Shown here in pieces: positions 1 to 64,000 of a DNA stretch of 64,000 nucleotides. A program made the position numbers and the translations under genes. Under the pieces are notes generated by a model. It searched no databases and had not been told where the DNA came from. It was given only the letters and a program-made list of their open reading frames with translations. The stretch's first letter is position 1, and each line of letters starts with the position of its first letter. The DNA lies in the NCBI RefSeq assembly GCF_032118995.1, contig NC_092663.1, forward strand, positions 3,658,001 through 3,722,000. The letters are read 5' to 3'. The stretch comes from Asterias amurensis. Lineage: Eukaryota; Echinodermata; Asteroidea; Forcipulatida; Asteriidae.

Positions 1-3000
1 TTTTTTACTTGGTAAACGAATATAATTACCTTCAGCACATCCCAAGACAGTTAACTCAATAGTTGCTTCGCTGACACCTGAGACATCAATGAACTTGATC
101 TGGAGTTCCTTTATACCTTCTAGTGATGGTTCGTTCATGGGAAATACCTTGACTTCTGATTGAATACCCTCAATAGTCAAGGTAAACTGTGAACAGGAGA
201 ATGGGAGTATCTGCTTTACTTCAAGATTCATAATCAATGAGCACATTGTTAAAAAATAAAAATGAAAAAAATAAATAAAAGTGGATTAGTTAAAAACTGT
301 TCTCACTCACCTCCGTGATTGTATTTTTGATCACCACTTGCTTGAAATCTTTCTCGTCTACTCTCTTTGCAAGTAATGTGAAAGTGAATTTGACTGACTG
401 TGGTGGCTTTGATCCTGTCTTTGGTGTGGTCATTCTTTCTGCTTGTCCAGAAGTAACACTTGATGTGATTTTCTTCAAAGTGATCAGAACTCCACGAACA
501 TTGACATTGCTATTGAACTTTCGCTCTAAAACAGCACTGTTGCCAACAGACTGCTCAATTGGCAACTCGGAAAATGTGAGAAAGCCTGACTCATCTGTGA
601 AAAGATTTCCATTTGTCTGGTCCTTTGTCTCTACACCGCTTTCGCTATCCATATTTTGAAGACAGTACCCTGAACAGACAGAAATGGGTTTTATTAACAC
701 TGAAAGTTTTTTTTTTATCAGATCTAAGGTTATTGCTATAGTCATTTTTATTTCTCAGAATATAAAACTGTATGTCTTTACCCTCTGTGGTTGAAACCAG
801 AGATGTTGTTGAGGTTGTTGTTCGTTCTGTGGTTGTCTGAGTTGGTGTTGTAACTGCCACAGTGCTAGTTGATTCTTCGGTTGTCGTTGTTGGTGTTGTC
901 ACAGAGACTGCTGTAGTTGTTACCTGGGTTGTGGTGAATTCTGGGACAAAACAAAAAGAGGGGATTGGAATCAGTTTGATATACAAACAAAAGGACTAGG
1001 TCTTTAGACTTTTTATTTTTAAGGGTTGCCTATTTGTATCGTGAATTTGGAAAAAACAAATCATTTATCACGTACAACTAACAGGAATACTGTATTCCTG
1101 CTACTACGACTTACCTTCTGCACAGCCCAATACATGTAGTTCCAAAGTTGCAGACGAAACACCAGTGACCTCTAGGACAGTCACACGGAATGCCACAACC
1201 CCTTTAATGACTTCATTTCCAGTTTTTAAGAACTTCTGCAAGGGTTGATCACTGACTGGTGTGAATGTGATCACCTGTGAGGAGAGAATTATAAAGTGAA
1301 CCTCAGAAATTACCCTTGATGCAACTTCTTCAGATATCTTCACATGTTTTATAATACTTGACTCTGAAAATAAGAGTGTTAGATTATTTGTTATATTCAC
1401 CTTTGGTTCTTGGTTGTCTTCCAGCAACAGGGGCTTAAAGTCATCGTCTGTCTCCTTCTTGGTGAAGAATTTGACAGTCACAGACACAAGTTCCTCAGTT
1501 CCTGACGGAGATGGTGTCGAGGAAGATGATGATGGAACAAGCCTAATGCTGATTGCTCTGATAGAGGCTGATCTTGTTAAAGTGCCATCAACACTGGGCG
1601 GGTAGTTGTCTCCCACAACTAAAGGCAAGGTGTCGAACTTGATGTAAGTTGTTCCATTTTCTACTTGTAAAGTAATTAGATCAGAGGTAGGTGTAAAACC
1701 TTTCTGAAGGCCTTCTTCACCATCCATATTCTCCAAACAGTAACCTGCAAGGTAAATAAATCAGTAATCGTATGAAAGTCATGTATGTTTGTGCAAAAAG
1801 CTGTAAGAATGAAGTTTTGGTTGACTATAAGTTATTCTTAATTACCTTGAGTTGTTGATAGCTGATGACTTGTAGTGCTGCTGGTCTTGGTTGTTGTAGC
1901 GGTCGTTGGTGCTTTAGGTTTTATGAAAAGTGCATAACAATTTAGAACATCAGGGATAAATATTATTCATTTTGGTTTTTACCCATATACACCATTGAGT
2001 GTTTATTACTGTATACTTGGTACTTACCTCAGTACTGTGAAAAAAATCACATACATATTACTCGGGTGGGAATATTCAGTGGCCAGAGGCAGTTCATTAC
2101 GTTAATAAATTCTCAATAACAAAATCAAGTAGCAAAATTTGAACTCTGTCTGAGTTGAACAAACTGACCTGACTTTATAGTAGTTAAAAGATATTTTGTT
2201 AGTCTGTAGCAATGAAAGGATTCATTATGCATAACAAAAAACATTGCAAGTGTGAAGAGACAAATGGATTCGCTTACGAGGAGGACGGCCCTTGATGGTA
2301 GTAGTCGATAGCAAAGTGTCTCCTGTTGGCAAACCTAAAGGATTAATCAAAATATTTTTTAATGTTCAGAACACAACAGAATGAATCCATCCAAGATGCT
2401 CATACATTTTTCCTGGTATTATAGTAAACACATGCACTTGTTATCAAGACTCTTCTCTTAATAAGTACAATTATTTTACCTTTAGTTGTAGGGGATTTGG
2501 TTGTCACATATTCTGTTGTTGAAAACTCTGTAAAAGCAAAAGTTATTGTTCAATAATTAGTTGTTTGTAGAATATTACTATAGTAAAGGGTTAACGTGAA
2601 TGTTGTAAAGAAATAGGTAATGTTTTAAAACCCTGTTTCAATGGAGAATAAGAAGAAATCACAAACCAACAAACCTAGTGGATAACAGGATAAGATGTGT
2701 CAAAAATTACTTTGAGAAAAGTATTTCCATATGTGGTAATGTGCAATTTGTACCAAAACTTGTCTTTGTAATTGTCCAACAAAATTTAATGCTAAAACAC
2801 TTTGGGGGGGGGGGGGGGTTCTTTACTTTGTAAACGAATGTGATTACCTTCAGCACATCCCAAGACAGTTAACTCAATAGTTGCTCCGCTGACACCTGAG
2901 ACATCAATGAACCTGATCTGGAGTTCCTTTATACCTTCTAGTGATGGTTCGTTCATGGGAAATACCTTCATTTCTGATTGAATACCCTCAATAGACAAGG

Positions 3001-6000
3001 TAAACTGTGAACAGGAGAATGGAAGTTTTTGCTTTACTTCAAGATTCATAATCAATGAGCAAATTGTTAAAAAATAAAAAGGAAAAAAATAAATAAAAGT
3101 GGAGTAGTTAAAAACTGTTCTCACTCACCTCCGTGATTGTATTTTTGATCACCACTTGCTTGAAATCTTTCTCGTCTACTCTCTTAGCAAGTAATGTGAA
3201 AGTGAATTTGACTGACTGTGGTGTTGTTGATCCTGTCTTTGGTGTGGTCATTCCTTCTGCTTGTCCAGAAGTAACACTTGATGTGATTTTCTTCAAAGTG
3301 ATCAGAACTCCACGAACATTGACATTGCTATTGAACTTTCGCTCTAAAACAGCACTGTTGCCAACAGACTGCTCAATTGGCAACTCGGAAAATGTGAGAA
3401 AGCCTGACTCATCTGTGAAAAGATTTCCTCTTGTCTGGTCCTTTGTCTCTACACCGCTTTCGCTATCCATATTTTGAAGACAGTACCCTGAATGAACAGA
3501 AATGGGTACTATTAACAATGAAAGTTTTTTAAAATCAGATCTAAGGTTACTACTATAGTAATGTTTACTCTTCAGAACATAAAACTGTATGTATTTACCC
3601 TCTGTTGTTGAAACCAGAGATGTTGTTGAGGTTGTTGTTCGTTCTGTGGTTGTCTGAGTTGGTGTTGTAACTGCCACAGTGCTAGTTGATTCTTCGGTTG
3701 TCGTTGTTGGTGTTGTCACAGAGACTGCTGTAGTTGTTACCTGGGTTGTGGTGAATTCTGGGACAAAACAAAAAGAGGGGATTGGAATCAGTTTGATATA
3801 CAAACAAAAGGACTAGGTCTTCAGACTTTTTATTTTTAAGGGTTGCCTATTTGTATCGTGCATTTGGAAAAAACAAATCATTTATCACGTACAACTAACA
3901 GGAATACTGTATTCCTGCTACTACGACTTACCTTCTGCACAGCCCAATACATGTAGTTCCAAAGTTGCAGACGAAACACCAGTGACCTCTAGGACAGTCA
4001 CACGGAATGCCACAACCCCTTTAATGACTTCATTTCCAGTTTTTAAGAACTTCTGCAAGGGTTGATCACTGACTGGTGTGAATGTGATCACCTGTGGGGA
4101 GAGAATTATAAAGTGAACCTCAGAAATTACCCTTGATGCAACTTCTTCAGATATCTTCACATGTTTTATAATACTTGACTCTGAAAATAAGAGTGTTAGA
4201 TTATTTGTTATATTCACCTTTGGTTCTTGGTTGTCTTCCAGCAACAGGGGCTTAAAGTCATCGTCTGTCTCCTTCTTGGTGAATAATTTGACAGTCACAG
4301 ACACAAGTTCCTCAGTTCCTGACGGAGATGGTGTCGAGGAAGATGATGATGGAACAAGCCTAATGCTGATTGCTCTGATAGAGGCTGATCTTGTTAAAGT
4401 GCCATCAACACTGGGCGGGTAGTTGTCTCCCACAACTAAAGGCAAGGTGTCGAACTTGATGTAAGTTGTTCCATTTTCTACTTGTAAAGTAATTAGATCT
4501 GAGGTAGGTGTAAAACCTTTCTGAAGGCCTTCTTCACCATCCATATTCTCCAAACAGTAACCTGCAAGGTAAATAAATCAGTAATCGTATGAAAGTCATG
4601 TATGTTTGTGCAAAAAGCTGTAAAAATGAATGCTTGGTTGATTATCGGTTATTCTTAATTACCTGGAGTTGTTGATAGTTGAGGAGTTGTGGTGCTGACA
4701 GTACTGCTAGTTGTAGTTTGCGTAGTTGTTGAGACTTCTAAAACGGCAAGAAAGTACTGGTGTTAATTAATTCTATCTGTGGTGATACCTAATGTTAGCA
4801 AATGTGTATTGAGTGATCTGAAATCATAAAACCCTGGCAGACCAACCGAACAAATTTTTAGTCAAACTGAGTTTTATTGAGGCAAAAAGTTTTTTACTTG
4901 GTAAACGAATATAATTACCTTCAGCACATCCCAAGACAGTTAACTCAATAGTTGCTTCGCTGACACCTGAGACATCAATGAACTTGATCTGGAGTTCCTT
5001 TATACCTTCTAGTGATGGTTCGTTCATGGGAAATACCTTGACTTCTGATTGAATACCCTCAATAGTCAAGGTAAACTGTGAACAGGAGAATGGGAGTATC
5101 TGCTTTACTTCAAGATTCATAATCAATGAGCAAATTGTTAAAAAATAAAAATGAAAAAAATAAATAAAAGTGGATTAGTTAAAAACTGTTCTCACTCACC
5201 TCCGTGATTGTATTTTTGATCACCACTTGCTTGAAATCTTTCTCGTCTACTCTCTTTGCAAGTAATGTGAAAGTGAATTTGACTGACTGTGGTGGCTTTG
5301 ATCCTGTCTTTGGTGTGGTCATTCTTTCTGCTTGTCCAGAAGTAACACTTGATGTGATTTTCTTCAAAGTGATCAGAACTCCACGAACATTGACATTGCT
5401 ATTGAACTTTCGCTCTAAAACAGCACTGTTGCCAACAGACTGCTCAATTGGCAACTCGGAAAATGTGAGAAAGCCTGACTCATCTGTGAAAAGATTTCCA
5501 TTTGTCTGGTCCTTTGTCTCTACACCGCTTTCGCTATCCATATTTTGAAGACAGTACCCTGAACAGACAGAAATGGGTATTATTAACACTGAAAGTTTTT
5601 TTTTTATCAGATCTAAGGTTATTGCTATAGTCATTTTTATTTCTCAGAATATAAAACTGTATGTCTTTACCCTCTGTGGTTGAAACCAGAGATGTTGTTG
5701 AGGTTGTTGTTCGTTCTGTGGTTGTCTGAGTTGGTGTTGTAACTGCTACAGTGCTAGTTGATTCTTCGGTTGTCGTTGTTGGTGTTGTCACAGAGACTGC
5801 TGTAGTTGTTACCTGGGTTGTGGTGAATTCTGGGACAAAACAAAAAGAGGGGATTGGAATCAGTTTGATATACAAACAAAAGGACTAGGTCTTTAGACTT
5901 TTTATTTTTAAGGGTTGCCTATTTGTATCGTGAATTTGGAAAAAACAAATCATTTATCACGTACAACTAACAGGAATACTGTATTCCTGCTACTACGACT

Positions 6001-9000
6001 TACCTTCTGCACAGCCCAATACATGTAGTTCCAAAGTTGCAGACGAAACACCAGTGACCTCTAGGACAGTCACACGGAATGCCACAACCCCTTTAATGAC
6101 TTCATTTCCAGTTTTTAAGAACTTCTGCAAGGGTTGATCACTGACTGGTGTGAATGTGATCACCTGTGAGGAGAGAATTATAAAGTGAACCTCAGAAATT
6201 ACCCTTGATGCAACTTCTTCAGATATCTTCACATGTTTTATAATACTTGACTCTGAAAATAAGAGTGTTAGATTATTTGTTATATTCACCTTTGGTTCTT
6301 GGTTGTCTTCCAGCAACAGGGGCTTAAAGTCATCGTCTGTCTCCTTCTTGGTGAATAATTTGACAGTCACAGACACAAGTTCCTCAGTTCCTGACGGAGA
6401 TGGTGTCGAGGAAGATGATGATGGAACAAGCCTAATGCTGATTGCTCTGATAGAGGCTGATCTTGTTAAAGTGCCATCAACACTGGGCGGGTAGTTGTCT
6501 CCCACAACTAAAGGCAAGGTGTCGAACTTGATGTAAGTTGTTCCATTTTGTACTTGTAAAGTAATTAGATCTGAGGTAGGTGTAAAACCTTTCTGAAGGC
6601 CTTCTTCACCATCCATATTCTCCAAACAGTAACCTGCAAGGTAAATAAATCAGTAATCGTATGAAAGTCATGTATGTTTGTGCAAAAAGCTGTAAGAATG
6701 AAGTTTTGGTTGACTATAAGTTATTCTTAATTACCTTGAGTTGTTGATAGCTGATGACTTGTAGTGCTGCTGGTCTTGGTTGTTGTAGCGGTCGTTGGTG
6801 CTTTAGGTTTTATGAAAAGTGCATAACAATTTAGAACATCAGGGATAAATATTATTCATTTTGGTTTTTACCCATATACACCATTGAGTGTTTATTACTG
6901 TATACTTGGTACTTACCTCAGTACTGTGAAAAAAATCACATACATATTACTCGGGTGGGAATATTCAGTGGCCAGAGGCAGTTCATTACGTTAATAAATT
7001 CTCAATAACAAAATCAAGTAGCAAAATTTGAACTCTGTCTGAGTTGAACAAACTGACCTGACTTTATAGTAGTTAAAAGATATTTTGTTAGTCTGTAGCA
7101 ATGAAAGGATTCATTATGCATAACAAAAAACATTGCAAGTGTGAAGAGACAAATGGATTCGCTTACGAGGAGGACGGCCCTTGATGGTAGTAGTCGATAG
7201 CAAAGTGTCTCCTGTTGGCAAACCTAAAGGATTAATCAAAATATTTTTTAATGTTCAGAACACAACAGAATGAATCCATCCAAGATGCTCATACATTTTT
7301 CCTGGTATTATAGTAAACACATGCACTTGTTATCAAGACTCTTCTCTTAATAAGTACAATTATTTTACCTTTAGTTGTAGGGGATTTGGTTGTCACATAT
7401 TCTGTTGTTGAAAACTCTGTAAAAGCAAAAGTTATTGTTCAATAATTAGTTGTTTGTAGAATATTACTATAGTAAAGGGTTAACGTGAATGTTGTAAAGA
7501 AATAGGTAATGTTTTAAAACCCTGTTTCAATGGAGAATAAGAAGAAATCACAAACCAACAAACCTAGTGGATAACAGGATAAGATGTGTCAAAAATTACT
7601 TTGAGAAAAGTATTTCCATATGTGGTAATGTGCAATTTGTACCAAAACTTGTCTTTGTAATTGTCCAACAAAATTTAATGCTAAAACACTTTGGGGGGGG
7701 GGGGGGGGAGGGGGTTCTTTACTTTGTAAACGAATGTGATTACCTTCAGCACATCCCAAGACAGTTAACTCAATAGTTGCTCCGCTGACACCTGAGACAT
7801 CAATGAACCTGATCTGGAGTTCCTTTATACCTTCTAGTGATGGTTCGTTCATGGGAAATACCTTCATTTCTGATTGAATACCCTCAATAGACAAGGTAAA
7901 CTGTGAACAGGAGAATGGAAGTTTTTGCTTTACTTCAAGATTCATAATCAATGAGCAAATTGTTAAAAAATAAAAAGGAAAAAAATAAATAAAAGTGGAT
8001 TAGTTAAAAACTGTTCTCACTCACCTCCGTGATTGTATTTTTGATCACCACTTGCTTGAAATCTTTCTCGTCTACTCTCTTAGCAAGTAATGTGAAAGTG
8101 AATTTGACTGACTGTGGTGGCGTTGATCCTGTCTTTGGTGTGGTCATTCCTTCTGCTTGTCCAGAAGTAACACTTGATGTGATTTTCTTCAAAGTGATCA
8201 GAACTCCACGAACATTGACATTGCTATTGAACTTTCGCTCTAAAACAGCACTGTTGCCAACAGACTGCTCAATTGGCAACTCGGAAAATGTGAGAAAGCC
8301 TGACTCATCTGTGAAAAGATTTCCTCTTGTCTGGTCCTTTGTCTCTACACCGCTTTCGCTATCCATATTTTGAAGACAGTACCCTGAATGAACAAAAATG
8401 GGTACTATTAACAATGAAAGTTTTTTTAAATCAGATCTAAGGTTACTACTATAGTAATGTTTACTCTTCAGAACATAAAACTGTATGTATTTACCCTCTG
8501 TGGTTGAAACCAGAGATGTTGTTGAGGTTGTTGTTCGTTCTGTGGTTGTCTGAGTTGGTGTTGTAACTGCCACAGTGCTAGTTGATTCTTCGGTTGTCGT
8601 TGTTGGTGTTGTCACAGAGACTGCTGTAGTTGTTACCTGGGTTGTGGTGAATTCTGGGACAAAACAAAAAGAGGGGATTGGAATCAGTTTGATATACAAA
8701 CAAAAGGACTAGGTCTTCAGACTTTTTATTTTTAAGGGTTGCCTATTTGTATCGTGCATTTGGAAAAAACAAATCATTTATCACGTACAACTAACAGGAA
8801 TACTGTATTCCTGCTACTACGACTTACCTTCTGCACAGCCCAATACATGTAGTTCCAAAGTTGCAGACGAAACACCAGTGACCTCTAGGACAGTCACACG
8901 GAATGCCACAACCCCTTTAATGACTTCATTTCCAGTTTTTAAGAACTTCTGCAAGGGTTGATCACTGACTGGTGTGAATGTGATCACCTGTGGGGAGAGA

Positions 9001-12000
9001 ATTATAAAGTGAACCTCAGAAATTACCCTTGATGCAACTTCTTCAGATATCTTCACATGTTTTATAATACTTGACTCTGAAAATAAGAGTGTTAGATTAT
9101 TTGTTATATTCACCTTTGGTTCTTGGTTGTCTTCCAGCAACAGGGGCTTAAAGTCATCGTCTGTCTCCTTCTTGGAGAATAATTTGACAGTCACAGACAC
9201 AAGTTCCTCAGTTCCTGACGGAGATGGTGTCGAGGAAGATGATGATGGAACAAGCCTAATGCTGATTGCTCTGATAGAGGCTGATCTTGTTAAAGTGCCA
9301 TCAACACTGGGCGGGTAGTTGTCTCCCACAACTAAAGGCAAGGTGTCGAACTTGATGTAAGTTGTTCCATTTTCTACTTGTAAAGTAATTAGATCTGAGG
9401 TAGGTGTAAAACCTTTCTGAAGGCCTTCTTCACCATCCATATTCTCCAAACAGTAACCTGCAAGGTAAATAAATCAGTAATCGTATGAAAGTCATGTATG
9501 TTTGTGCAAAAAGCTGTAAAAATGAATGCTTGGTTGATTATCGGTTATTCTTAATTACCTGGAGTTGTTGATAGTTGAGGAGTTGTGGTGCTGACAGTAC
9601 TGCTAGTTGTAGTTTGCGTAGTTGTTGAGACTTCTAAAACGGCAAGAAAGTACTGGTGTTAATTAATTCTATCTGTGGTGATACCTAATGCTAGCAAATG
9701 TGTATTGAGTGATCTGAAATCATAAAACCCTGGCAGACCAAATGAACAAATTTTTAGTCAAACTGAGTTTTATTGAGGGAAAAAGTTTTTTACTTGGTAA
9801 ACGAATATAATTACCTTCAGCACATCCCAAGACAGTTAACTCAATAGTTGCTCCGCTGACACCTGAGACATCAATAAACCTGATCTGGAGTTCCTTTATA
9901 CCTTCTAGTGATGGTTCGTTCATGGGAAATACCTTCACTTCTGATTGAATACCCTCAATAGACAAGGTAAACTGTGAACAGGAGAATGGGAGTATGTGCT
10001 TTACTTCAAGATTCATAATCAATGAGCACATTGTTAAAAAATAAAAAGGAAAAAAAATAAATAAAAGTGGATTAGTTAAAAACTGTTCTCACTCACCTCC
10101 GTGATTGTATTTTTGATCACCACTTGCTTGAAATCTTTCTCGTCTACTCTCTTTGCAAGTAATGTGAAAGTGAATTTGACTGACTGTGGTGGCGTTGATC
10201 CTGTCTTTGGTGTGGTCATTCCTTCTGCTTGTCCAGAAGTAACACTTGATGTGATTTTCTTCAAAGTGATCAGAACTCCACGAACATTGACATTGCTATT
10301 GAACTTTCGCTCTAAAACAGCACTGTTGCCAACAGACTGCTCAATTGGCAACTCGGAAAATGTGAGAAAGCCTGACTCATCTGTGAAAAGATTTCCTCTT
10401 GTCTGGTCCTTCGTCTCTACACCGCTTTCGCTATCCATATTTTGAAGACAGTACCCTGAATGAACAGAAATGGGTATTATTAACAATGAAAGTTTTTTAA
10501 AATCAGATCTAAGGTTACTACTATAGTAATGTTTACTCTTCAGAACATAAAACTGTATGTATTTACCCTCTGTTGTTGAAACCAGAGATGTTGTTGAGGT
10601 TGTTGTTCGTTCTGTGGTTGTCCGAGTTGGTGTTGTAACTGCCACAGTGCTAGTTGATTCTTCGGTTGTCGTTGTTGGTGTTGTCACAGAGACTGCTGTA
10701 GTTGTTACCTGGGTTGTGGTGAATTCTGGGACAAAACAAAAAGAGGGGACTGGAATCAGTTTGATATACAAACAAAAGGACTAGGTCTTCAGACTTTTTA
10801 TTTTTAAGGGTTGCCTATTTGTATCGTGCATTTGGAAAAAACAAATCATTTATCACGTACAACTAACAGGAATACTGTGTTCCTGCTACTACGACTTACC
10901 TTCTGCACAGCCCAATACATGTAGTTCCAAAGTTGCAGACGAAACACCAGTGACCTCTAGGACAGTCACACGGAATGCCACAACCCCTTTAATGACTTCA
11001 TTTCCAGTTTTTAAGAACTTCTGCAAGGGTTGATCACTGACTGGTGTGAATGTGATCACCTGTGGGGAGAGAATTATAAAGTGAACCTCAGAAATTACCC
11101 TTGATGCAACTTCTTCAGATATCTTCACATGTTTTATAATACTTGACTCTGAAAATAAGAGTGTTAGATTATTTGTTATATTCACCTTTGGTTCTTGGTT
11201 GTCTTCCAGCAACAGGGGCTTAAAGTCATCGTCTGTCTCCTTCTTGGTGAAGAATTTGACAGTCACAGACACAAGTTCCTCAGTTCCTGACGGAGATGGT
11301 GTCGAGGAAGATGATGATGGAACAAGCCTAATGCTGATTGCTCTGATAGAGGCTGATCTTGTTAAAGTGCCATCAACACTGGGCGGGTAGTTGTCTCCCA
11401 CAACTAAAGGCAAGGTGTCGAACTTGATGTAAGTTGTTCCATTTTCTACTTGTAAAGTAATTAGATCTGAGGTAGGTGTAAAACCTTTCTGAAGGCCTTC
11501 TTCACCATCCATATTCTCCAAACAGTAACCTGCAAGGTAAATAAATCAGTAATCGTATGAAAGTCATGTATGTTTGTGCAAAAAGCTGTAAGAATGAAGT
11601 TTTGGTTGACTATAAGTTATTCTTAATTACCTTGAGTTGTTGATAGCTGATGACTTGTAGTGCTGCTGGTCTTGGTTGTTGTAGCGGTCGTTGGTGCTTT
11701 AGGTTTTATGAAAAGTGCATAACAATTTAGAACATCAGGGATAAATATTATTCATTTTGGTTTTTACCCATATACACCATTGAGTGTTTATTACTGTATA
11801 CTTGGTACTTACCTCAGTACTGTGAAAAAAATCACATACATATTACTCGGGTGGGAATATTCAGTGGCCAGAGGCAGTTCATTACGTTAATAAATTCTCA
11901 ATAACAAAATCAAGTAGCAAAATTTGAACTCTGTCTGAGTTGAACAAACTGACCTGACTTTATAGTAGTTAAAAGATATTTTGTTAGTCTGTAGCAATGA

Positions 12001-15000
12001 AAGGATTCATTATGCATAACAAAAAACATTGCAAGTGTGAAGAGACAAATGGATTCGCTTACGAGGAGGACGGCCCTTGATGGTAGTAGTCGATAGCAAA
12101 GTGTCTCCTGTTGGCAAACCTAAAGGATTAATCAAAATATTTTTTAATGTTCAGAACACAACAGAATGAATCCATCCAAGATGCTCATACATTTTTCCTG
12201 GTATTATAGTAAACACATGCACTTGTTATCAAGACTCTTCTCTTAATAAGTACAATTATTTTACCTTTAGTTGTAGGGGATTTGGTTGTCACATATTCTG
12301 TTGTTGAAAACTCTGTAAAAGCAAAAGTTATTGTTCAATAATTAGTTGTTTGTAGAATATTACTATAGTAAAGGGTTAACGTGAATGTTGTAAAGAAATA
12401 GGTAATGTTTTAAAACCCTGTTTCAATGGAGAATAAGAAGAAATCACAAACCAACAAACCTAGTGGATAACAGGATAAGATGTGTCAAAAATTACTTTGA
12501 GAAAAGTATTTCCATATGTGGTAATGTGCAATTTGTACCAAAACTTGTCTTTGTAATTGTCCAACAAAATTTAATGCTAAAACACTTTGGGGGGGGGGGG
12601 AGGGGGTTCTTTACTTTGTAAACGAATGTGATTACCTTCAGCACATCCCAAGACAGTTAACTCAATAGTTGCTCCGCTGACACCTGAGACATCAATGAAC
12701 CTGATCTGGAGTTCCTTTATACCTTCTAGTGATGGTTCGTTCATGGGAAATACCTTCATTTCTGATTGAATACCCTCAATAGACAAGGTAAACTGTGAAC
12801 AGGAGAATGGAAGTTTTTGCTTTACTTCAAGATTCATAATCAATGAGCAAATTGTTAAAAAATAAAAAGGAAAAAAATAAATAAAAGTGGATTAGTTAAA
12901 AACTGTTCTCACTCACCTCCGTGATTGTATTTTTGATCACCACTTGCTTGAAATCTTTCTCGTCTACTCTCTTAGCAAGTAATGTGAAAGTGAATTTGAC
13001 TGACTGTGGTGTTGTTGATCCTGTCTTTGGTGTGGTCATTCCTTCTGCTTGTCCAGAAGTAACACTTGATGTGATTTTCTTCAAAGTGATCAGAACTCCA
13101 CGAACATTGACATTGCTATTGAACTTTCGCTCTAAAACAGCACTGTTGCCAACAGACTGCTCAATTGGCAACTCGGAAAATGTGAGAAAGCCTGACTCAT
13201 CTGTGAAAAGATTTCCTCTTGTCTGGTCCTTTGTCTCTACACCGCTTTCGCTATCCATATTTTGAAGACAGTACCCTGAATGAACAAAAATGGGTACTAT
13301 TAACAATGAAAGTTTTTTAAAATCAGATCTAAGGTTACTACTATAGTAATGTTTACTCTTCAGAACATAAAACTGTATGTATTTACCCTCTGTTGTTGAA
13401 ACCAGAGATGTTGTTGAGGTTGTTGTTCGTTCTGTGGTTGTCTGAGTTGGTGTTGTAACTGCCACAGTGCTAGTTGATTCTTCGGTTGTCGTTGTTGGTG
13501 TTGTCACAGAGACTGCTGTAGTTGTTACCTGGGTTGTGGTGAATTCTGGGACAAAACAAAAAGAGGGGATTGGAATCAGTTTGATATACAAACAAAAGGA
13601 CTAGGTCTTCAGACTTTTTATTTTTAAGGGTTGCCTATTTGTATCGTGCATTTGGAAAAAACAAATCATTTATCACGTACAACTAACAGGAATACTGTAT
13701 TCCTGCTACTACGACTTACCTTCTGCACAGCCCAATACATGTAGTTCCAAAGTTGCAGACGAAACACCAGTGACCTCTAGGACAGTCACACGGAATGCCA
13801 CAACCCCTTTAATGACTTCATTTCCAGTTTTTAAGAACTTCTGCAAGGGTTGATCACTGACTGGTGTGAATGTGATCACCTGTGGGGAGAGAATTATAAA
13901 GTGAACCTCAGAAATTACCCTTGATGCAACTTCTTCAGATATCTTCACATGTTTTATAATACTTGACTCTGAAAATAAGAGTGTTAGATTATTTGTTATA
14001 TTCACCTTTGGTTCTTGGTTGTCTTCCAGCAACAGGGGCTTAAAGTCATCGTCTGTCTCCTTCTTGGTGAATAATTTGACAGTCACAGACACAAGTTCCT
14101 CAGTTCCTGACGGAGATGGTGTCGAGGAAGATGATGATGGAACAAGCCTAATGCTGATTGCTCTGATAGAGGCTGATCTTGTTAAAGTGCCATCAACACT
14201 GGGCGGGTAGTTGTCTCCCACAACTAAAGGCAAGGTGTCGAACTTGATGTAAGTTGTTCCATTTTCTACTTGTAAAGTAATTAGATCTGAGGTAGGTGTA
14301 AAACCTTTCTGAAGGCCTTCTTCACCATCCATATTCTCCAAACAGTAACCTGCAAGGTAAATAAATCAGTAATCGTATGAAAGTCATGTATGTTTGTGCA
14401 AAAAGCTGTAAAAATGAATGCTTGGTTGATTATCGGTTATTCTTAATTACCTGGAGTTGTTGATAGTTGAGGAGTTGTGGTGCTGACAGTACTGCTAGTT
14501 GTAGTTTGCGTAGTTGTTGAGACTTCTAAAACGGCAAGAAAGTACTGGTGTTAATTAATTCTATCTGTGGTGATACCTAATGCTAGCAAATGTGTATTGA
14601 GTGATCTGAAATCATAAAACCCTGGCAGACCAAATGAACAAATTTTTAGTCAAACTGAGTTTTATTGAGGGAAAAAGTTTTTTACTTGGTAAACGAATAT
14701 AATTACCTTCAGCACATCCCAAGACAGTTAACTCAATAGTTGCTCCGCTGACACCTGAGACATCAATAAACCTGATCTGGAGTTCCTTTATACCTTCTAG
14801 TGATGGTTCGTTCATGGGAAATACCTTCACTTCTGATTGAATACCCTCAATAGACAAGGTAAACTGTGAACAGGAGAATGGGAGTATGTGCTTTACTTCA
14901 AGATTCATAATCAATGAGCACATTGTTAAAAAATAAAAAGGAAAAAAAATAAATAAAAGTGGATTAGTTAAAAACTGTTCTCACTCACCTCCGTGATTGT

Positions 15001-18000
15001 ATTTTTGATCACCACTTGCTTGAAATCTTTCTCGTCTACTCTCTTTGCAAGTAATGTGAAAGTGAATTTGACTGACTGTGGTGGCGTTGATCCTGTCTTT
15101 GGTGTGGTCATTCCTTCTGCTTGTCCAGAAGTAACACTTGATGTGATTTTCTTCAAAGTGATCAGAACTCCACGAACATTGACATTGCTATTGAACTTTC
15201 GCTCTAAAACAGCACTGTTGCCAACAGACTGCTCAATTGGCAACTCGGAAAATGTGAGAAAGCCTGACTCATCTGTGAAAAGATTTCCTCTTGTCTGGTC
15301 CTTCGTCTCTACACCGCTTTCGCTATCCATATTTTGAAGACAGTACCCTGAATGAACAGAAATGGGTATTATTAACAATGAAAGTTTTTTAAAATCAGAT
15401 CTAAGGTTACTACTATAGTAATGTTTACTCTTCAGAACATAAAACTGTATGTATTTACCCTCTGTTGTTGAAACCAGAGATGTTGTTGAGGTTGTTGTTC
15501 GTTCTGTGGTTGTCTGAGTTGGTGTTGTAACTGCCACAGTGCTAGTTGATTCTTCGGTTGTCGTTGTTGGTGTTGTCACAGAGACTGCTGTAGTTGTTAC
15601 CTGGGTTGTGGTGAATTCTGGGACAAAACAAAAAGAGGGGACTGGAATCAGTTTGATATACAAACAAAAGGACTAGGTCTTTAGACTTTATATTTTTAAG
15701 GGTTGCCTATTTGTATCGTGCATTTGGAAAAAACAAATCATTTATCACGTACAACTAACAGGAATACTGTGTTCCTGCTACTACGACTTACCTTCTGCAC
15801 AGCCCAATACATGTAGTTCCAAAGTTGCAGACGAAACACCAGTGACCTCTAGGACAGTCACACGGAATGCCACAACCCCTTTAATGACTTCATTTCCAGG
15901 TTTTAAGAACTTCTGCAAGGGTTGATCACTGACTGGTGTGAATGTGATCACCTGTGGGGAGAGAATTATAAAGTGAACCTCAGAAATTACCCTTGATGCA
16001 ACTTCTTCAGATATCTTCACATGTTTTATAATACTTGACTCTGAAAATAAGAGTGTTAGATTATTTGTTATATTCACCTTTGGTTCTTGGTTGTCTTCCA
16101 GCAACAGGGGCTTAAAGTCATCGTCTGTCTCCTTCTTGGTGAAGAATTTGACAGTCACAGACACAAGTTCCTCAGTTCCTGTTGGAAATGGTGTCGAGGA
16201 AGATGATGATGGAACAAGCCTAATGCTGATTGCTCTGATAGAGGCTGATCTTGTTAAAGTGCCATCAACACTGGGCGGGTAGTTGTCTCCCACAACTAAA
16301 GGCAAGGCGTCGAACTTGATGTAAGTTGTTCCATTTTCTACTTGTAAAGTAATTAGATCTGAGGTAGGTGTAAAACCTTTCTGAAGGCCTTCTTCACCAT
16401 CCATATTCTCCAAACAGTAACCTGCAAGGTAAATAAATCAGTAATCGTATGAAAGTCATGTATGTTTGTGCAAAAAGCTGTAAAAATGAATGCTTGGTTG
16501 ATTATCGGTTATTCTTAATTACCTGGAGTTGTTGATAGTTGAGGAGTTGTGGTGCTGACAGTACTGCTAGTTGTAGTTTGCGTAGTTGTTGAGACTTCTA
16601 AAACGGCAAGAAAGTACTGGTGTTAATTAATTCTATCTGTGGTGATACCTAATGTTAGCAAATGTGTATTGAGTGATCAGAAATCATAAAACCCTGGCAG
16701 ACCAAACGAAAATTTTTTTAGTCAAACTGAGTTTTATTGAGGGAAAAAGTTTTTTACTTGGTAAACAAATATAATTACCTTCAGCACATCCCAAGACAGT
16801 TAACTCAATAGTTGCACCGCTGACACCTGAGACATCAATAAACCTGATCTGGAGTTCCTTTATACCTTCTAGTGATGGTTCGTTCATGGGAAATACCTTC
16901 ACTTCTGATTGAATACCCTCAATAGACAAGGTAAACTGTGAACAGGAGAATGGGAGTATTTGCTTTACTTCAAGATTCATAATCAATGAGCACATTGTTA
17001 AAAAATAAAAATGAAAAAAATAAATAAAAGTGGATTAGTTAAAAACTGTTCTCACTCACCTCCGTGATTGTATTTTTGATCACCACTTGCTTGAAATCTT
17101 TCTCGTCTACTCTCTTTGCAAGTAATGTGAAAGTGATTTTGACTGACTGTGGTGACGTTGATCCTGTCTTTGGTGTGGTCATTTCATTTGCTTGTCCAGA
17201 AGTAACACTTGATGTGATTTTCTTCAAAGTGATCAGAACTCCACGAACATTGACATTGCTATTGAACTTTCGCTCTAAAACAGCACTGTTGCCAACAGAC
17301 TGCTCAATTGGCAACTCGGAAAATGTGAGAAAGCCTGACTCATCTGTGAAAAGATTTCCTCTTGTCTGGTCCTTTGTCTCTACACCGCTTTCGCTATCCA
17401 TATTTTGAAGACAGTACCCTGAATGAACAGAAATGGGTATTATTAACGATGACAGTTTTTTAAAATCAGATCTAAGGTTACTACTATAGTAATGTTTACT
17501 CTTCAGAACATAAAACTGTATGTATTTACCCTCTGTTGTTGAAACCAGAGATGTTGTTGAGGTTGTTGTTCGTTCTGTGGTTGTCTGAGTTGGTGTTGTA
17601 ACTGCCACAGTGCTAGTTGATTCTTCGGTTGTCGTTGTTGGTGTTGTCACAGACACTGCTGTAGTTGTTACCTGGGTTGTGGTGAATTCTGGGACAAAAC
17701 AAAAAGAGGGGATTGGAATCAGTTTGATATACAAACAAAAGGACTAGGTCTTCAGACTTTTTATTTTTAAGGGTTGCCTATTTGTATCGTGCATTTGGAA
17801 AAAACAAATCATTTATCACGTACAACTAACTACGACTTACCTTCTGCACAGCCCAATACATGTAGTTCCAAAGTTGCAGACGAAACACCAGTGACCTCTA
17901 GGACAGTCACACGGAATGCCACCACCCCTTTAATGACTTCATTTCCAGGTTTTAAGAACTTCTGCAAGGGTTGATCACTGACTGGTGTGAATGTGATCAC

Positions 18001-21000
18001 CTGTGGGGAGAGAATTATAAAGTGAACCTCAGAAATTACCCTTGATGCAACTTCTTCAGATATCTTCACATGTTTTATAATACTTGACTCTGAAAATAAG
18101 AGTGTTAGATTATTTGTTATATTCACCTTTGGTTCTTGGTTGTCTTCCAGCAACAGGGGCTTAAAGTCATCGTCTGTCTCCTTCTTGGTGAATAATTTGA
18201 CAGTCACAGACACAAGTTCCTCAGTTCCTGACGGAGATGGTGTCGAGGAAGATGATGATGGAACAAGCCTAATGCTGATTGCTCTGATAGAGGCTGATCT
18301 TGTTAAAGTGCCATCAACACTGGGCGGGTAGTTGTCTCCCACAACTAAAGGCAAGGTGTCGAACTTGATGTAAGTTGTTCCATTTTCTACTTGTAAAGTA
18401 ATTAGATCTGAGGTAGGTGTAAAACCTTTCTGAAGGCCTTCTTCACCATCCATATTCTCCAAACAGTAACCTGCAAGGTAAATAAATCAGTAATCGTATG
18501 AAAGTCATGTATGTTTGTGCAAAAAGCTGTAAAAATGAATGCTTGGTTGATTATCGGTTATTCTTAATTACCTGGAGTTGTTGATAGTTGAGGAGTTGTG
18601 GTGCTGACAGTACTGCTAGTTGTAGTTTGCGTAGTTGTTGAGACTTCTAAAACGGCAAGAAAGTACTGGTGTTAATTAATTCTATCTGTGGTGATACCTA
18701 ATGTTAGCAAATGTGTATTGAGTGATCTGAAATCATAAAACCCTGGCAGACCAACCGAACAAATTTTTAGTCAAACTGAGTTTTATTGAGGGAAAAAGTT
18801 TTTTACTTGGTAAACGAATATAATTACCTTCAGCACATCCCAAGACAGTTAACTCAATAGTTGCTTCGCTGACACCTGAGACATCAATGAACTTGATCTG
18901 GAGTTCCTTTATACCTTCTAGTGATGGTTCGTTCATGGGAAATACCTTGACTTCTGATTGAATACCCTCAATAGTCAAGGTAAACTGTGAACAGGAGAAT
19001 GGGAGTATTTGCTTTACTTCAAGATTCATAATCAATGAGCACATTGTTAAAAAATAAAAATGAAAAAAATAAATAAAAGTGGATTAGTTAAAAACTGTTC
19101 TCACTCACCTCCGTGATTGTATTTTTGATCACCACTTGCTTGAAATCTTTCTCGTCTACTCTCTTTGCAAGTAATGTGAAAGTTAATTTGACTGACTGTG
19201 GTGGCGTTGATCCTGTCTTTGGTGTGGTCATTCTTTCTGCTTGTCCAGAAGTAACACTTGATGTGATTTTCTTCAAAGTGATCAGAACTCCACGAACATT
19301 GACATTGCTATTGAACTTTCGCTCTAAAACAGCACTGTTGCCAACAGACTGCTCAATTGGCAACTCGGAAAATGTGAGAAAGCCTGACTCATCTGTGAAA
19401 AGATTTCCTCTTGTCTGGTCCTTTGTCTCTACACCGCTTTCGCTATCCATATTTTGAAGACAGTACCCTGAACAGACAGAAATGGGTATTATTAACACTG
19501 AAAGTTTTTTTTTTATCAGATCTAAGGTTATTGCTATAGTCATTTTTATTTCTCAGAATATAAAACTGTATGTCTTTACCCTCTGTGGTTGAAACCAGAG
19601 ATGTTGTTGAGGTTGTTGTTCGTTCTGTGGTTGTCTGAGTTGGTGTTGTAACTGCCACAGTGCTAGTTGATTCTTCGGTTGTCGTTGTTGGTGTTGTCAC
19701 AGAGACTGCTGCAGTTGTTACCTGGGTTGTGGTGAATTCTGGGACAAAACAAAAAGAGGGGATTGGAATCAGTTTGATATACAAACAAAAGGACTAGGTC
19801 TTTAGACTGTTTATTTTTAAGGGTTGCCTATTTGTATCGTGAATTTGGAAAAAACAAATCATTTATCACGTACAACTAACAGGAATACTGTATTCCTGCT
19901 ACTACGACTTACCTTCTGCACAGCCCAATACATGTAGTTCCAAAGTTGCAGACGAAACACCAGTGACCTCTAGGACAGTCACACGGAATGCCACAACCCC
20001 TTTAATGACTTCATTTCCAGTTTTTAAGAACTTCTGCAAGGGTTGATCACTGACTGGTGTGAATGTGATCACCTGTGAGGAGAGAATTATAAAGTGAATC
20101 TCAGAAATTACCCTTGATGCAACTTCTTCAGATATCTTCACATGTTTTATAATACTTGACTCTGAAAATAAGAGTGTTAGATTATTTGTTATATTCACCT
20201 TTGGTTCTTGGTTGTCTTCCAGCAACAGGGGCTTAAAGTCATCGTCTGTCTCCTTCTTGGTGAAGAATTTGACAGTCACAGACACAAGTTCCTCAGTTCC
20301 TGACGGAGATGGTGTCGAGGAAGATGATGATGGAACAAGCCTAATGCTGATTGCTCTGATAGAGGCTGATCTTGTTAAAGTGCCATCAACACTGGGCGGG
20401 TAGTTGTCTCCCACAACTAAAGGCAAGGTGTCGAACTTGATGTAAGTTGTTCCATTTTCTACTTGTAAAGTAATTAGATCTGAGGTTGGTGTAAAACCTT
20501 TCTGAAGGCCTTCTTCACCATCCATATTCTCCAAACAGTAACCTGCAAGGTAAATAAATCAGTAATCGGATGAAAGTCATGTATGTTTGTGCAAAAAGCT
20601 GTAAGAATGAAGTTTTGGTTGACTATAGGTTATTCTTAATTACCTTGAGTTGTTGATAGCTGATGACTTGTAGTGCTGCTGGTCTTGGTTGTTGTAGCGG
20701 TCGTTGGTGCTTTAGGTTTTAAGAAAAGTGCATAACAATTTAGAACATCAGGGATAAATATTTTTCATTTTGGTTTTTACCCATATACACCATTGAGTGT
20801 TTATTACTGTATACTTGGTACTTACCTCAGTACTGTGAAAAAAATCACATACATATTACTCGGGTGGGAATATTCAGTGGCCAGAGGCAGTTCATTACGT
20901 TAATAAATTCTCAATAACAAAATCAAGTAGCAGAATTTGAACTCTGTCTGAGTTGAACAAACTGACCTGACTTTATAGTAGTTAAAAGATATTTTGTTAG

Positions 21001-24000
21001 TCTGTAGCAATGAAAGGATTCATTATGCATAACAAAAAACATTGCAAGTGTGAAGAGACAAATGGATTCGCTTACGAGGAGGACGGCCCTTGATGGTAGT
21101 AGTCGATAGCAAAGTGTCTCCTGTTGGCAAACCTAAAGGATTAATCAAAATATTTTTTAATGTTCAGAACACAACAGAATGAATCCATCCAAGATGCTCA
21201 TACATTTTTCCTGGTATTATAGTAAACACATGCACTTGTTATCAAGACTCTTCTCTTAATAAGTACAATTATTTTACCTTTAGTTGTAGGGGATTTGGTT
21301 GTCACATATTCTGTTGTTGAAAACTCTGTAAAAGCAAAAGTTATTGTTCAATAATTAGTTGTTTGTAGAATATTACTATAGTAAAGGGTTAACGTGAATG
21401 TTGTAAAGAAATAGGTAATGTTTTAAAACCCTGTTTCAATGGAGAATAAGAAGAAATCACAATCCAACAAACCTAGTGGATAACAGGATAAGATGTGTCA
21501 AAAATTACTTTGAGAAAAGTATTTCCATATGTGGTAATGTGCAATTTGTACCAAAACTTGTCTTTGTAATTGTCCAACACAATTTAATGCTAAAACACTT
21601 TGGGGGGGGGGGGAGGGGGTTCTTTACTTTGTAAACGAATGTGATTACCTTCAGCACATCCCAAGACAGTTAACTCAATAGTTGCTCCGCTGACACCTGA
21701 GACATCAATGAACTTGATCTGGAGTTCCTTTATACCTTCTAGTGATGGTTCGTTCATGGGAAATACCTTCATTTCTGATTGAATACCCTCAATAGACAAG
21801 GTAAACTGTGAACAGGAGAATGGAAGTTTTTGCTTTACTTCAAGGTTTATAATCAATGAGCACATTGTTAAAAATAAAAAATAAAAAAATAAATAAAAGT
21901 GGATTAGTTAAATACTGTTCTCACTCACCTCCGTGATTGTATTTTTGATCACCACTTGCTTGAAATCTTTCTCGTCTACTCTCTTTGCAAGTAATGTGAA
22001 AGTGAATTTGACTGACTGCTGTGATGTTGATCCTGTCTTTGGTGTGGTCATTCCTTCTGCTTGACCAGAAGTAACACTTGATGTGATTTTCTTCAAAGTG
22101 ATAAGAACTCCACGAACAATGATATTGCTATTGAACTTTCTCTCCAGAACAGCACTGTTGCCAACAGACTGCTCAATTGGCAACTCGGAAAATGTGAGAA
22201 AGCCTGACTCATCTGTGAAAAGATTTCCTCTTGTCTGGTCCTTTGTCTCTACACCGCTTTCGCTGTCCATATTTTGAAGACAGTACCCTGAATGAACAGA
22301 AATGGGTATTATTAACAATGAAAGTTTTTTTTAATCAGATCTAAGGTTACTACTATAGTAATGTTTACTCTTCAGAACATAAAACTGTATGTATTTACCC
22401 TGTGTGGTTGAAACCAGAGATGTTGTTGAGGTTGTTGTTCGTTCTGTGGTTGTCTGAGTTGGTGTTGTAACTGCCACAGTGCTTGTTGATTCTTCGGTTG
22501 TCGTTGTTGGTGTTGTCACAGAGACTGCTGTAGTTGTTACCTGGGTTGTGGTGAATTCTGGGACAAAACAAAAAGAGGGAATTGGAATCAGTTTGTAATA
22601 CAAACAAAAGGACTAAGTTTTCAGACTTTTTATTCTAAAGGGTTGCCTATTTGTATCGTGCATTTGGAAAAAAACAAATCATTTATCACGTACAACTAAC
22701 AGGAATACTGTATTCCTGCTACTACGACTTACCTTCTGCACAACCCAATACATGTAGTTCCAAAGTTGCAGACGAAACACCAGTGACCTCTAGGACAGTC
22801 ACACGGAATGCCACAACCCCTTTAATGACTTCATTTCCAGTTTTTAAGAACTTCTGCAAGGGTTGATCACTGACTGGTGTGAATGTGATCACCTGTGGGG
22901 AGAGAATTATAAAGTGAACCTCAGAAATTACCCTTGATGCAACTTCTTCAGATATCTTCACATGTTTTATAATACTTGACTCTGAAAATAAGAGTGTTAG
23001 ATTATTTGTTATATTCACCTTTGGTTCTTGGTTGTCTTCCAGCAACAGGGGCTTAAAGTCATCGTCTGTCTCCTTCTTGGTGAAGAATTTGACAGTCACA
23101 GACACAAGTTCCTCAGTTCCTGTCGGAGATGGTGTCGAGGAAGATGATGATGGAACAAGCCTAATGCTGATTGCTCTGATAGAGGCTGATCTTGTTAAAG
23201 TGCCATCAACACTGGGCGGGTAGTTGTCTCCCACAACTAAAGGCAAGGTGTCGAACTTGATGTAAGTTGTTCCATTTTCTACTTGTAAAGTAATTAGATC
23301 TGAGGTAGGTGTAAAACCTTTCTGAAGGCCTTCTTCACCATCCATATTCTCCAAACAGAAACCTGCAAGGTAAATAAATCAGTAATCGTATGAAAGTCAT
23401 GTATGTTTGTGCAAAAAGCTGTAAAAATGAATGCTTGGTTGATTATCGGTTATTCTTAATTACCTGGAGTTGTTGATAGTTGAGGAGTTGTGGTGCTGAC
23501 AGTACTGCTAGTTGTAGTTTGCGTAGTTGTTGAGACTTCTAAAACGGCAAGAAAGTACTGGTGTTAATTAATTCTATCTGTGGTGATACCTAATGTTAGC
23601 AAATGTGTATTGAGTGATCTGAAATCATAAAACCCTGGCAGACCAAACGAACAAATTTTTAGTCAAACTGAGTTTTATTAAGGGAAAAAGTTTTTTACTT
23701 GGTAAACGAATATAATTACCTTCAGCACATCCCAAGACAGTTAACTCAATAGTTGCTCCGCTGACACCTGAGACATCAATGAACTTGATCTGGAGTTCCT
23801 TTATACCTTCTAGTGATGGTTCGTTCATGGGAAATACCTTCACTTCTGATTGAATACCCTCAATAGTCAAGGTAAACTGTTAACAGGAGAATGGGAGTAT
23901 TTGCTTTACTTCAAGATTCATAATCAATGAGCACATTGTTAAAAAATAAAAATGAAAAAATTAAATAAAAGTGGATTAGTTAAAAACTGTTCTCACTCAC

Positions 24001-27000
24001 CTCCGTGATTGTATTTTTGATCACCACTTGCTTGAAATCTTTCTCGTCTACTCTCTTTGCAAGTAATGTGAAAGTGAATTTGACTGACTGTGGTGGCGTT
24101 GATCCTGTCTTTGGTGTGGTCATTCTTTCTGCTTGTCCAGAAGTAACACTTGATGTGATTTTCTTCAAAGTGATCAGAACTCCACGAACATTGACATTGC
24201 TATTGAACTTTCGCTCTAAAACAGCACTGTTGCCAACAGACTGCTCAATTGGCAACTCGGAAAATGTGAGAAAGCCTGACTCATCTGTGAAAAGATTTCC
24301 TCTTGTCTGGTCCTTTGTCTCTACACCGCTTTCGCTATCCATATTTTGAAGACAGTACCCTGAACAGACAGAAATGGGTATTATTAACACTGAAAGTTTT
24401 TTTTTTATCAGATCTAAGGTTATTGCTATAGTCATTTTTATTTCTCAGAATATAAAACTGTATGTCTTTACCCTCTGTGGTTGAAACCAGAGATGTTGTT
24501 GAGGTTGTTGTTCGTTCTGTGGTTGTCTGAGTTGGTGTTGTAACTGCCACAGTGCTAGTTGATTCTTCGGTTGTCGTTGTTGGTGTTGTCACAGAGACTG
24601 CTGTAGTTGTTACCTGGGTTGTGGTGAATTCTGGGACAAAACAAAAAGAGGGGATTGGAATCAGTTTGATATACAAACAAAAGGACTAGGTCTTCAGACT
24701 TTTTATTTTTAAGGGTTGCCTATTTGTATCGTGCATTTGGAAAAAACAAATCATTTATCACGTACAACTAACAGGAATACTGTATTCCTGCTACTACGAC
24801 TTACCTTCTGCACAGCCCAATACATGTAGTTCCAAAGTTGCAGACGAAACACCAGTGACCTCTAGGACAGTCACACGGAATGCCACCACCCCTTTAATGA
24901 CTTCATTTCCAGTTTTTAAGAATTTCTGCAAGGGTTGATCACTGACTGGTGTGAATGTGATCACCTGTGGGGAGAGAATTATAAAGTGAACCTCAGAAAT
25001 TACCCTTGATGCAACTTCTTCAGATATCTTCACATGTTTTATAATACTTGACTCTGAAAATAAGAGTGTTAGATTATTTGTTATATTCACCTTTGGTTCT
25101 TGGTTGTCTTCCAGCAACAGGGGCTTAAAGTCATCGTCTGTCTCCTTCTTGGTGAAGAATTTGACAGTCACAGACACAAGTTCCTCAGTTCCTGTCGGAG
25201 ATGGTGTCGAGGAAGATGATGATGGAACAAGCCTAATGCTGATTGCTCTGATAGAGGCTGATCTTGTTAAAGTGCCATCAACACTGGGCGGGTAGTTGTC
25301 TCCCACAACTAAAGGCAAGGTGTCGAACTTGATGTAAGTTGTTCCATTTTCTACTTGTAAAGTAATTAAATCTGAGGTAGGTGTAAAACCTTTCTGAAGG
25401 CCTTCTTCACCATCCATATTCTCCAAACAGTAACCTGCAAGGTAAATAAATCAGTAATCGTATGAAAGTCATGTATGTTTGTGCAAAAAGCTGTAAAAAT
25501 GAATGCTTGGTTGATTATCGGTTATTCTTAATTACCTGGAGTTGTTGATAGTTGAGGAGTTGTGGTGCTGACAGTACTGCTCGTTGTAGTTTGCGTAGTT
25601 GTTGAGACTTCTAAAACGGCAAGAAAGTACTGGTGTTAATTAATTCTATCTGTGGTGATACCTAATGTTAGCAAATGTGTATTGAGTGATCTGAAATCAT
25701 AAAACCCTGGCAGACGAAACGAACAAATTTTTAGTCAAACTGAGTTTTATTGAGGGAAAAAGTTTTTTACTTGGTAAACGAATATAATTACCTTCAGCAC
25801 ATCCCAAGACAGTTAACTCAATAGTTGCTCCGCTGACACCTGAGACATCAATAAACCTGATCTGGAGTTCCTTTATACCTTCTAGTGATGGTTCGTTCAT
25901 GGGAAATACCTTCACTTCTGATTGAATACCCTCAATAGACAAGGTAAACTGTGAACAGGAGAATGGGAGTATGTGCTTTACATTAAGATTCATAATCAAT
26001 GAGCACATTGTTAAAAAATAAAAAGGAAAAAAATAAAAATAAAAGTGGATTAGTTAAAAACTGTTCTCACTCACCTCCGTGATTGTATTTTTGATCACCA
26101 CTTGCTTGAAATCTTTCTCGTCTACTCTCTTTGCAAGTAATGTGAAAGTGAATTTGACTGACTGTGGTGGCGTTGATCCTGTCTTTGGTGTGGTCATTCT
26201 TTCTGCTTGTCCAGAAGTAACACTTGATGTGATTTTCTTCAAAGTGATCAGAACTCCACGAACATTGACATTGCTATTGAACTTTCGCTCTAAAACAGCA
26301 CTGTTGCCAACAGACTGCTCAATTGGCAACTCGGAAAATGTGAGAAAGCCTGACTCATCTGTGAAAAGATTTCCTCTTGTCTGGTCCTTCGTCTCTACAC
26401 CGCTTTCGCTATCCATATTTTGAAGACAGTACCCTGAATGTACAGAAATGGGTATTATTAACAATGAAAGTTTTTTTAAATCAGATCTAAGGTTACTACT
26501 ATAGTAATGTTTACTCTTCAGAACATAAAACTGTATGTATTTACCCTCTGTTGTTGAAACCAGAGATGTTGTTGAGGTTGTTGTTCGTTCTGTGGTTGTC
26601 TGAGTTGGTGTTGTAACTGCCACAGTGCTAGTTGATTCTTCGGTTGTCGTTGTTGGTGTTGTCACAGAGACTGCTGTAGTTGTTACCTGGGTTGTGGTGA
26701 ATTCTGGGACAAAACAAAAAGAGGGGATTGGAATCAGTTTGATATACAAACAAAAGGACTAGGTCTTCAGACTTTTTATTTTTAAGGGTTGCCTATTTGT
26801 ATCGTGCATTTGGAAAAAACAAATCATTTATCACGTACAACTAACAGGAATACTGTATTCCTGCTACTACGACTTACCTTCTGCACAGCCCAATACATGT
26901 AGTTCCAAAGTTGCAGACGAAACACCAGTGACCTCTAGGACAGTCACACGGAATGCCACAACCCCTTTAATGACTTCATTTCCAGTTTTTAAGAACTTCT

Positions 27001-30000
27001 GCAAGGGTTGATCACTGACTGGTGTGAATGTGATCACCTGTGGGGAGAGAATTATAAAGTGAACCTCAGAAATTACCCTTGATGCAACTTCTTCAGATAT
27101 CTTCACATGTTTTATAATACTTGACTCTGAAAATAAGAGTGTTAGATTATTTGTTATATTCACCTTTGGTTCTTGGTTGTCTTCCAGCAACAGGGGCTTA
27201 AAGTCATCGTCTGTCTCCTTCTTGGTGAAGAATTTGACAGTCACAGACACAAGTTCCTCAGTTCCTGTCGGAGATGGTGTCGAGGAAGATGATGATGGAA
27301 CAAGCCTAATGCTGATTGCTCTGATAGAGGCTGATCTTGTTAAAGTGCCATCAACACTGGGCGGGTAGTTGTCTCCCACAACTAAAGGCAAGGCGTCGAA
27401 CTTGATGTAAGTTGTTCCATTTTCTACTTCTAAAGTAATTAGATCTGAGGTAGGTGTAAAACCTTTCTGAAGGCCTTCTTCACCATCCATATTCTCCAAA
27501 CAGTAACCTGCAAGGTAAATAAATCAGTAATCGTATGAAAGTCATGTATGTTTGTGCAAAAAGCTGTAAAAATGAATGCTTGGTTGATTATCGGTTATTC
27601 TCAATTACCTGGAGTTGTTGATAGTTGAGGAGTTGTGGTGCTGACAGTACTGCTAGTTGTAGTTTGCGTAGTTGTTGAGACTTCTAAAACGGCAAGAAAG
27701 TACTGGTGTTAATGAATTCTATCTGTGGTGATACCTAATGTTAGCAAATGTGTATTGAGTGATCAGAAATCATAAAACCCTGGCAGACCAAACGAATTTT
27801 TTTTTAGTCAAACTGAGTTTTATTGAGGGAAAAAGTTTTTTACTTGGTAAACAAATATAATTACCTTCAGCACATCCCAAGACAGTTAACTCAATAGTTG
27901 CACCGCTGACACCTGAGACATCAATAAACCTGATCTGGAGTTCCTTTATACCTTCTAGTGATGGTTCGTTCATGGGAAATACCTTCACTTCTGATTGAAT
28001 ACCCTCAATAGACAAGGTAAACTGTGAACAGGAGAATGGGAGTATTTGCTTTACTTCAAGATTCATAATCAATGAGCACATTGTTAAAAAATAACAATGA
28101 AAAAAATAAATAAAAGTGGATTAGTTAAAAACTGTTCTCACTCACCTCCGTGATTGTATTTTTGATCACCACTTGCTTGAAATCTTTCTCGTCTACTCTC
28201 TTTGCAAGTAATGTGAAAGTGAATTTGACTGACTGTGGTGGCGTTGATCCTGTCTTTGGTGTGGTCATTCCTTCTGCTTGTCCAGTAGTAACACTTGATG
28301 TGATTTTCTTCAAAGTGATCAGAACTCCACGAACATTGACATTGCTATTGAACTTTCGCTCTAAAACAGCACTGTTGCCAACAGACTGCTCAATTGGCAA
28401 CTCGAAAAATGTGAGAAAGCCTGACTCATCTGTGAAAAGATTTCCTCTTGTCTGGTCCTTTGTCTCTACACCGCTTTCGCTATCCATATTTTGAAGACAG
28501 TACCCTGAATAAACAGAAATGGGTATTATTAACAATGAAAGTTTTTTTTAATCAGATCTAAGGTTACTACTATAGTAATGTTTACTCTTCAGAACATAAA
28601 ACTGTATGTATTTACCCTCTGTGGTTGAAACCAGAGATGTTGTTGAGGTTGTTGTTCGTTCTGTGGTTGTCTGAGTTGGTGTTGTAACTGCCACAGTGCT
28701 TGTTGATTCTTCGGTTGTCGTTGTTGGTGTTGTCACAGAGACTGCTGTAGTTGTTACCTGGGTTGTAGTGAATTCTGGGACAAAACAAAAAGAGGGGATG
28801 GGAATCAGTTTGTTATACAAGCAAAAGGACTGGGTCTTAAGACTTTTTATTTTACAGGGTTGCCTATTTGTAAAGTGCATTTGAAGAAACAAATCATTTC
28901 TTACATACAAGTAACAGTAATACTGTATTCCTGCTACTATCAGCTTACCTTCTGCACAGCCCAATACATGTAGTTCCAAAGTTGCAGACAAAACACCAGT
29001 GACCTCTAGGACAGTCACACGGAATGCCACAACCCCTTTAATGATTTCATTTCCAGTTTTTAGGAACTTTTGCAAGGGTTGATCACTGACTGGTGTGAAT
29101 GTGATCACCTGTGGGGAGAGAATTATAAAGTGAACCTCAGAAATGACTCTCGGTGCAACTTCTTCTGAAATCTTCTCATGTGGTATGGTATTTTACTTGA
29201 CTTTGAAAATAAGTGTGTTAGATTGTTTGTTGTATTCACCTTGGGTTCTTGGTTGTCTTCCAGCAACAGGGGCTTAAAGTCATCGTCTCCCTCCTTCTTG
29301 GTGAAGAATTTTAAAGTCACAGACACAAGTTCCTCATTTCCAGTCGGAGATGGTGTTGAGTAAGATGATGATGGAACAAGCCTCATGCTGATTGCTCTAA
29401 TAGAGGCTGATCTTGTTAAAATGCCATCAACACTGGGCGGGTAGTTGTCTCCCACAACTAAAGGCAAGGTGTCGAACTTGATGTAAGTTGTTCCATTTTC
29501 TACTTGTAAAGTAATTAGATCTGAGGTAGGTGTAAAACCTTCCTGAAGGCCTTCTTCACCATCTATATTCTCCAAACAGTAACCTGCAAGGTAAATAAAT
29601 TAGTAATGGTATGAAAGTCATGTATGTTTGTGCAAAAAGCTGTAAGAATGAAGGCTTGGTTGATTATCGGCTGTTCTAACTTACCTGGAGTTGTTGATAG
29701 CTGAGGAGTTGTAGTGCTGCTGGTCGTGGTTGTTGTAGTAGTTGTTGTTGCTATATGTTTTTAAGAAAAGTACAAAAGAATATAAAATAGTTTATCACTT
29801 GCATAGACAGCAGAATTAACCTGTGTTTGGATTGAAGAAAATGACCTGACTTTATTGAAGTAAACCAAGCTTTTTGTTAGTTTGTAGCAATGAAATGATC
29901 CACTATGCATAACAAAAACAGGAAAGTGTAAAGAGACGAATGGATTCGCTTACGAGTAGTACGGTCCTTGATGGTAGTAGAAACAAGAAAAGTGCCTTCT

Positions 30001-33000
30001 GTTGGCAGACCTAAATGGGTTAATCAAAATATGTTTAATTATCAGAGCAAAATAGAATGAACTTGATGATTATGTTTATACATTATATGTTAGTTTTTTG
30101 TTTTTTTCTCTTCAATATTAATATGTCGACATATAAGCCGCCCGGCGCATAAGCCGTTCAAAAAGGGTTTAAATCAAGGTATAAACTGCAGTACTTCTTG
30201 TCAAGACTCTTAAAAATTTTTCCCCTACCTTTAGTTGTAGGGGATTTGGTCGTCACATGTTCGGTTGTTGAAAACTCTGGTAAAGAAAATGTTATTGTTC
30301 AACAATTAGTTGTATGTCAAACATTATTCTAGTATAGGGTTAACAAGAATGCTGTACAGAAACGCGCAATGATTTCAAACCCTGTTATAAATGAAGAATA
30401 AGAACTCACAATCCAACAAACCTAGTGGATAAAAGATGTTGTGTAAAAAATGACTTTGAGAAAGGTATTACCGAAGGTGGAAATGTGCAATTTTAACAAT
30501 TTGATCCAAATACATAAAATGGTGAGAGATTTAGAGGAAAAGGTTCTGTACATGGTTTAAGAACATGATTACCTTCAGCACATCCCAAGACATTTAACTC
30601 AATTGTTGCTCCGCTGATACCTCTGACATCAATGAATTTGACCTGGAGTTCCGTTATACGTTGTAGTGCTGGTTCGTTCATGGGAAATACCTTCACTTCT
30701 GATTGAATACCCTCAATAGACAAGGTAAACTGTGAACAGGAGTATGGAAGTTTTTTGCTTTACTACAAGATAATCAATGACTACACTGTTTAAATAAAAA
30801 TGAGAACAAGTAATACAAGTGGATTAGTTAAAAACTGTTCTCACTCACCTCCCTGATTGTATTTCCAATCACTACTTGCTTGAAATCTGTCTCATCTTCT
30901 TTCTTTGCAAGTAATGTGAAAGTGGTTTCGAATGACTGTGGTGACGTTGATCCTGTCTTTGGTGTGGTCATTCCTTCTGCTTGTCCAGAGGTAACACTTG
31001 ATGTGATTTTCTTCAAAGTGATAAGAACTCCACGAACATTGATATTGCTATTGAACTTTCGCTCTAAAACAGCACTGTTGCCAACAGACTGCTCAATTGG
31101 TAACTCGGCAAATGTGAGAAAGCCTGAATCATTAATTAAGAGACTTCCTCTTGTATGGTCTTTCGTCTCTATACCAACTTCGCTGTCCACTTTTTCGAGA
31201 CAGAATCCTGAGTGGACAGAGAAAGATAATGTAATCATTAAAAGGATATAACAAAACAAAGCTTATTTAATTAAGTTGATTTAACTGATAAGAATTAACG
31301 TGTTACCTTTCGTGGTGGAAACTTGAGATGTTGTTGAGGTTATTTGTTCTGTGGTTGTCGGAGCTGTTACAGTAACTGTTGTTGTTTTCGCAGTTGTTGT
31401 ATATCCTAAGGAAGATGAAGAAAATTAATTTCAGTTCACGGCCGAGATTGGGTTTTATTCAAGGAGAACCTTGCTCAAAGCTTAGTCATTATTATTTTGA
31501 AGTGTATCATCATATGTTCAAAAGTCCTGAAGGCCTGATTCACAAGGTATGTTTATTTACTGTGTGAAGGCCCAAGCCCAGCTTACATTCAGCACATCCT
31601 ATTTCATGCATTTCTGTCATCGCCAAATGTAATATTTAGACCATGCGAATAATAAGACTTTCAAACTTGGTCAACTGAAACTTTACCATTTGTACATCCC
31701 AAAATGTGCAATTCCATTTGCAATGAGCTTGCTCCAATGATTTCAACAATCTCAACACGGAGTTCCTCAACGCTGTCTAGAGACTCGCTGTCACTTGAAA
31801 ATATAGTTAGTGCTGTTTTGGTCTTGATGAGTCTGAAGGTGATTTTCTGTAATTTGAAAGGGAAATAATTTAGGAAGGAAGACAGGTCTTAAAATGAATG
31901 TCTTTTTTGGTACTGATTTGATTTCCTTAATTGATCACCAATTATACAGTGCTGTGTTTGTTTTGCTTTTTTAATACCTTTGTCAAGATTGTTCTTTTCA
32001 ATTTGTATTGTTTGTAATGAGCCAAACTTTAAGGCCACTTCAAGGTGAGGGTTACACTTAATTGATTTGGGCAGTCAACCCAAATCAACTTTAACCAGGG
32101 ATACGTTGCCGCCTACTCCTAAGTGCCTTGCCCTTACTCTAGGGAACAAGTGTTATAACTGGGGTTCGAACCCAGACTCTGCCGCAAAGCTTAGGTTCAG
32201 TGAACTAGACCGCTCAACCATGAAACGCCATCAAGTGGAGTTTTTTCATCTGACATATTATAAGCCGATGGTGCATTTTTTAATGATCCTGGGAAACTTT
32301 GTTTGGAAAGTTTTTGTTGCTTGTTTGGATGCTTGTTTGTTTACATCATCAAAACAAAATAATGATGTGATGGGATGTTTTATAAAGGCGTCGTTGTTTC
32401 GTTGTGTGAATAGTAACTAGTCTGAGATATTGAGTTCAATTAAACCATAAATTAGTTTAATGAGGTTCATGTATTAAGCTATAATTTGATAAAGAATCTG
32501 ACTCTTATATTTTTTAATTTTATGACTGAACAAAAACTGGGCTGAAACAAAGAATATTCACATTAAAAAAAAATCTTGACAGAAACAACAACTGTATAGC
32601 TAATGAAAATTAATCCAATAATCCATTAGTCCAGATTAATTAAGTTGTTCACCTTTGGTTGGTTCATCAAATCCATCAGTTCCAGAAATTGTGTCTCATT
32701 TGATTTTCTTGTGGACAGTTTCACCTTGATTTTCACCATTTCACTACCAGATGATTGTGAAGCAGATGGTTTTGCTATCAATTTGAGGCTCATTCCACTG
32801 ACAACGACAGGTTGCATCATTTTATACTGAACAACTGGATATCTTTTGGAATTCTGACGTTTTTCAAATGCCCACTGTCCGCTTCCTTCTAACTGTACCA
32901 AGTCCTCTGCTTTGACGCTTCCAATCAGTGATGAATCATCATCCAAGGCATCTAAGCAAGAACCTTTATGACAAGAAGGAAGAAGTTGAGAGTGCAAAAC

Positions 33001-36000
33001 ACAAATCAAAACATAAAACAGCTGACTAAATGTGAAAAAAAAAGTTTTTGAGGAAGAAGTAGTTTTCCACGATTTTGATTTTGAGACCTCAGATTTAGAA
33101 TTTGAGGTCTCAAAATCAAGCCTATGAAAGCACAAAACTTCGCGTGACAAGGGTGTTTTTTCTTTCATTTCTATCTTGCAACTTTGATGACCAATTGAGC
33201 TCAAATTTTCACAGGTTTGCTATTTTTTGCCTTTGTTGAGATCACCAACTGTGAAGACTAGTCTTTGACAATTACCAATAGTGTCCACTGCCTTTAAAGA
33301 ATGGTATGTTGGTGTACATCTTGAGTAACCAGAAAAGCAGAGTCAGGTATTTGATTTCTGACTTCCTCTCTTTCTCTCTCTCTCTATATATGTATATATA
33401 AATAAATAAAAACGTTTTGAAAAGTGTATAGGCCTGTTACCTTCTGTTGTTGATGTCTTGGTTGTGGTTGTTTCACAGATTGGATTCATTCGACATCCCA
33501 TAACAAACGATGAGTTTGATGAACCCACTACTCTCATGTCAGACAGTTCTTTGGATAATGTATGAACACACTTGCATATTTCACAATCTTGCACAAGGGT
33601 TTCCCCCTCCTGTAAAGTTTAGTAATATTTAATAAGACGGAGATCACCGAAATGGAGAAAACATTCAGAGGCACAGAATATGGTTCAAGTTAGTTTGACA
33701 GTGCTATTTTAGGTGTTTTTTAGGCTGTTTATAATAAATCTGCAAAAAGGAAGAAATGGTAATACATGGATAATTGCTTGATGATTTTAGTGTCTGATAT
33801 GTAAATAAATGTTTCCTAATCTAGTGTAGGGATCCGCCAAGTGTGCCCTCATTGTTGGTGACAATCTTGCACTTTTTCTGTAGCTTTGTCTTGAAAGAGC
33901 AACTTATTTTATTTGGTCTGGATTTCTCTCTATTTTTATAGGGAGCACGGCTCTGGCCATGCTCCAAAAACCCCTTTATCTGGGAGGGATAAGTTTATTG
34001 AGCTATCTGTTAGTATTAATTTGTGTTTAATCCCTCATTTATACCTGTATGACCGTGATTTTTAGGGCATCGTTTGGATCGGATTATTTATAAATTGTGT
34101 GTAGTGCGTCCGTCCGTGTGTGTAGCAAGGAAGCCACATGGTCGATCTTCATGTGAACTTTCAATGTGCACTGTGTAACTGTATAAGATGCATACTGTAG
34201 TGTTGTAACTTTTTGTATGATGTTTGCTATGGGTTAAATGAATTAAACCTATACAGAAGAAGTTTATTTCATATATTTAGCTGTCATTGATTGGCGTTCA
34301 TTATCATTGATGGTATTTTGGCGAATGCTCGTCCTTTGTTAATTAGAGGACAAGCTCTCCCTTACCGTGTCTCTACACTAGTATTGCAGTTTGGTTCAGG
34401 TTCTCATTGAAAGAATGACATACTTACATAGAATGTATGGTTTTCCAAAATGCAATCAGGCCTACAGCTGTCCACTTCAACACACATGGATGTATTGTAC
34501 TGGAAACCAAGTTGCTCTAAAGTTTTAGCTTCCCCATCTTTCATGAAGCCATCTCTACATTCACAGAGTGTTGTGTAGTTGAACATCTTTGCAAACTCAG
34601 GCATACAGGAAGTCGTGTTAAAGAATAGTTTGCTACCAGATGACTTGTTGCAAGGCACGTGGCATATATCCCTGCAGTCTTGTTGGGAAAAAAAGGCAGG
34701 TACAATTTCACTAATTTGTACCTAAAATTATTAATCAAGCATCTAAAGAATCATTTCATTTATTTTGATTCATTCAATTTATTTTTGTTGTGAAGCAAAG
34801 AGCTCTCAATAAAAGGAAACTTTTATCGAGAGCTGTTTTTTCAATGTAAATTGTAAAACGCTCCAACCTTGGTGGGGCACTACATAAATGTTTCCATTAT
34901 ATTTATTTTATAATGGCTGTACTAGCCAAGAGCCATTTGGACAGAAGAAAAGAAAGAAGTTTCAGTTTTAGACAAGGAAGGAAGTTTCAGTTTTAGATGT
35001 GGGAGGTGAACCCCAGAAACTTATTCCAGGGAAACCCACAAAAGGGACAGAAAACCCAATCCACTTAGTGGCCTTGGTGATTCGAACCAGAGTCCTAGAG
35101 GAGAAAGGATAGGAATATTTCACTATGCCAACCTGACCAACCCAATCTCGGAAAACTATTTCAGCTATTAAAGTAACACTAGTAAAACAAGGAAAAATAT
35201 ATAAACTTACAAACTTTAACAGTTGTGGAAGGTGCTTCAGTTGTTGCTTCTGTTGATGTGGCTGAAATAAAACAAGATTTATATAAAGTGCCAGCAATTA
35301 CATAACAAGATTCACCGAAAGCATTTATGTTTTGTTAACATTTATTGAAACCATCAGCAAATGGAAAATAATTTTGACGCGTAATTCACCAAATACTAAA
35401 GAACACCAAAGTGAATAATACGCCGAAAATTTGAGTTTTACTAACAATGAGATCATTTTAAAACATTGTCAATCAGTGTGCTGTAAGACATTATCTAACC
35501 CAAACATCAGGGAGGCAAACATAGTGTACTTACTATACAATGGCGTAGTAGATTGTTCTGTAAGTGCTGGGGTTGTTGATTGGGTAATTATTCCTGTAAT
35601 GTAGAAAGGTTTAGAGATCAGCATTGTAATTTGAATGATTTTGAAGTGGCATTGGAAGGGGATGAACGTTTTAAAGGAAACAAAATGTCCCCTTGCAGTG
35701 TTTTAAAATAAAAATCGGAAATCAGACTGAAGTAAGAAGAATAACATGCCTGGAAATATTGTAAAAATCACCTCGATCCCTCTGCCCAAAACTACATTTT
35801 CTCCTTACACTTACAATATGCCCGCAATAATGACAATAAAAAGCTAGGTTAGAGCGATGACAAGTAAATCTAGAGGTCTCCTTTTCTGAAACGTTAAACA
35901 CTTAAAGATTATAAATAAGTGAACATTAAAAATGAGTATGTCAGTAATACAGAAAAGTATATCGAGAAAAGAGACAAACATCTACTCACTGCAATGAGCA

Positions 36001-39000
36001 CAACACTCTCCCTCAACTTGGTACGGCTCGAATCCCTTCAAAATATGAGAAAAAAATATTGACCTTAATAACCTTTTACCGTAGATTCCCACAAACAAAA
36101 ATAAACCCTGAAACATTCATATCCAGAACTATAAATTCTAAAAACAGAAAAAAACTTTATTCATTACACATCCAGAATTATAACATTTAGATAGCCAACA
36201 CAGAACAACCAATATGCATGTACATCCAGAATTATAACTTGGAATTAAATCTTTTGTGAGGCGTTTTGACGTAAAGTGATATACTATACATTCTCAAGAA
36301 ACGTTCTCGAACAGCAACAATCAACACAATATCTAACACATCTCTTGTCCATTTACAGTAAACGCTTTACTTACGTATTGGCAGGGTGGATCCTGACACA
36401 CTTTAGAGCGGCACATTACATTGTTTTTGGAGCTGCATTCACATTCTTCACACTTGCTTGGCTTCCAAACTTCACCAATCTTTACAAATAACGGATCAGA
36501 AAAAAATCCCCAAAGGCTCGTAAGGTATATATGCCAAGATATATATACATGATTGTTCAACACTATAAATGTTCATTGCGGGAGGGGAGGGGCAAGCAGG
36601 GCTGGGAAAGAAAATTTGTTTACATTTAAAAACTGTTTATTTCTACAGTATTTTGTTGCTTATTTATATGCACACAATCATTGGTACATTTGATTTTGCA
36701 TAGACAAAATGAACAACAGATTAAATATTGAGTAACTTCTGTACTCACACTCTTCTTGTTCATCATTGACACAGCGATTGTTAATATTGACATATAATAA
36801 ACATTGAGATAACTGCTACATCAGTGGTTTCCAAACTATTGTTCATAAAATGGCAGTGAACACAATATGTGTACCCACAAGTGTGACCGGTTTTCTCAAT
36901 TCAAGTAATCTGGGTATTTACTAGAAGTAGTTTTTTTGATTGTTCCTCCTGCACATTTGGGTAAAGTTGTATAAACCCCAACAATTTAATTGCAAAGATG
37001 ATAAACTTACATATCTATAAACGTCAGTGGCATCATCCTTATATTTACATCGGTCTAAAAAGGAAACAAATAAATACAAAATTAATTTATCACAACAACC
37101 AACACAAATACAATCAGAACAAAAATAAATAACTACTTATTATACATTGCATTTACAGTAACAATTGTCAATGCGCTTTACATTAGTGCCCTGGTCATTG
37201 GGCCTAAAACATTCCAGATGCCGTGGCGTTTGTGCGTCTTTTCATACACAATATCAACCTCTACCCTCGCAGGTACCCATTTTTACCCCTGGATAAAGAG
37301 AAGCATTTATAGTAAAGAATCTTGCTCAAAGACACAAGTGTCACCACCGTGATCTGAACCCACACTCAGATGACTTAACCACCAGATTTTAAATCTGATG
37401 CTCTAAAGAACTCTGCCCTGACACGCTACTCAAACAGAAAACATTTATTTCAACAAGGTTTTTAAGGTAAAAATACTTCTTACAATAAACAAACAACATT
37501 GTGGTAAGATATTTCATCAGTAGGACGTCATTAAGTTTGGTGTTTTTGGTGTCAAGAATTTAGCATTTAAAGATTCCTGTATTTTTATGTAAACTATCAA
37601 ATTCCTGGTTGTTATTTCAGTAAATAGTGATACCTTTCGGGACACAGTGGCAACAAATCATGTCGTCTGGGTCTTCATTGACAAGATCCATCTGTGAAAA
37701 GATAATTAAAATAAAATAGTAATAAGTTCTAATTTTTTCTAATAGTTTGTAAGCCATTTTAAATGCACTCATTTTATTTTGCAATAAATATTTGTTTTCT
37801 TCATGTGAATATAAACAATAACAATATCGAAGTCTTATATAGCGCACGTATCTACCAACGAGGTACTCAAGGCGCTGAGTATATACAAACTTTCACAAAG
37901 TTAGGTTATTAAAGTTATGAATTGTAAACCCAATTATGTAATACACCTTATTTGGGCTTACAAGGTACTATGGCACATTAAGCAGCCACAGCCAGGATCA
38001 CCGAAGGATATAGCAATGGTTAAGAGTCTTGCTTAAGGACACAAGTGTCACGGATGGGGATTCGAACCCACACTCTACTAATCCGAAACAACAGTTTGAA
38101 TTTGGTGCTCTTAACCGCTTGGCCACGACACTTCGATGAGATACCAAATTATTTTGTATGCTTTATAAACGCACATTTTTTTTTCTGAAATCTTGGTCAA
38201 TGCCCATATATGGCAGGAATACACTTTGGATGAAACTTACTTCTTCACCGCAGGCATCTTTGATGTCACAGTACTCTTGGCAGTCTACCAAACAGTTCTT
38301 AACATCCTTCCATTTACACATCGTACAGTTTTCTTGTGTCCAGATAGTGTCATTCTAGATGTTGTGGATGACAAAAATTACTAAAGTTTAGCTAAGGACT
38401 AATATGTCAACATTGATTATTATGTTCTTCTAACCATTTATCCTGTTTTTACTCCCATTAAACTATATATTTAATCCAACATAAGATATATAGCGTAATG
38501 GGAGTAAAAAAAATTTAAACTTGTATCCTGATGTTGAATCAGATTATTTAAAAATAGTCTGATCCAACATCGGGATACAATCAAATGAGTCATATCACTT
38601 CACAGTTGTTTATTATTTGTAAGTAGGCTCTATATACATAATATCAACTTACCAAGTGTTCCATGTAAAGGCATGAACACTTCTCAACACACTCTGTTCC
38701 ATCCCAAAACATGTCATTCGAGCAACTACAGCCTGGTTCACAGTCTTCTGAGCAATCCATTGTAGGGTACTCGCAGGTTCGATTGCATGCACAGTCACTG
38801 TACACCATACCATATTGGCATTCTAATAAAAAGAAAAAATGTACTTACTTAAGTGTTTTTACATAAGAGAGACACATAAAATAGTGAGTTGTTACCAAAA
38901 GATGCGTTTAGAGCACTGAATGTCAGACTCCCCAAAATGCAGTGTTAATTTATTTTCATTTTAAACACACCACATCATGACCCTCAACCCAATCAAACTC

Positions 39001-42000
39001 CACTTAAACATCAAGGTTAAAGACATTGGGCACTATTGGTAATTATCAAAGACCAGTCTTCTCACTTTGTGTATCTCAACATATGCATGAAATAACAAAC
39101 CTGTAAAAATTTGAGCTCAATTGGTCATCGAAGTTGCGAGATAATAATGAGAGAAAAAACACCCTTGTCACACGAAGTTGTGTGCTTTCAGAGGCTTGAT
39201 TTCGAGACCTCAAATTCTAATTCTGAGGTCTCGAAATCAAATTTAAATGTTTTAATGAGAAGTTGCTTCTCTCTGAAATAAACAATGTTACTTCAGAGGG
39301 AGCTGTTTCTCACTTTATTTTATACTATCAACAGCTCTCCATTACTCGTTACCAAGTAAGGTTTTATGCGAATAATTATTTTGAATAATTACCAATAGTG
39401 TGGGGTGCCTTTAACGTTTATTGTGCTTTGTAGTTGTGCAAATGTTTTAAGCTGTATCTAAATTTGTTGATCTATGTTGATGATGTCAGATGGATTGAAC
39501 TCACCTGGTTCACAGGAGCAGCATTCACCGGGAGTTTCCACAAGCATTAATCCTTCTGTGCAGTTTTCGATGTTACAGTTTTGTATAAATTGTGATTGAT
39601 CATCTAGTCTCTGTGTGTTGCTATCGCAAATACTAATGTAACAATCGTTGATTACAACTTCATCACCGTACTTCAAACAAGAGGAAACAAATGTTCAAAA
39701 GATTATTAGTAAATTGAGGAATATCCTGTCAGAGACAATAGGAAGGAAAAGCACATAAAACATGTAGTTTTGTTTTGCACAAAAGCCTGACATTCTTCTG
39801 TTAAGCAGCTACTTTATTTATCCCTTGTTCATTACATTTTCGCTTGACTGAGTTCATGTATCTTACTGCGGGTTGTGGCAAACGTTTTCACTTGGCTCAT
39901 AGGCTCATGCACATATGCTGAACGTTGTTACGTTTCGTACTGTTTCAAAATTTACTGTTGTAGCGTAGTAAACCAAATATGATTGTTAGGTCGCCGTTGG
40001 GGATGATTGTTCTTTTGGTCATCCTTCTGGTACTACTACCACAGGACACTAAGAGGCATCCAACACTGAAACCCTCGCTCTGTGCTGAAACTAACACTGT
40101 GGCCCTGCATGCCTGAATAAACAGGAATTTGTAAATACCTCATAGAAGGTGCCATTGTAGTAACACGAAGTTGGCATTTCAGTCGTAGTAGTTACCACTG
40201 GGGAAAGATCAAAGTAGAGTGCTTTGAGTTGTCACGCAATCCATGAGAAAATAATTGTGTACTTATGTTTGAAATCAACTTCAAAGCAAAATGAACAGAT
40301 ATAACCAAAGCACATGCCATAGAGGCTTACGGAAAACAGATAAGTTTGTATTAGTCTTGTATACAATTTTTACTCGTAATTTGATTTTACCGGTTGTGGG
40401 TGTTGTCGATCTACTTGATTGTCGAGAAAATTGAAGAAATTGCACTTCATTGGTTTTGCCATCACTTGTTATTGACCCCTAAGAACAAAAACTCCTGGAA
40501 GTGTTTTTGCTCTGATAATAGATAGGTGACGATATTTTCAAGTTGATGAAATAAATAATTTCAGTCAGACGGCATTAAGTTGTTTAATGATTGATTTACC
40601 TTCTGTTGTCGTTGTCGCAAGATTAGTAGTTGACAGTTCTGTTTTTAAGAAATGAGAAAGATAAAGACCATTTATTTAAACGAATCTCCTCTTTGCCATC
40701 ACTTGTTATTGACCCCTTAGAACAAAAACTCCTGGAAGTGTTTTTGCTCTGATAATAGATAGGTGACGATATTTTTAAGTTGATGAAATTAAATAATTTC
40801 AGTCAGACGGCATTAAGTTGTTTTAATGATTGATTTACCTTCTGTTGTCGCTGTCGCAAGAGTAGTAGTTGACAGTTCTGTTTTTATAAAATGAGAAAGA
40901 TAAAGACCATTTATTTAAACGAATCTCCTCTTTGACCTATACTCTCACACTGGAACTCCTCATATCCAAGTTTCTCACACTCTCACTGAATGTTACGTAC
41001 CTTCTTCACAACCAAGGATAGCAGCACGTAAACTGAACTGAAGTTTGCTGTCAGTGGATTGACTTTCATCCATTCGAGAGAGGGAAACTACTTCTAAGCG
41101 CAATCCTATTAACCCTTTCAGCGGCTTTATCAATGTTACATCTGAAGCTTGCTCATTCAGCCTCATATTCTGCACCTGCAACACCAATAACAAGAATGAG
41201 TATAGAATGGCCATTCATACCTGATCATTTGAGTGCCGCTCAACTTTGACATATGGCAATAATTTGTTAATACTGTCAATTGAATGTGTACTTATTGTGG
41301 GTAGGTTAATTTGAATAGGGAGAGTCTATGCTGAGAAAAGCTTCACTCACCAATGCTTTACCAGAGGCTCCCTGTACTATAACAAACGTTTCACCCAGTC
41401 TGCGTTTAGTTAACAAGATGAATTCAATGTTGTCGTTGTTTGTACTGCCCTGAAGCCTTACTCCAGTAACTGTGACTTCTGTCTTGAAATCTATGGTTAC
41501 ACTGGGGTTTTTGACAGTTTCTCGATCTTTCAAAGATGGCTGGTTATCAAGGGAGAACGTCCAAGGTTGCTGTGCGTTGACACTAGTTGACTGATCGTTG
41601 GCAATAGCCGGTTGTACTGATCGCTTGGCTTCCAGTCCCTGCGTTCCGTCAAGCTGCTCCATACAGTAACCTATTACGAAACCGCAACCAGAAGATTAAT
41701 TTCAAAATAATTCTTCGAGAATGAAAGGTTCAGCCAGTAATCTTTTGAAACCTTGACGAAAATAATGAAATAAAGTACACACCTGCAGTTGTAGAAGTTG
41801 GAGACTGAGACGTGGTGGTTACAACTGCAATTGTAATAAACAATAGAAGTTTCTGTTATAATCAACTGAATTGCAAAAGATAATGAGAAACAATTTTGCC
41901 ACGCACGCTGGATAGTTTATATCAACTGCAAATGACAGAGAACATGTAACTCGTAGAGACAGCGAGCGAGCGCAAGGCTTTCAGAACTCATGGGAGAGTC

Positions 42001-45000
42001 AACAGTAAATGAAAACATCTTATCTCAATTTAAATCAAGATATTGATGCAGATTTCATTTCCAGACTAGTGTTGTATTTAGATAACAACATAATCAATAA
42101 AACTAAAAGACAATTTGGGCGAGCGATGGACAAAAAGTGATTAACTACCGTAGTAAACTGACAGGTGCGTTGCAACAAAGAGAAAAACCTTGACTAAGAT
42201 TTCCTTGCCCTAGCCAGCATATTTTGCTTTACCTTTAGTCGTTGTGGTCACTGGAGTAGTAGTTGAAATCTCTGTTTGGAATGAAATAAAATAAAAAGTC
42301 ATTATTAATTTTTCTTAAAAAAAAAAAGAAGACTCTTGTAATAGTTTTTGCATTTGGCAGTAATGGATGTAACTTTCACTCACCCTTCTCGCAGCCGAGG
42401 ACCTCAATTCGCAAACTACCAGTTCCGCCATTCTGCTTTTTGATAACTTGTAATTTAACTGCAACTACTCCAGGCAAGGGAGAGTCAAGAGTGATGGACT
42501 TTAAGTTGTCTTGGTACAATGTTGCTCCGAGTTTCTCACCTTCCAGCACATCAACAAACTGTCCATTATCTTCAGATTTGGCTGAGAGAATGAATTCCAG
42601 GGTAATGACATCCTCACCATTCCCTTGTAGTTTAAAACCACGCACTTCAACTTTAGATTGGTACTGAACAATCACCCATGGATTGTCATATTCCTCACCA
42701 GCATCTGACGACAACTGGAAGGTCCACGGATTTTCAGAGTTGATAAGTGTTGATTGATTTGCTAGTGTTTGCTGTGGTGCGAATGAACGCTGTTCAAGAT
42801 TATCCAGCTCACTCAAGGGATCCATGCAGTAACCTGTAATTTGATAACGTCAAAGGTTTTTTTTAAAAAGATGATCAGCAATTTAATCATTACATGTGAC
42901 AATGATAAAAAATGTGAAAGAGAATTCGGCCATTACCTGCAGTAGTCGAGGTTGATGTTTGGGTTGTAGTTGTTACCACTGCAAATAACAAAATATAGAT
43001 TGATATCAAGTTGTGCAAAAAGATAATTTTTTGCAATCTGCTTATATTTTCTTTGCTTTTGAAGATGAGAGTTCACATGTCATCCTGTCACTGATTTTGA
43101 AGAGGGAGTTGCTCATGCAAAGAACATTAAACACAAAGATAAATGTCAGAGTTCATACTCAAGTAAATTTATTAAAACAAAAAGATAGACACCACATGCA
43201 TTTTATATGGCAGGGGTTGGAAGACAATGATATTTAGTGTACCTTTAGTAGTTGTGACAACCGGTGTAGTAGTTGAGATTTCTGTTTATAATCAAGAAGA
43301 ATTCACCATTAATAAAAAAACAATTTATAGTGTTGTCAATGTAATTTATTGTGTGTACATATTTTCGAAAAGCGACAAGGAAAATATATGTCTAATATAT
43401 GTATACATATTTTTTTTAATTCACTTTTAAATTGTTTATTTTTTAATAGTATTGAATTTGAATGTTTGAAGCACACTAGGACAACACTACATTTACTTCT
43501 TATTTTTTTGATGAAATAGATAAAAATGAGATTGAATTGAATTGGCTCACCCTCTTCGCAGCCAAGAACATCAAAGCGCAAACTACCAAATCCGGCATCT
43601 TCTTGATCTACAGACTCAAGTTGCAAGCTAAGAGCCAGCAAACCAGATAAAGGAGAAGGTAGTGCGACGGTTTCGACTCTCTGGTTTGTCAGATCTGCAA
43701 TTAGTTTTTCATCTTCCAGCTCTACAAACAGTCCATCAACTTCGTACTTAGCCGACACAACAAATTGCAATTCCTTGACAACATCACCACTTCCTTGCAG
43801 CTTAAATCCGTGCACTTCCACCTTGGACTTGAACTCAACAGTCACCGTAGGTTTGTTCTCTGCATCAACATATGGCAGTAGTTCGAATATCCAGGGATTG
43901 TCAGCATTAATACCGGTTGATTGATTTTGCTGTGGTGATATAAAACGTCTTTCTTCTAGATCCAGCAGGCCATTTAATGGTTCCATACATTCTCCTGAAC
44001 AAATCACATTAAACATAATGTTGAAAAGATAGTTATAAATTGAAACAAAAGCAGCGGTGCGAATAAGTAAAAAAAGATCGGAATCGACAACAAAAGAAAT
44101 AAACCTTTAGCTGAGAATTCATAGATGATTTGTAGTATTTACCTGCTGTAGTAGAGGTTGACGTTTGGGTCGTAGTAGTAATAACTGCAAAACAAATTAA
44201 ACATGGATTCTTATATCAATAGTTTAGTTGTATATTTAAATGCTGGCTGCATGTTTTGTTTTTATTGTGCGAGTATTCTTTAAATTTGTGAGTATGAGTT
44301 TCATTCCCCTCACTTGCATAATAGGTTTTTTTCACAAAGATGGACAGAAAAGCTTTTGCTGTTATCTGTTTGGAAGTGGAGAATAAATGCATAAGTGTTG
44401 TTGCTGTTGGTGATGATGTTGTTGTTGTATTTTTTATTTTTTACATTCATGCAATACAAATATTGAGATATTCAGCAATAATTAAAGGGTTAATACCTTT
44501 AGTCGTTGTGACAACCGGTGTAGTAGTGGGTATTTCTGTTTAGGATGACAGAAAAATCATCGTCAATCACAATCATCAGTTAATCTTAACTTACAATTTA
44601 CAAGTTTAGGAATTACACTAAGGATTTCGACCTACCTTCTTTGCATCCTAGCACATCGAGTCGCAAACTGCCTTTTCCAGCTTTTAAGTCATCAATTGAT
44701 TGAACTTGTAATCGAACTGCAACTACTCGTTCTAATGGAGTGTCCAGATTGACGGACTCTAGTCCATCTCCGGACAAGGTTGCTGTGATTTTCTGATCTT
44801 GTGGCACCTCAACAAAGTCTCCATTATCTTCAAATTTGGCCAGGACGATGAATTTTAATTCCTTGACTAGCTCACCACTGCCTTGTAGCTTAAATCCGCG
44901 CACTTCAACTTTAGAAGTGAAATAAACAGTCAACTGAGGGGTGGTAACTGCTGACAGCTCAAAGGTCCACGGATATTCAGCGTTGATATTAGTTGATTGA

Positions 45001-48000
45001 TTTGAAATCTGCTGCGGTGTGAATGAACGCTCCGCTTCAAGATCTTGCTCGCCACTCATGGGTTCCATACAGTAACCTGGAGTGGGTTTATATGTAAAAT
45101 AAAATTATTTTAAATTACAAGTCCGAACCCGCAGCGCTTGATAAAAAGCAAGGATACAATTTATATCTGCAGTACACATGCAGAAGAAAATTCATGATAA
45201 CAACGGACATTACCTGCTGTGGTGGAGGTTGGCATTTCAGTTGTAGTAGTAACCACTGGGGAAAAATCAAAGTACAATGTTTGAAATCAACTTCAAAGCA
45301 ACATGAACAGATATGATCAAAGCACATGCCATATAGGCTTACGGCAAACAGATAAGTTTGTATTAGTCTTGTATACAATTTTTACTCTTAATTTGATTTT
45401 ACCGGTTGTGGGTGTTGTCGGTCTACTTGATAGTCGAGTTGTTGTGATGACAGGATTGAAGCCTGAAACAAGTGGCGCTGCAAACCAAAAACAAAAAACA
45501 AGAAAGTTGAAGAAATTGCACTTCATTGGTTTTGCCATCACTTGTTATTGAACCCTTAGAACAAAAACTCCTGCAAGTGTTTTTGCTCTGATAATAGATA
45601 GGTGACAATATTTTCAAGTTGATGAAATAAAATAATTTCAGTCAGACAGCATTAAGTTGTTTAATGATTGATTTACCTTCTGTTGTCGTTGTCGCAAGAG
45701 TAGTAGTTGACAGTCCTGTTTTTAAGAAATGACAAAGATAAAGACCATTTATTTAAACGAATCTCCTCTTTGACCTATACTCTCACACTGGAACTCCTCA
45801 TATCCAAGTTTCTCACACTCTCACTGAATGTTACGTACCTTCTTCACAACCAAGGATAGCAGCACGTAAACTGAACTGAAGTTTGCTGTCAGTGGATTGA
45901 CTTTCATCCATTCGAGAGAGGGAAACTACTTCTAAGCGCAATCCTATTAACCCTTTCAGCGGCTTTATCAATGTTACATCTGAAGCTTGCTCATTCAGCC
46001 TCATATTCTGCACCTGCAACACCAATAACAAGAATGAGTATAGAATGGCCATTCATACCTGATCATTTGAGTGCCGCTCAACTTTGACATATGGCAATAA
46101 TTTGTTAATACTGTCAATTGAATGTGTACTTATTGTGGGTAGGTTAATTTGAATAGGGAGAGTCTATGCTGAGAAAAGCTTCACTCACCAATGCTTTACC
46201 AGAGGCTCCCTGTACTATAACAAACGTTTCACCCAGTCTGCGTTTAGCTAACAAGATGAATTCAATGTTGTCATTGTTTGTACTGCCCTGAAGCCTTACT
46301 CCAGTAACTGTGACTTCTGTCTTGAAATCTATGGTTACACTGGGGTTTTTGACAGTTTCTCGATCTTTCAAAGATGGCTGGTTATCAAGGGAGAACGTCC
46401 AAGGTTGCTGTGCGTTGACACTAGTTGACTGATCGTTGGCAATAGCCGGTTGTACTGATCGCTTGGCTTCCAGTCCCTGCGTTCCGTCAAGCTGCTCCAT
46501 ACAGTAACCTATTACGAAACCGCAACCAGAAGATTAATTTCAAAATAATTCTTCGAGAATGAAAGGTTTAGCCAGTAATTTTTTGAAACCTTGACGAAAA
46601 AAATGAAATAAAGTACACACCTGCAGTTGTAGAAGTTGGAGACTGAGACGTGGTGGTTACAACTGCAATTGTAATAAACAATAAAAGTTTCTGTTATAAT
46701 CAACTGAATTGCAAAAGATAATGAGAAACAATTTTGCCACGCACGCTGGATAGTGTATATCAACTGCAAATGACAGAGAACATGTAACTCGTAGAGACAG
46801 CGAGCGAGCGCAAGGCTTTCAGAACTCATGGGAGAGTCAACAGTAAATGAAAACATCTTATCTCAATTTAAATCAAGATATTGATGCAGATTTCATTTCC
46901 AGACTAGTGTTGTATTTAGAGAACAACATAATCAATAAAACTAAAAGACAATTTGGGCGAGCGATGGACAAAAAGTGATTAACTACCGTAGTAAACTGAC
47001 AGTTATTGCAATAAGGAGAAAAACCTTGACTAAGATTTCCTTGCCCTAGCCAGCATATTTTGCTTTACCTTTAGTCGTTGTGGTTACTGGAGTAGTAGAT
47101 GAAATCTCTGTTTGGAATAAAAAATTAAAAAAAGTCATTATTAATTTTTCTTTAAAAAAAAAAGAAGACTCTTGTAATAGTTTTTGCATTTGGCAGTAAT
47201 GGATGTAACTTTCACTCACCCTTCTCGCAGCCGAGGACCTCAATTCGCAAACTACCAGTTCCGCCATTCTCCTTTTTGATAACTTGTAATTTAACTGCAA
47301 CTACTCCAGGCAAGGGAGAGTCAAGAGTGATGGACTTTAAGTTGTCTTGGTACAATGTTGCTCTGAGTTTCTCACCTTCCAGCACATCAACAAACTGTCC
47401 ATTATCTTCAGATTTGGCTGAGAGAATGAATTCCAGGGTAATGACATCCTCACCATTCCCTTGTAGTTTAAAACCACGCACTTCAACTTTAGATTGGTAC
47501 TGAACAATCACCCATGGATTGTCATATTCCTCACCAGCATCTGACGACAACTGGAAGGTCCACGGATTTTCAGAGTTGATAAGTGTTGATTGATTTGCTA
47601 GTGTTTGCTGTGGTGCGAATGAACGCTGTTCAAGATTATCCAGCTCACTCAAGGGATCCATGCAGTAACCTGTAATTTGATAACGTCAAAGGTTTTTTTT
47701 AAAAAGATGATCAGCAATTTAATCATTACATGTGACAATGATAAAAAATGTGAAAGAGAATTCGGCCATTACCTGCAGTAGTCGAGGTTGATGTTTGGGT
47801 TGTAGTTGTTACCACTGCAAATAACAAAATATAGATTGATATCAAGTTGTGCAAAAAGATAATTTTTTTGCAATCTGCTTATATTTTCTTTGCTTTTGAA
47901 GATGAGAGTTCACATGTCATCCTGTCACTGATTTTGAAGAGGGAGTTGCTCATGCAAAGAACATTAAACACAAAGATAAATGTCAGAGTTCATACTCAAG

Positions 48001-51000
48001 TAAATTTATTAAAACAAAAAGATAGACACCACATGCATTTTATATGGCAGGGGTTGGAAGACAATGATATTTAGTGTACCTTTAGTAGTTGTGACAACCG
48101 GTGTAGTAGTTGAGATTTCTGTTTATAATCAAGAAGAATTCACCATTAATAAAAAAACAATTTATAGTGTTGTCAATGTAATTTATTGTGTGTACATATT
48201 TTCGAAAAGCGACAAGGAAAATATATGTCTAATATATGTATACATATTTTTTTTAATTCACTTTTAAATTGTTTATTTTTTAATAGTATTGAATTTGAAT
48301 GTTTGAAGCACACTAGGAAAACACTACATTTACTTCTTATTTTTTTGATGAAATAGATAAAAATGAGATTGAATTGAATTGGCTCACCCTCTTCGCAGCC
48401 AAGAACATCAAAGCGCAAACTACCAAATCCGGCATCTTCTTGATCTACAGACTCAAGTTGCAAGCTAAGAGCCAGCAAACCAGATAAAGGAGAAGGTAGT
48501 GCGACGGTTTCGACTCTCTGGTTTGTCAGATCTGCAATTAGTTTTTCATCTTCCAGCTCTACAAACAGTCCATCAACTTCGTACTTAGCCGACACAACAA
48601 ATTGCAATTCCTTGACAACATCACCACTTCCTTGCAGCTTAAATCCGTGCACTTCCACCTTGGACTTGAACTCAACAGTCACCGTAGGTTTGTTCTCTGC
48701 ATCAACATATGGCAGTAGTTCGAATATCCAGGGATTGTTAGCATTAATACCGGTTGATTGATTTTGCTGTGGTGATATAAAACGTCTTTCTTCTAGATCC
48801 AGCAGGCCATTTAATGGTTCCATACATTCTCCTGAACAAATCACATTAAACATAATGTTGAAAAGATAGTTATAAATTGAAACAAAAGCAGCGGTGCGAA
48901 TAAGTAAAAAAAGATCGGAATCGACAACAAAAGAAATAAACCTTTAGCTGAGAATTCATAGATGATTTGTAGTATTTACCTGCTGTAGTAGAGGTTGACG
49001 TTTGGGTCGTAGTAGTAATAACTGCAAAACAAATTAAACATGGATTCTTATATCAATAGTTTAGTTGTATATTTAAATGCTGGCTGCATGTTTTGTTTTT
49101 ATTGTGCGAGTATTCTTTAAATTTGTGAGTATGAGTTTCATTCCCCTCACTTGCATAATAGGTTTTTTTCACAAAGATGGACAGAAAAGCTTTTGCTGTT
49201 ATCTGTTTGGAAGTGGAGAATAAATGCATAAGTGTTGTTGCTGTTGGTGATGATGTTGTTGTTGTATTTTTTATTTTTTACATTCATGCAATACAAATAT
49301 TGAGATATTCAGCAATAATTAAAGGGTTAATACCTTTAGTCGTTGTGACAACCGGTGTACTAGTGGGTATTTCTGTTTAGGATGACAGAAAAATCATCGT
49401 CAATCACAATCATCAGTTAATCTAAACTTACAATTTACAAGTTTAGGAATTACACTAAGGATTTCGACCTACCTTCTTTGCATCCTAGCACATCGAGTCG
49501 CAAACTGCCTTTTCCAGCTTTTAAGTCATCAATTGATTGAACTTGTAATCGAACTGCAACTACTCGTTCTAATGGAGTGTCCAGATTGACGGACTCTAGT
49601 CCATCTCCGGACAAGGTTGCTGTGATTTTCTGATCTTGTGGCACCTCAACAAAGTCTCCATTATCTTCAAATTTGGCCAGGACGATGAATTTTAATTCCT
49701 TGACTAGCTCACCACTGCCTTGTAGCTTAAATCCGCGCACTTCAACTTTAGAAGTGAAATAAACAGTCAACTGAGGGGTGGTAACTGCTGACAGCTCAAA
49801 GGTCCACGGATATTCAGCGTTGATATTAGTTGATTGATTTGAAATCTGCTGCGGTGTGAATGAACGCTCCGCTTCAAGATCTTGCTCGCCACTCATGGGT
49901 TCCATACAGTAACCTGGAGTGGGTTTATATGTAAAATAAAATCATTTTAAATTACAAGTCCGAACCCGCAGCGCTTGATAAAAAGCAAGGATACAATTTA
50001 TATCTGCAGTACACATGCAGAAGAAAATTCATGATAACAACGGACATTACCTGCTGTGGTGGAGGTTGGCATTTCAGTTGTAGTAGTAACCACTGGGGAA
50101 AAATCAAAGTACAATGTTTGAAATCAACTTCAAAGCAACATGAAAAGATATGATCAAAGCACATGCCATATAGGCTTACGGCAAACAGATAAGTTTGTAT
50201 TAGTCTTGTATACAATTTTTACTCTTAATTTGATTTTACCGGTTGTGGGTGTTGTCGGTCTACTTGATAGTCGAGTTGTTGTGATGACAGGATTGAAGCC
50301 TGAAACAAGTGGCGCTGCAAACCAAAAACAAAAAACAAGAAAGTTGAAGAAATTGCACTTCATTGGTTTTGCCATCACTTGTTATTGAACCCTTAGAACA
50401 AAAACTCCTGCAAGTGTTTTTGCTCTGATAATAGATAGGTGACAATATTTTCAAGTTGATGAAATAAAATAATTTCAGTCAGACAGCATTAAGTTGTTTA
50501 ATGATTGATTTACCTTCTGTTGTCGTTGTCGCAAGAGTAGTAGTTGACAGTTCTGTTTTTAAGAAATGAGAAAGATAAAGACCATTTATTTCAACGAATC
50601 TCCTCTTTGACCTATACTCTCACACTGGAACTCCTCATATCCAAGTTTCTCACACTCTCACTGAATGTTACGTACCTTCTTCACAACCAAGGATAGCAGC
50701 ACGTAAACTGAACTGAAGTTTGCTGTCAGTGGATTGACTTTCATCCATTCGAGAGAGGGAAACTACTTCTAAGCGCAATCCTATTAACCCTTTCAGCGGC
50801 TTTATCAATGTTACATCTGAAGCTTGCTCATTCAGCCTCATATTCTGCACCTGCAACACCAATAACAAGAATGAGTATAGAATGGCCATTCATACCTGAT
50901 CATTTGAGTGCCGCTCAACTTTGACATATGGCAATAATTTGTTAATACTGTCAATTGAATGTGTACTTATTGTGGGTAGGTTAATTTGAATAGGGAGAGT

Positions 51001-54000
51001 CTATGCTGAGAAAAGCTTCACTCACCAATGCTTTACCAGAGGCTCCCTGTACTATAACAAACGTTTCACCCAGTCTGCGTTTAGCTAACAAGATGAATTC
51101 AATGTTGTCATTGTTTGTACTGCCCTGAAGCCTTACTCCAGTAACTGTGACTTCTGTCTTGAAATCTATGGTTACACTGGGGTTTTTGACAGTTTCTCGA
51201 TCTTTCAAAGATGGCTGGTTATCAAGGGAGAACGTCCAAGGTTGCTGTGCGTTGACACTAGTTGACTGATCGTTGGCAATAGCCGGTTGTACTGATCGCT
51301 TGGCTTCCAGTCCCTGCGTTCCGTCAAGCTGCTCCATACAGTAACCTATTACGAAACCGCAACCAGAAGATTAATTTCAAAATAATTCTTCGAGAATGAA
51401 AGGTTCAGCCAGTAATTTTTTGAAACCTTGACGAAAAAAATGAAATAAAGTACACACCTGCAGTTGTAGAAGTTGGAGACTGAGACGTGGTGGTTACAAC
51501 TGCAATTGTAATAAACAATAAAAGTTTCTGTTATAATCAACTGAATTGCAAAAGATAATGAGAAACAATTTTGCCACGCACGCTGGATAGTGTATATCAA
51601 CTGCAAATGACAGAGAACATGTAACTCGTAGAGACAGCGAGCGAGCGCAAGGCTTTCAGAACTCATGGGAGAGTCAACAGTAAATGAAAACATCTTATCT
51701 CAATTTAAATCAAGATATTGATGCAGATTTCATTTCCAGACTAGTGTTGTATTTAGAGAACAACATAATCAATAAAACTAAAAGACAATTTGGGCGAGCG
51801 ATGGACAAAAAGTGATTAACTACCGTAGTAAACTGACAGTTATTGCAATAAGGAGAAAAAACCTTGACTAAGATTTCCTTGCCCTAGCCAGCATATTTTG
51901 CTTTACCTTTAGTCGTTGTGGTTACTGGAGTAGTAGATGAAATCTCTGTTTGGAATAAAAAATTAAAAAAAGTCATTATTAATTTTTCTTTAAAAAAAAA
52001 AGAAGACTCTTGTAATAGTTTTTGCATTTGGCAGTAATGGATGTAACTTTCACTCACCCTTCTCGCAGCCGAGGACCTCAATTCGCAAACTACCAGTTCC
52101 GCCATTCTCCTTTTTGATAACTTGTAATTTAACTGCAACTACTCCAGGCAAGGGAGAGTCAAGAGTGATGGACTTTAAGTTGTCTTGGTACAATGTTGCT
52201 CTGAGTTTCTCACCTTCCAGCACATCAACAAACTGTCCATTATCTTCAGATTTGGCTGAGAGAATGAATTCCAGGGTAATGACATCCTCACCATTCCCTT
52301 GTAGTTTAAAACCACGCACTTCAACTTTAGATTGGTACTGAACAATCACCCATGGATTGTCATATTCCTCACCAGCATCTGACGACAACTGGAAGGTCCA
52401 CGGATTTTCAGAGTTGATAAGTGTTGATTGATTTGCTAGTGTTTGCTGTGGTGCGAATGAACGCTGTTCAAGATTATCCAGCTCACTCAAGGGATCCATG
52501 CAGTAACCTGTAATTTGATAACGTCAAAGGTTTTTTTTAAAAAGATGATCAGCAATATAATCATTACATCCTAATGATTGTGACAATGATAACAAATGTG
52601 AAAGAGAATTCGGCCATTACCTGCAGTAGTCGAGGTTGATGTCTGGGTTGTAGTTGTTACCACTGCAAATAACAAAATATAGATTGATATCAAGTTGTGC
52701 AAAAAGATAATTTTTTGCAATTTGCTTATATTTTCTTTTGCTTTTGAAGATGAGAGTTCACATGTCATCCTGTCACTGATTTTGAAGAGGGAATTGCTCA
52801 TGCAAAGAACATTAAACACAAAGATAAGTGTCAGAGTTCATACTCAAGTAAATTTATTAAAACAAAAAGATAAACACCACATGCATTTTATATGGCAGGG
52901 GTTGGAAGACAATGATATTTAGTGTACCTTTAGTAGTTGTGACAACCGGTGTAGTAGTTGAGATTTCTGTTTATAATCAAGAAGAATTCACCATTAATAA
53001 AAAAACAATTTATAGTGTTGTCAATGTAATTTATTGTGTGTACATATTTTCGAAAAGCGACAAGGAAAATATATGTCTAATATATGTATACATATTTTTT
53101 TTAATTCACTTTTAAATTGTTTATTTTTTAATAGTATTGAATTTGAATGTTTGAAGCACACTAGGAAAACACTACATTTACTTCTTATTTTTTTTGATGA
53201 AATAGATAAAAATGAGATTGAATTGAATTGGCTCACCCTCTTCGCAGCCAAGAACATCAAAGCGCAAACTACCAAATCCGGCATCTTCTTGATCTACAGA
53301 CTCAAGTTGCAAGCTAAGAGCCAGCAAACCAGATAAAGGAGAAGGTAGTGCGACGGTTTCGACTCTCTGGTTTGTCAGATCTGCAATTAGTTTTTCATCT
53401 TCCAGCTCTACAAACAGTCCATCAACTTCGTACTTAGCCGACACAACAAATTGCAATTCCTTGACAACATCACCACTTCCTTGCAGCTTAAATCCGTGCA
53501 CTTCCACCTTGGACTTGAACTCAACAGTCACCGTAGGTTTGTTCTCTGCATCAACATATGGCAGTAGTTCGAATATCCAGGGATTGTCAGCATTAATACC
53601 GGTTGATTGATTTTGCTGTGGTGATATAAAACGTCTTTCTTCTAGATCCAGCAGGCCATTTAATGGTTCCATACATTCTCCTGAACAAATCACATTAAAC
53701 ATAATGTTGAAAAGATAGTTATAAATTGAAACAAAAGCAGCGGTGCGAATAAGTAAAAAAAGATCGGAATCGACAACAAAAGAAATAAACCTTTAGCTGA
53801 GAATTCATAGATGATTTGTAGTATTTACCTGCTGTAGTAGAGGTTGACGTTTGGGTCGTAGTAGTAATAACTGCAAAACAAATTAAACATGGATTCTTAT
53901 ATCAATAGTTTAGTTGTATATTTAAATGCTGGCTGCATGTTTTGTTTTTATTGTGCGAGTATTCTTTAAATTTGTGAGTATGAGTTTCATTCCCCTCACT

Positions 54001-57000
54001 TGCATAATAGGTTTTTTTCACAAAGATGGACAGAAAAGCTTTTGCTGTTATCTGTTTAGAAGTGGAGAATAAATGCATAAGTGTTGTTGCTGTTGGTGAT
54101 GATGTTGTTGTTGTATTTTTTATTTTTTACATTCATGCAATACAAATATTGAGATATTCAGCAATAATTAAAGGGTTAATACCTTTAGTCGTTGTGACAA
54201 CCGGTGTAGTAGTGGGTATTTCTGTTTAGGATGACAGAAAAATCATCGTCAATCACAATCATCAGTTAATCTAAACTTACAATTTACAAGTTTAGGAATT
54301 ACACTAAGGATTTCGACCTACCTTCTTTGCATCCTAGCACATCGAGTCGCAAACTGCCTTTTCCAGCTTTTAAGTCATCAATTGATTGAACTTGTAATCG
54401 AACTGCAACTACTCGTTCTAATGGAGTGTCCAGATTGACGGACTCTAGTCCATCTCCGGACAAGGTTGCTGTGATTTTCTGATCTTGTGGCACCTCAACA
54501 AAGTCTCCATTATCTTCAAATTTGGCCAGGACGATGAATTTTAATTCCTTGACTAGCTCACCACTGCCTTGTAGCTTAAATCCGCGCACTTCAACTTTAG
54601 AAGTGAAATAAACAGTCAACTGAGGGGTGGTAACTGCTGACAGCTCAAAGGTCCACGGATATTCAGCGTTGATATTAGTTGATTGATTTGAAATCTGCTG
54701 CGGTGTGAATGAACGCTCCGCTTCAAGATCTTGCTCGCCACTCATGGGTTCCATACAGTAACCTGGAGTGGGTTTATATGTAAAATAAAATCATTTTAAA
54801 TTACAAGTCCGAACCCGCAGCGCTTGATAAAAAGCAAGGATACAATTTATATCTGCAGTACACATGCAGAAGAAAATTCATGATAACAACGGACATTACC
54901 TGCTGTGGTGGAGGTTGGCATTTCAGTTGTAGTAGTAACCACTGGGGAAAAATCAAAGTACAATGTTTGAAATCAACTTCAAAGCAACATGAAAAGATAT
55001 GATCAAAGCACATGCCATATAGGCTTACGGCAAACAGATAAGTTTGTATTAGTCTTGTATACAATTTTTACTCTTAATTTGATTTTACCGGTTGTGGGTG
55101 TTGTCGGTCTACTTGATAGTCGAGTTGTTGTGATGACAGGATTGAAGCCTGAAACAGGTGGCGCTGCAAACCAAAAACAAAAAACAAGAAAGTTGAAGAA
55201 GTTGCACTTCATTGGTTTTGCCATCACTTGTTATTGAACCCTTAGAACAAAAACTCCTGCAAGTGTTTTTGCTCTGATAATAGATAGGTGACAATATTTT
55301 CAAGTTGATGAAATAAAATAATTTCAGTCAGACAGCATTAAGTTGTTTAATGATTGATTTACCTTCTGTTGTCGTTGTCGCAAGAGTAGTAGTTGACAGT
55401 TCTGTTTTTAAGAAATGAGAAAGATAAAGACCATTTATTTCAACGAATCTCCTCTTTGACCTATACTCTCACACTGGAACTCCTCATATCCAAGTTTCTC
55501 ACACTCTCACTGAATGTTACGTACCTTCTTCACAACCAAGGATAGCAGCACGTAAACTGAACTGAAGTTTGCTGTCAGTGGATTGACTTTCATCCATTCG
55601 AGAGAGGGAAACTACTTCTAAGCGCAATCCTATTAACCCTTTCAGCGGCTTTATCAATGTTACATCTGAAGCTTGCTCATTCAGCCTCATATTCTGCACC
55701 TGCAACACCAATAACAAGAATGAGTATAGAATGGCCATTCATACCTGATCATTTGAGTGCCGCTCAACTTTGACATATGGCAATAATTTGTTAATACTGT
55801 CAATTGAATGTGTACTTATTGTGGGTAGGTTAATTTGAATAGGGAGAGTCTATGCTGAGAAAAGCTTCACTCACCAATGCTTTACCAGAGGCTCCCTGTA
55901 CTATAACAAACGTTTCACCCAGTCTGCGTTTAGCTAACAAGATGAATTCAATGTTGTCATTGTTTGTACTGCCCTGAAGCCTTACTCCAGTAACTGTGAC
56001 TTCTGTCTTGAAATCTATGGTTACACTGGGGTTTTTGACAGTTTCTCGATCTTTCAAAGATGGCTGGTTATCAAGGGAGAACGTCCAAGGTTGCTGTGCG
56101 TTGACACTAGTTGACTGATCGTTGGCAATAGCCGGTTGTACTGATCGCTTGGCTTCCAGTCCCTGCGTTCCGTCAAGCTGCTCCATACAGTAACCTATTA
56201 CGAAACCGCAACCAGAAGATTAATTTCAAAATAATTCTTCGAGAATGAAAGGTTCAGCCAGTAATTTTTTGAAACCTTGACGAAAAAAATGAAATAAAGT
56301 ACACACCTGCAGTTGTAGAAGTTGGAGACTGAGACGTGGTGGTTACAACTGCAATTGTAATAAACAATAAAAGTTTCTGTTATAATCAACTGAATTGCAA
56401 AAGATAATGAGAAACAATTTTGCCACGCACGCTGGATAGTGTATATCAACTGCAAATGACAGAGAACATGTAACTCGTAGAGACAGCGAGCGAGCGCAAG
56501 GCTTTCAGAACTCATGGGAGAGTCAACAGTAAATGAAAACATCTTATCTCAATTTAAATCAAGATATTGATGCAGATTTCATTTCCAGACTAGTGTTGTA
56601 TTTAGAGAACAACATAATCAATAAAACTAAAAGACAATTTGGGCGAGCGATGGACAAAAAGTGATTAACTACCGTAGTAAACTGACAGTTATTGCAATAA
56701 GGAGAAAAAACCTTGACTAAGATTTCCTTGCCCTAGCCAGCATATTTTGCTTTACCTTTAGTCGTTGTGGTTACTGGAGTAGTAGATGAAATCTCTGTTT
56801 GGAATAAAAAATTAAAAAAAGTCATTATTAATTTTTCTTTAAAAAAAAAAGAAGACTCTTGTAATAGTTTTTGCATTTGGCAGTAATGGATGTAACTTTC
56901 ACTCACCCTTCTCGCAGCCGAGGACCTCAATTCGCAAACTACCAGTTCCGCCATTCTCCTTTTTGATAACTTGTAATTTAACTGCAACTACTCCAGGCAA

Positions 57001-60000
57001 GGGAGAGTCAAGAGTGATGGACTTTAAGTTGTCTTGGTACAATGTTGCTCTGAGTTTCTCACCTTCCAGCACATCAACAAACTGTCCATTATCTTCAGAT
57101 TTGGCTGAGAGAATGAATTCCAGGGTAATGACATCCTCACCATTCCCTTGTAGTTTAAAACCACGCACTTCAACTTTAGATTGGTACTGAACAATCACCC
57201 ATGGATTGTCATATTCCTCACCAGCATCTGACGACAACTGGAAGGTCCACGGATTTTCAGAGTTGATAAGTGTTGATTGATTTGCTAGTGTTTGCTGTGG
57301 TGCGAATGAACGCTGTTCAAGATTATCCAGCTCACTCAAGGGATCCATGCAGTAACCTGTAATTTGATAACGTCAAAGGTTTTTTTTAAAAAGATGATCA
57401 GCAATATAATCATTACATCCTAATGATTGTGACAATGATAACAAATGTGAAAGAGAATTCGGCCATTACCTGCAGTAGTCGAGGTTGATGTCTGGGTTGT
57501 AGTTGTTACCACTGCAAATAACAAAATATAGATTGATATCAAGTTGTGCAAAAAGATAATTTTTTGCAATTTGCTTATATTTTCTTTTGCTTTTGAAGAT
57601 GAGAGTTCACATGTCATCCTGTCACTGATTTTGAAGAGGGAATTGCTCATGCAAAGAACATTAAACACAAAGATAAGTGTCAGAGTTCATACTCAAGTAA
57701 ATTTATTAAAACAAAAAGATAAACACCACATGCATTTTATATGGCAGGGGTTGGAAGACAATGATATTTAGTGTACCTTTAGTAGTTGTGACAACCGGTG
57801 TAGTAGTTGAGATTTCTGTTTATAATCAAGAAGAATTCACCATTAATAAAAAAACAATTTATAGTGTTGTCAATGTAATTTATTGTGTGTACATATTTTC
57901 GAAAAGCGACAAGGAAAATATATGTCTAATATATGTATACATATTTTTTTTAATTCACTTTTAAATTGTTTATTTTTTAATAGTATTGAATTTGAATGTT
58001 TGAAGCACACTAGGAAAACACTACATTTACTTCTTATTTTTTTTGATGAAATAGATAAAAATGAGATTGAATTGAATTGGCTCACCCTCTTCGCAGCCAA
58101 GAACATCAAAGCGCAAACTACCAAATCCGGCATCTTCTTGATCTACAGACTCAAGTTGCAAGCTAAGAGCCAGCAAACCAGATAAAGGAGAAGGTAGTGC
58201 GACGGTTTCGACTCTCTGGTTTGTCAGATCTGCAATTAGTTTTTCATCTTCCAGCTCTACAAACAGTCCATCAACTTCGTACTTAGCCGACACAACAAAT
58301 TGCAATTCCTTGACAACATCACCACTTCCTTGCAGCTTAAATCCGTGCACTTCCACCTTGGACTTGAACTCAACAGTCACCGTAGGTTTGTTCTCTGCAT
58401 CAACATATGGCAGTAGTTCGAATATCCAGGGATTGTCAGCATTAATACCGGTTGATTGATTTTGCTGTGGTGATATAAAACGTCTTTCTTCTAGATCCAG
58501 CAGGCCATTTAATGGTTCCATACATTCTCCTGAACAAATCACATTAAACATAATGTTGAAAAGATGGTTATAAATTGAAACAAAAGCAGCGGTGCGAATA
58601 AGTAAAAAAAGATCGGAATCGACAACAAAAGAAATAAACCTTTAGCTGAGAATTCATAGATGATTTGTAGTATTTACCTGCTGTAGTAGAGGTTGACGTT
58701 TGGGTCGTAGTAGTAATAACTGCAAAACAAATTAAACATGGATTCTTATATCAATAGTTTAGTTGTATATTGGTACTAAATGCTGGCTGCATATTTTGTT
58801 TTTATTGTGCGAGTATTCTTTAAATTTGTGAGTATGAGTTTCATTCCCCTCACTTGCATAATAGGTTTTTTTCACAAAGATGGACAGAAAAGCTTTTGCT
58901 GTTATCTGTTTAGAAGTGGAGAATAAATGCATAAGTGTTGTTGCTGTTGGTGATGATGTTGTTGTTGTATTTTTTATTTTTTACATTCATGCAATACAAA
59001 TATTGAGATATTCAGCAATAATTAAAGGGTTAATACCTTTAGTCGTTGTGACAACCGGTGTAGTAGTGGGTATTTCTGTTTAGGATGACAGAAAAATCAT
59101 CGTCAATCACAATCATCAGTTAATCTAAACTTACAATTTACAAGTTTAGGAATTACACTAAGGATTTCGACCTACCTTCTTTGCATCCTAGCACATCGAG
59201 TCGCAAACTGCCTTTTCCAGCTTTTAAGTCATCAATTGATTGAACTTGTAATCGAACTGCAACTACTCGTTCTAATGGAGTGTCCAGATTGACGGACTCT
59301 AGTCCATCTCCGGACAAGGTTGCTGTGATTTTCTGATCTTGTGGCACCTCAACAAAGTCTCCATTATCTTCAAATTTGGCCAGGACGATGAATTTTAATT
59401 CCTTGACTAGCTCACCACTGCCTTGTAGCTTAAATCCGCGCACTTCAACTTTAGAAGTGAAATAAACAGTCAACTGAGGGGTGGTAACTGCTGACAGCTC
59501 AAAGGTCCACGGATATTCAGCGTTGATATTAGTTGATTGATTTGAAATCTGCTGCGGTGTGAATGAACGCTCCGCTTCAAGATCTTGCTCGCCACTCATG
59601 GGTTCCATACAGTAACCTGGAGTGGGTTTATATGTAAAATAAAATCATTTTAAATTACAAGTCCGAACCCGCAGCGCTTGATAAAAAGCAAGGATACAAT
59701 TTATATCTGCAGTACACATGCAGAAGAAAATTCATGATAACAACGGACATTACCTGCTGTGGTGGAGGTTGGCATTTCAGTTGTAGTAGTAACCACTGGG
59801 GAAAAATCAAAGTACAATGTTTGAAATCAACTTCAAAGCAACATGAAAAGATATGATCAAAGCACATGCCATATAGGCTTACGGCAAACAGATAAGTTTG
59901 TATTAGTCTTGTATACAATTTTTACTCTTAATTTGATTTTACCGGTTGTGGGTGTTGTCGGTCTACTTGATAGTCGAGTTGTTGTGATGACAGGATTGAA

Positions 60001-63000
60001 GCCTGAAACAAGTGGCGCTGCAAACCAAAAACAAAAAACAAGAAAGTTGAAGAAGTTGCACTTCATTGGTTTTGCCATCACTTGTTATTGAACCCTTAGA
60101 ACAAAAACTCCTGCAAGTGTTTTTGCTCTGATAATAGATAGGTGACAATATTTTCAAGTTGATGAAATAAAATAATTTCAGTCAGACAGCATTAAGTTGT
60201 TTAATGATTGATTTACCTTCTGTTGTCGTTGTCGCAAGAGTAGTAGTTGACAGTTCTGTTTTTAAGAAATGAGAAAGATAAAGACCATTTATTTCAACGA
60301 ATCTCCTCTTTGACCTATACTCTCACACTGGAACTCCTCATATCCAAGTTTCTCACACTCTCACTGAATGTTACGTACCTTCTTCACAACCAAGGATAGC
60401 AGCACGTAAACTGAACTGAAGTTTGCTGTCAGTGGATTGACTTTCATCCATTCGAGAGAGGGAAACTACTTCTAAGCGCAATCCTATTAACCCTTTCAGC
60501 GGCTTTATCAATGTTACATCTGAAGCTTGCTCATTCAGCCTCATATTCTGCACCTGCAACACCAATAACAAGAATGAGTATAGAATGGCCATTCATACCT
60601 GATCATTTGAGTGCCGCTCAACTTTGACATATGGCAATAATTTGTTAATACTGTCAATTGAATGTGTACTTATTGTGGGTAGGTTAATTTGAATAGGGAG
60701 AGTCTATGCTGAGAAAAGCTTCACTCACCAATGCTTTACCAGAGGCTCCCTGTACTATAACAAACGTTTCACCCAGTCTGCGTTTAGCTAACAAGATGAA
60801 TTCAATGTTGTCATTGTTTGTACTGCCCTGAAGCCTTACTCCAGTAACTGTGACTTCTGTCTTGAAATCTATGGTTACACTGGGGTTTTTGACAGTTTCT
60901 CGATCTTTCAAAGATGGCTGGTTATCAAGGGAGAACGTCCAAGGTTGCTGTGCGTTGACACTAGTTGACTGATCGTTGGCAATAGCCGGTTGTACTGATC
61001 GCTTGGCTTCCAGTCCCTGCGTTCCGTCAAGCTGCTCCATACAGTAACCTATTACGAAACCGCAACCAGAAGATTAATTTCAAAATAATTCTTCGAGAAT
61101 GAAAGGTTCAGCCAGTAATTTTTTGAAACCTTGACGAAAAAAATGAAATAAAGTACACACCTGCAGTTGTAGAAGTTGGAGACTGAGACGTGGTGGTTAC
61201 AACTGCAATTGTAATAAACAATAAAAGTTTCTGTTATAATCAACTGAATTGCAAAAGATAATGAGAAACAATTTTGCCACGCACGCTGGATAGTGTATAT
61301 CAACTGCAAATGACAGAGAACATGTAACTCGTAGAGACAGCGAGCGAGCGCAAGGCTTTCAGAACTCATGGGAGAGTCAACAGTAAATGAAAACATCTTA
61401 TCTCAATTTAAATCAAGATATTGATGCAGATTTCATTTCCAGACTAGTGTTGTATTTAGAGAACAACATAATCAATAAAACTAAAAGACAATTTGGGCGA
61501 GCGATGGACAAAAAGTGATTAACTACCGTAGTAAACTGACAGTTATTGCAATAAGGAGAAAAAACCTTGACTAAGATTTCCTTGCCCTAGCCAGCATATT
61601 TTGCTTTACCTTTAGTCGTTGTGGTTACTGGAGTAGTAGATGAAATCTCTGTTTGGAATAAAAAATTAAAAAAAGTCATTATTAATTTTTCTTTAAAAAA
61701 AAAAGAAGACTCTTGTAATAGTTTTTGCATTTGGCAGTAATGGATGTAACTTTCACTCACCCTTCTCGCAGCCGAGGACCTCAATTCGCAAACTACCAGT
61801 TCCGCCATTCTCCTTTTTGATAACTTGTAATTTAACTGCAACTACTCCAGGCAAGGGAGAGTCAAGAGTGATGGACTTTAAGTTGTCTTGGTACAATGTT
61901 GCTCTGAGTTTCTCACCTTCCAGCACATCAACAAACTGTCCATTATCTTCAGATTTGGCTGAGAGAATGAATTCCAGGGTAATGACATCCTCACCATTCC
62001 CTTGTAGTTTAAAACCACGCACTTCAACTTTAGATTGGTACTGAACAATCACCCATGGATTGTCATATTCCTCACCAGCATCTGACGACAACTGGAAGGT
62101 CCACGGATTTTCAGAGTTGATAAGTGTTGATTGATTTGCTAGTGTTTGCTGTGGTGCGAATGAACGCTGTTCAAGATTATCCAGCTCACTCAAGGGATCC
62201 ATGCAGTAACCTGTAATTTGATAACGTCAAAGGTTTTTTTTAAAAAGATGATCAGCAATATAATCATTACATCCTAATGATTGTGACAATGATAACAAAT
62301 GTGAAAGAGAATTCGGCCATTACCTGCAGTAGTCGAGGTTGATGTCTGGGTTGTAGTTGTTACCACTGCAAATAACAAAATATAGATTGATATCAAGTTG
62401 TGCAAAAAGATAATTTTTTGCAATTTGCTTATATTTTCTTTTGCTTTTGAAGATGAGAGTTCACATGTCATCCTGTCACTGATTTTGAAGAGGGAATTGC
62501 TCATGCAAAGAACATTAAACACAAAGATAAGTGTCAGAGTTCATACTCAAGTAAATTTATTAAAACAAAAAGATAAACACCACATGCATTTTATATGGCA
62601 GGGGTTGGAAGACAATGATATTTAGTGTACCTTTAGTAGTTGTGACAACCGGTGTAGTAGTTGAGATTTCTGTTTATAATCAAGAAGAATTCACCATTAA
62701 TAAAAAAACAATTTATAGTGTTGTCAATGTAATTTATTGTGTGTACATATTTTCGAAAAGCGACAAGGAAAATATATGTCTAATATATGTATACATATTT
62801 TTTTTAATTCACTTTTAAATTGTTTATTTTTTAATAGTATTGAATTTGAATGTTTGAAGCACACTAGGAAAACACTACATTTACTTCTTATTTTTTTTGA
62901 TGAAATAGATAAAAATGAGATTGAATTGAATTGGCTCACCCTCTTCGCAGCCAAGAACATCAAAGCGCAAACTACCAAATCCGGCATCTTCTTGATCTAC

Positions 63001-64000
63001 AGACTCAAGTTGCAAGCTAAGAGCCAGCAAACCAGATAAAGGAGAAGGTAGTGCGACGGTTTCGACTCTCTGGTTTGTCAGATCTGCAATTAGTTTTTCA
63101 TCTTCCAGCTCTACAAACAGTCCATCAACTTCGTACTTAGCCGACACAACAAATTGCAATTCCTTGACAACATCACCACTTCCTTGCAGCTTAAATCCGT
63201 GCACTTCCACCTTGGACTTGAACTCAACAGTCACCGTAGGTTTGTTCTCTGCATCAACATATGGCAGTAGTTCGAATATCCAGGGATTGTCAGCATTAAT
63301 ACCGGTTGATTGATTTTGCTGTGGTGATATAAAACGTCTTTCTTCTAGATCCAGCAGGCCATTTAATGGTTCCATACATTCTCCTGAACAATTCACATTA
63401 AACATAATGTTGAAAAGATAGTTATAAATTGAAACAAAAGCAGCGGTGCGAATAAGTAAAAAAAGATCGGAATCGACAACAAAAGAAATAAACCTTTAGC
63501 TGAGAATTCATAGATGATTTGTAGTATTTACCTGCTGTAGTAGAGGTTGACGTTTGGGTCGTAGTAGTAATAACTGCAAAACAAATTAAACATGGATTCT
63601 TATATCAATAGTTTAGTTGTATATTGGTACTAAATGCTGGCTGCATATTTTGTTTTTATTGTGCGAGTATTCTTTAAATTTGTGAGTATGAGTTTCATTC
63701 CCCTCACTTGCATAATAGGTTTTTTTCACAAAGATGGACAGAAAAGCTTTTGCTGTTATCTGTTTGGAAGTGGAGAATAAATGCGTAAGTGTTGTTGCTG
63801 TTGGTGATGATGTTGTTGTTGTATTTTTTATTTTTTACATTCATGCAATACAAATATTGAGATATTCAGCAATAATTAAAGGGTTAATACCTTTAGTCGT
63901 TGTGACAACCGGTGTAGTAGTGGGTATTTCTGTTTAGGATGACAGAAAAATCATCGTCAATCACAATCATCAGTTAATCTAAACTTACAATAAACAAGTT
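1..64000 (-). CDS. Giant modular discoidin/mucin-like/VWC-TIL secreted protein gene (partial, both ends open)
   Basis: Exons with good GT/AG sites can be chained on the minus strand from 63,929 to 30, and every junction I checked preserves phase. Domains and linkers begin and end in phase 1; introns inside discoidin and VWC modules are phase 0. Seen: two-Cys discoidin-like domains of about 147-172 residues starting G-Y-C and ending L-G-C-(A/E/K)-E-G, Thr-rich linkers, and a Cys-rich VWC/TIL centre. Known: discoidin domains bind sugars or lipids and close with a disulfide between terminal Cys; VWC/TIL modules occur in VWF, gel mucins, insect hemocytin and sea star Sfp1. Inferred: a secreted adhesive, matrix or mucus protein, disulfide-rich and O-glycosylated. 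No VWD, C8 or cystine-knot domain and no signal peptide is seen, but both ends lie outside. Two adjoining genes are possible but less likely, since phase is unbroken through the centre. Confidence 0.8.
30..669 (-). CDS. B-type discoidin-like domain, copy B-1 (two exons)
   Basis: Exon 1 311-669 (359 bp, phase 1 to 0) and exon 2 30-186 (157 bp, phase 0 to 1), 172 codons. Landmarks are G-Y-C-L-Q-N-M-D-S-E-S-G-V, N-V-R-G-V-L-I-T-L, F-T-L-L-A-K-R-V-D-E and, after the intron, I-E-L-T-V-L-G-C-A-E-G. The strand pattern aligns with the right-array domains (V-E-V-R-G-F-K-L and F-I-L-S-A-K). The gene continues past the left edge; bases 1-29 are intron. Confidence 0.88.
782..940 (-). CDS. Thr-rich linker exon T1-1 (representative of thirteen)
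   Basis: 159 bp, phase 1-1, 53 codons, over half of them Thr or Ser, beginning E-F-T-T-T-Q-V-T-T-T and ending S-L-V-S-T-T-E-G. It joins A to B in each unit. Predicted to be O-glycosylated, rigid and extended, as in mucins. Confidence 0.88.
1115..1744 (-). CDS. A-type discoidin-like domain, copy A-1 (two exons)
   Basis: Exon 1 1401-1744 (344 bp, phase 1 to 0) and exon 2 1115-1274 (160 bp, phase 0 to 1), 168 codons together. First Cys in G-Y-C-L-E-N-M, last in H-V-L-G-C-A-E-G; a Ser-rich loop P-S-S-S-S-S-T-P-S-P-S-G sits mid-domain. The 126 bp intron 1275-1400 has no stop and keeps the frame, so exon 1, intron and exon 2 can also be read as one; I prefer splicing because sister domains align without the extra 42 residues. 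Confidence 0.88.
1846..2527 (-). CDS. Three-exon long linker between B-2 and A-1
   Basis: Exons 2480-2527 (F-S-T-T-E-Y-V-T-T-K-S-P-T-T-K), 2278-2334 (G-L-P-T-G-D-T-L-L-S-T-T-T-I-K-G-R-P) and 1846-1911 (P-T-T-A-T-T-T-K-T-S-S-T-T-S-H-Q-L). Chosen because acceptors, donors and phases fit exactly. The introns (for example 1912-2277) contain no other gene. Confidence 0.83.
2848..3487 (-). CDS. B-type domain, copy B-2 (two exons)
   Basis: Exons 3129-3487 and 2848-3004, G-S-T-T-P-Q form. Poly-G of 15 at 2804-2818 just past the donor, here without the interrupting A. Confidence 0.9.
3932..4561 (-). CDS. A-type domain, copy A-2 (two exons)
   Basis: Exons 4218-4561 and 3932-4091, V-K-L-F form. T1-2 is 3599-3757. 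Confidence 0.9.
4663..4737 (-). CDS. Short linker exon T2 (representative of eight)
   Basis: 75 bp, phase 1-1, begins E-V-S-T-T-T-Q-T-T-T-S-S and ends P-Q-L-S-T-T-P-G. Other copies: 9559-9633, 14451-14525, 16523-16597, 18572-18646, 23464-23538, 25536-25610, 27609-27683. Its end resembles the last exon of the long linker, which it replaces in short units. Confidence 0.85.
4919..5558 (-). CDS. B-type domain, copy B-3 (two exons)
   Basis: Exons 5200-5558 and 4919-5075. T-N-G-N-L-F, A-E-R-M and G-S-K-P-P-Q match B-1, so units 1 and 3 are recent sisters. Short linker 4663-4737 follows. Confidence 0.9.
6004..6633 (-). CDS. A-type domain, copy A-3 (two exons)
   Basis: Exons 6290-6633 and 6004-6163. 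Q-N-G-T replaces E-N-G-T, keeping the sequon. T1-3 is 5671-5829. Confidence 0.9.
6735..7416 (-). CDS. Three-exon long linker between B-4 and A-3
   Basis: Exons 7369-7416, 7167-7223 and 6735-6800, phase 1-1 each. Confidence 0.83.
7744..8383 (-). CDS. B-type domain, copy B-4 (two exons)
   Basis: Exons 8025-8383 and 7744-7900. The longest poly-G tract of the set (16 G at 7693-7708, then A and five G) follows its donor; long linker exons 7369-7416, 7167-7223 and 6735-6800 come next. Confidence 0.9.
8828..9457 (-). CDS. A-type domain, copy A-4 (two exons)
   Basis: Exons 9114-9457 and 8828-8987; private V-K-L-F-S-K-K. T1-4 is 8495-8653. Confidence 0.9.
9815..10455 (-). CDS. B-type domain, copy B-5 (two exons)
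   Basis: Exons 10097-10455 and 9815-9971. Short linker 9559-9633 follows. Confidence 0.9.
10900..11529 (-). CDS. A-type domain, copy A-5 (two exons)
   Basis: Exons 11186-11529 and 10900-11059, V-K-F-F like A-1 and A-9 but with the other form of the internal intron. T1-5 is 10567-10725, with P-T-R-T-T-T for P-T-Q-T-T-T. Confidence 0.9.
11631..12312 (-). CDS. Three-exon long linker between B-6 and A-5
   Basis: Exons 12265-12312, 12063-12119 and 11631-11696, same sequence as the other array long linkers as far as I can see. The 366 bp intron between the last two contains paired splice-like sites near 11813-11819. Confidence 0.83.
12636..13275 (-). CDS. B-type domain, copy B-6 (two exons)
   Basis: Exons 12917-13275 and 12636-12792, G-S-T-T-P-Q form shared with B-2. 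Poly-G tract 12589-12600 follows the donor; long linker exons 12265-12312, 12063-12119 and 11631-11696 come next. Confidence 0.9.
13720..14349 (-). CDS. A-type domain, copy A-6 (two exons)
   Basis: Exons 14006-14349 and 13720-13879, V-K-L-F form as in A-2. T1-6 is 13387-13545. Confidence 0.9.
14707..15347 (-). CDS. B-type domain, copy B-7 (two exons)
   Basis: Exons 14989-15347 and 14707-14863. Near-identical to B-5. Short linker 14451-14525 follows. Confidence 0.9.
15792..16421 (-). CDS. A-type domain, copy A-7 (two exons)
   Basis: Exons 16078-16421 and 15792-15951, with K-F-D-A-L-P, P-F-P-T-G and K-P-G-N-E-V. T1-7 is 15459-15617. Confidence 0.9.
16779..17418 (-). CDS. B-type domain, copy B-8 (two exons)
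   Basis: Exons 17060-17418 and 16779-16935, with A-N-E-M-T-T-P and S-V-K-I-T-F. Short linker 16523-16597 follows. Confidence 0.9.
17841..18470 (-). CDS. A-type domain, copy A-8 (two exons)
   Basis: Exons 18127-18470 and 17841-18000, K-P-G-N-E-V in place of K-T-G-N-E-V. Its downstream intron has lost 23 bases including a small palindrome, so the donor reads on into a shortened intron. T1-8 is 17530-17688. Confidence 0.9.
18828..19467 (-). CDS. B-type domain, copy B-9 (two exons)
   Basis: Exons 19109-19467 and 18828-18984. Has A-E-R-M, S-V-K-L-T-F and S-E-A-T-I-E-L. The intron before exon 1 is the alpha type. Short linker 18572-18646 follows. Confidence 0.9.
19913..20542 (-). CDS. A-type domain, copy A-9 (two exons)
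   Basis: Exons 20199-20542 and 19913-20072, V-K-F-F form. T1-9 at 19580-19738 has one T-to-A substitution (T-T-A-A-V-S). Confidence 0.9.
20644..21325 (-). CDS. Three-exon long linker between B-10 and A-9
   Basis: Exons 21278-21325 (48 bp), 21076-21132 (57 bp, G-L-P-T-G-D-T-L-L-S-T-T-T-I-K) and 20644-20709 (66 bp, T-S-S-T-T-S-H-Q-L-S-T-T-Q-G). All phase 1-1. A poly-G tract (12 G at 21602-21613) lies just past the B-10 donor. Confidence 0.83.
21649..22287 (-). CDS. B-type domain, copy B-10 (two exons)
   Basis: Exons 21929-22287 and 21649-21805. Private residues F-N-S-N-I-I-V-R-G and G-S-T-S-Q-Q-S make it the most distinct B copy within the array interior. Long linker follows at 21278-21325, 21076-21132 and 20644-20709. 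Confidence 0.9.
22733..23362 (-). CDS. A-type domain, copy A-10 (two exons)
   Basis: Exons 23019-23362 and 22733-22892. Starts G-F-C in place of G-Y-C owing to one base near 23,359. T1-10 is 22399-22557, ending S-T-T-Q-G rather than S-T-T-E-G. Confidence 0.9.
23720..24359 (-). CDS. B-type domain, copy B-11 (two exons)
   Basis: Exons 24001-24359 and 23720-23876, A-E-R-M form. The acceptor of exon 2 reads TTAACAG instead of TTCACAG, a weaker but usable site. Short linker 23464-23538 follows. Confidence 0.88.
24805..25434 (-). CDS. A-type domain, copy A-11 (two exons)
   Basis: Exons 25091-25434 and 24805-24964, with P-S-P-T-G and V-K-F-F. T1-11 at 24472-24630 is followed by the alpha-type intron (see B-11). 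Confidence 0.9.
25792..26433 (-). CDS. B-type domain, copy B-12 (two exons)
   Basis: Exons 26075-26433 and 25792-25948; carries A-E-R-M-T-T-P-K-T-G. Short linker exon 25536-25610 follows. Confidence 0.9.
26878..27507 (-). CDS. A-type domain, copy A-12 (two exons)
   Basis: Exons 27164-27507 and 26878-27037. Typical array A domain: G-Y-C-L-E-N-M-D-G-E-E-G, sequon E-N-G-T, a Ser-rich loop before P-S-P-T-G, then after the intron V-I-T-F-T-P-V-S-D-Q and L-E-L-H-V-L-G-C. This copy has L-E-V-E-N and K-F-D-A-L-P. T1-12 lies at 26545-26703. Confidence 0.9.
27865..28504 (-). CDS. B-type domain, copy B-13 (two exons)
   Basis: Exon 1 28146-28504 starts G-Y-C-L-Q-N-M-D-S-E-S; exon 2 27865-28021 starts F-T-L-S-I-E-G and ends V-L-G-C-A-E-G. 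Private changes are F-F-E-L-P-I-E and T-T-G-Q-A-E-G. A short linker exon follows at 27609-27683. Confidence 0.9.
28949..29583 (-). CDS. A-type domain, copy A-13 (two exons, diverged)
   Basis: Exon 1 29240-29583 starts G-Y-C-L-E-N-I-D; exon 2 28949-29108 ends V-L-G-C-A-E-G. Differences from the array include E-G-F-T for K-G-F-T, M-R-L-V, S-Y-S-T-P, L-K-F-F and V-L-S-A-T. The internal intron is 131 bp and does not keep the frame, unlike the 126 bp intron of other copies. T1-13 follows at 28616-28774. Confidence 0.87.
29685..30276 (-). CDS. Three-exon Thr-rich linker, diverged long type
   Basis: Exons 30229-30276 (F-S-T-T-E-H-V-T-T-K-S-P), 29954-30010 (G-L-P-T-E-G-T-F-L-V-S-T-T-I-K-D) and 29685-29750 (mostly Thr, then P-Q-L-S-T-T-P-G). 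Lengths 48, 57 and 66 equal those of the array long linkers, so the three-exon form predates the array. Confidence 0.82.
30121..30165. other. Short insertion with two ATAAGCCG motifs
   Basis: Within the 3-exon linker introns of this diverged unit, about 100 extra bases relative to the long units include ATATAAGCCGCCCGGCGCATAAGCCG. Such motifs occur in dispersed repeats of many animals; the source is unknown here. Confidence 0.5.
30573..31207 (-). CDS. B-type discoidin-like domain, diverged copy B-14 (two exons)
   Basis: Exon 1 30849-31207 (359 bp) starts G-F-C-L-E-K-V-D-S-E; exon 2 30573-30729 (157 bp) ends L-N-V-L-G-C-A-E-G. Exon lengths equal those of the array copies although the protein differs at many sites (for example V-I-G-N-T-I-R-E for V-I-K-N-T-I-T-E). 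The linker exons that follow are 30229-30276, 29954-30010 and 29685-29750. Confidence 0.87.
31307..31405 (-). CDS. Thr-rich linker T1-14
   Basis: 99 bp, phase 1-1, begins G-Y-T-T-T-A-K-T-T-T and ends S-Q-V-S-T-T-K-G. Shorter than the 159 bp T1 of the array, lacking a block of about 20 codons. Confidence 0.82.
31587..31640 (-). pseudogene. Relic of a discoidin C-terminal exon
   Basis: In the intron between A-14 and its linker, the minus strand reads A-M-T-E-M-H-E-I-G-C-A-E before a GTAAGC donor, matching the L-E-L-H-V-L-G-C-A-E end of A domains. There is no upstream remainder and no usable acceptor, since the A-14 donor is only about 100 bases away. Confidence 0.55.
31687..32963 (-). CDS. A-type discoidin-like domain, diverged copy A-14 (two exons)
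   Basis: Exon 1 32653-32963 (311 bp, phase 1 to 0) starts G-S-C-L-D-A-L-D-D-D; exon 2 31687-31846 (160 bp, phase 0 to 1) starts K-I-T-F-R-L-I and ends L-H-I-L-G-C-T-N-G. Exon 2 has the same length as in the array copies. It differs from them at most positions and is the most diverged A domain, so it stands outside the recent array. The 806 bp intron contains a SINE. Confidence 0.82.
32040..32236 (-). mobile_element. tRNA-derived SINE in the A-14 intron
   Basis: Minus-strand A box TGGTTGAGCGGTCTAG and B box GGTTCGAACCC (32,225 to 32,160), then AAGGGCAAGGCACTTAG and a body toward 32,040. Resembles the 37-38 kb SINEs in layout but with a different head. Confidence 0.75.
33043..33297 (+). mobile_element. 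Truncated copy of the palindromic MITE family (strand arbitrary)
   Basis: Matches the 39,017-39,414 element in reverse orientation, including the GAGACCTC/GAGGTCTC inner palindrome and the terminal CAATAGTGTCCACTGCCTTTAA. The opposite terminal part is missing. A CT then TA microsatellite follows at about 33,363-33,415. Confidence 0.75.
33441..33609 (-). CDS. VWC-like module 4, main exon, with Thr-rich tail
   Basis: 169 bp, phase 0 to 1. Reads E-G-E-T-L-V-Q-D-C-E-I-C-K-C-V-H and later M-G-C-R-M-N-P-I-C-E, followed directly by T-T-T-T-K-T-S-T-T-E-G. The module lacks the closing C-C-x-C of the others and passes straight into a linker, so it may be a shortened VWC. Confidence 0.78.
33610..34427 (-). 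other. Long intron (818 bp)
   Basis: No exon found. Bases from about 33,830 to 34,255 look less AT-rich and end, on the plus strand, in a GGGTTAAATGAATTAAA-like tail that could be the end of an old retroposon; I cannot assign a family. Confidence 0.5.
34428..34678 (-). CDS. TIL-like module 2 plus start of VWC-like module 4
   Basis: 251 bp, phase 1 to 0. Reads Y-C-R-D-I-C-H-V-P-C-N-K, F-N-T-T-S-C, T-T-L-C-E-C-R-D-G-F, S-M-C-V-E-V-D-S-C-R-P-D-C. The C-x-C-x2-G-F and following C-V are TIL-like, but spacing is looser than in module 1. Several N-x-T/S sites are present. The last residues D-C-I-L-E-N-H-T-F-Y begin a VWC-like module. Confidence 0.75.
34801..34834. repeat. Tight 15-base-pair hairpin with four-base loop
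   Basis: Arms 34801-34815 and 34820-34834 around GAAA. One position pairs only as G-U, and only on the minus strand, the transcribed sense of the gene. Confidence 0.8.
34957..35145 (-). mobile_element. tRNA-derived SINE, second family
   Basis: Minus-strand A box TTGGCATAGTG and B box GGTTCGAATC (35,098 to 35,080 region) followed by a body unlike the SINEs at 37-38 kb (CTGGGGTTCACCTCCCACAT). The 3' part ends in a short direct duplication of CTAAAACTGAAACTTC at about 34,958 and 34,982. Confidence 0.75.
35211..35261 (-). CDS. Thr-rich linker exon, centre
   Basis: 51 bp, phase 1-1, reading T-S-T-E-A-T-T-E-A-P-S-T-T-V-K-V. Its last base starts the Tyr/Cys codon completed by the next exon. Confidence 0.78.
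35534..35593 (-). CDS. Thr-rich linker exon, centre
   Basis: 60 bp, phase 1-1, reading I-I-T-Q-S-T-T-P-A-L-T-E-Q-S-T-T-P-L-Y. It separates VWC-3 from the second TIL-like module. The 396 bp intron on its right (35594-35989) holds nothing I recognise. Confidence 0.8.
35990..37054 (-). CDS. VWC-like module 3 (three exons)
   Basis: Exons 37011-37054 (44 bp), 36375-36479 (105 bp) and 35990-36035 (46 bp), phases 1-0, 0-0, 0-1. Reads D-R-C-K-Y-K-D then I-G-E-V-W-K-P-S-K-C-E-E-C-E-C and M-C-R-S-K-V-C, ending V-E-G-E-C-C-A-H-C. This is the clearest VWC module here: G-x-x-W followed by C-x2-C-x-C, then C-R-x3-C, then G-E-C-C-x2-C. Confidence 0.88.
36480..37010 (-). other. Intron of 531 bp with no recognised content
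   Basis: AT-rich, between the first and second exons of VWC-3. I see no exon, RNA gene or known repeat. The next intron to the left (36036-36374, 339 bp) has a repeated phrase CATCCAGAATTATAA at about 36,168 and 36,223 but nothing else. Confidence 0.6.
37150..37437 (-). mobile_element. Older tRNA-derived SINE of a related family
   Basis: The B box is degenerate (GGTTCAGATC) and the A box hard to read, but the block CACTTGTGTCTTTGAGCAAG is shared with the SINE at 37812-38134. The tail contains GCGCATTGACA. More diverged, hence older. It lies in the intron 37055-37633. Confidence 0.7.
37634..38354 (-). CDS. VWC-like module 2 (two exons)
   Basis: Exons 38241-38354 (114 bp, phase 0-0) and 37634-37691 (58 bp, phase 0 to 1). 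Reads I-W-T-Q-E-N-C-T-M-C-K-W-K-D, then D-C-Q-E-Y-C and D-A-C-G-E-E, ending D-M-I-C-C-H-C-V-P-K. The E-N-C-x2-C-x-W core and C-C-x-C ending are VWC-like. The intron between the exons holds a SINE. Confidence 0.8.
37812..38134 (-). mobile_element. tRNA-derived SINE, complete head and tail
   Basis: On the minus strand the head (38,131 to 38,045) has an A box TGGCCAAGCGGTTAAGAGC and a B box GGTTCGAATCC, a pairable acceptor stem (GTGTCG with CGTGACAC) and a long variable arm. The loop resembles tRNA-Leu(CAA). Then come CACTTGTGTCCTTAAGCAAG and, at the far end, GCGCTATATAAGACTTCG with an AT-rich tail near 37,812. Type: SINE with tRNA-Leu-like head. It sits in sense orientation inside an intron. 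Confidence 0.85.
38446..38510. repeat. Inverted repeat, about 25-base arms
   Basis: Arms 38446-38470 (TTTTTACTCCCATTA, then an ATAT run) and 38486-38510 (its complement), with a few mismatches and a 15-base loop. Probably one half of a compound hairpin with 38521-38580. Confidence 0.8.
38521..38580. repeat. Inverted repeat, 27-base arms
   Basis: Arms 38521-38547 and 38554-38580 are complementary at 24 of 27 positions around a six-base centre. It directly follows another inverted repeat at 38446-38510. Both lie in the intron 38355-38652, which has no other content I recognise. Confidence 0.85.
38653..38822 (-). CDS. TIL-like module 1 plus start of VWC-like module 2
   Basis: 170 bp, phase 1 to 0. 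Starts E-C-Q-Y-G-M-V-Y-S-D-C-A-C-N-R-T-C and continues through D-C-S-E-D-C-E-P-G-C-S-C to G-T-E-C-V-E-K-C-S-C. The spacing C-x8-C, R-T-C, P-G-C-x-C and the F-W-D-G-T-E-C loop are those of trypsin-inhibitor-like (TIL) modules of VWF, mucins and hemocytin. The last residues C-L-Y-M-E-H-L open the next VWC-like module. Confidence 0.85.
39017..39414 (-). mobile_element. Palindromic MITE-like element, full copy (398 bp; strand arbitrary)
   Basis: Ends are inverted repeats (39017-39050 and 39381-39414) that begin TTAAAGRCA and include CACTATTGGTAATTAT. TTAA at both outer ends may be a target duplication or part of the repeat. The interior has 17-base perfect inverted arms at 39196-39212 and 39224-39240. 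No coding capacity. A partial relative lies at 33043-33297 in the opposite orientation. Non-autonomous DNA transposon; superfamily not assigned. Confidence 0.8.
39505..39670 (-). CDS. VWC-like module 1, main exon
   Basis: 166 bp, phase 0 to 1. Reads Y-G-D-E-V-V-I-N-D-C-Y-I-S-I-C, then an N-C-N-I-E-N-C segment and the typical G-E-C-C-S-C near the end. With the preceding C-Y-Y-N-G-T-F-Y-E it makes a compact module of VWC type (Cys-pair C-C-x-C at the end). VWC modules are found in secreted matrix proteins and mucins, where they mediate protein contacts or multimerisation. Confidence 0.8.
39671..40138 (-). other. Intron of 468 bp with no recognised content
   Basis: Between the chimeric exon and VWC-1. 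AT-rich on the left; I see no exon, RNA gene or repeat family that I recognise. Confidence 0.6.
40139..40197 (-). CDS. Chimeric exon: Thr-rich linker fused to the start of VWC-like module 1
   Basis: A 59 bp exon, phase 1 to 0, reading V-V-T-T-T-T-E-M-P-T-S then C-Y-Y-N-G-T-F-Y-E. The first eleven residues equal the linker exon 45214-45255 of the array, which there continues S-T-T-A-G. The second half supplies the first Cys and aromatic strand of a VWC module completed by the next exon. Confidence 0.85.
40391..40440 (-). pseudogene. Decayed copy of the 75/60 bp linker exon
   Basis: The donor end (A-C-A-A-C-C-G before GTAAAA) matches the exon at 45403-45477, but the 5' part of the exon and both acceptors are missing, with the flanking intron sequence joined on near 40,430. 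None of the remaining AG dinucleotides gives a phase-1 exon, so it is probably skipped. Confidence 0.7.
40455..40931 (-). repeat. Tandem duplication of about 237 bp around a linker exon
   Basis: The block starting TTTGCCATCACTTG at 40,455 recurs at 40,692 with a few differences. Each copy holds one 39 bp linker exon and its flanks. It is found only in the edge unit. Confidence 0.9.
40600..40877 (-). CDS. Duplicated Thr-rich linker exons at the left edge of the right array
   Basis: Two 39 bp phase 1-1 exons, 40839-40877 (E-L-S-T-T-T-L-A-T-A-T-T-E-G) and 40600-40638 (E-L-S-T-T-N-L-A-T-T-T-T-E-G). Other units have one such exon in this place. Both keep acceptor, donor and frame, so both can be spliced in. 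Confidence 0.75.
41001..41670 (-). CDS. EQL discoidin-like domain, unit R1 (two exons)
   Basis: Exon 1 is 41351-41670 (320 bp, phase 1 to 0) and exon 2 is 41001-41175 (175 bp, phase 0 to 1), separated by a 175 bp intron. The domain starts G-Y-C-M-E-Q-L and ends A-A-I-L-G-C-E-E-G. N-D-Q-S-T keeps the sequon seen in its three sister domains. The intron sits after G-K-A-L, aligning with the uninterrupted G-A-T-L in DPL and with the split in the left-array domains. Linker 41783-41824 (V-V-T-T-T-S-Q-S-P) precedes it. This copy has L-L-T-K-R-R where the others have L-L-A-K-R-R. Confidence 0.88.
41825..42232 (-). other. Intron of about 408 bp, unit R1
   Basis: Between linker exons 42233-42271 and 41783-41824. 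AT-rich; I find no exon, mobile element or RNA gene in it. It recurs in every right-array unit with single-base differences. Other introns above 300 bp in the unit (for example 44185-44496, with a GTTGTT-type run near 44,397) are likewise without recognisable content. Confidence 0.7.
42233..44535 (-). CDS. Paired Thr-rich linker exons within unit R1
   Basis: Between every two discoidin-like domains lie a 39 bp exon (E-I-[S/P]-T-T-T-P-V-[V/T]-T-T-T-K-G) and a 42 bp exon (V-[V/I]-T-T-T-T-Q-T-S-T-S-T-T-A-G). In R1 they are 44497-44535 + 44143-44184, 43243-43281 + 42937-42978 and 42233-42271 + 41783-41824 (the last lies just left of this span). All are phase 1-1 and a multiple of three long. The pairs resemble one another, so the two-exon linker was probably duplicated together with its domain. 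Confidence 0.8.
42384..42833 (-). CDS. DPL discoidin-like domain, unit R1 (single exon)
   Basis: Exon of 450 bp, phase 1-1, 149 codons, starting G-Y-C-M-D-P-L and ending I-E-V-L-G-C-E-K-G. Landmarks are A-N-Q-S-T, P-W-T-F-Q-L, V-E-V-R-G-F-K-L-Q-G, F-I-L-S-A-K and L-P-G-V-V-A-V-K-L-Q-V. This copy differs from all other units by K-L-G-A-T-L (others K-L-R-A-T-L) and K-K-Q-N-G-G (others K-K-E-N-G-G). Linker exons are 42937-42978 upstream and 42233-42271 downstream. Confidence 0.9.
43551..43994 (-). CDS. EPL discoidin-like domain, unit R1 (single exon)
   Basis: Exon of 444 bp, phase 1-1, 147 codons. It begins G-E-C-M-E-P-L rather than G-Y-C and ends F-D-V-L-G-C-E-E-G. Landmarks are Q-N-Q-S-T, P-W-I-F-E-L, K-V-E-V-H-G-F-K-L-Q-G and L-S-G-L-L-A-L-S-L-Q-L. 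The downstream poly-A/T-rich intron reads through in frame for a while, but the GAGG/GTGAGT donor after C-E-E-G marks the exon end. Neighbouring linker exons are 44143-44184 upstream and 43243-43281 downstream. Confidence 0.88.
44636..45076 (-). CDS. EPM discoidin-like domain, unit R1 (single exon)
   Basis: Exon of 441 bp in phase 1-1, acceptor CTCCAG before G-Y-C-M-E-P-M and donor after C-K-E-G. Conserved landmarks are N-Q-S-T near residue 24, a P-W-T-F-E-L strand, V-E-V-R-G-F-K-L-Q-G, a K-F-I-V-L-A-K strand and the closing S-L-R-L-D-V-L-G-C. The two Cys at the ends fit the disulfide that closes discoidin folds. No intron interrupts it, unlike EQL and the left-array domains. Linker exons before it lie at 45214-45255 (V-V-T-T-T-T-E-M-P) and 45403-45477, and after it at 44497-44535 (E-I-P-T-T-T-P). 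Confidence 0.88.
45214..45715 (-). CDS. Inter-unit Thr-rich linker exons between EQL (R2) and EPM (R1)
   Basis: Three phase 1-1 exons: 45677-45715 (39 bp, L-S-T-T-T-L-A-T-T-T-T-E-G), 45403-45477 (75 bp, containing N-P-V-I-T-T-T-R-L-S-S-R-P) and 45214-45255 (42 bp, V-V-T-T-T-T-E-M-P-T-S-T-T-A-G). The middle exon has two in-frame acceptors 15 bases apart (starts 45,477 or 45,462); the first follows a long T-rich tract ending GCAG and is my choice. Thr density predicts O-glycosylated, extended spacers. The set recurs in each right-array unit. Confidence 0.75.
45839..46508 (-). CDS. EQL discoidin-like domain, unit R2 (two exons)
   Basis: Exons 46189-46508 and 45839-46013. Followed by the R1 linker exon 45677-45715, which here begins G-L-S-T-T-T because the first split codon reads GGA; in the other units it begins E-L-S-T-T-T. 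Confidence 0.86.
47220..47669 (-). CDS. DPL discoidin-like domain, unit R2
   Basis: Carries the majority residues K-L-R-A-T-L and K-K-E-N-G-G, so R1 is the odd unit. The linker 5' of the array junction here reads with S-S-T-T-P in place of S-T-T-T-P (near 47,098), shared with R3-R5. Confidence 0.88.
48388..48831 (-). CDS. EPL discoidin-like domain, unit R2
   Basis: Same exon as in R1, shifted 4,837 bp. The only coding difference I see is I-N-A-N-N-P-W in place of I-N-A-D-N-P-W, a change private to this unit. Confidence 0.87.
49473..49913 (-). CDS. EPM discoidin-like domain, unit R2
   Basis: Protein identical to the R1 copy as far as I can read, same 441 bp length and phases. Upstream linkers lie about 4,837 bp to the right of those in R1. 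In the downstream linker of this unit one base change gives T-S-G in place of T-T-G on the opposite-strand reading, so the E-I-P linker carries a single substitution. Confidence 0.87.
50676..51345 (-). CDS. EQL discoidin-like domain, unit R3 (two exons)
   Basis: Exons 51026-51345 and 50676-50850, with A-K-R-R as in R2, R4 and R5. The following linker exon (about 50514-50552) begins E-L-S-T-T-T. Confidence 0.86.
52058..52507 (-). CDS. DPL discoidin-like domain, unit R3
   Basis: 450 bp exon with majority residues. The intron to its right (near 52,566) has a short insertion absent from R1 and R2 but present in R4 and R5. Confidence 0.88.
53237..53680 (-). CDS. EPL discoidin-like domain, unit R3
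   Basis: 444 bp exon with the majority I-N-A-D-N-P-W. One extra T in the intron just past the donor changes where the intronic read-through ends; the exon itself is not affected. Confidence 0.87.
54322..54762 (-). CDS. EPM discoidin-like domain, unit R3
   Basis: 441 bp exon, unchanged protein relative to R1 and R2. The acceptor context (CTCCAG) and donor (GTAGGT) are preserved. Confidence 0.87.
55525..56194 (-). CDS. EQL discoidin-like domain, unit R4 (two exons)
   Basis: Exons 55875-56194 and 55525-55699. The optional 75/60 bp linker exon in the neighbouring R3 segment (near 55,087-55,161) has one base change, giving P-P-V-S-G in place of P-L-V-S-G if the outer acceptor is used. Confidence 0.86.
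56907..57356 (-). CDS. DPL discoidin-like domain, unit R4
   Basis: 450 bp exon identical in protein to R2, R3 and R5. Confidence 0.88.
58086..58529 (-). CDS. EPL discoidin-like domain, unit R4
   Basis: 444 bp exon, same protein as R3 and R5; donor after C-E-E-G in the CACCC context. Confidence 0.87.
59176..59616 (-). CDS. EPM discoidin-like domain, unit R4
   Basis: 441 bp exon, protein unchanged. The intron on its left shares with R5 a replacement in the T-rich stretch near 58,771, which dates R4 and R5 as the most recent duplicates. Confidence 0.87.
60379..61048 (-). CDS. EQL discoidin-like domain, unit R5 (two exons)
   Basis: Exons 60729-61048 and 60379-60553; protein as in R2-R4. Confidence 0.86.
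61761..62210 (-). CDS. DPL discoidin-like domain, unit R5
   Basis: 450 bp exon with the majority residues, shifted 19,377 bp from R1. Confidence 0.87.
62940..63383 (-). CDS. EPL discoidin-like domain, unit R5
   Basis: 444 bp exon, the 5'-most full discoidin domain in the window. Linker exons 63532-63573 and 63891-63929 precede it; the EPM exon that should follow to the right would begin past base 64,000. Confidence 0.86.

What the first reader, a model, noticed from the sequence alone, without database searches (positions are those of the whole stretch)
1..64000. A single giant modular gene of at least about 9,900 codons
By hand I could connect roughly 200 minus-strand exons, all in frame, without start or stop. 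The architecture (about 47 discoidin-like domains plus VWC/TIL core and mucin-like linkers) is larger in discoidin count than the hemocytin or Sfp1-type proteins I know. If it is one transcript, it is an extreme adhesive or gel-forming protein.
Basis: partly seen in the sequence, partly recalled or inferred. Interest (0 to 1): 0.85.

Follow-up and report, generated by a model that had tools for sequence, protein, structure and literature searches.

The report
Giant repeat-built discoidin–threonine protein gene
This stretch of animal DNA looks like the middle of one enormous gene for a secreted, sugar-coated, sticky or gel-forming protein, built by copying the same pair or foursome of modules over and over, recently and without breaking the reading frame.

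Summary
The modules lie in two arrays of tandem DNA repeats, introns included: 13 left units of two modules (95.0–99.9% identical) and about 4.8 right units of four (98–99.8%), around a non-repeated VWC/TIL core. Left-array coding sequence is constrained (pN/pS 0.52 modules, 0.14 linkers), and none of 23 exon types varies in length while 10 of 24 intron types do. Right modules are F5/8 type C by Pfam (60.6 bits per unit, cutoff 28.2); left modules have no F5/8C match and join by homology. Best reading: a megadalton secreted adhesive or gel-forming glycoprotein whose phase-1 units let unequal crossing-over change its length. One transcript, organism (perhaps a sea star, recalled) and function are not shown; no VWD was found in the pieces scanned. 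Boldest reading: the repetitive sea-star footprint fragments Sfp12 are pieces of such a gene.

The parts
1..64000 (-). Internal part of one predicted gene: 173 exons, 9,928 codons, open at both ends
   Evidence: Curated model, 0 stops, 173/173 GT-AG, phases match
40692..64000 (-). Right (5' side) array: about 4.8 tandem units of 4,837-4,854 bp, each four discoidin-like modules (order D2, D3, D4, D1) separated by Thr-rich phase 1-1 exons of 39-75 nt; 19 modules in the window
   Evidence: blastn 98.1-99.8% to a reference unit; unit spacing; model
58086..58529 (-). Example right-array module R_D2, single exon 444 nt
   Evidence: Pfam PF00754 alone E 0.0072, below cutoff
59176..59616 (-). Example right-array module R_D1, single exon 441 nt; folded and compared with PDB
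61761..62210 (-). Example right-array module R_D3, single exon 450 nt
   Evidence: scanned only inside the whole unit
60379..61048 (-). Example right-array module R_D4, two exons (61048-60729, 60553-60379) with a phase-0 intron
   Evidence: Pfam PF00754 alone E 0.0014, below cutoff
40455..40934 (-). 239-bp tandem duplication (96% matches) that doubles one Thr-linker exon (40839-40877 and 40600-40638)
   Evidence: exons
33441..40197 (-). Non-repeated core, 12 exons K1-K12: VWC and TIL matches, further VWC-like and TIL-like stretches by eye, two Thr-rich exons
   Evidence: Pfam VWC 1.1e-9, 38.9 bits (cutoff 27.6), TIL 4.4e-5, 24.0 bits (cutoff 24.5); TIL 26.4 bits when K1-K3 are scanned alone; exons by eye and checked
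31687..32963 (-). Core discoidin-like module K13+K14 (32963-32653, 31846-31687)
30573..31207 (-). Diverged left-type module C_D2, about 87% DNA identity to left-array copies
30..29583 (-). Left (3' side) array: 13 units, each two discoidin-like modules (D1, D2, two exons each) and Thr-rich exons; 418-aa units (about 2.07 kb) and 450-aa units (about 2.82 kb)
2848..4561 (-). Example left unit: D1 (4561-4218, 4091-3932), Thr linker (3757-3599), D2 (3487-3129, 3004-2848)
1846..2527 (-). Triple Thr-linker exons (2527-2480, 2334-2278, 1911-1846) that make a long unit; a single 75-nt exon takes their place in short units

Best explanation
The window is the interior of one giant secreted-protein gene. 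The protein alternates divergent F5/8 type C (discoidin) modules, each probably closed by one N-to-C disulfide, with short Thr-rich segments likely to carry O-glycans, around a Cys-rich VWC/TIL core. It probably works as a very long, flexible, acidic, heavily glycosylated chain: many weak binding modules give multivalent grip on sugars, matrix or a surface, and the core and the unseen ends link chains into a gel, glue or clot. Repeat boundaries lie in phase-1 introns, so unequal crossing-over or gene conversion can add or remove whole units without a frameshift; this built the arrays and probably still varies their length. Shown: the exon chain, module homology, repeat structure, and constraint in the left array. 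Inferred: single transcript, secretion, disulfides, glycosylation, binding, adhesive or gel role, present-day length variation.
For: Exon chain and absence of stops against plus-strand and shuffled controls; frame continuity without a phase constraint. F5/8C: Pfam 60.6 bits, E 2.2e-16 for one right unit; 17 of 17 PDB sequences matched by the right-module profile up to E 5 are factor VIII, factor V or lactadherin, though the best E is only 0.017; Foldseek best matches are factor VIII C2, E 8.8e-4. Left-right homology: hhalign 96.8%, E 3e-10; all 28 left and core modules outrank all 560 shuffled decoys, at E 1.9e-5 to 0.023. Exactly two Cys, at position 2 and in a C-terminal LGC, in 47 of 47 modules (29 distinct sequences). 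VWC and TIL. Linkers 49% Thr, 13% Ser over 1,765 aa; net charge -465. Repeat identity; 0 of 23 exon types but 10 of 24 intron types vary in length, and left pN/pS 0.52 and 0.14.
Against: No transcript evidence; no start, stop or terminal domain identified. The automatic finder does not recover most of the Cys-rich core exons. Right-array copies are too alike for a selection test (pN/pS 1.18 modules, 0.67 linkers, on very few changes), and one left exon type, L_D1a, has pN/pS 0.83. Single right modules are below the Pfam cutoff (3 of 3 tested); left modules have no F5/8C hit. The AlphaFold model is weak (mean pLDDT 60.6), with unrelated beta folds close behind in Foldseek; the left exon-1 model is unusable (pLDDT 51.6, pTM 0.38). 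One signal-peptide-like in-frame ATG stretch lies at 36116, reading into core exon K8 (1 candidate on the minus strand of the core, 0 on the plus strand). No VWD or C8. Assembly error cannot be ruled out from sequence alone.
Confidence: 0.6

Rival explanations
1. Two adjacent genes of the same family: an upstream right-array gene that ends in the core and a downstream left-array gene that starts in the core.
For: The two arrays use different module types and ages; one signal-peptide-like in-frame ATG stretch at 36116 on the minus strand of the core and none on the plus strand; the core is where the automatic finder does worst: 12 of 14 or 14 of 21 junctions compatible, and exons K3-K8 and K11 not found in the stricter run.
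Against: A phase-consistent Cys-rich exon chain bridges the core and holds VWC and TIL domains; AATAAA is as common on the plus strand of the core (19 against 20), so it carries no signal; the 36116 start would open inside a VWC domain and overlaps an intron pyrimidine tract (my reading); module K13/K14 and the left-array relative C_D2 follow directly from the core in frame.
Confidence: 0.2
2. The copy number is partly an assembly artefact (mis-joined or duplicated repeats); the real gene has fewer units.
For: Right units are up to 99.8% identical, the kind of array that assemblers get wrong; no read data available.
Against: No two of the 13 left units are identical (95.0-99.9%); right units differ in substitutions and intron lengths; the left array holds two unit lengths in a mixed order.
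Confidence: 0.1
3. The protein is an immune or clotting protein of blood cells (hemocytin/hemolectin-like) or an egg or larval coat protein, rather than a surface adhesive or mucus.
For: F5/8C, TIL and VWC modules are shared by such proteins (recalled); nothing in the window fixes the tissue.
Against: No VWD or C8 found in the pieces scanned; Thr-rich linkers between the modules are more mucin-like (inference).
Confidence: 0.25

Closest known systems
Sea star footprint proteins Sfp1 and Sfp2 (Asterias rubens)
   Same: Large multi-domain secreted adhesives with glycan-binding lectin, TIL and VWF-type domains (PMC9382459, sections 2.1, 2.4, 3.3 read)
   Different: 3,853 and 3,716 aa with VWD and C8; here at least 9,928 codons, 47 discoidin-like modules, no VWD/C8 found in the pieces scanned
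Sfp12a/b/c (Asterias rubens, incomplete)
   Same: Repetitive, Thr-rich, predicted O-glycosylated, no annotated domain, 442/437/425 aa, in poorly assembled regions (PMC9382459); left units here are 418 or 450 aa, Thr-rich, and a 418-aa unit has no Pfam family at E 0.1
   Different: Sequences could not be compared; organism of the window unknown
Nectin (Paracentrotus lividus)
   Same: Tandem discoidin domains in an echinoderm adhesive
   Different: 984 aa, six FA58C domains (PMC10057474, passages read); here 47 more divergent modules with Thr-rich linkers
Hemocytin / hemolectin, SCO-spondin (recalled)
   Same: F5/8C with TIL and VWC-type Cys-rich modules
   Different: Few F5/8C domains and VWD assemblies (recalled); no such arrays that I know of
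Gel-forming mucins (recalled)
   Same: Thr/Ser-rich O-glycosylation segments with Cys-rich modules
   Different: Thr-rich sequence here lies in many small separate exons between folded modules, not in one long domain

Membership tests
F5/8 type C (discoidin) domain, right-array modules | Match to PF00754 above the curated cutoff | tested here: met
   One four-module unit 60.6 bits against 28.2, two stretches each passing E 0.1 alone; but single modules R_D1, R_D2, R_D4 score 16.1, 16.9, 19.2 bits, below cutoff
F5/8 type C (discoidin) domain, left-array modules | Match to PF00754 above the curated cutoff | tested here: not met
   L_D1: no family; L_D2: only DUF2204 (E 0.033) and YbbR (E 0.14), both below cutoff; an early, incomplete K13+K14 version: no family; 418-aa left unit: no family up to E 0.1. 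Only homology to right modules
F5/8 type C (discoidin) domain | Cys near each end joined as one disulfide (recalled family feature) | tested here: met
   47 of 47 modules have exactly two Cys, at position 2 and in a terminal LGC; the bond itself not tested
F5/8 type C (discoidin) domain | Discoidin jelly-roll fold | tested here: inconclusive
   Right module R_D1: beta-rich, best PDB matches factor VIII C2 at E 8.8e-4, TM 0.51, but pLDDT 60.6 and non-discoidin beta folds close behind. Left exon-1 model unusable
VWC domain | PF00093 above cutoff | tested here: met
   38.9 bits against 27.6, two stretches each passing E 0.1 alone, in the core
TIL domain | PF01826 above cutoff | tested here: inconclusive
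   26.4 bits against 24.5 when K1-K3 scanned alone; 24.0 in the whole core
Hemocytin / Sfp1 type | VWD and C8 domains with TIL | tested here: not met
   No VWD or C8 in Pfam scans of core exons K1-K12 and of one unit of each array; gene ends lie outside the window
Gel-forming mucin | Secreted, with Thr/Ser-rich O-glycosylated segments | not testable with these tools
   Linkers are 62% Thr+Ser; secretion and glycosylation not tested
Sfp12 | Sequence identity to OP067648-OP067650 | not testable with these tools
   Sequences not held; only text of PMC9382459 seen

The most novel reading that the evidence does not exclude
The window is a sea-star (or close relative) gene for a megadalton footprint glue component, of which the unplaced, repetitive, Thr-rich Sfp12a/b/c fragments (and perhaps the VWF-type Sfp13) are pieces. 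Its unit count changes by in-frame unequal crossing-over, so individuals carry glue or mucus chains of different length.
Probability: 0.15. Interest if true: 0.8.

Novelty: new variant of a known kind. Interest (0 to 1): 0.55.

Why it matters
It would be the largest discoidin array that I know of (recalled; paper searches were looked at mainly as listings, and the passages that I read show six domains in nectin). It shows in one locus how giant adhesive or mucus proteins can grow: phase-1 modules, copied with their introns, very alike and still in frame. Such loci are hard for short-read assemblies and transcriptomes, so proteins of this kind may be recorded only as fragments (inference).

Tried and rejected
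Own-genome search: no genome is held. The first gene-finder run with too low an exon penalty over-split exons (301 exons) and was replaced. Six of my first hand-typed core exon ends were wrong by a base or two and were corrected. Organism: a 225-bp repeat present twice in inverted orientation (33074-33297, 39017-39241) looks to me like a sea-star element (recall only); exact-pattern scans of the viral and prokaryote collections gave 0 matches, and word searches of papers gave 0. Protein search of viral contigs with a left-module exon returned two loci, 32% identity over 64 residues, with E relative to 35 candidates only; judged chance and not used. PDB profile search of left modules: 2 matches, neither F5/8C, E 0.43 and 0.92. 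NCBIfam on the 4 members of alignment A3: one weak unrelated match, E 0.15. PDB search of the Cys-rich core: one unrelated match at E 0.94. Left-array structure from exon 1 alone: unusable. Start and poly(A) scan of the core: no informative signal. tRNA scan: none.

Papers: PMC9382459: outline, sections 2.1, 2.4, 3.3 and found passages; PMC10057474: found passages; all others seen only as search listings (one search listed 20 of 59).

Full report
WHAT IS THERE. The window is eukaryotic in character (spliced; 34-39% GC per 2-kb block); no genome is held for it. It contains two tandem arrays of near-identical DNA around a non-repeated core of about 9 kb. In the right array (about 40.7-64 kb) units of 4,837-4,854 bp are 98.1-99.8% identical to a chosen reference unit; in the left array (about 1-29.7 kb) units of about 2.07 and 2.82 kb follow one another. 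The identity includes the introns. Over the part shared by all 13 left units, pairwise identity is 95.0-99.9%.

GENE MODEL. I wrote a simple gene finder, took its exon types, merged three module exons that it had split (R_D3, the first exon of R_D4, K13), placed the Cys-rich core exons by reading the three frames, and projected the types onto all copies. The result is 173 exons, all GT-AG, all phase-compatible, 9,928 codons, no stop, running off both window ends. Exons: 80 module exons, 81 Thr-rich linker exons, 12 core exons (counted from the tally). Linker exons are all phase 1-1; modules start and end in phase 1, with internal introns of phase 0; only two core exons are 0-0.

IS IT MORE THAN CHANCE. 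With the same settings the finder scores 2,989 on the minus strand, 317 on the plus strand and 70-81 on three shuffles. The codon table was trained on the curated exons, which favours the minus strand. Without the phase constraint 163 of 165 junctions are still compatible at one penalty and 170 of 186 at a looser one; in the core alone 12 of 14 and 14 of 21. Copies are not independent, so the weight rests on 44 exon types. Against the model: the automatic finder missed core exons K2-K8 and K11, and K3-K8 and K11 in the stricter run; those exons rest on splice signals read by eye and on the VWC and TIL matches.

SELECTION. None of the 23 exon types with three or more copies varies in length, while 10 of 24 intron types do; left-array pN/pS is 0.52 in modules and 0.14 in linkers; left introns differ by 3.4% against 2.3% at synonymous sites. 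One left exon type, L_D1a, is at 0.83, so constraint is uneven. The right array is too young for this test (1.18 in modules, 0.67 in linkers, on very few changes).

WHAT THE MODULES ARE. There are 47 modules: 19 right, 26 left, 2 core, 29 distinct protein sequences. All 47 have exactly two cysteines, at position 2 and in a C-terminal LGC. A right-array unit of four modules matches Pfam F5/8 type C with 60.6 bits, over the cutoff of 28.2; three single right modules score 16-19 bits, below it (the fourth was not scanned alone). The right-module profile finds 17 PDB sequences up to E 5, all of them factor VIII, factor V or lactadherin, though the best E is only 0.017. The AlphaFold model of one right module is of low confidence (pLDDT 60.6); its best Foldseek matches are factor VIII C2 domains at E 8.8e-4 and TM 0.51, but unrelated beta folds follow closely. 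Left modules have no F5/8C hit in Pfam (L_D2 has two weak unrelated ones) or in the PDB. They are homologous to right modules: hhalign 96.8% and E 3e-10; a right-module HMM ranks all 28 left and core modules above all 560 shuffled decoys, with E between 1.9e-5 and 0.023. Left modules and R_D4 both have a phase-0 intron at about the same place (within about four residues by my reading of the alignments). So discoidin identity is firm for the right array and indirect for the left. The second fold job, on the first exon of a left module, was unusable.

CORE. Pfam finds VWC (38.9 bits, cutoff 27.6) and TIL (24.0 to 26.4 bits, cutoff 24.5). By eye there are further VWC-like and TIL-like stretches. 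No VWD or C8 was found in K1-K12 or in one unit of each array. Core exon K1 begins with the same ten residues (VTTTTEMPTS) as a right-array linker exon before it turns into the VWC start, as if the core had been joined to a linker exon.

HOW IT PROBABLY WORKS. Shown: modules and Thr-rich linkers alternate; linkers are 49% Thr and 13% Ser over 1,765 residues; the chain is acidic (net -465). Inferred: secretion, O-glycosylation, many weak binding modules acting together, chain linking by Cys-rich parts. Because unit boundaries lie in phase-1 introns, unequal crossing-over or gene conversion can add or drop whole units in frame. The mixed order of short and long left units and the high identity within the right array fit repeated recent events. 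The mass is about 1.1 MDa before glycans, at 0.11 kDa per residue, for the part in the window.

ONE GENE OR TWO. I cannot decide this from DNA alone. Against a split: the phase-matched core chain with real domains. For a split: different array types, and one in-frame signal-peptide-like ATG at 36116 (1 candidate on the minus strand of the core, 0 on the plus), which would start inside a VWC domain and overlaps an intron pyrimidine tract. AATAAA words are equally common on both strands of the core (20 and 19).

COMPARISON WITH THE KNOWN. Sea star Sfp1 has 3,853 aa and Sfp2 3,716; the authors list incomplete Sfp12a/b/c of 442, 437 and 425 aa as variants of a repetitive Thr-rich sequence, predicted highly O-glycosylated, without annotated domains, in poorly assembled regions; Sfp13 has VWD and VWC (PMC9382459). 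Left units here encode 418 or 450 aa, are Thr-rich, and a 418-aa unit has no Pfam family at E 0.1. That is a resemblance in length and character only. Sea urchin nectin has six tandem discoidin domains in 984 aa (PMC10057474). My impression that the window is from a sea star rests on recall of a repeat and was not confirmed.

VERDICT. It is a new and extreme arrangement of known modules, not a new kind of system. The single transcript and the function remain to be shown.

Noticed in passing
33074-33297 and 39017-39241: A 225-bp repeat in opposite orientations, 88% identical, within core introns: probably a small transposable element. It resembles, by recall only, one common in sea stars.
   Followed up: partly
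38000-38130 and 37260-37420: Two intronic stretches that look by eye like tRNA-derived short interspersed elements (A-box and B-box-like words); ARAGORN calls no tRNA.
   Followed up: no
40265-40640: The last right-array copy is decayed: part of a linker exon (T6) and its acceptor are missing (62 bp absent by blastn), while the neighbouring linker exon was doubled by a 239-bp tandem duplication.
   Followed up: partly
40139-40197: Core exon K1 starts with the first ten residues of right-array linker exon T7 and then turns into a VWC start, as if the core was joined to a linker exon.
   Followed up: no
36001-38000: GC skew is -0.13 here, against positive values in most other 2-kb blocks; mostly intron.
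   Followed up: no
36116-35989: In-frame ATG with a hydrophobic stretch reading into core exon K8; a possible alternative start, more likely chance from a pyrimidine tract.
   Followed up: partly
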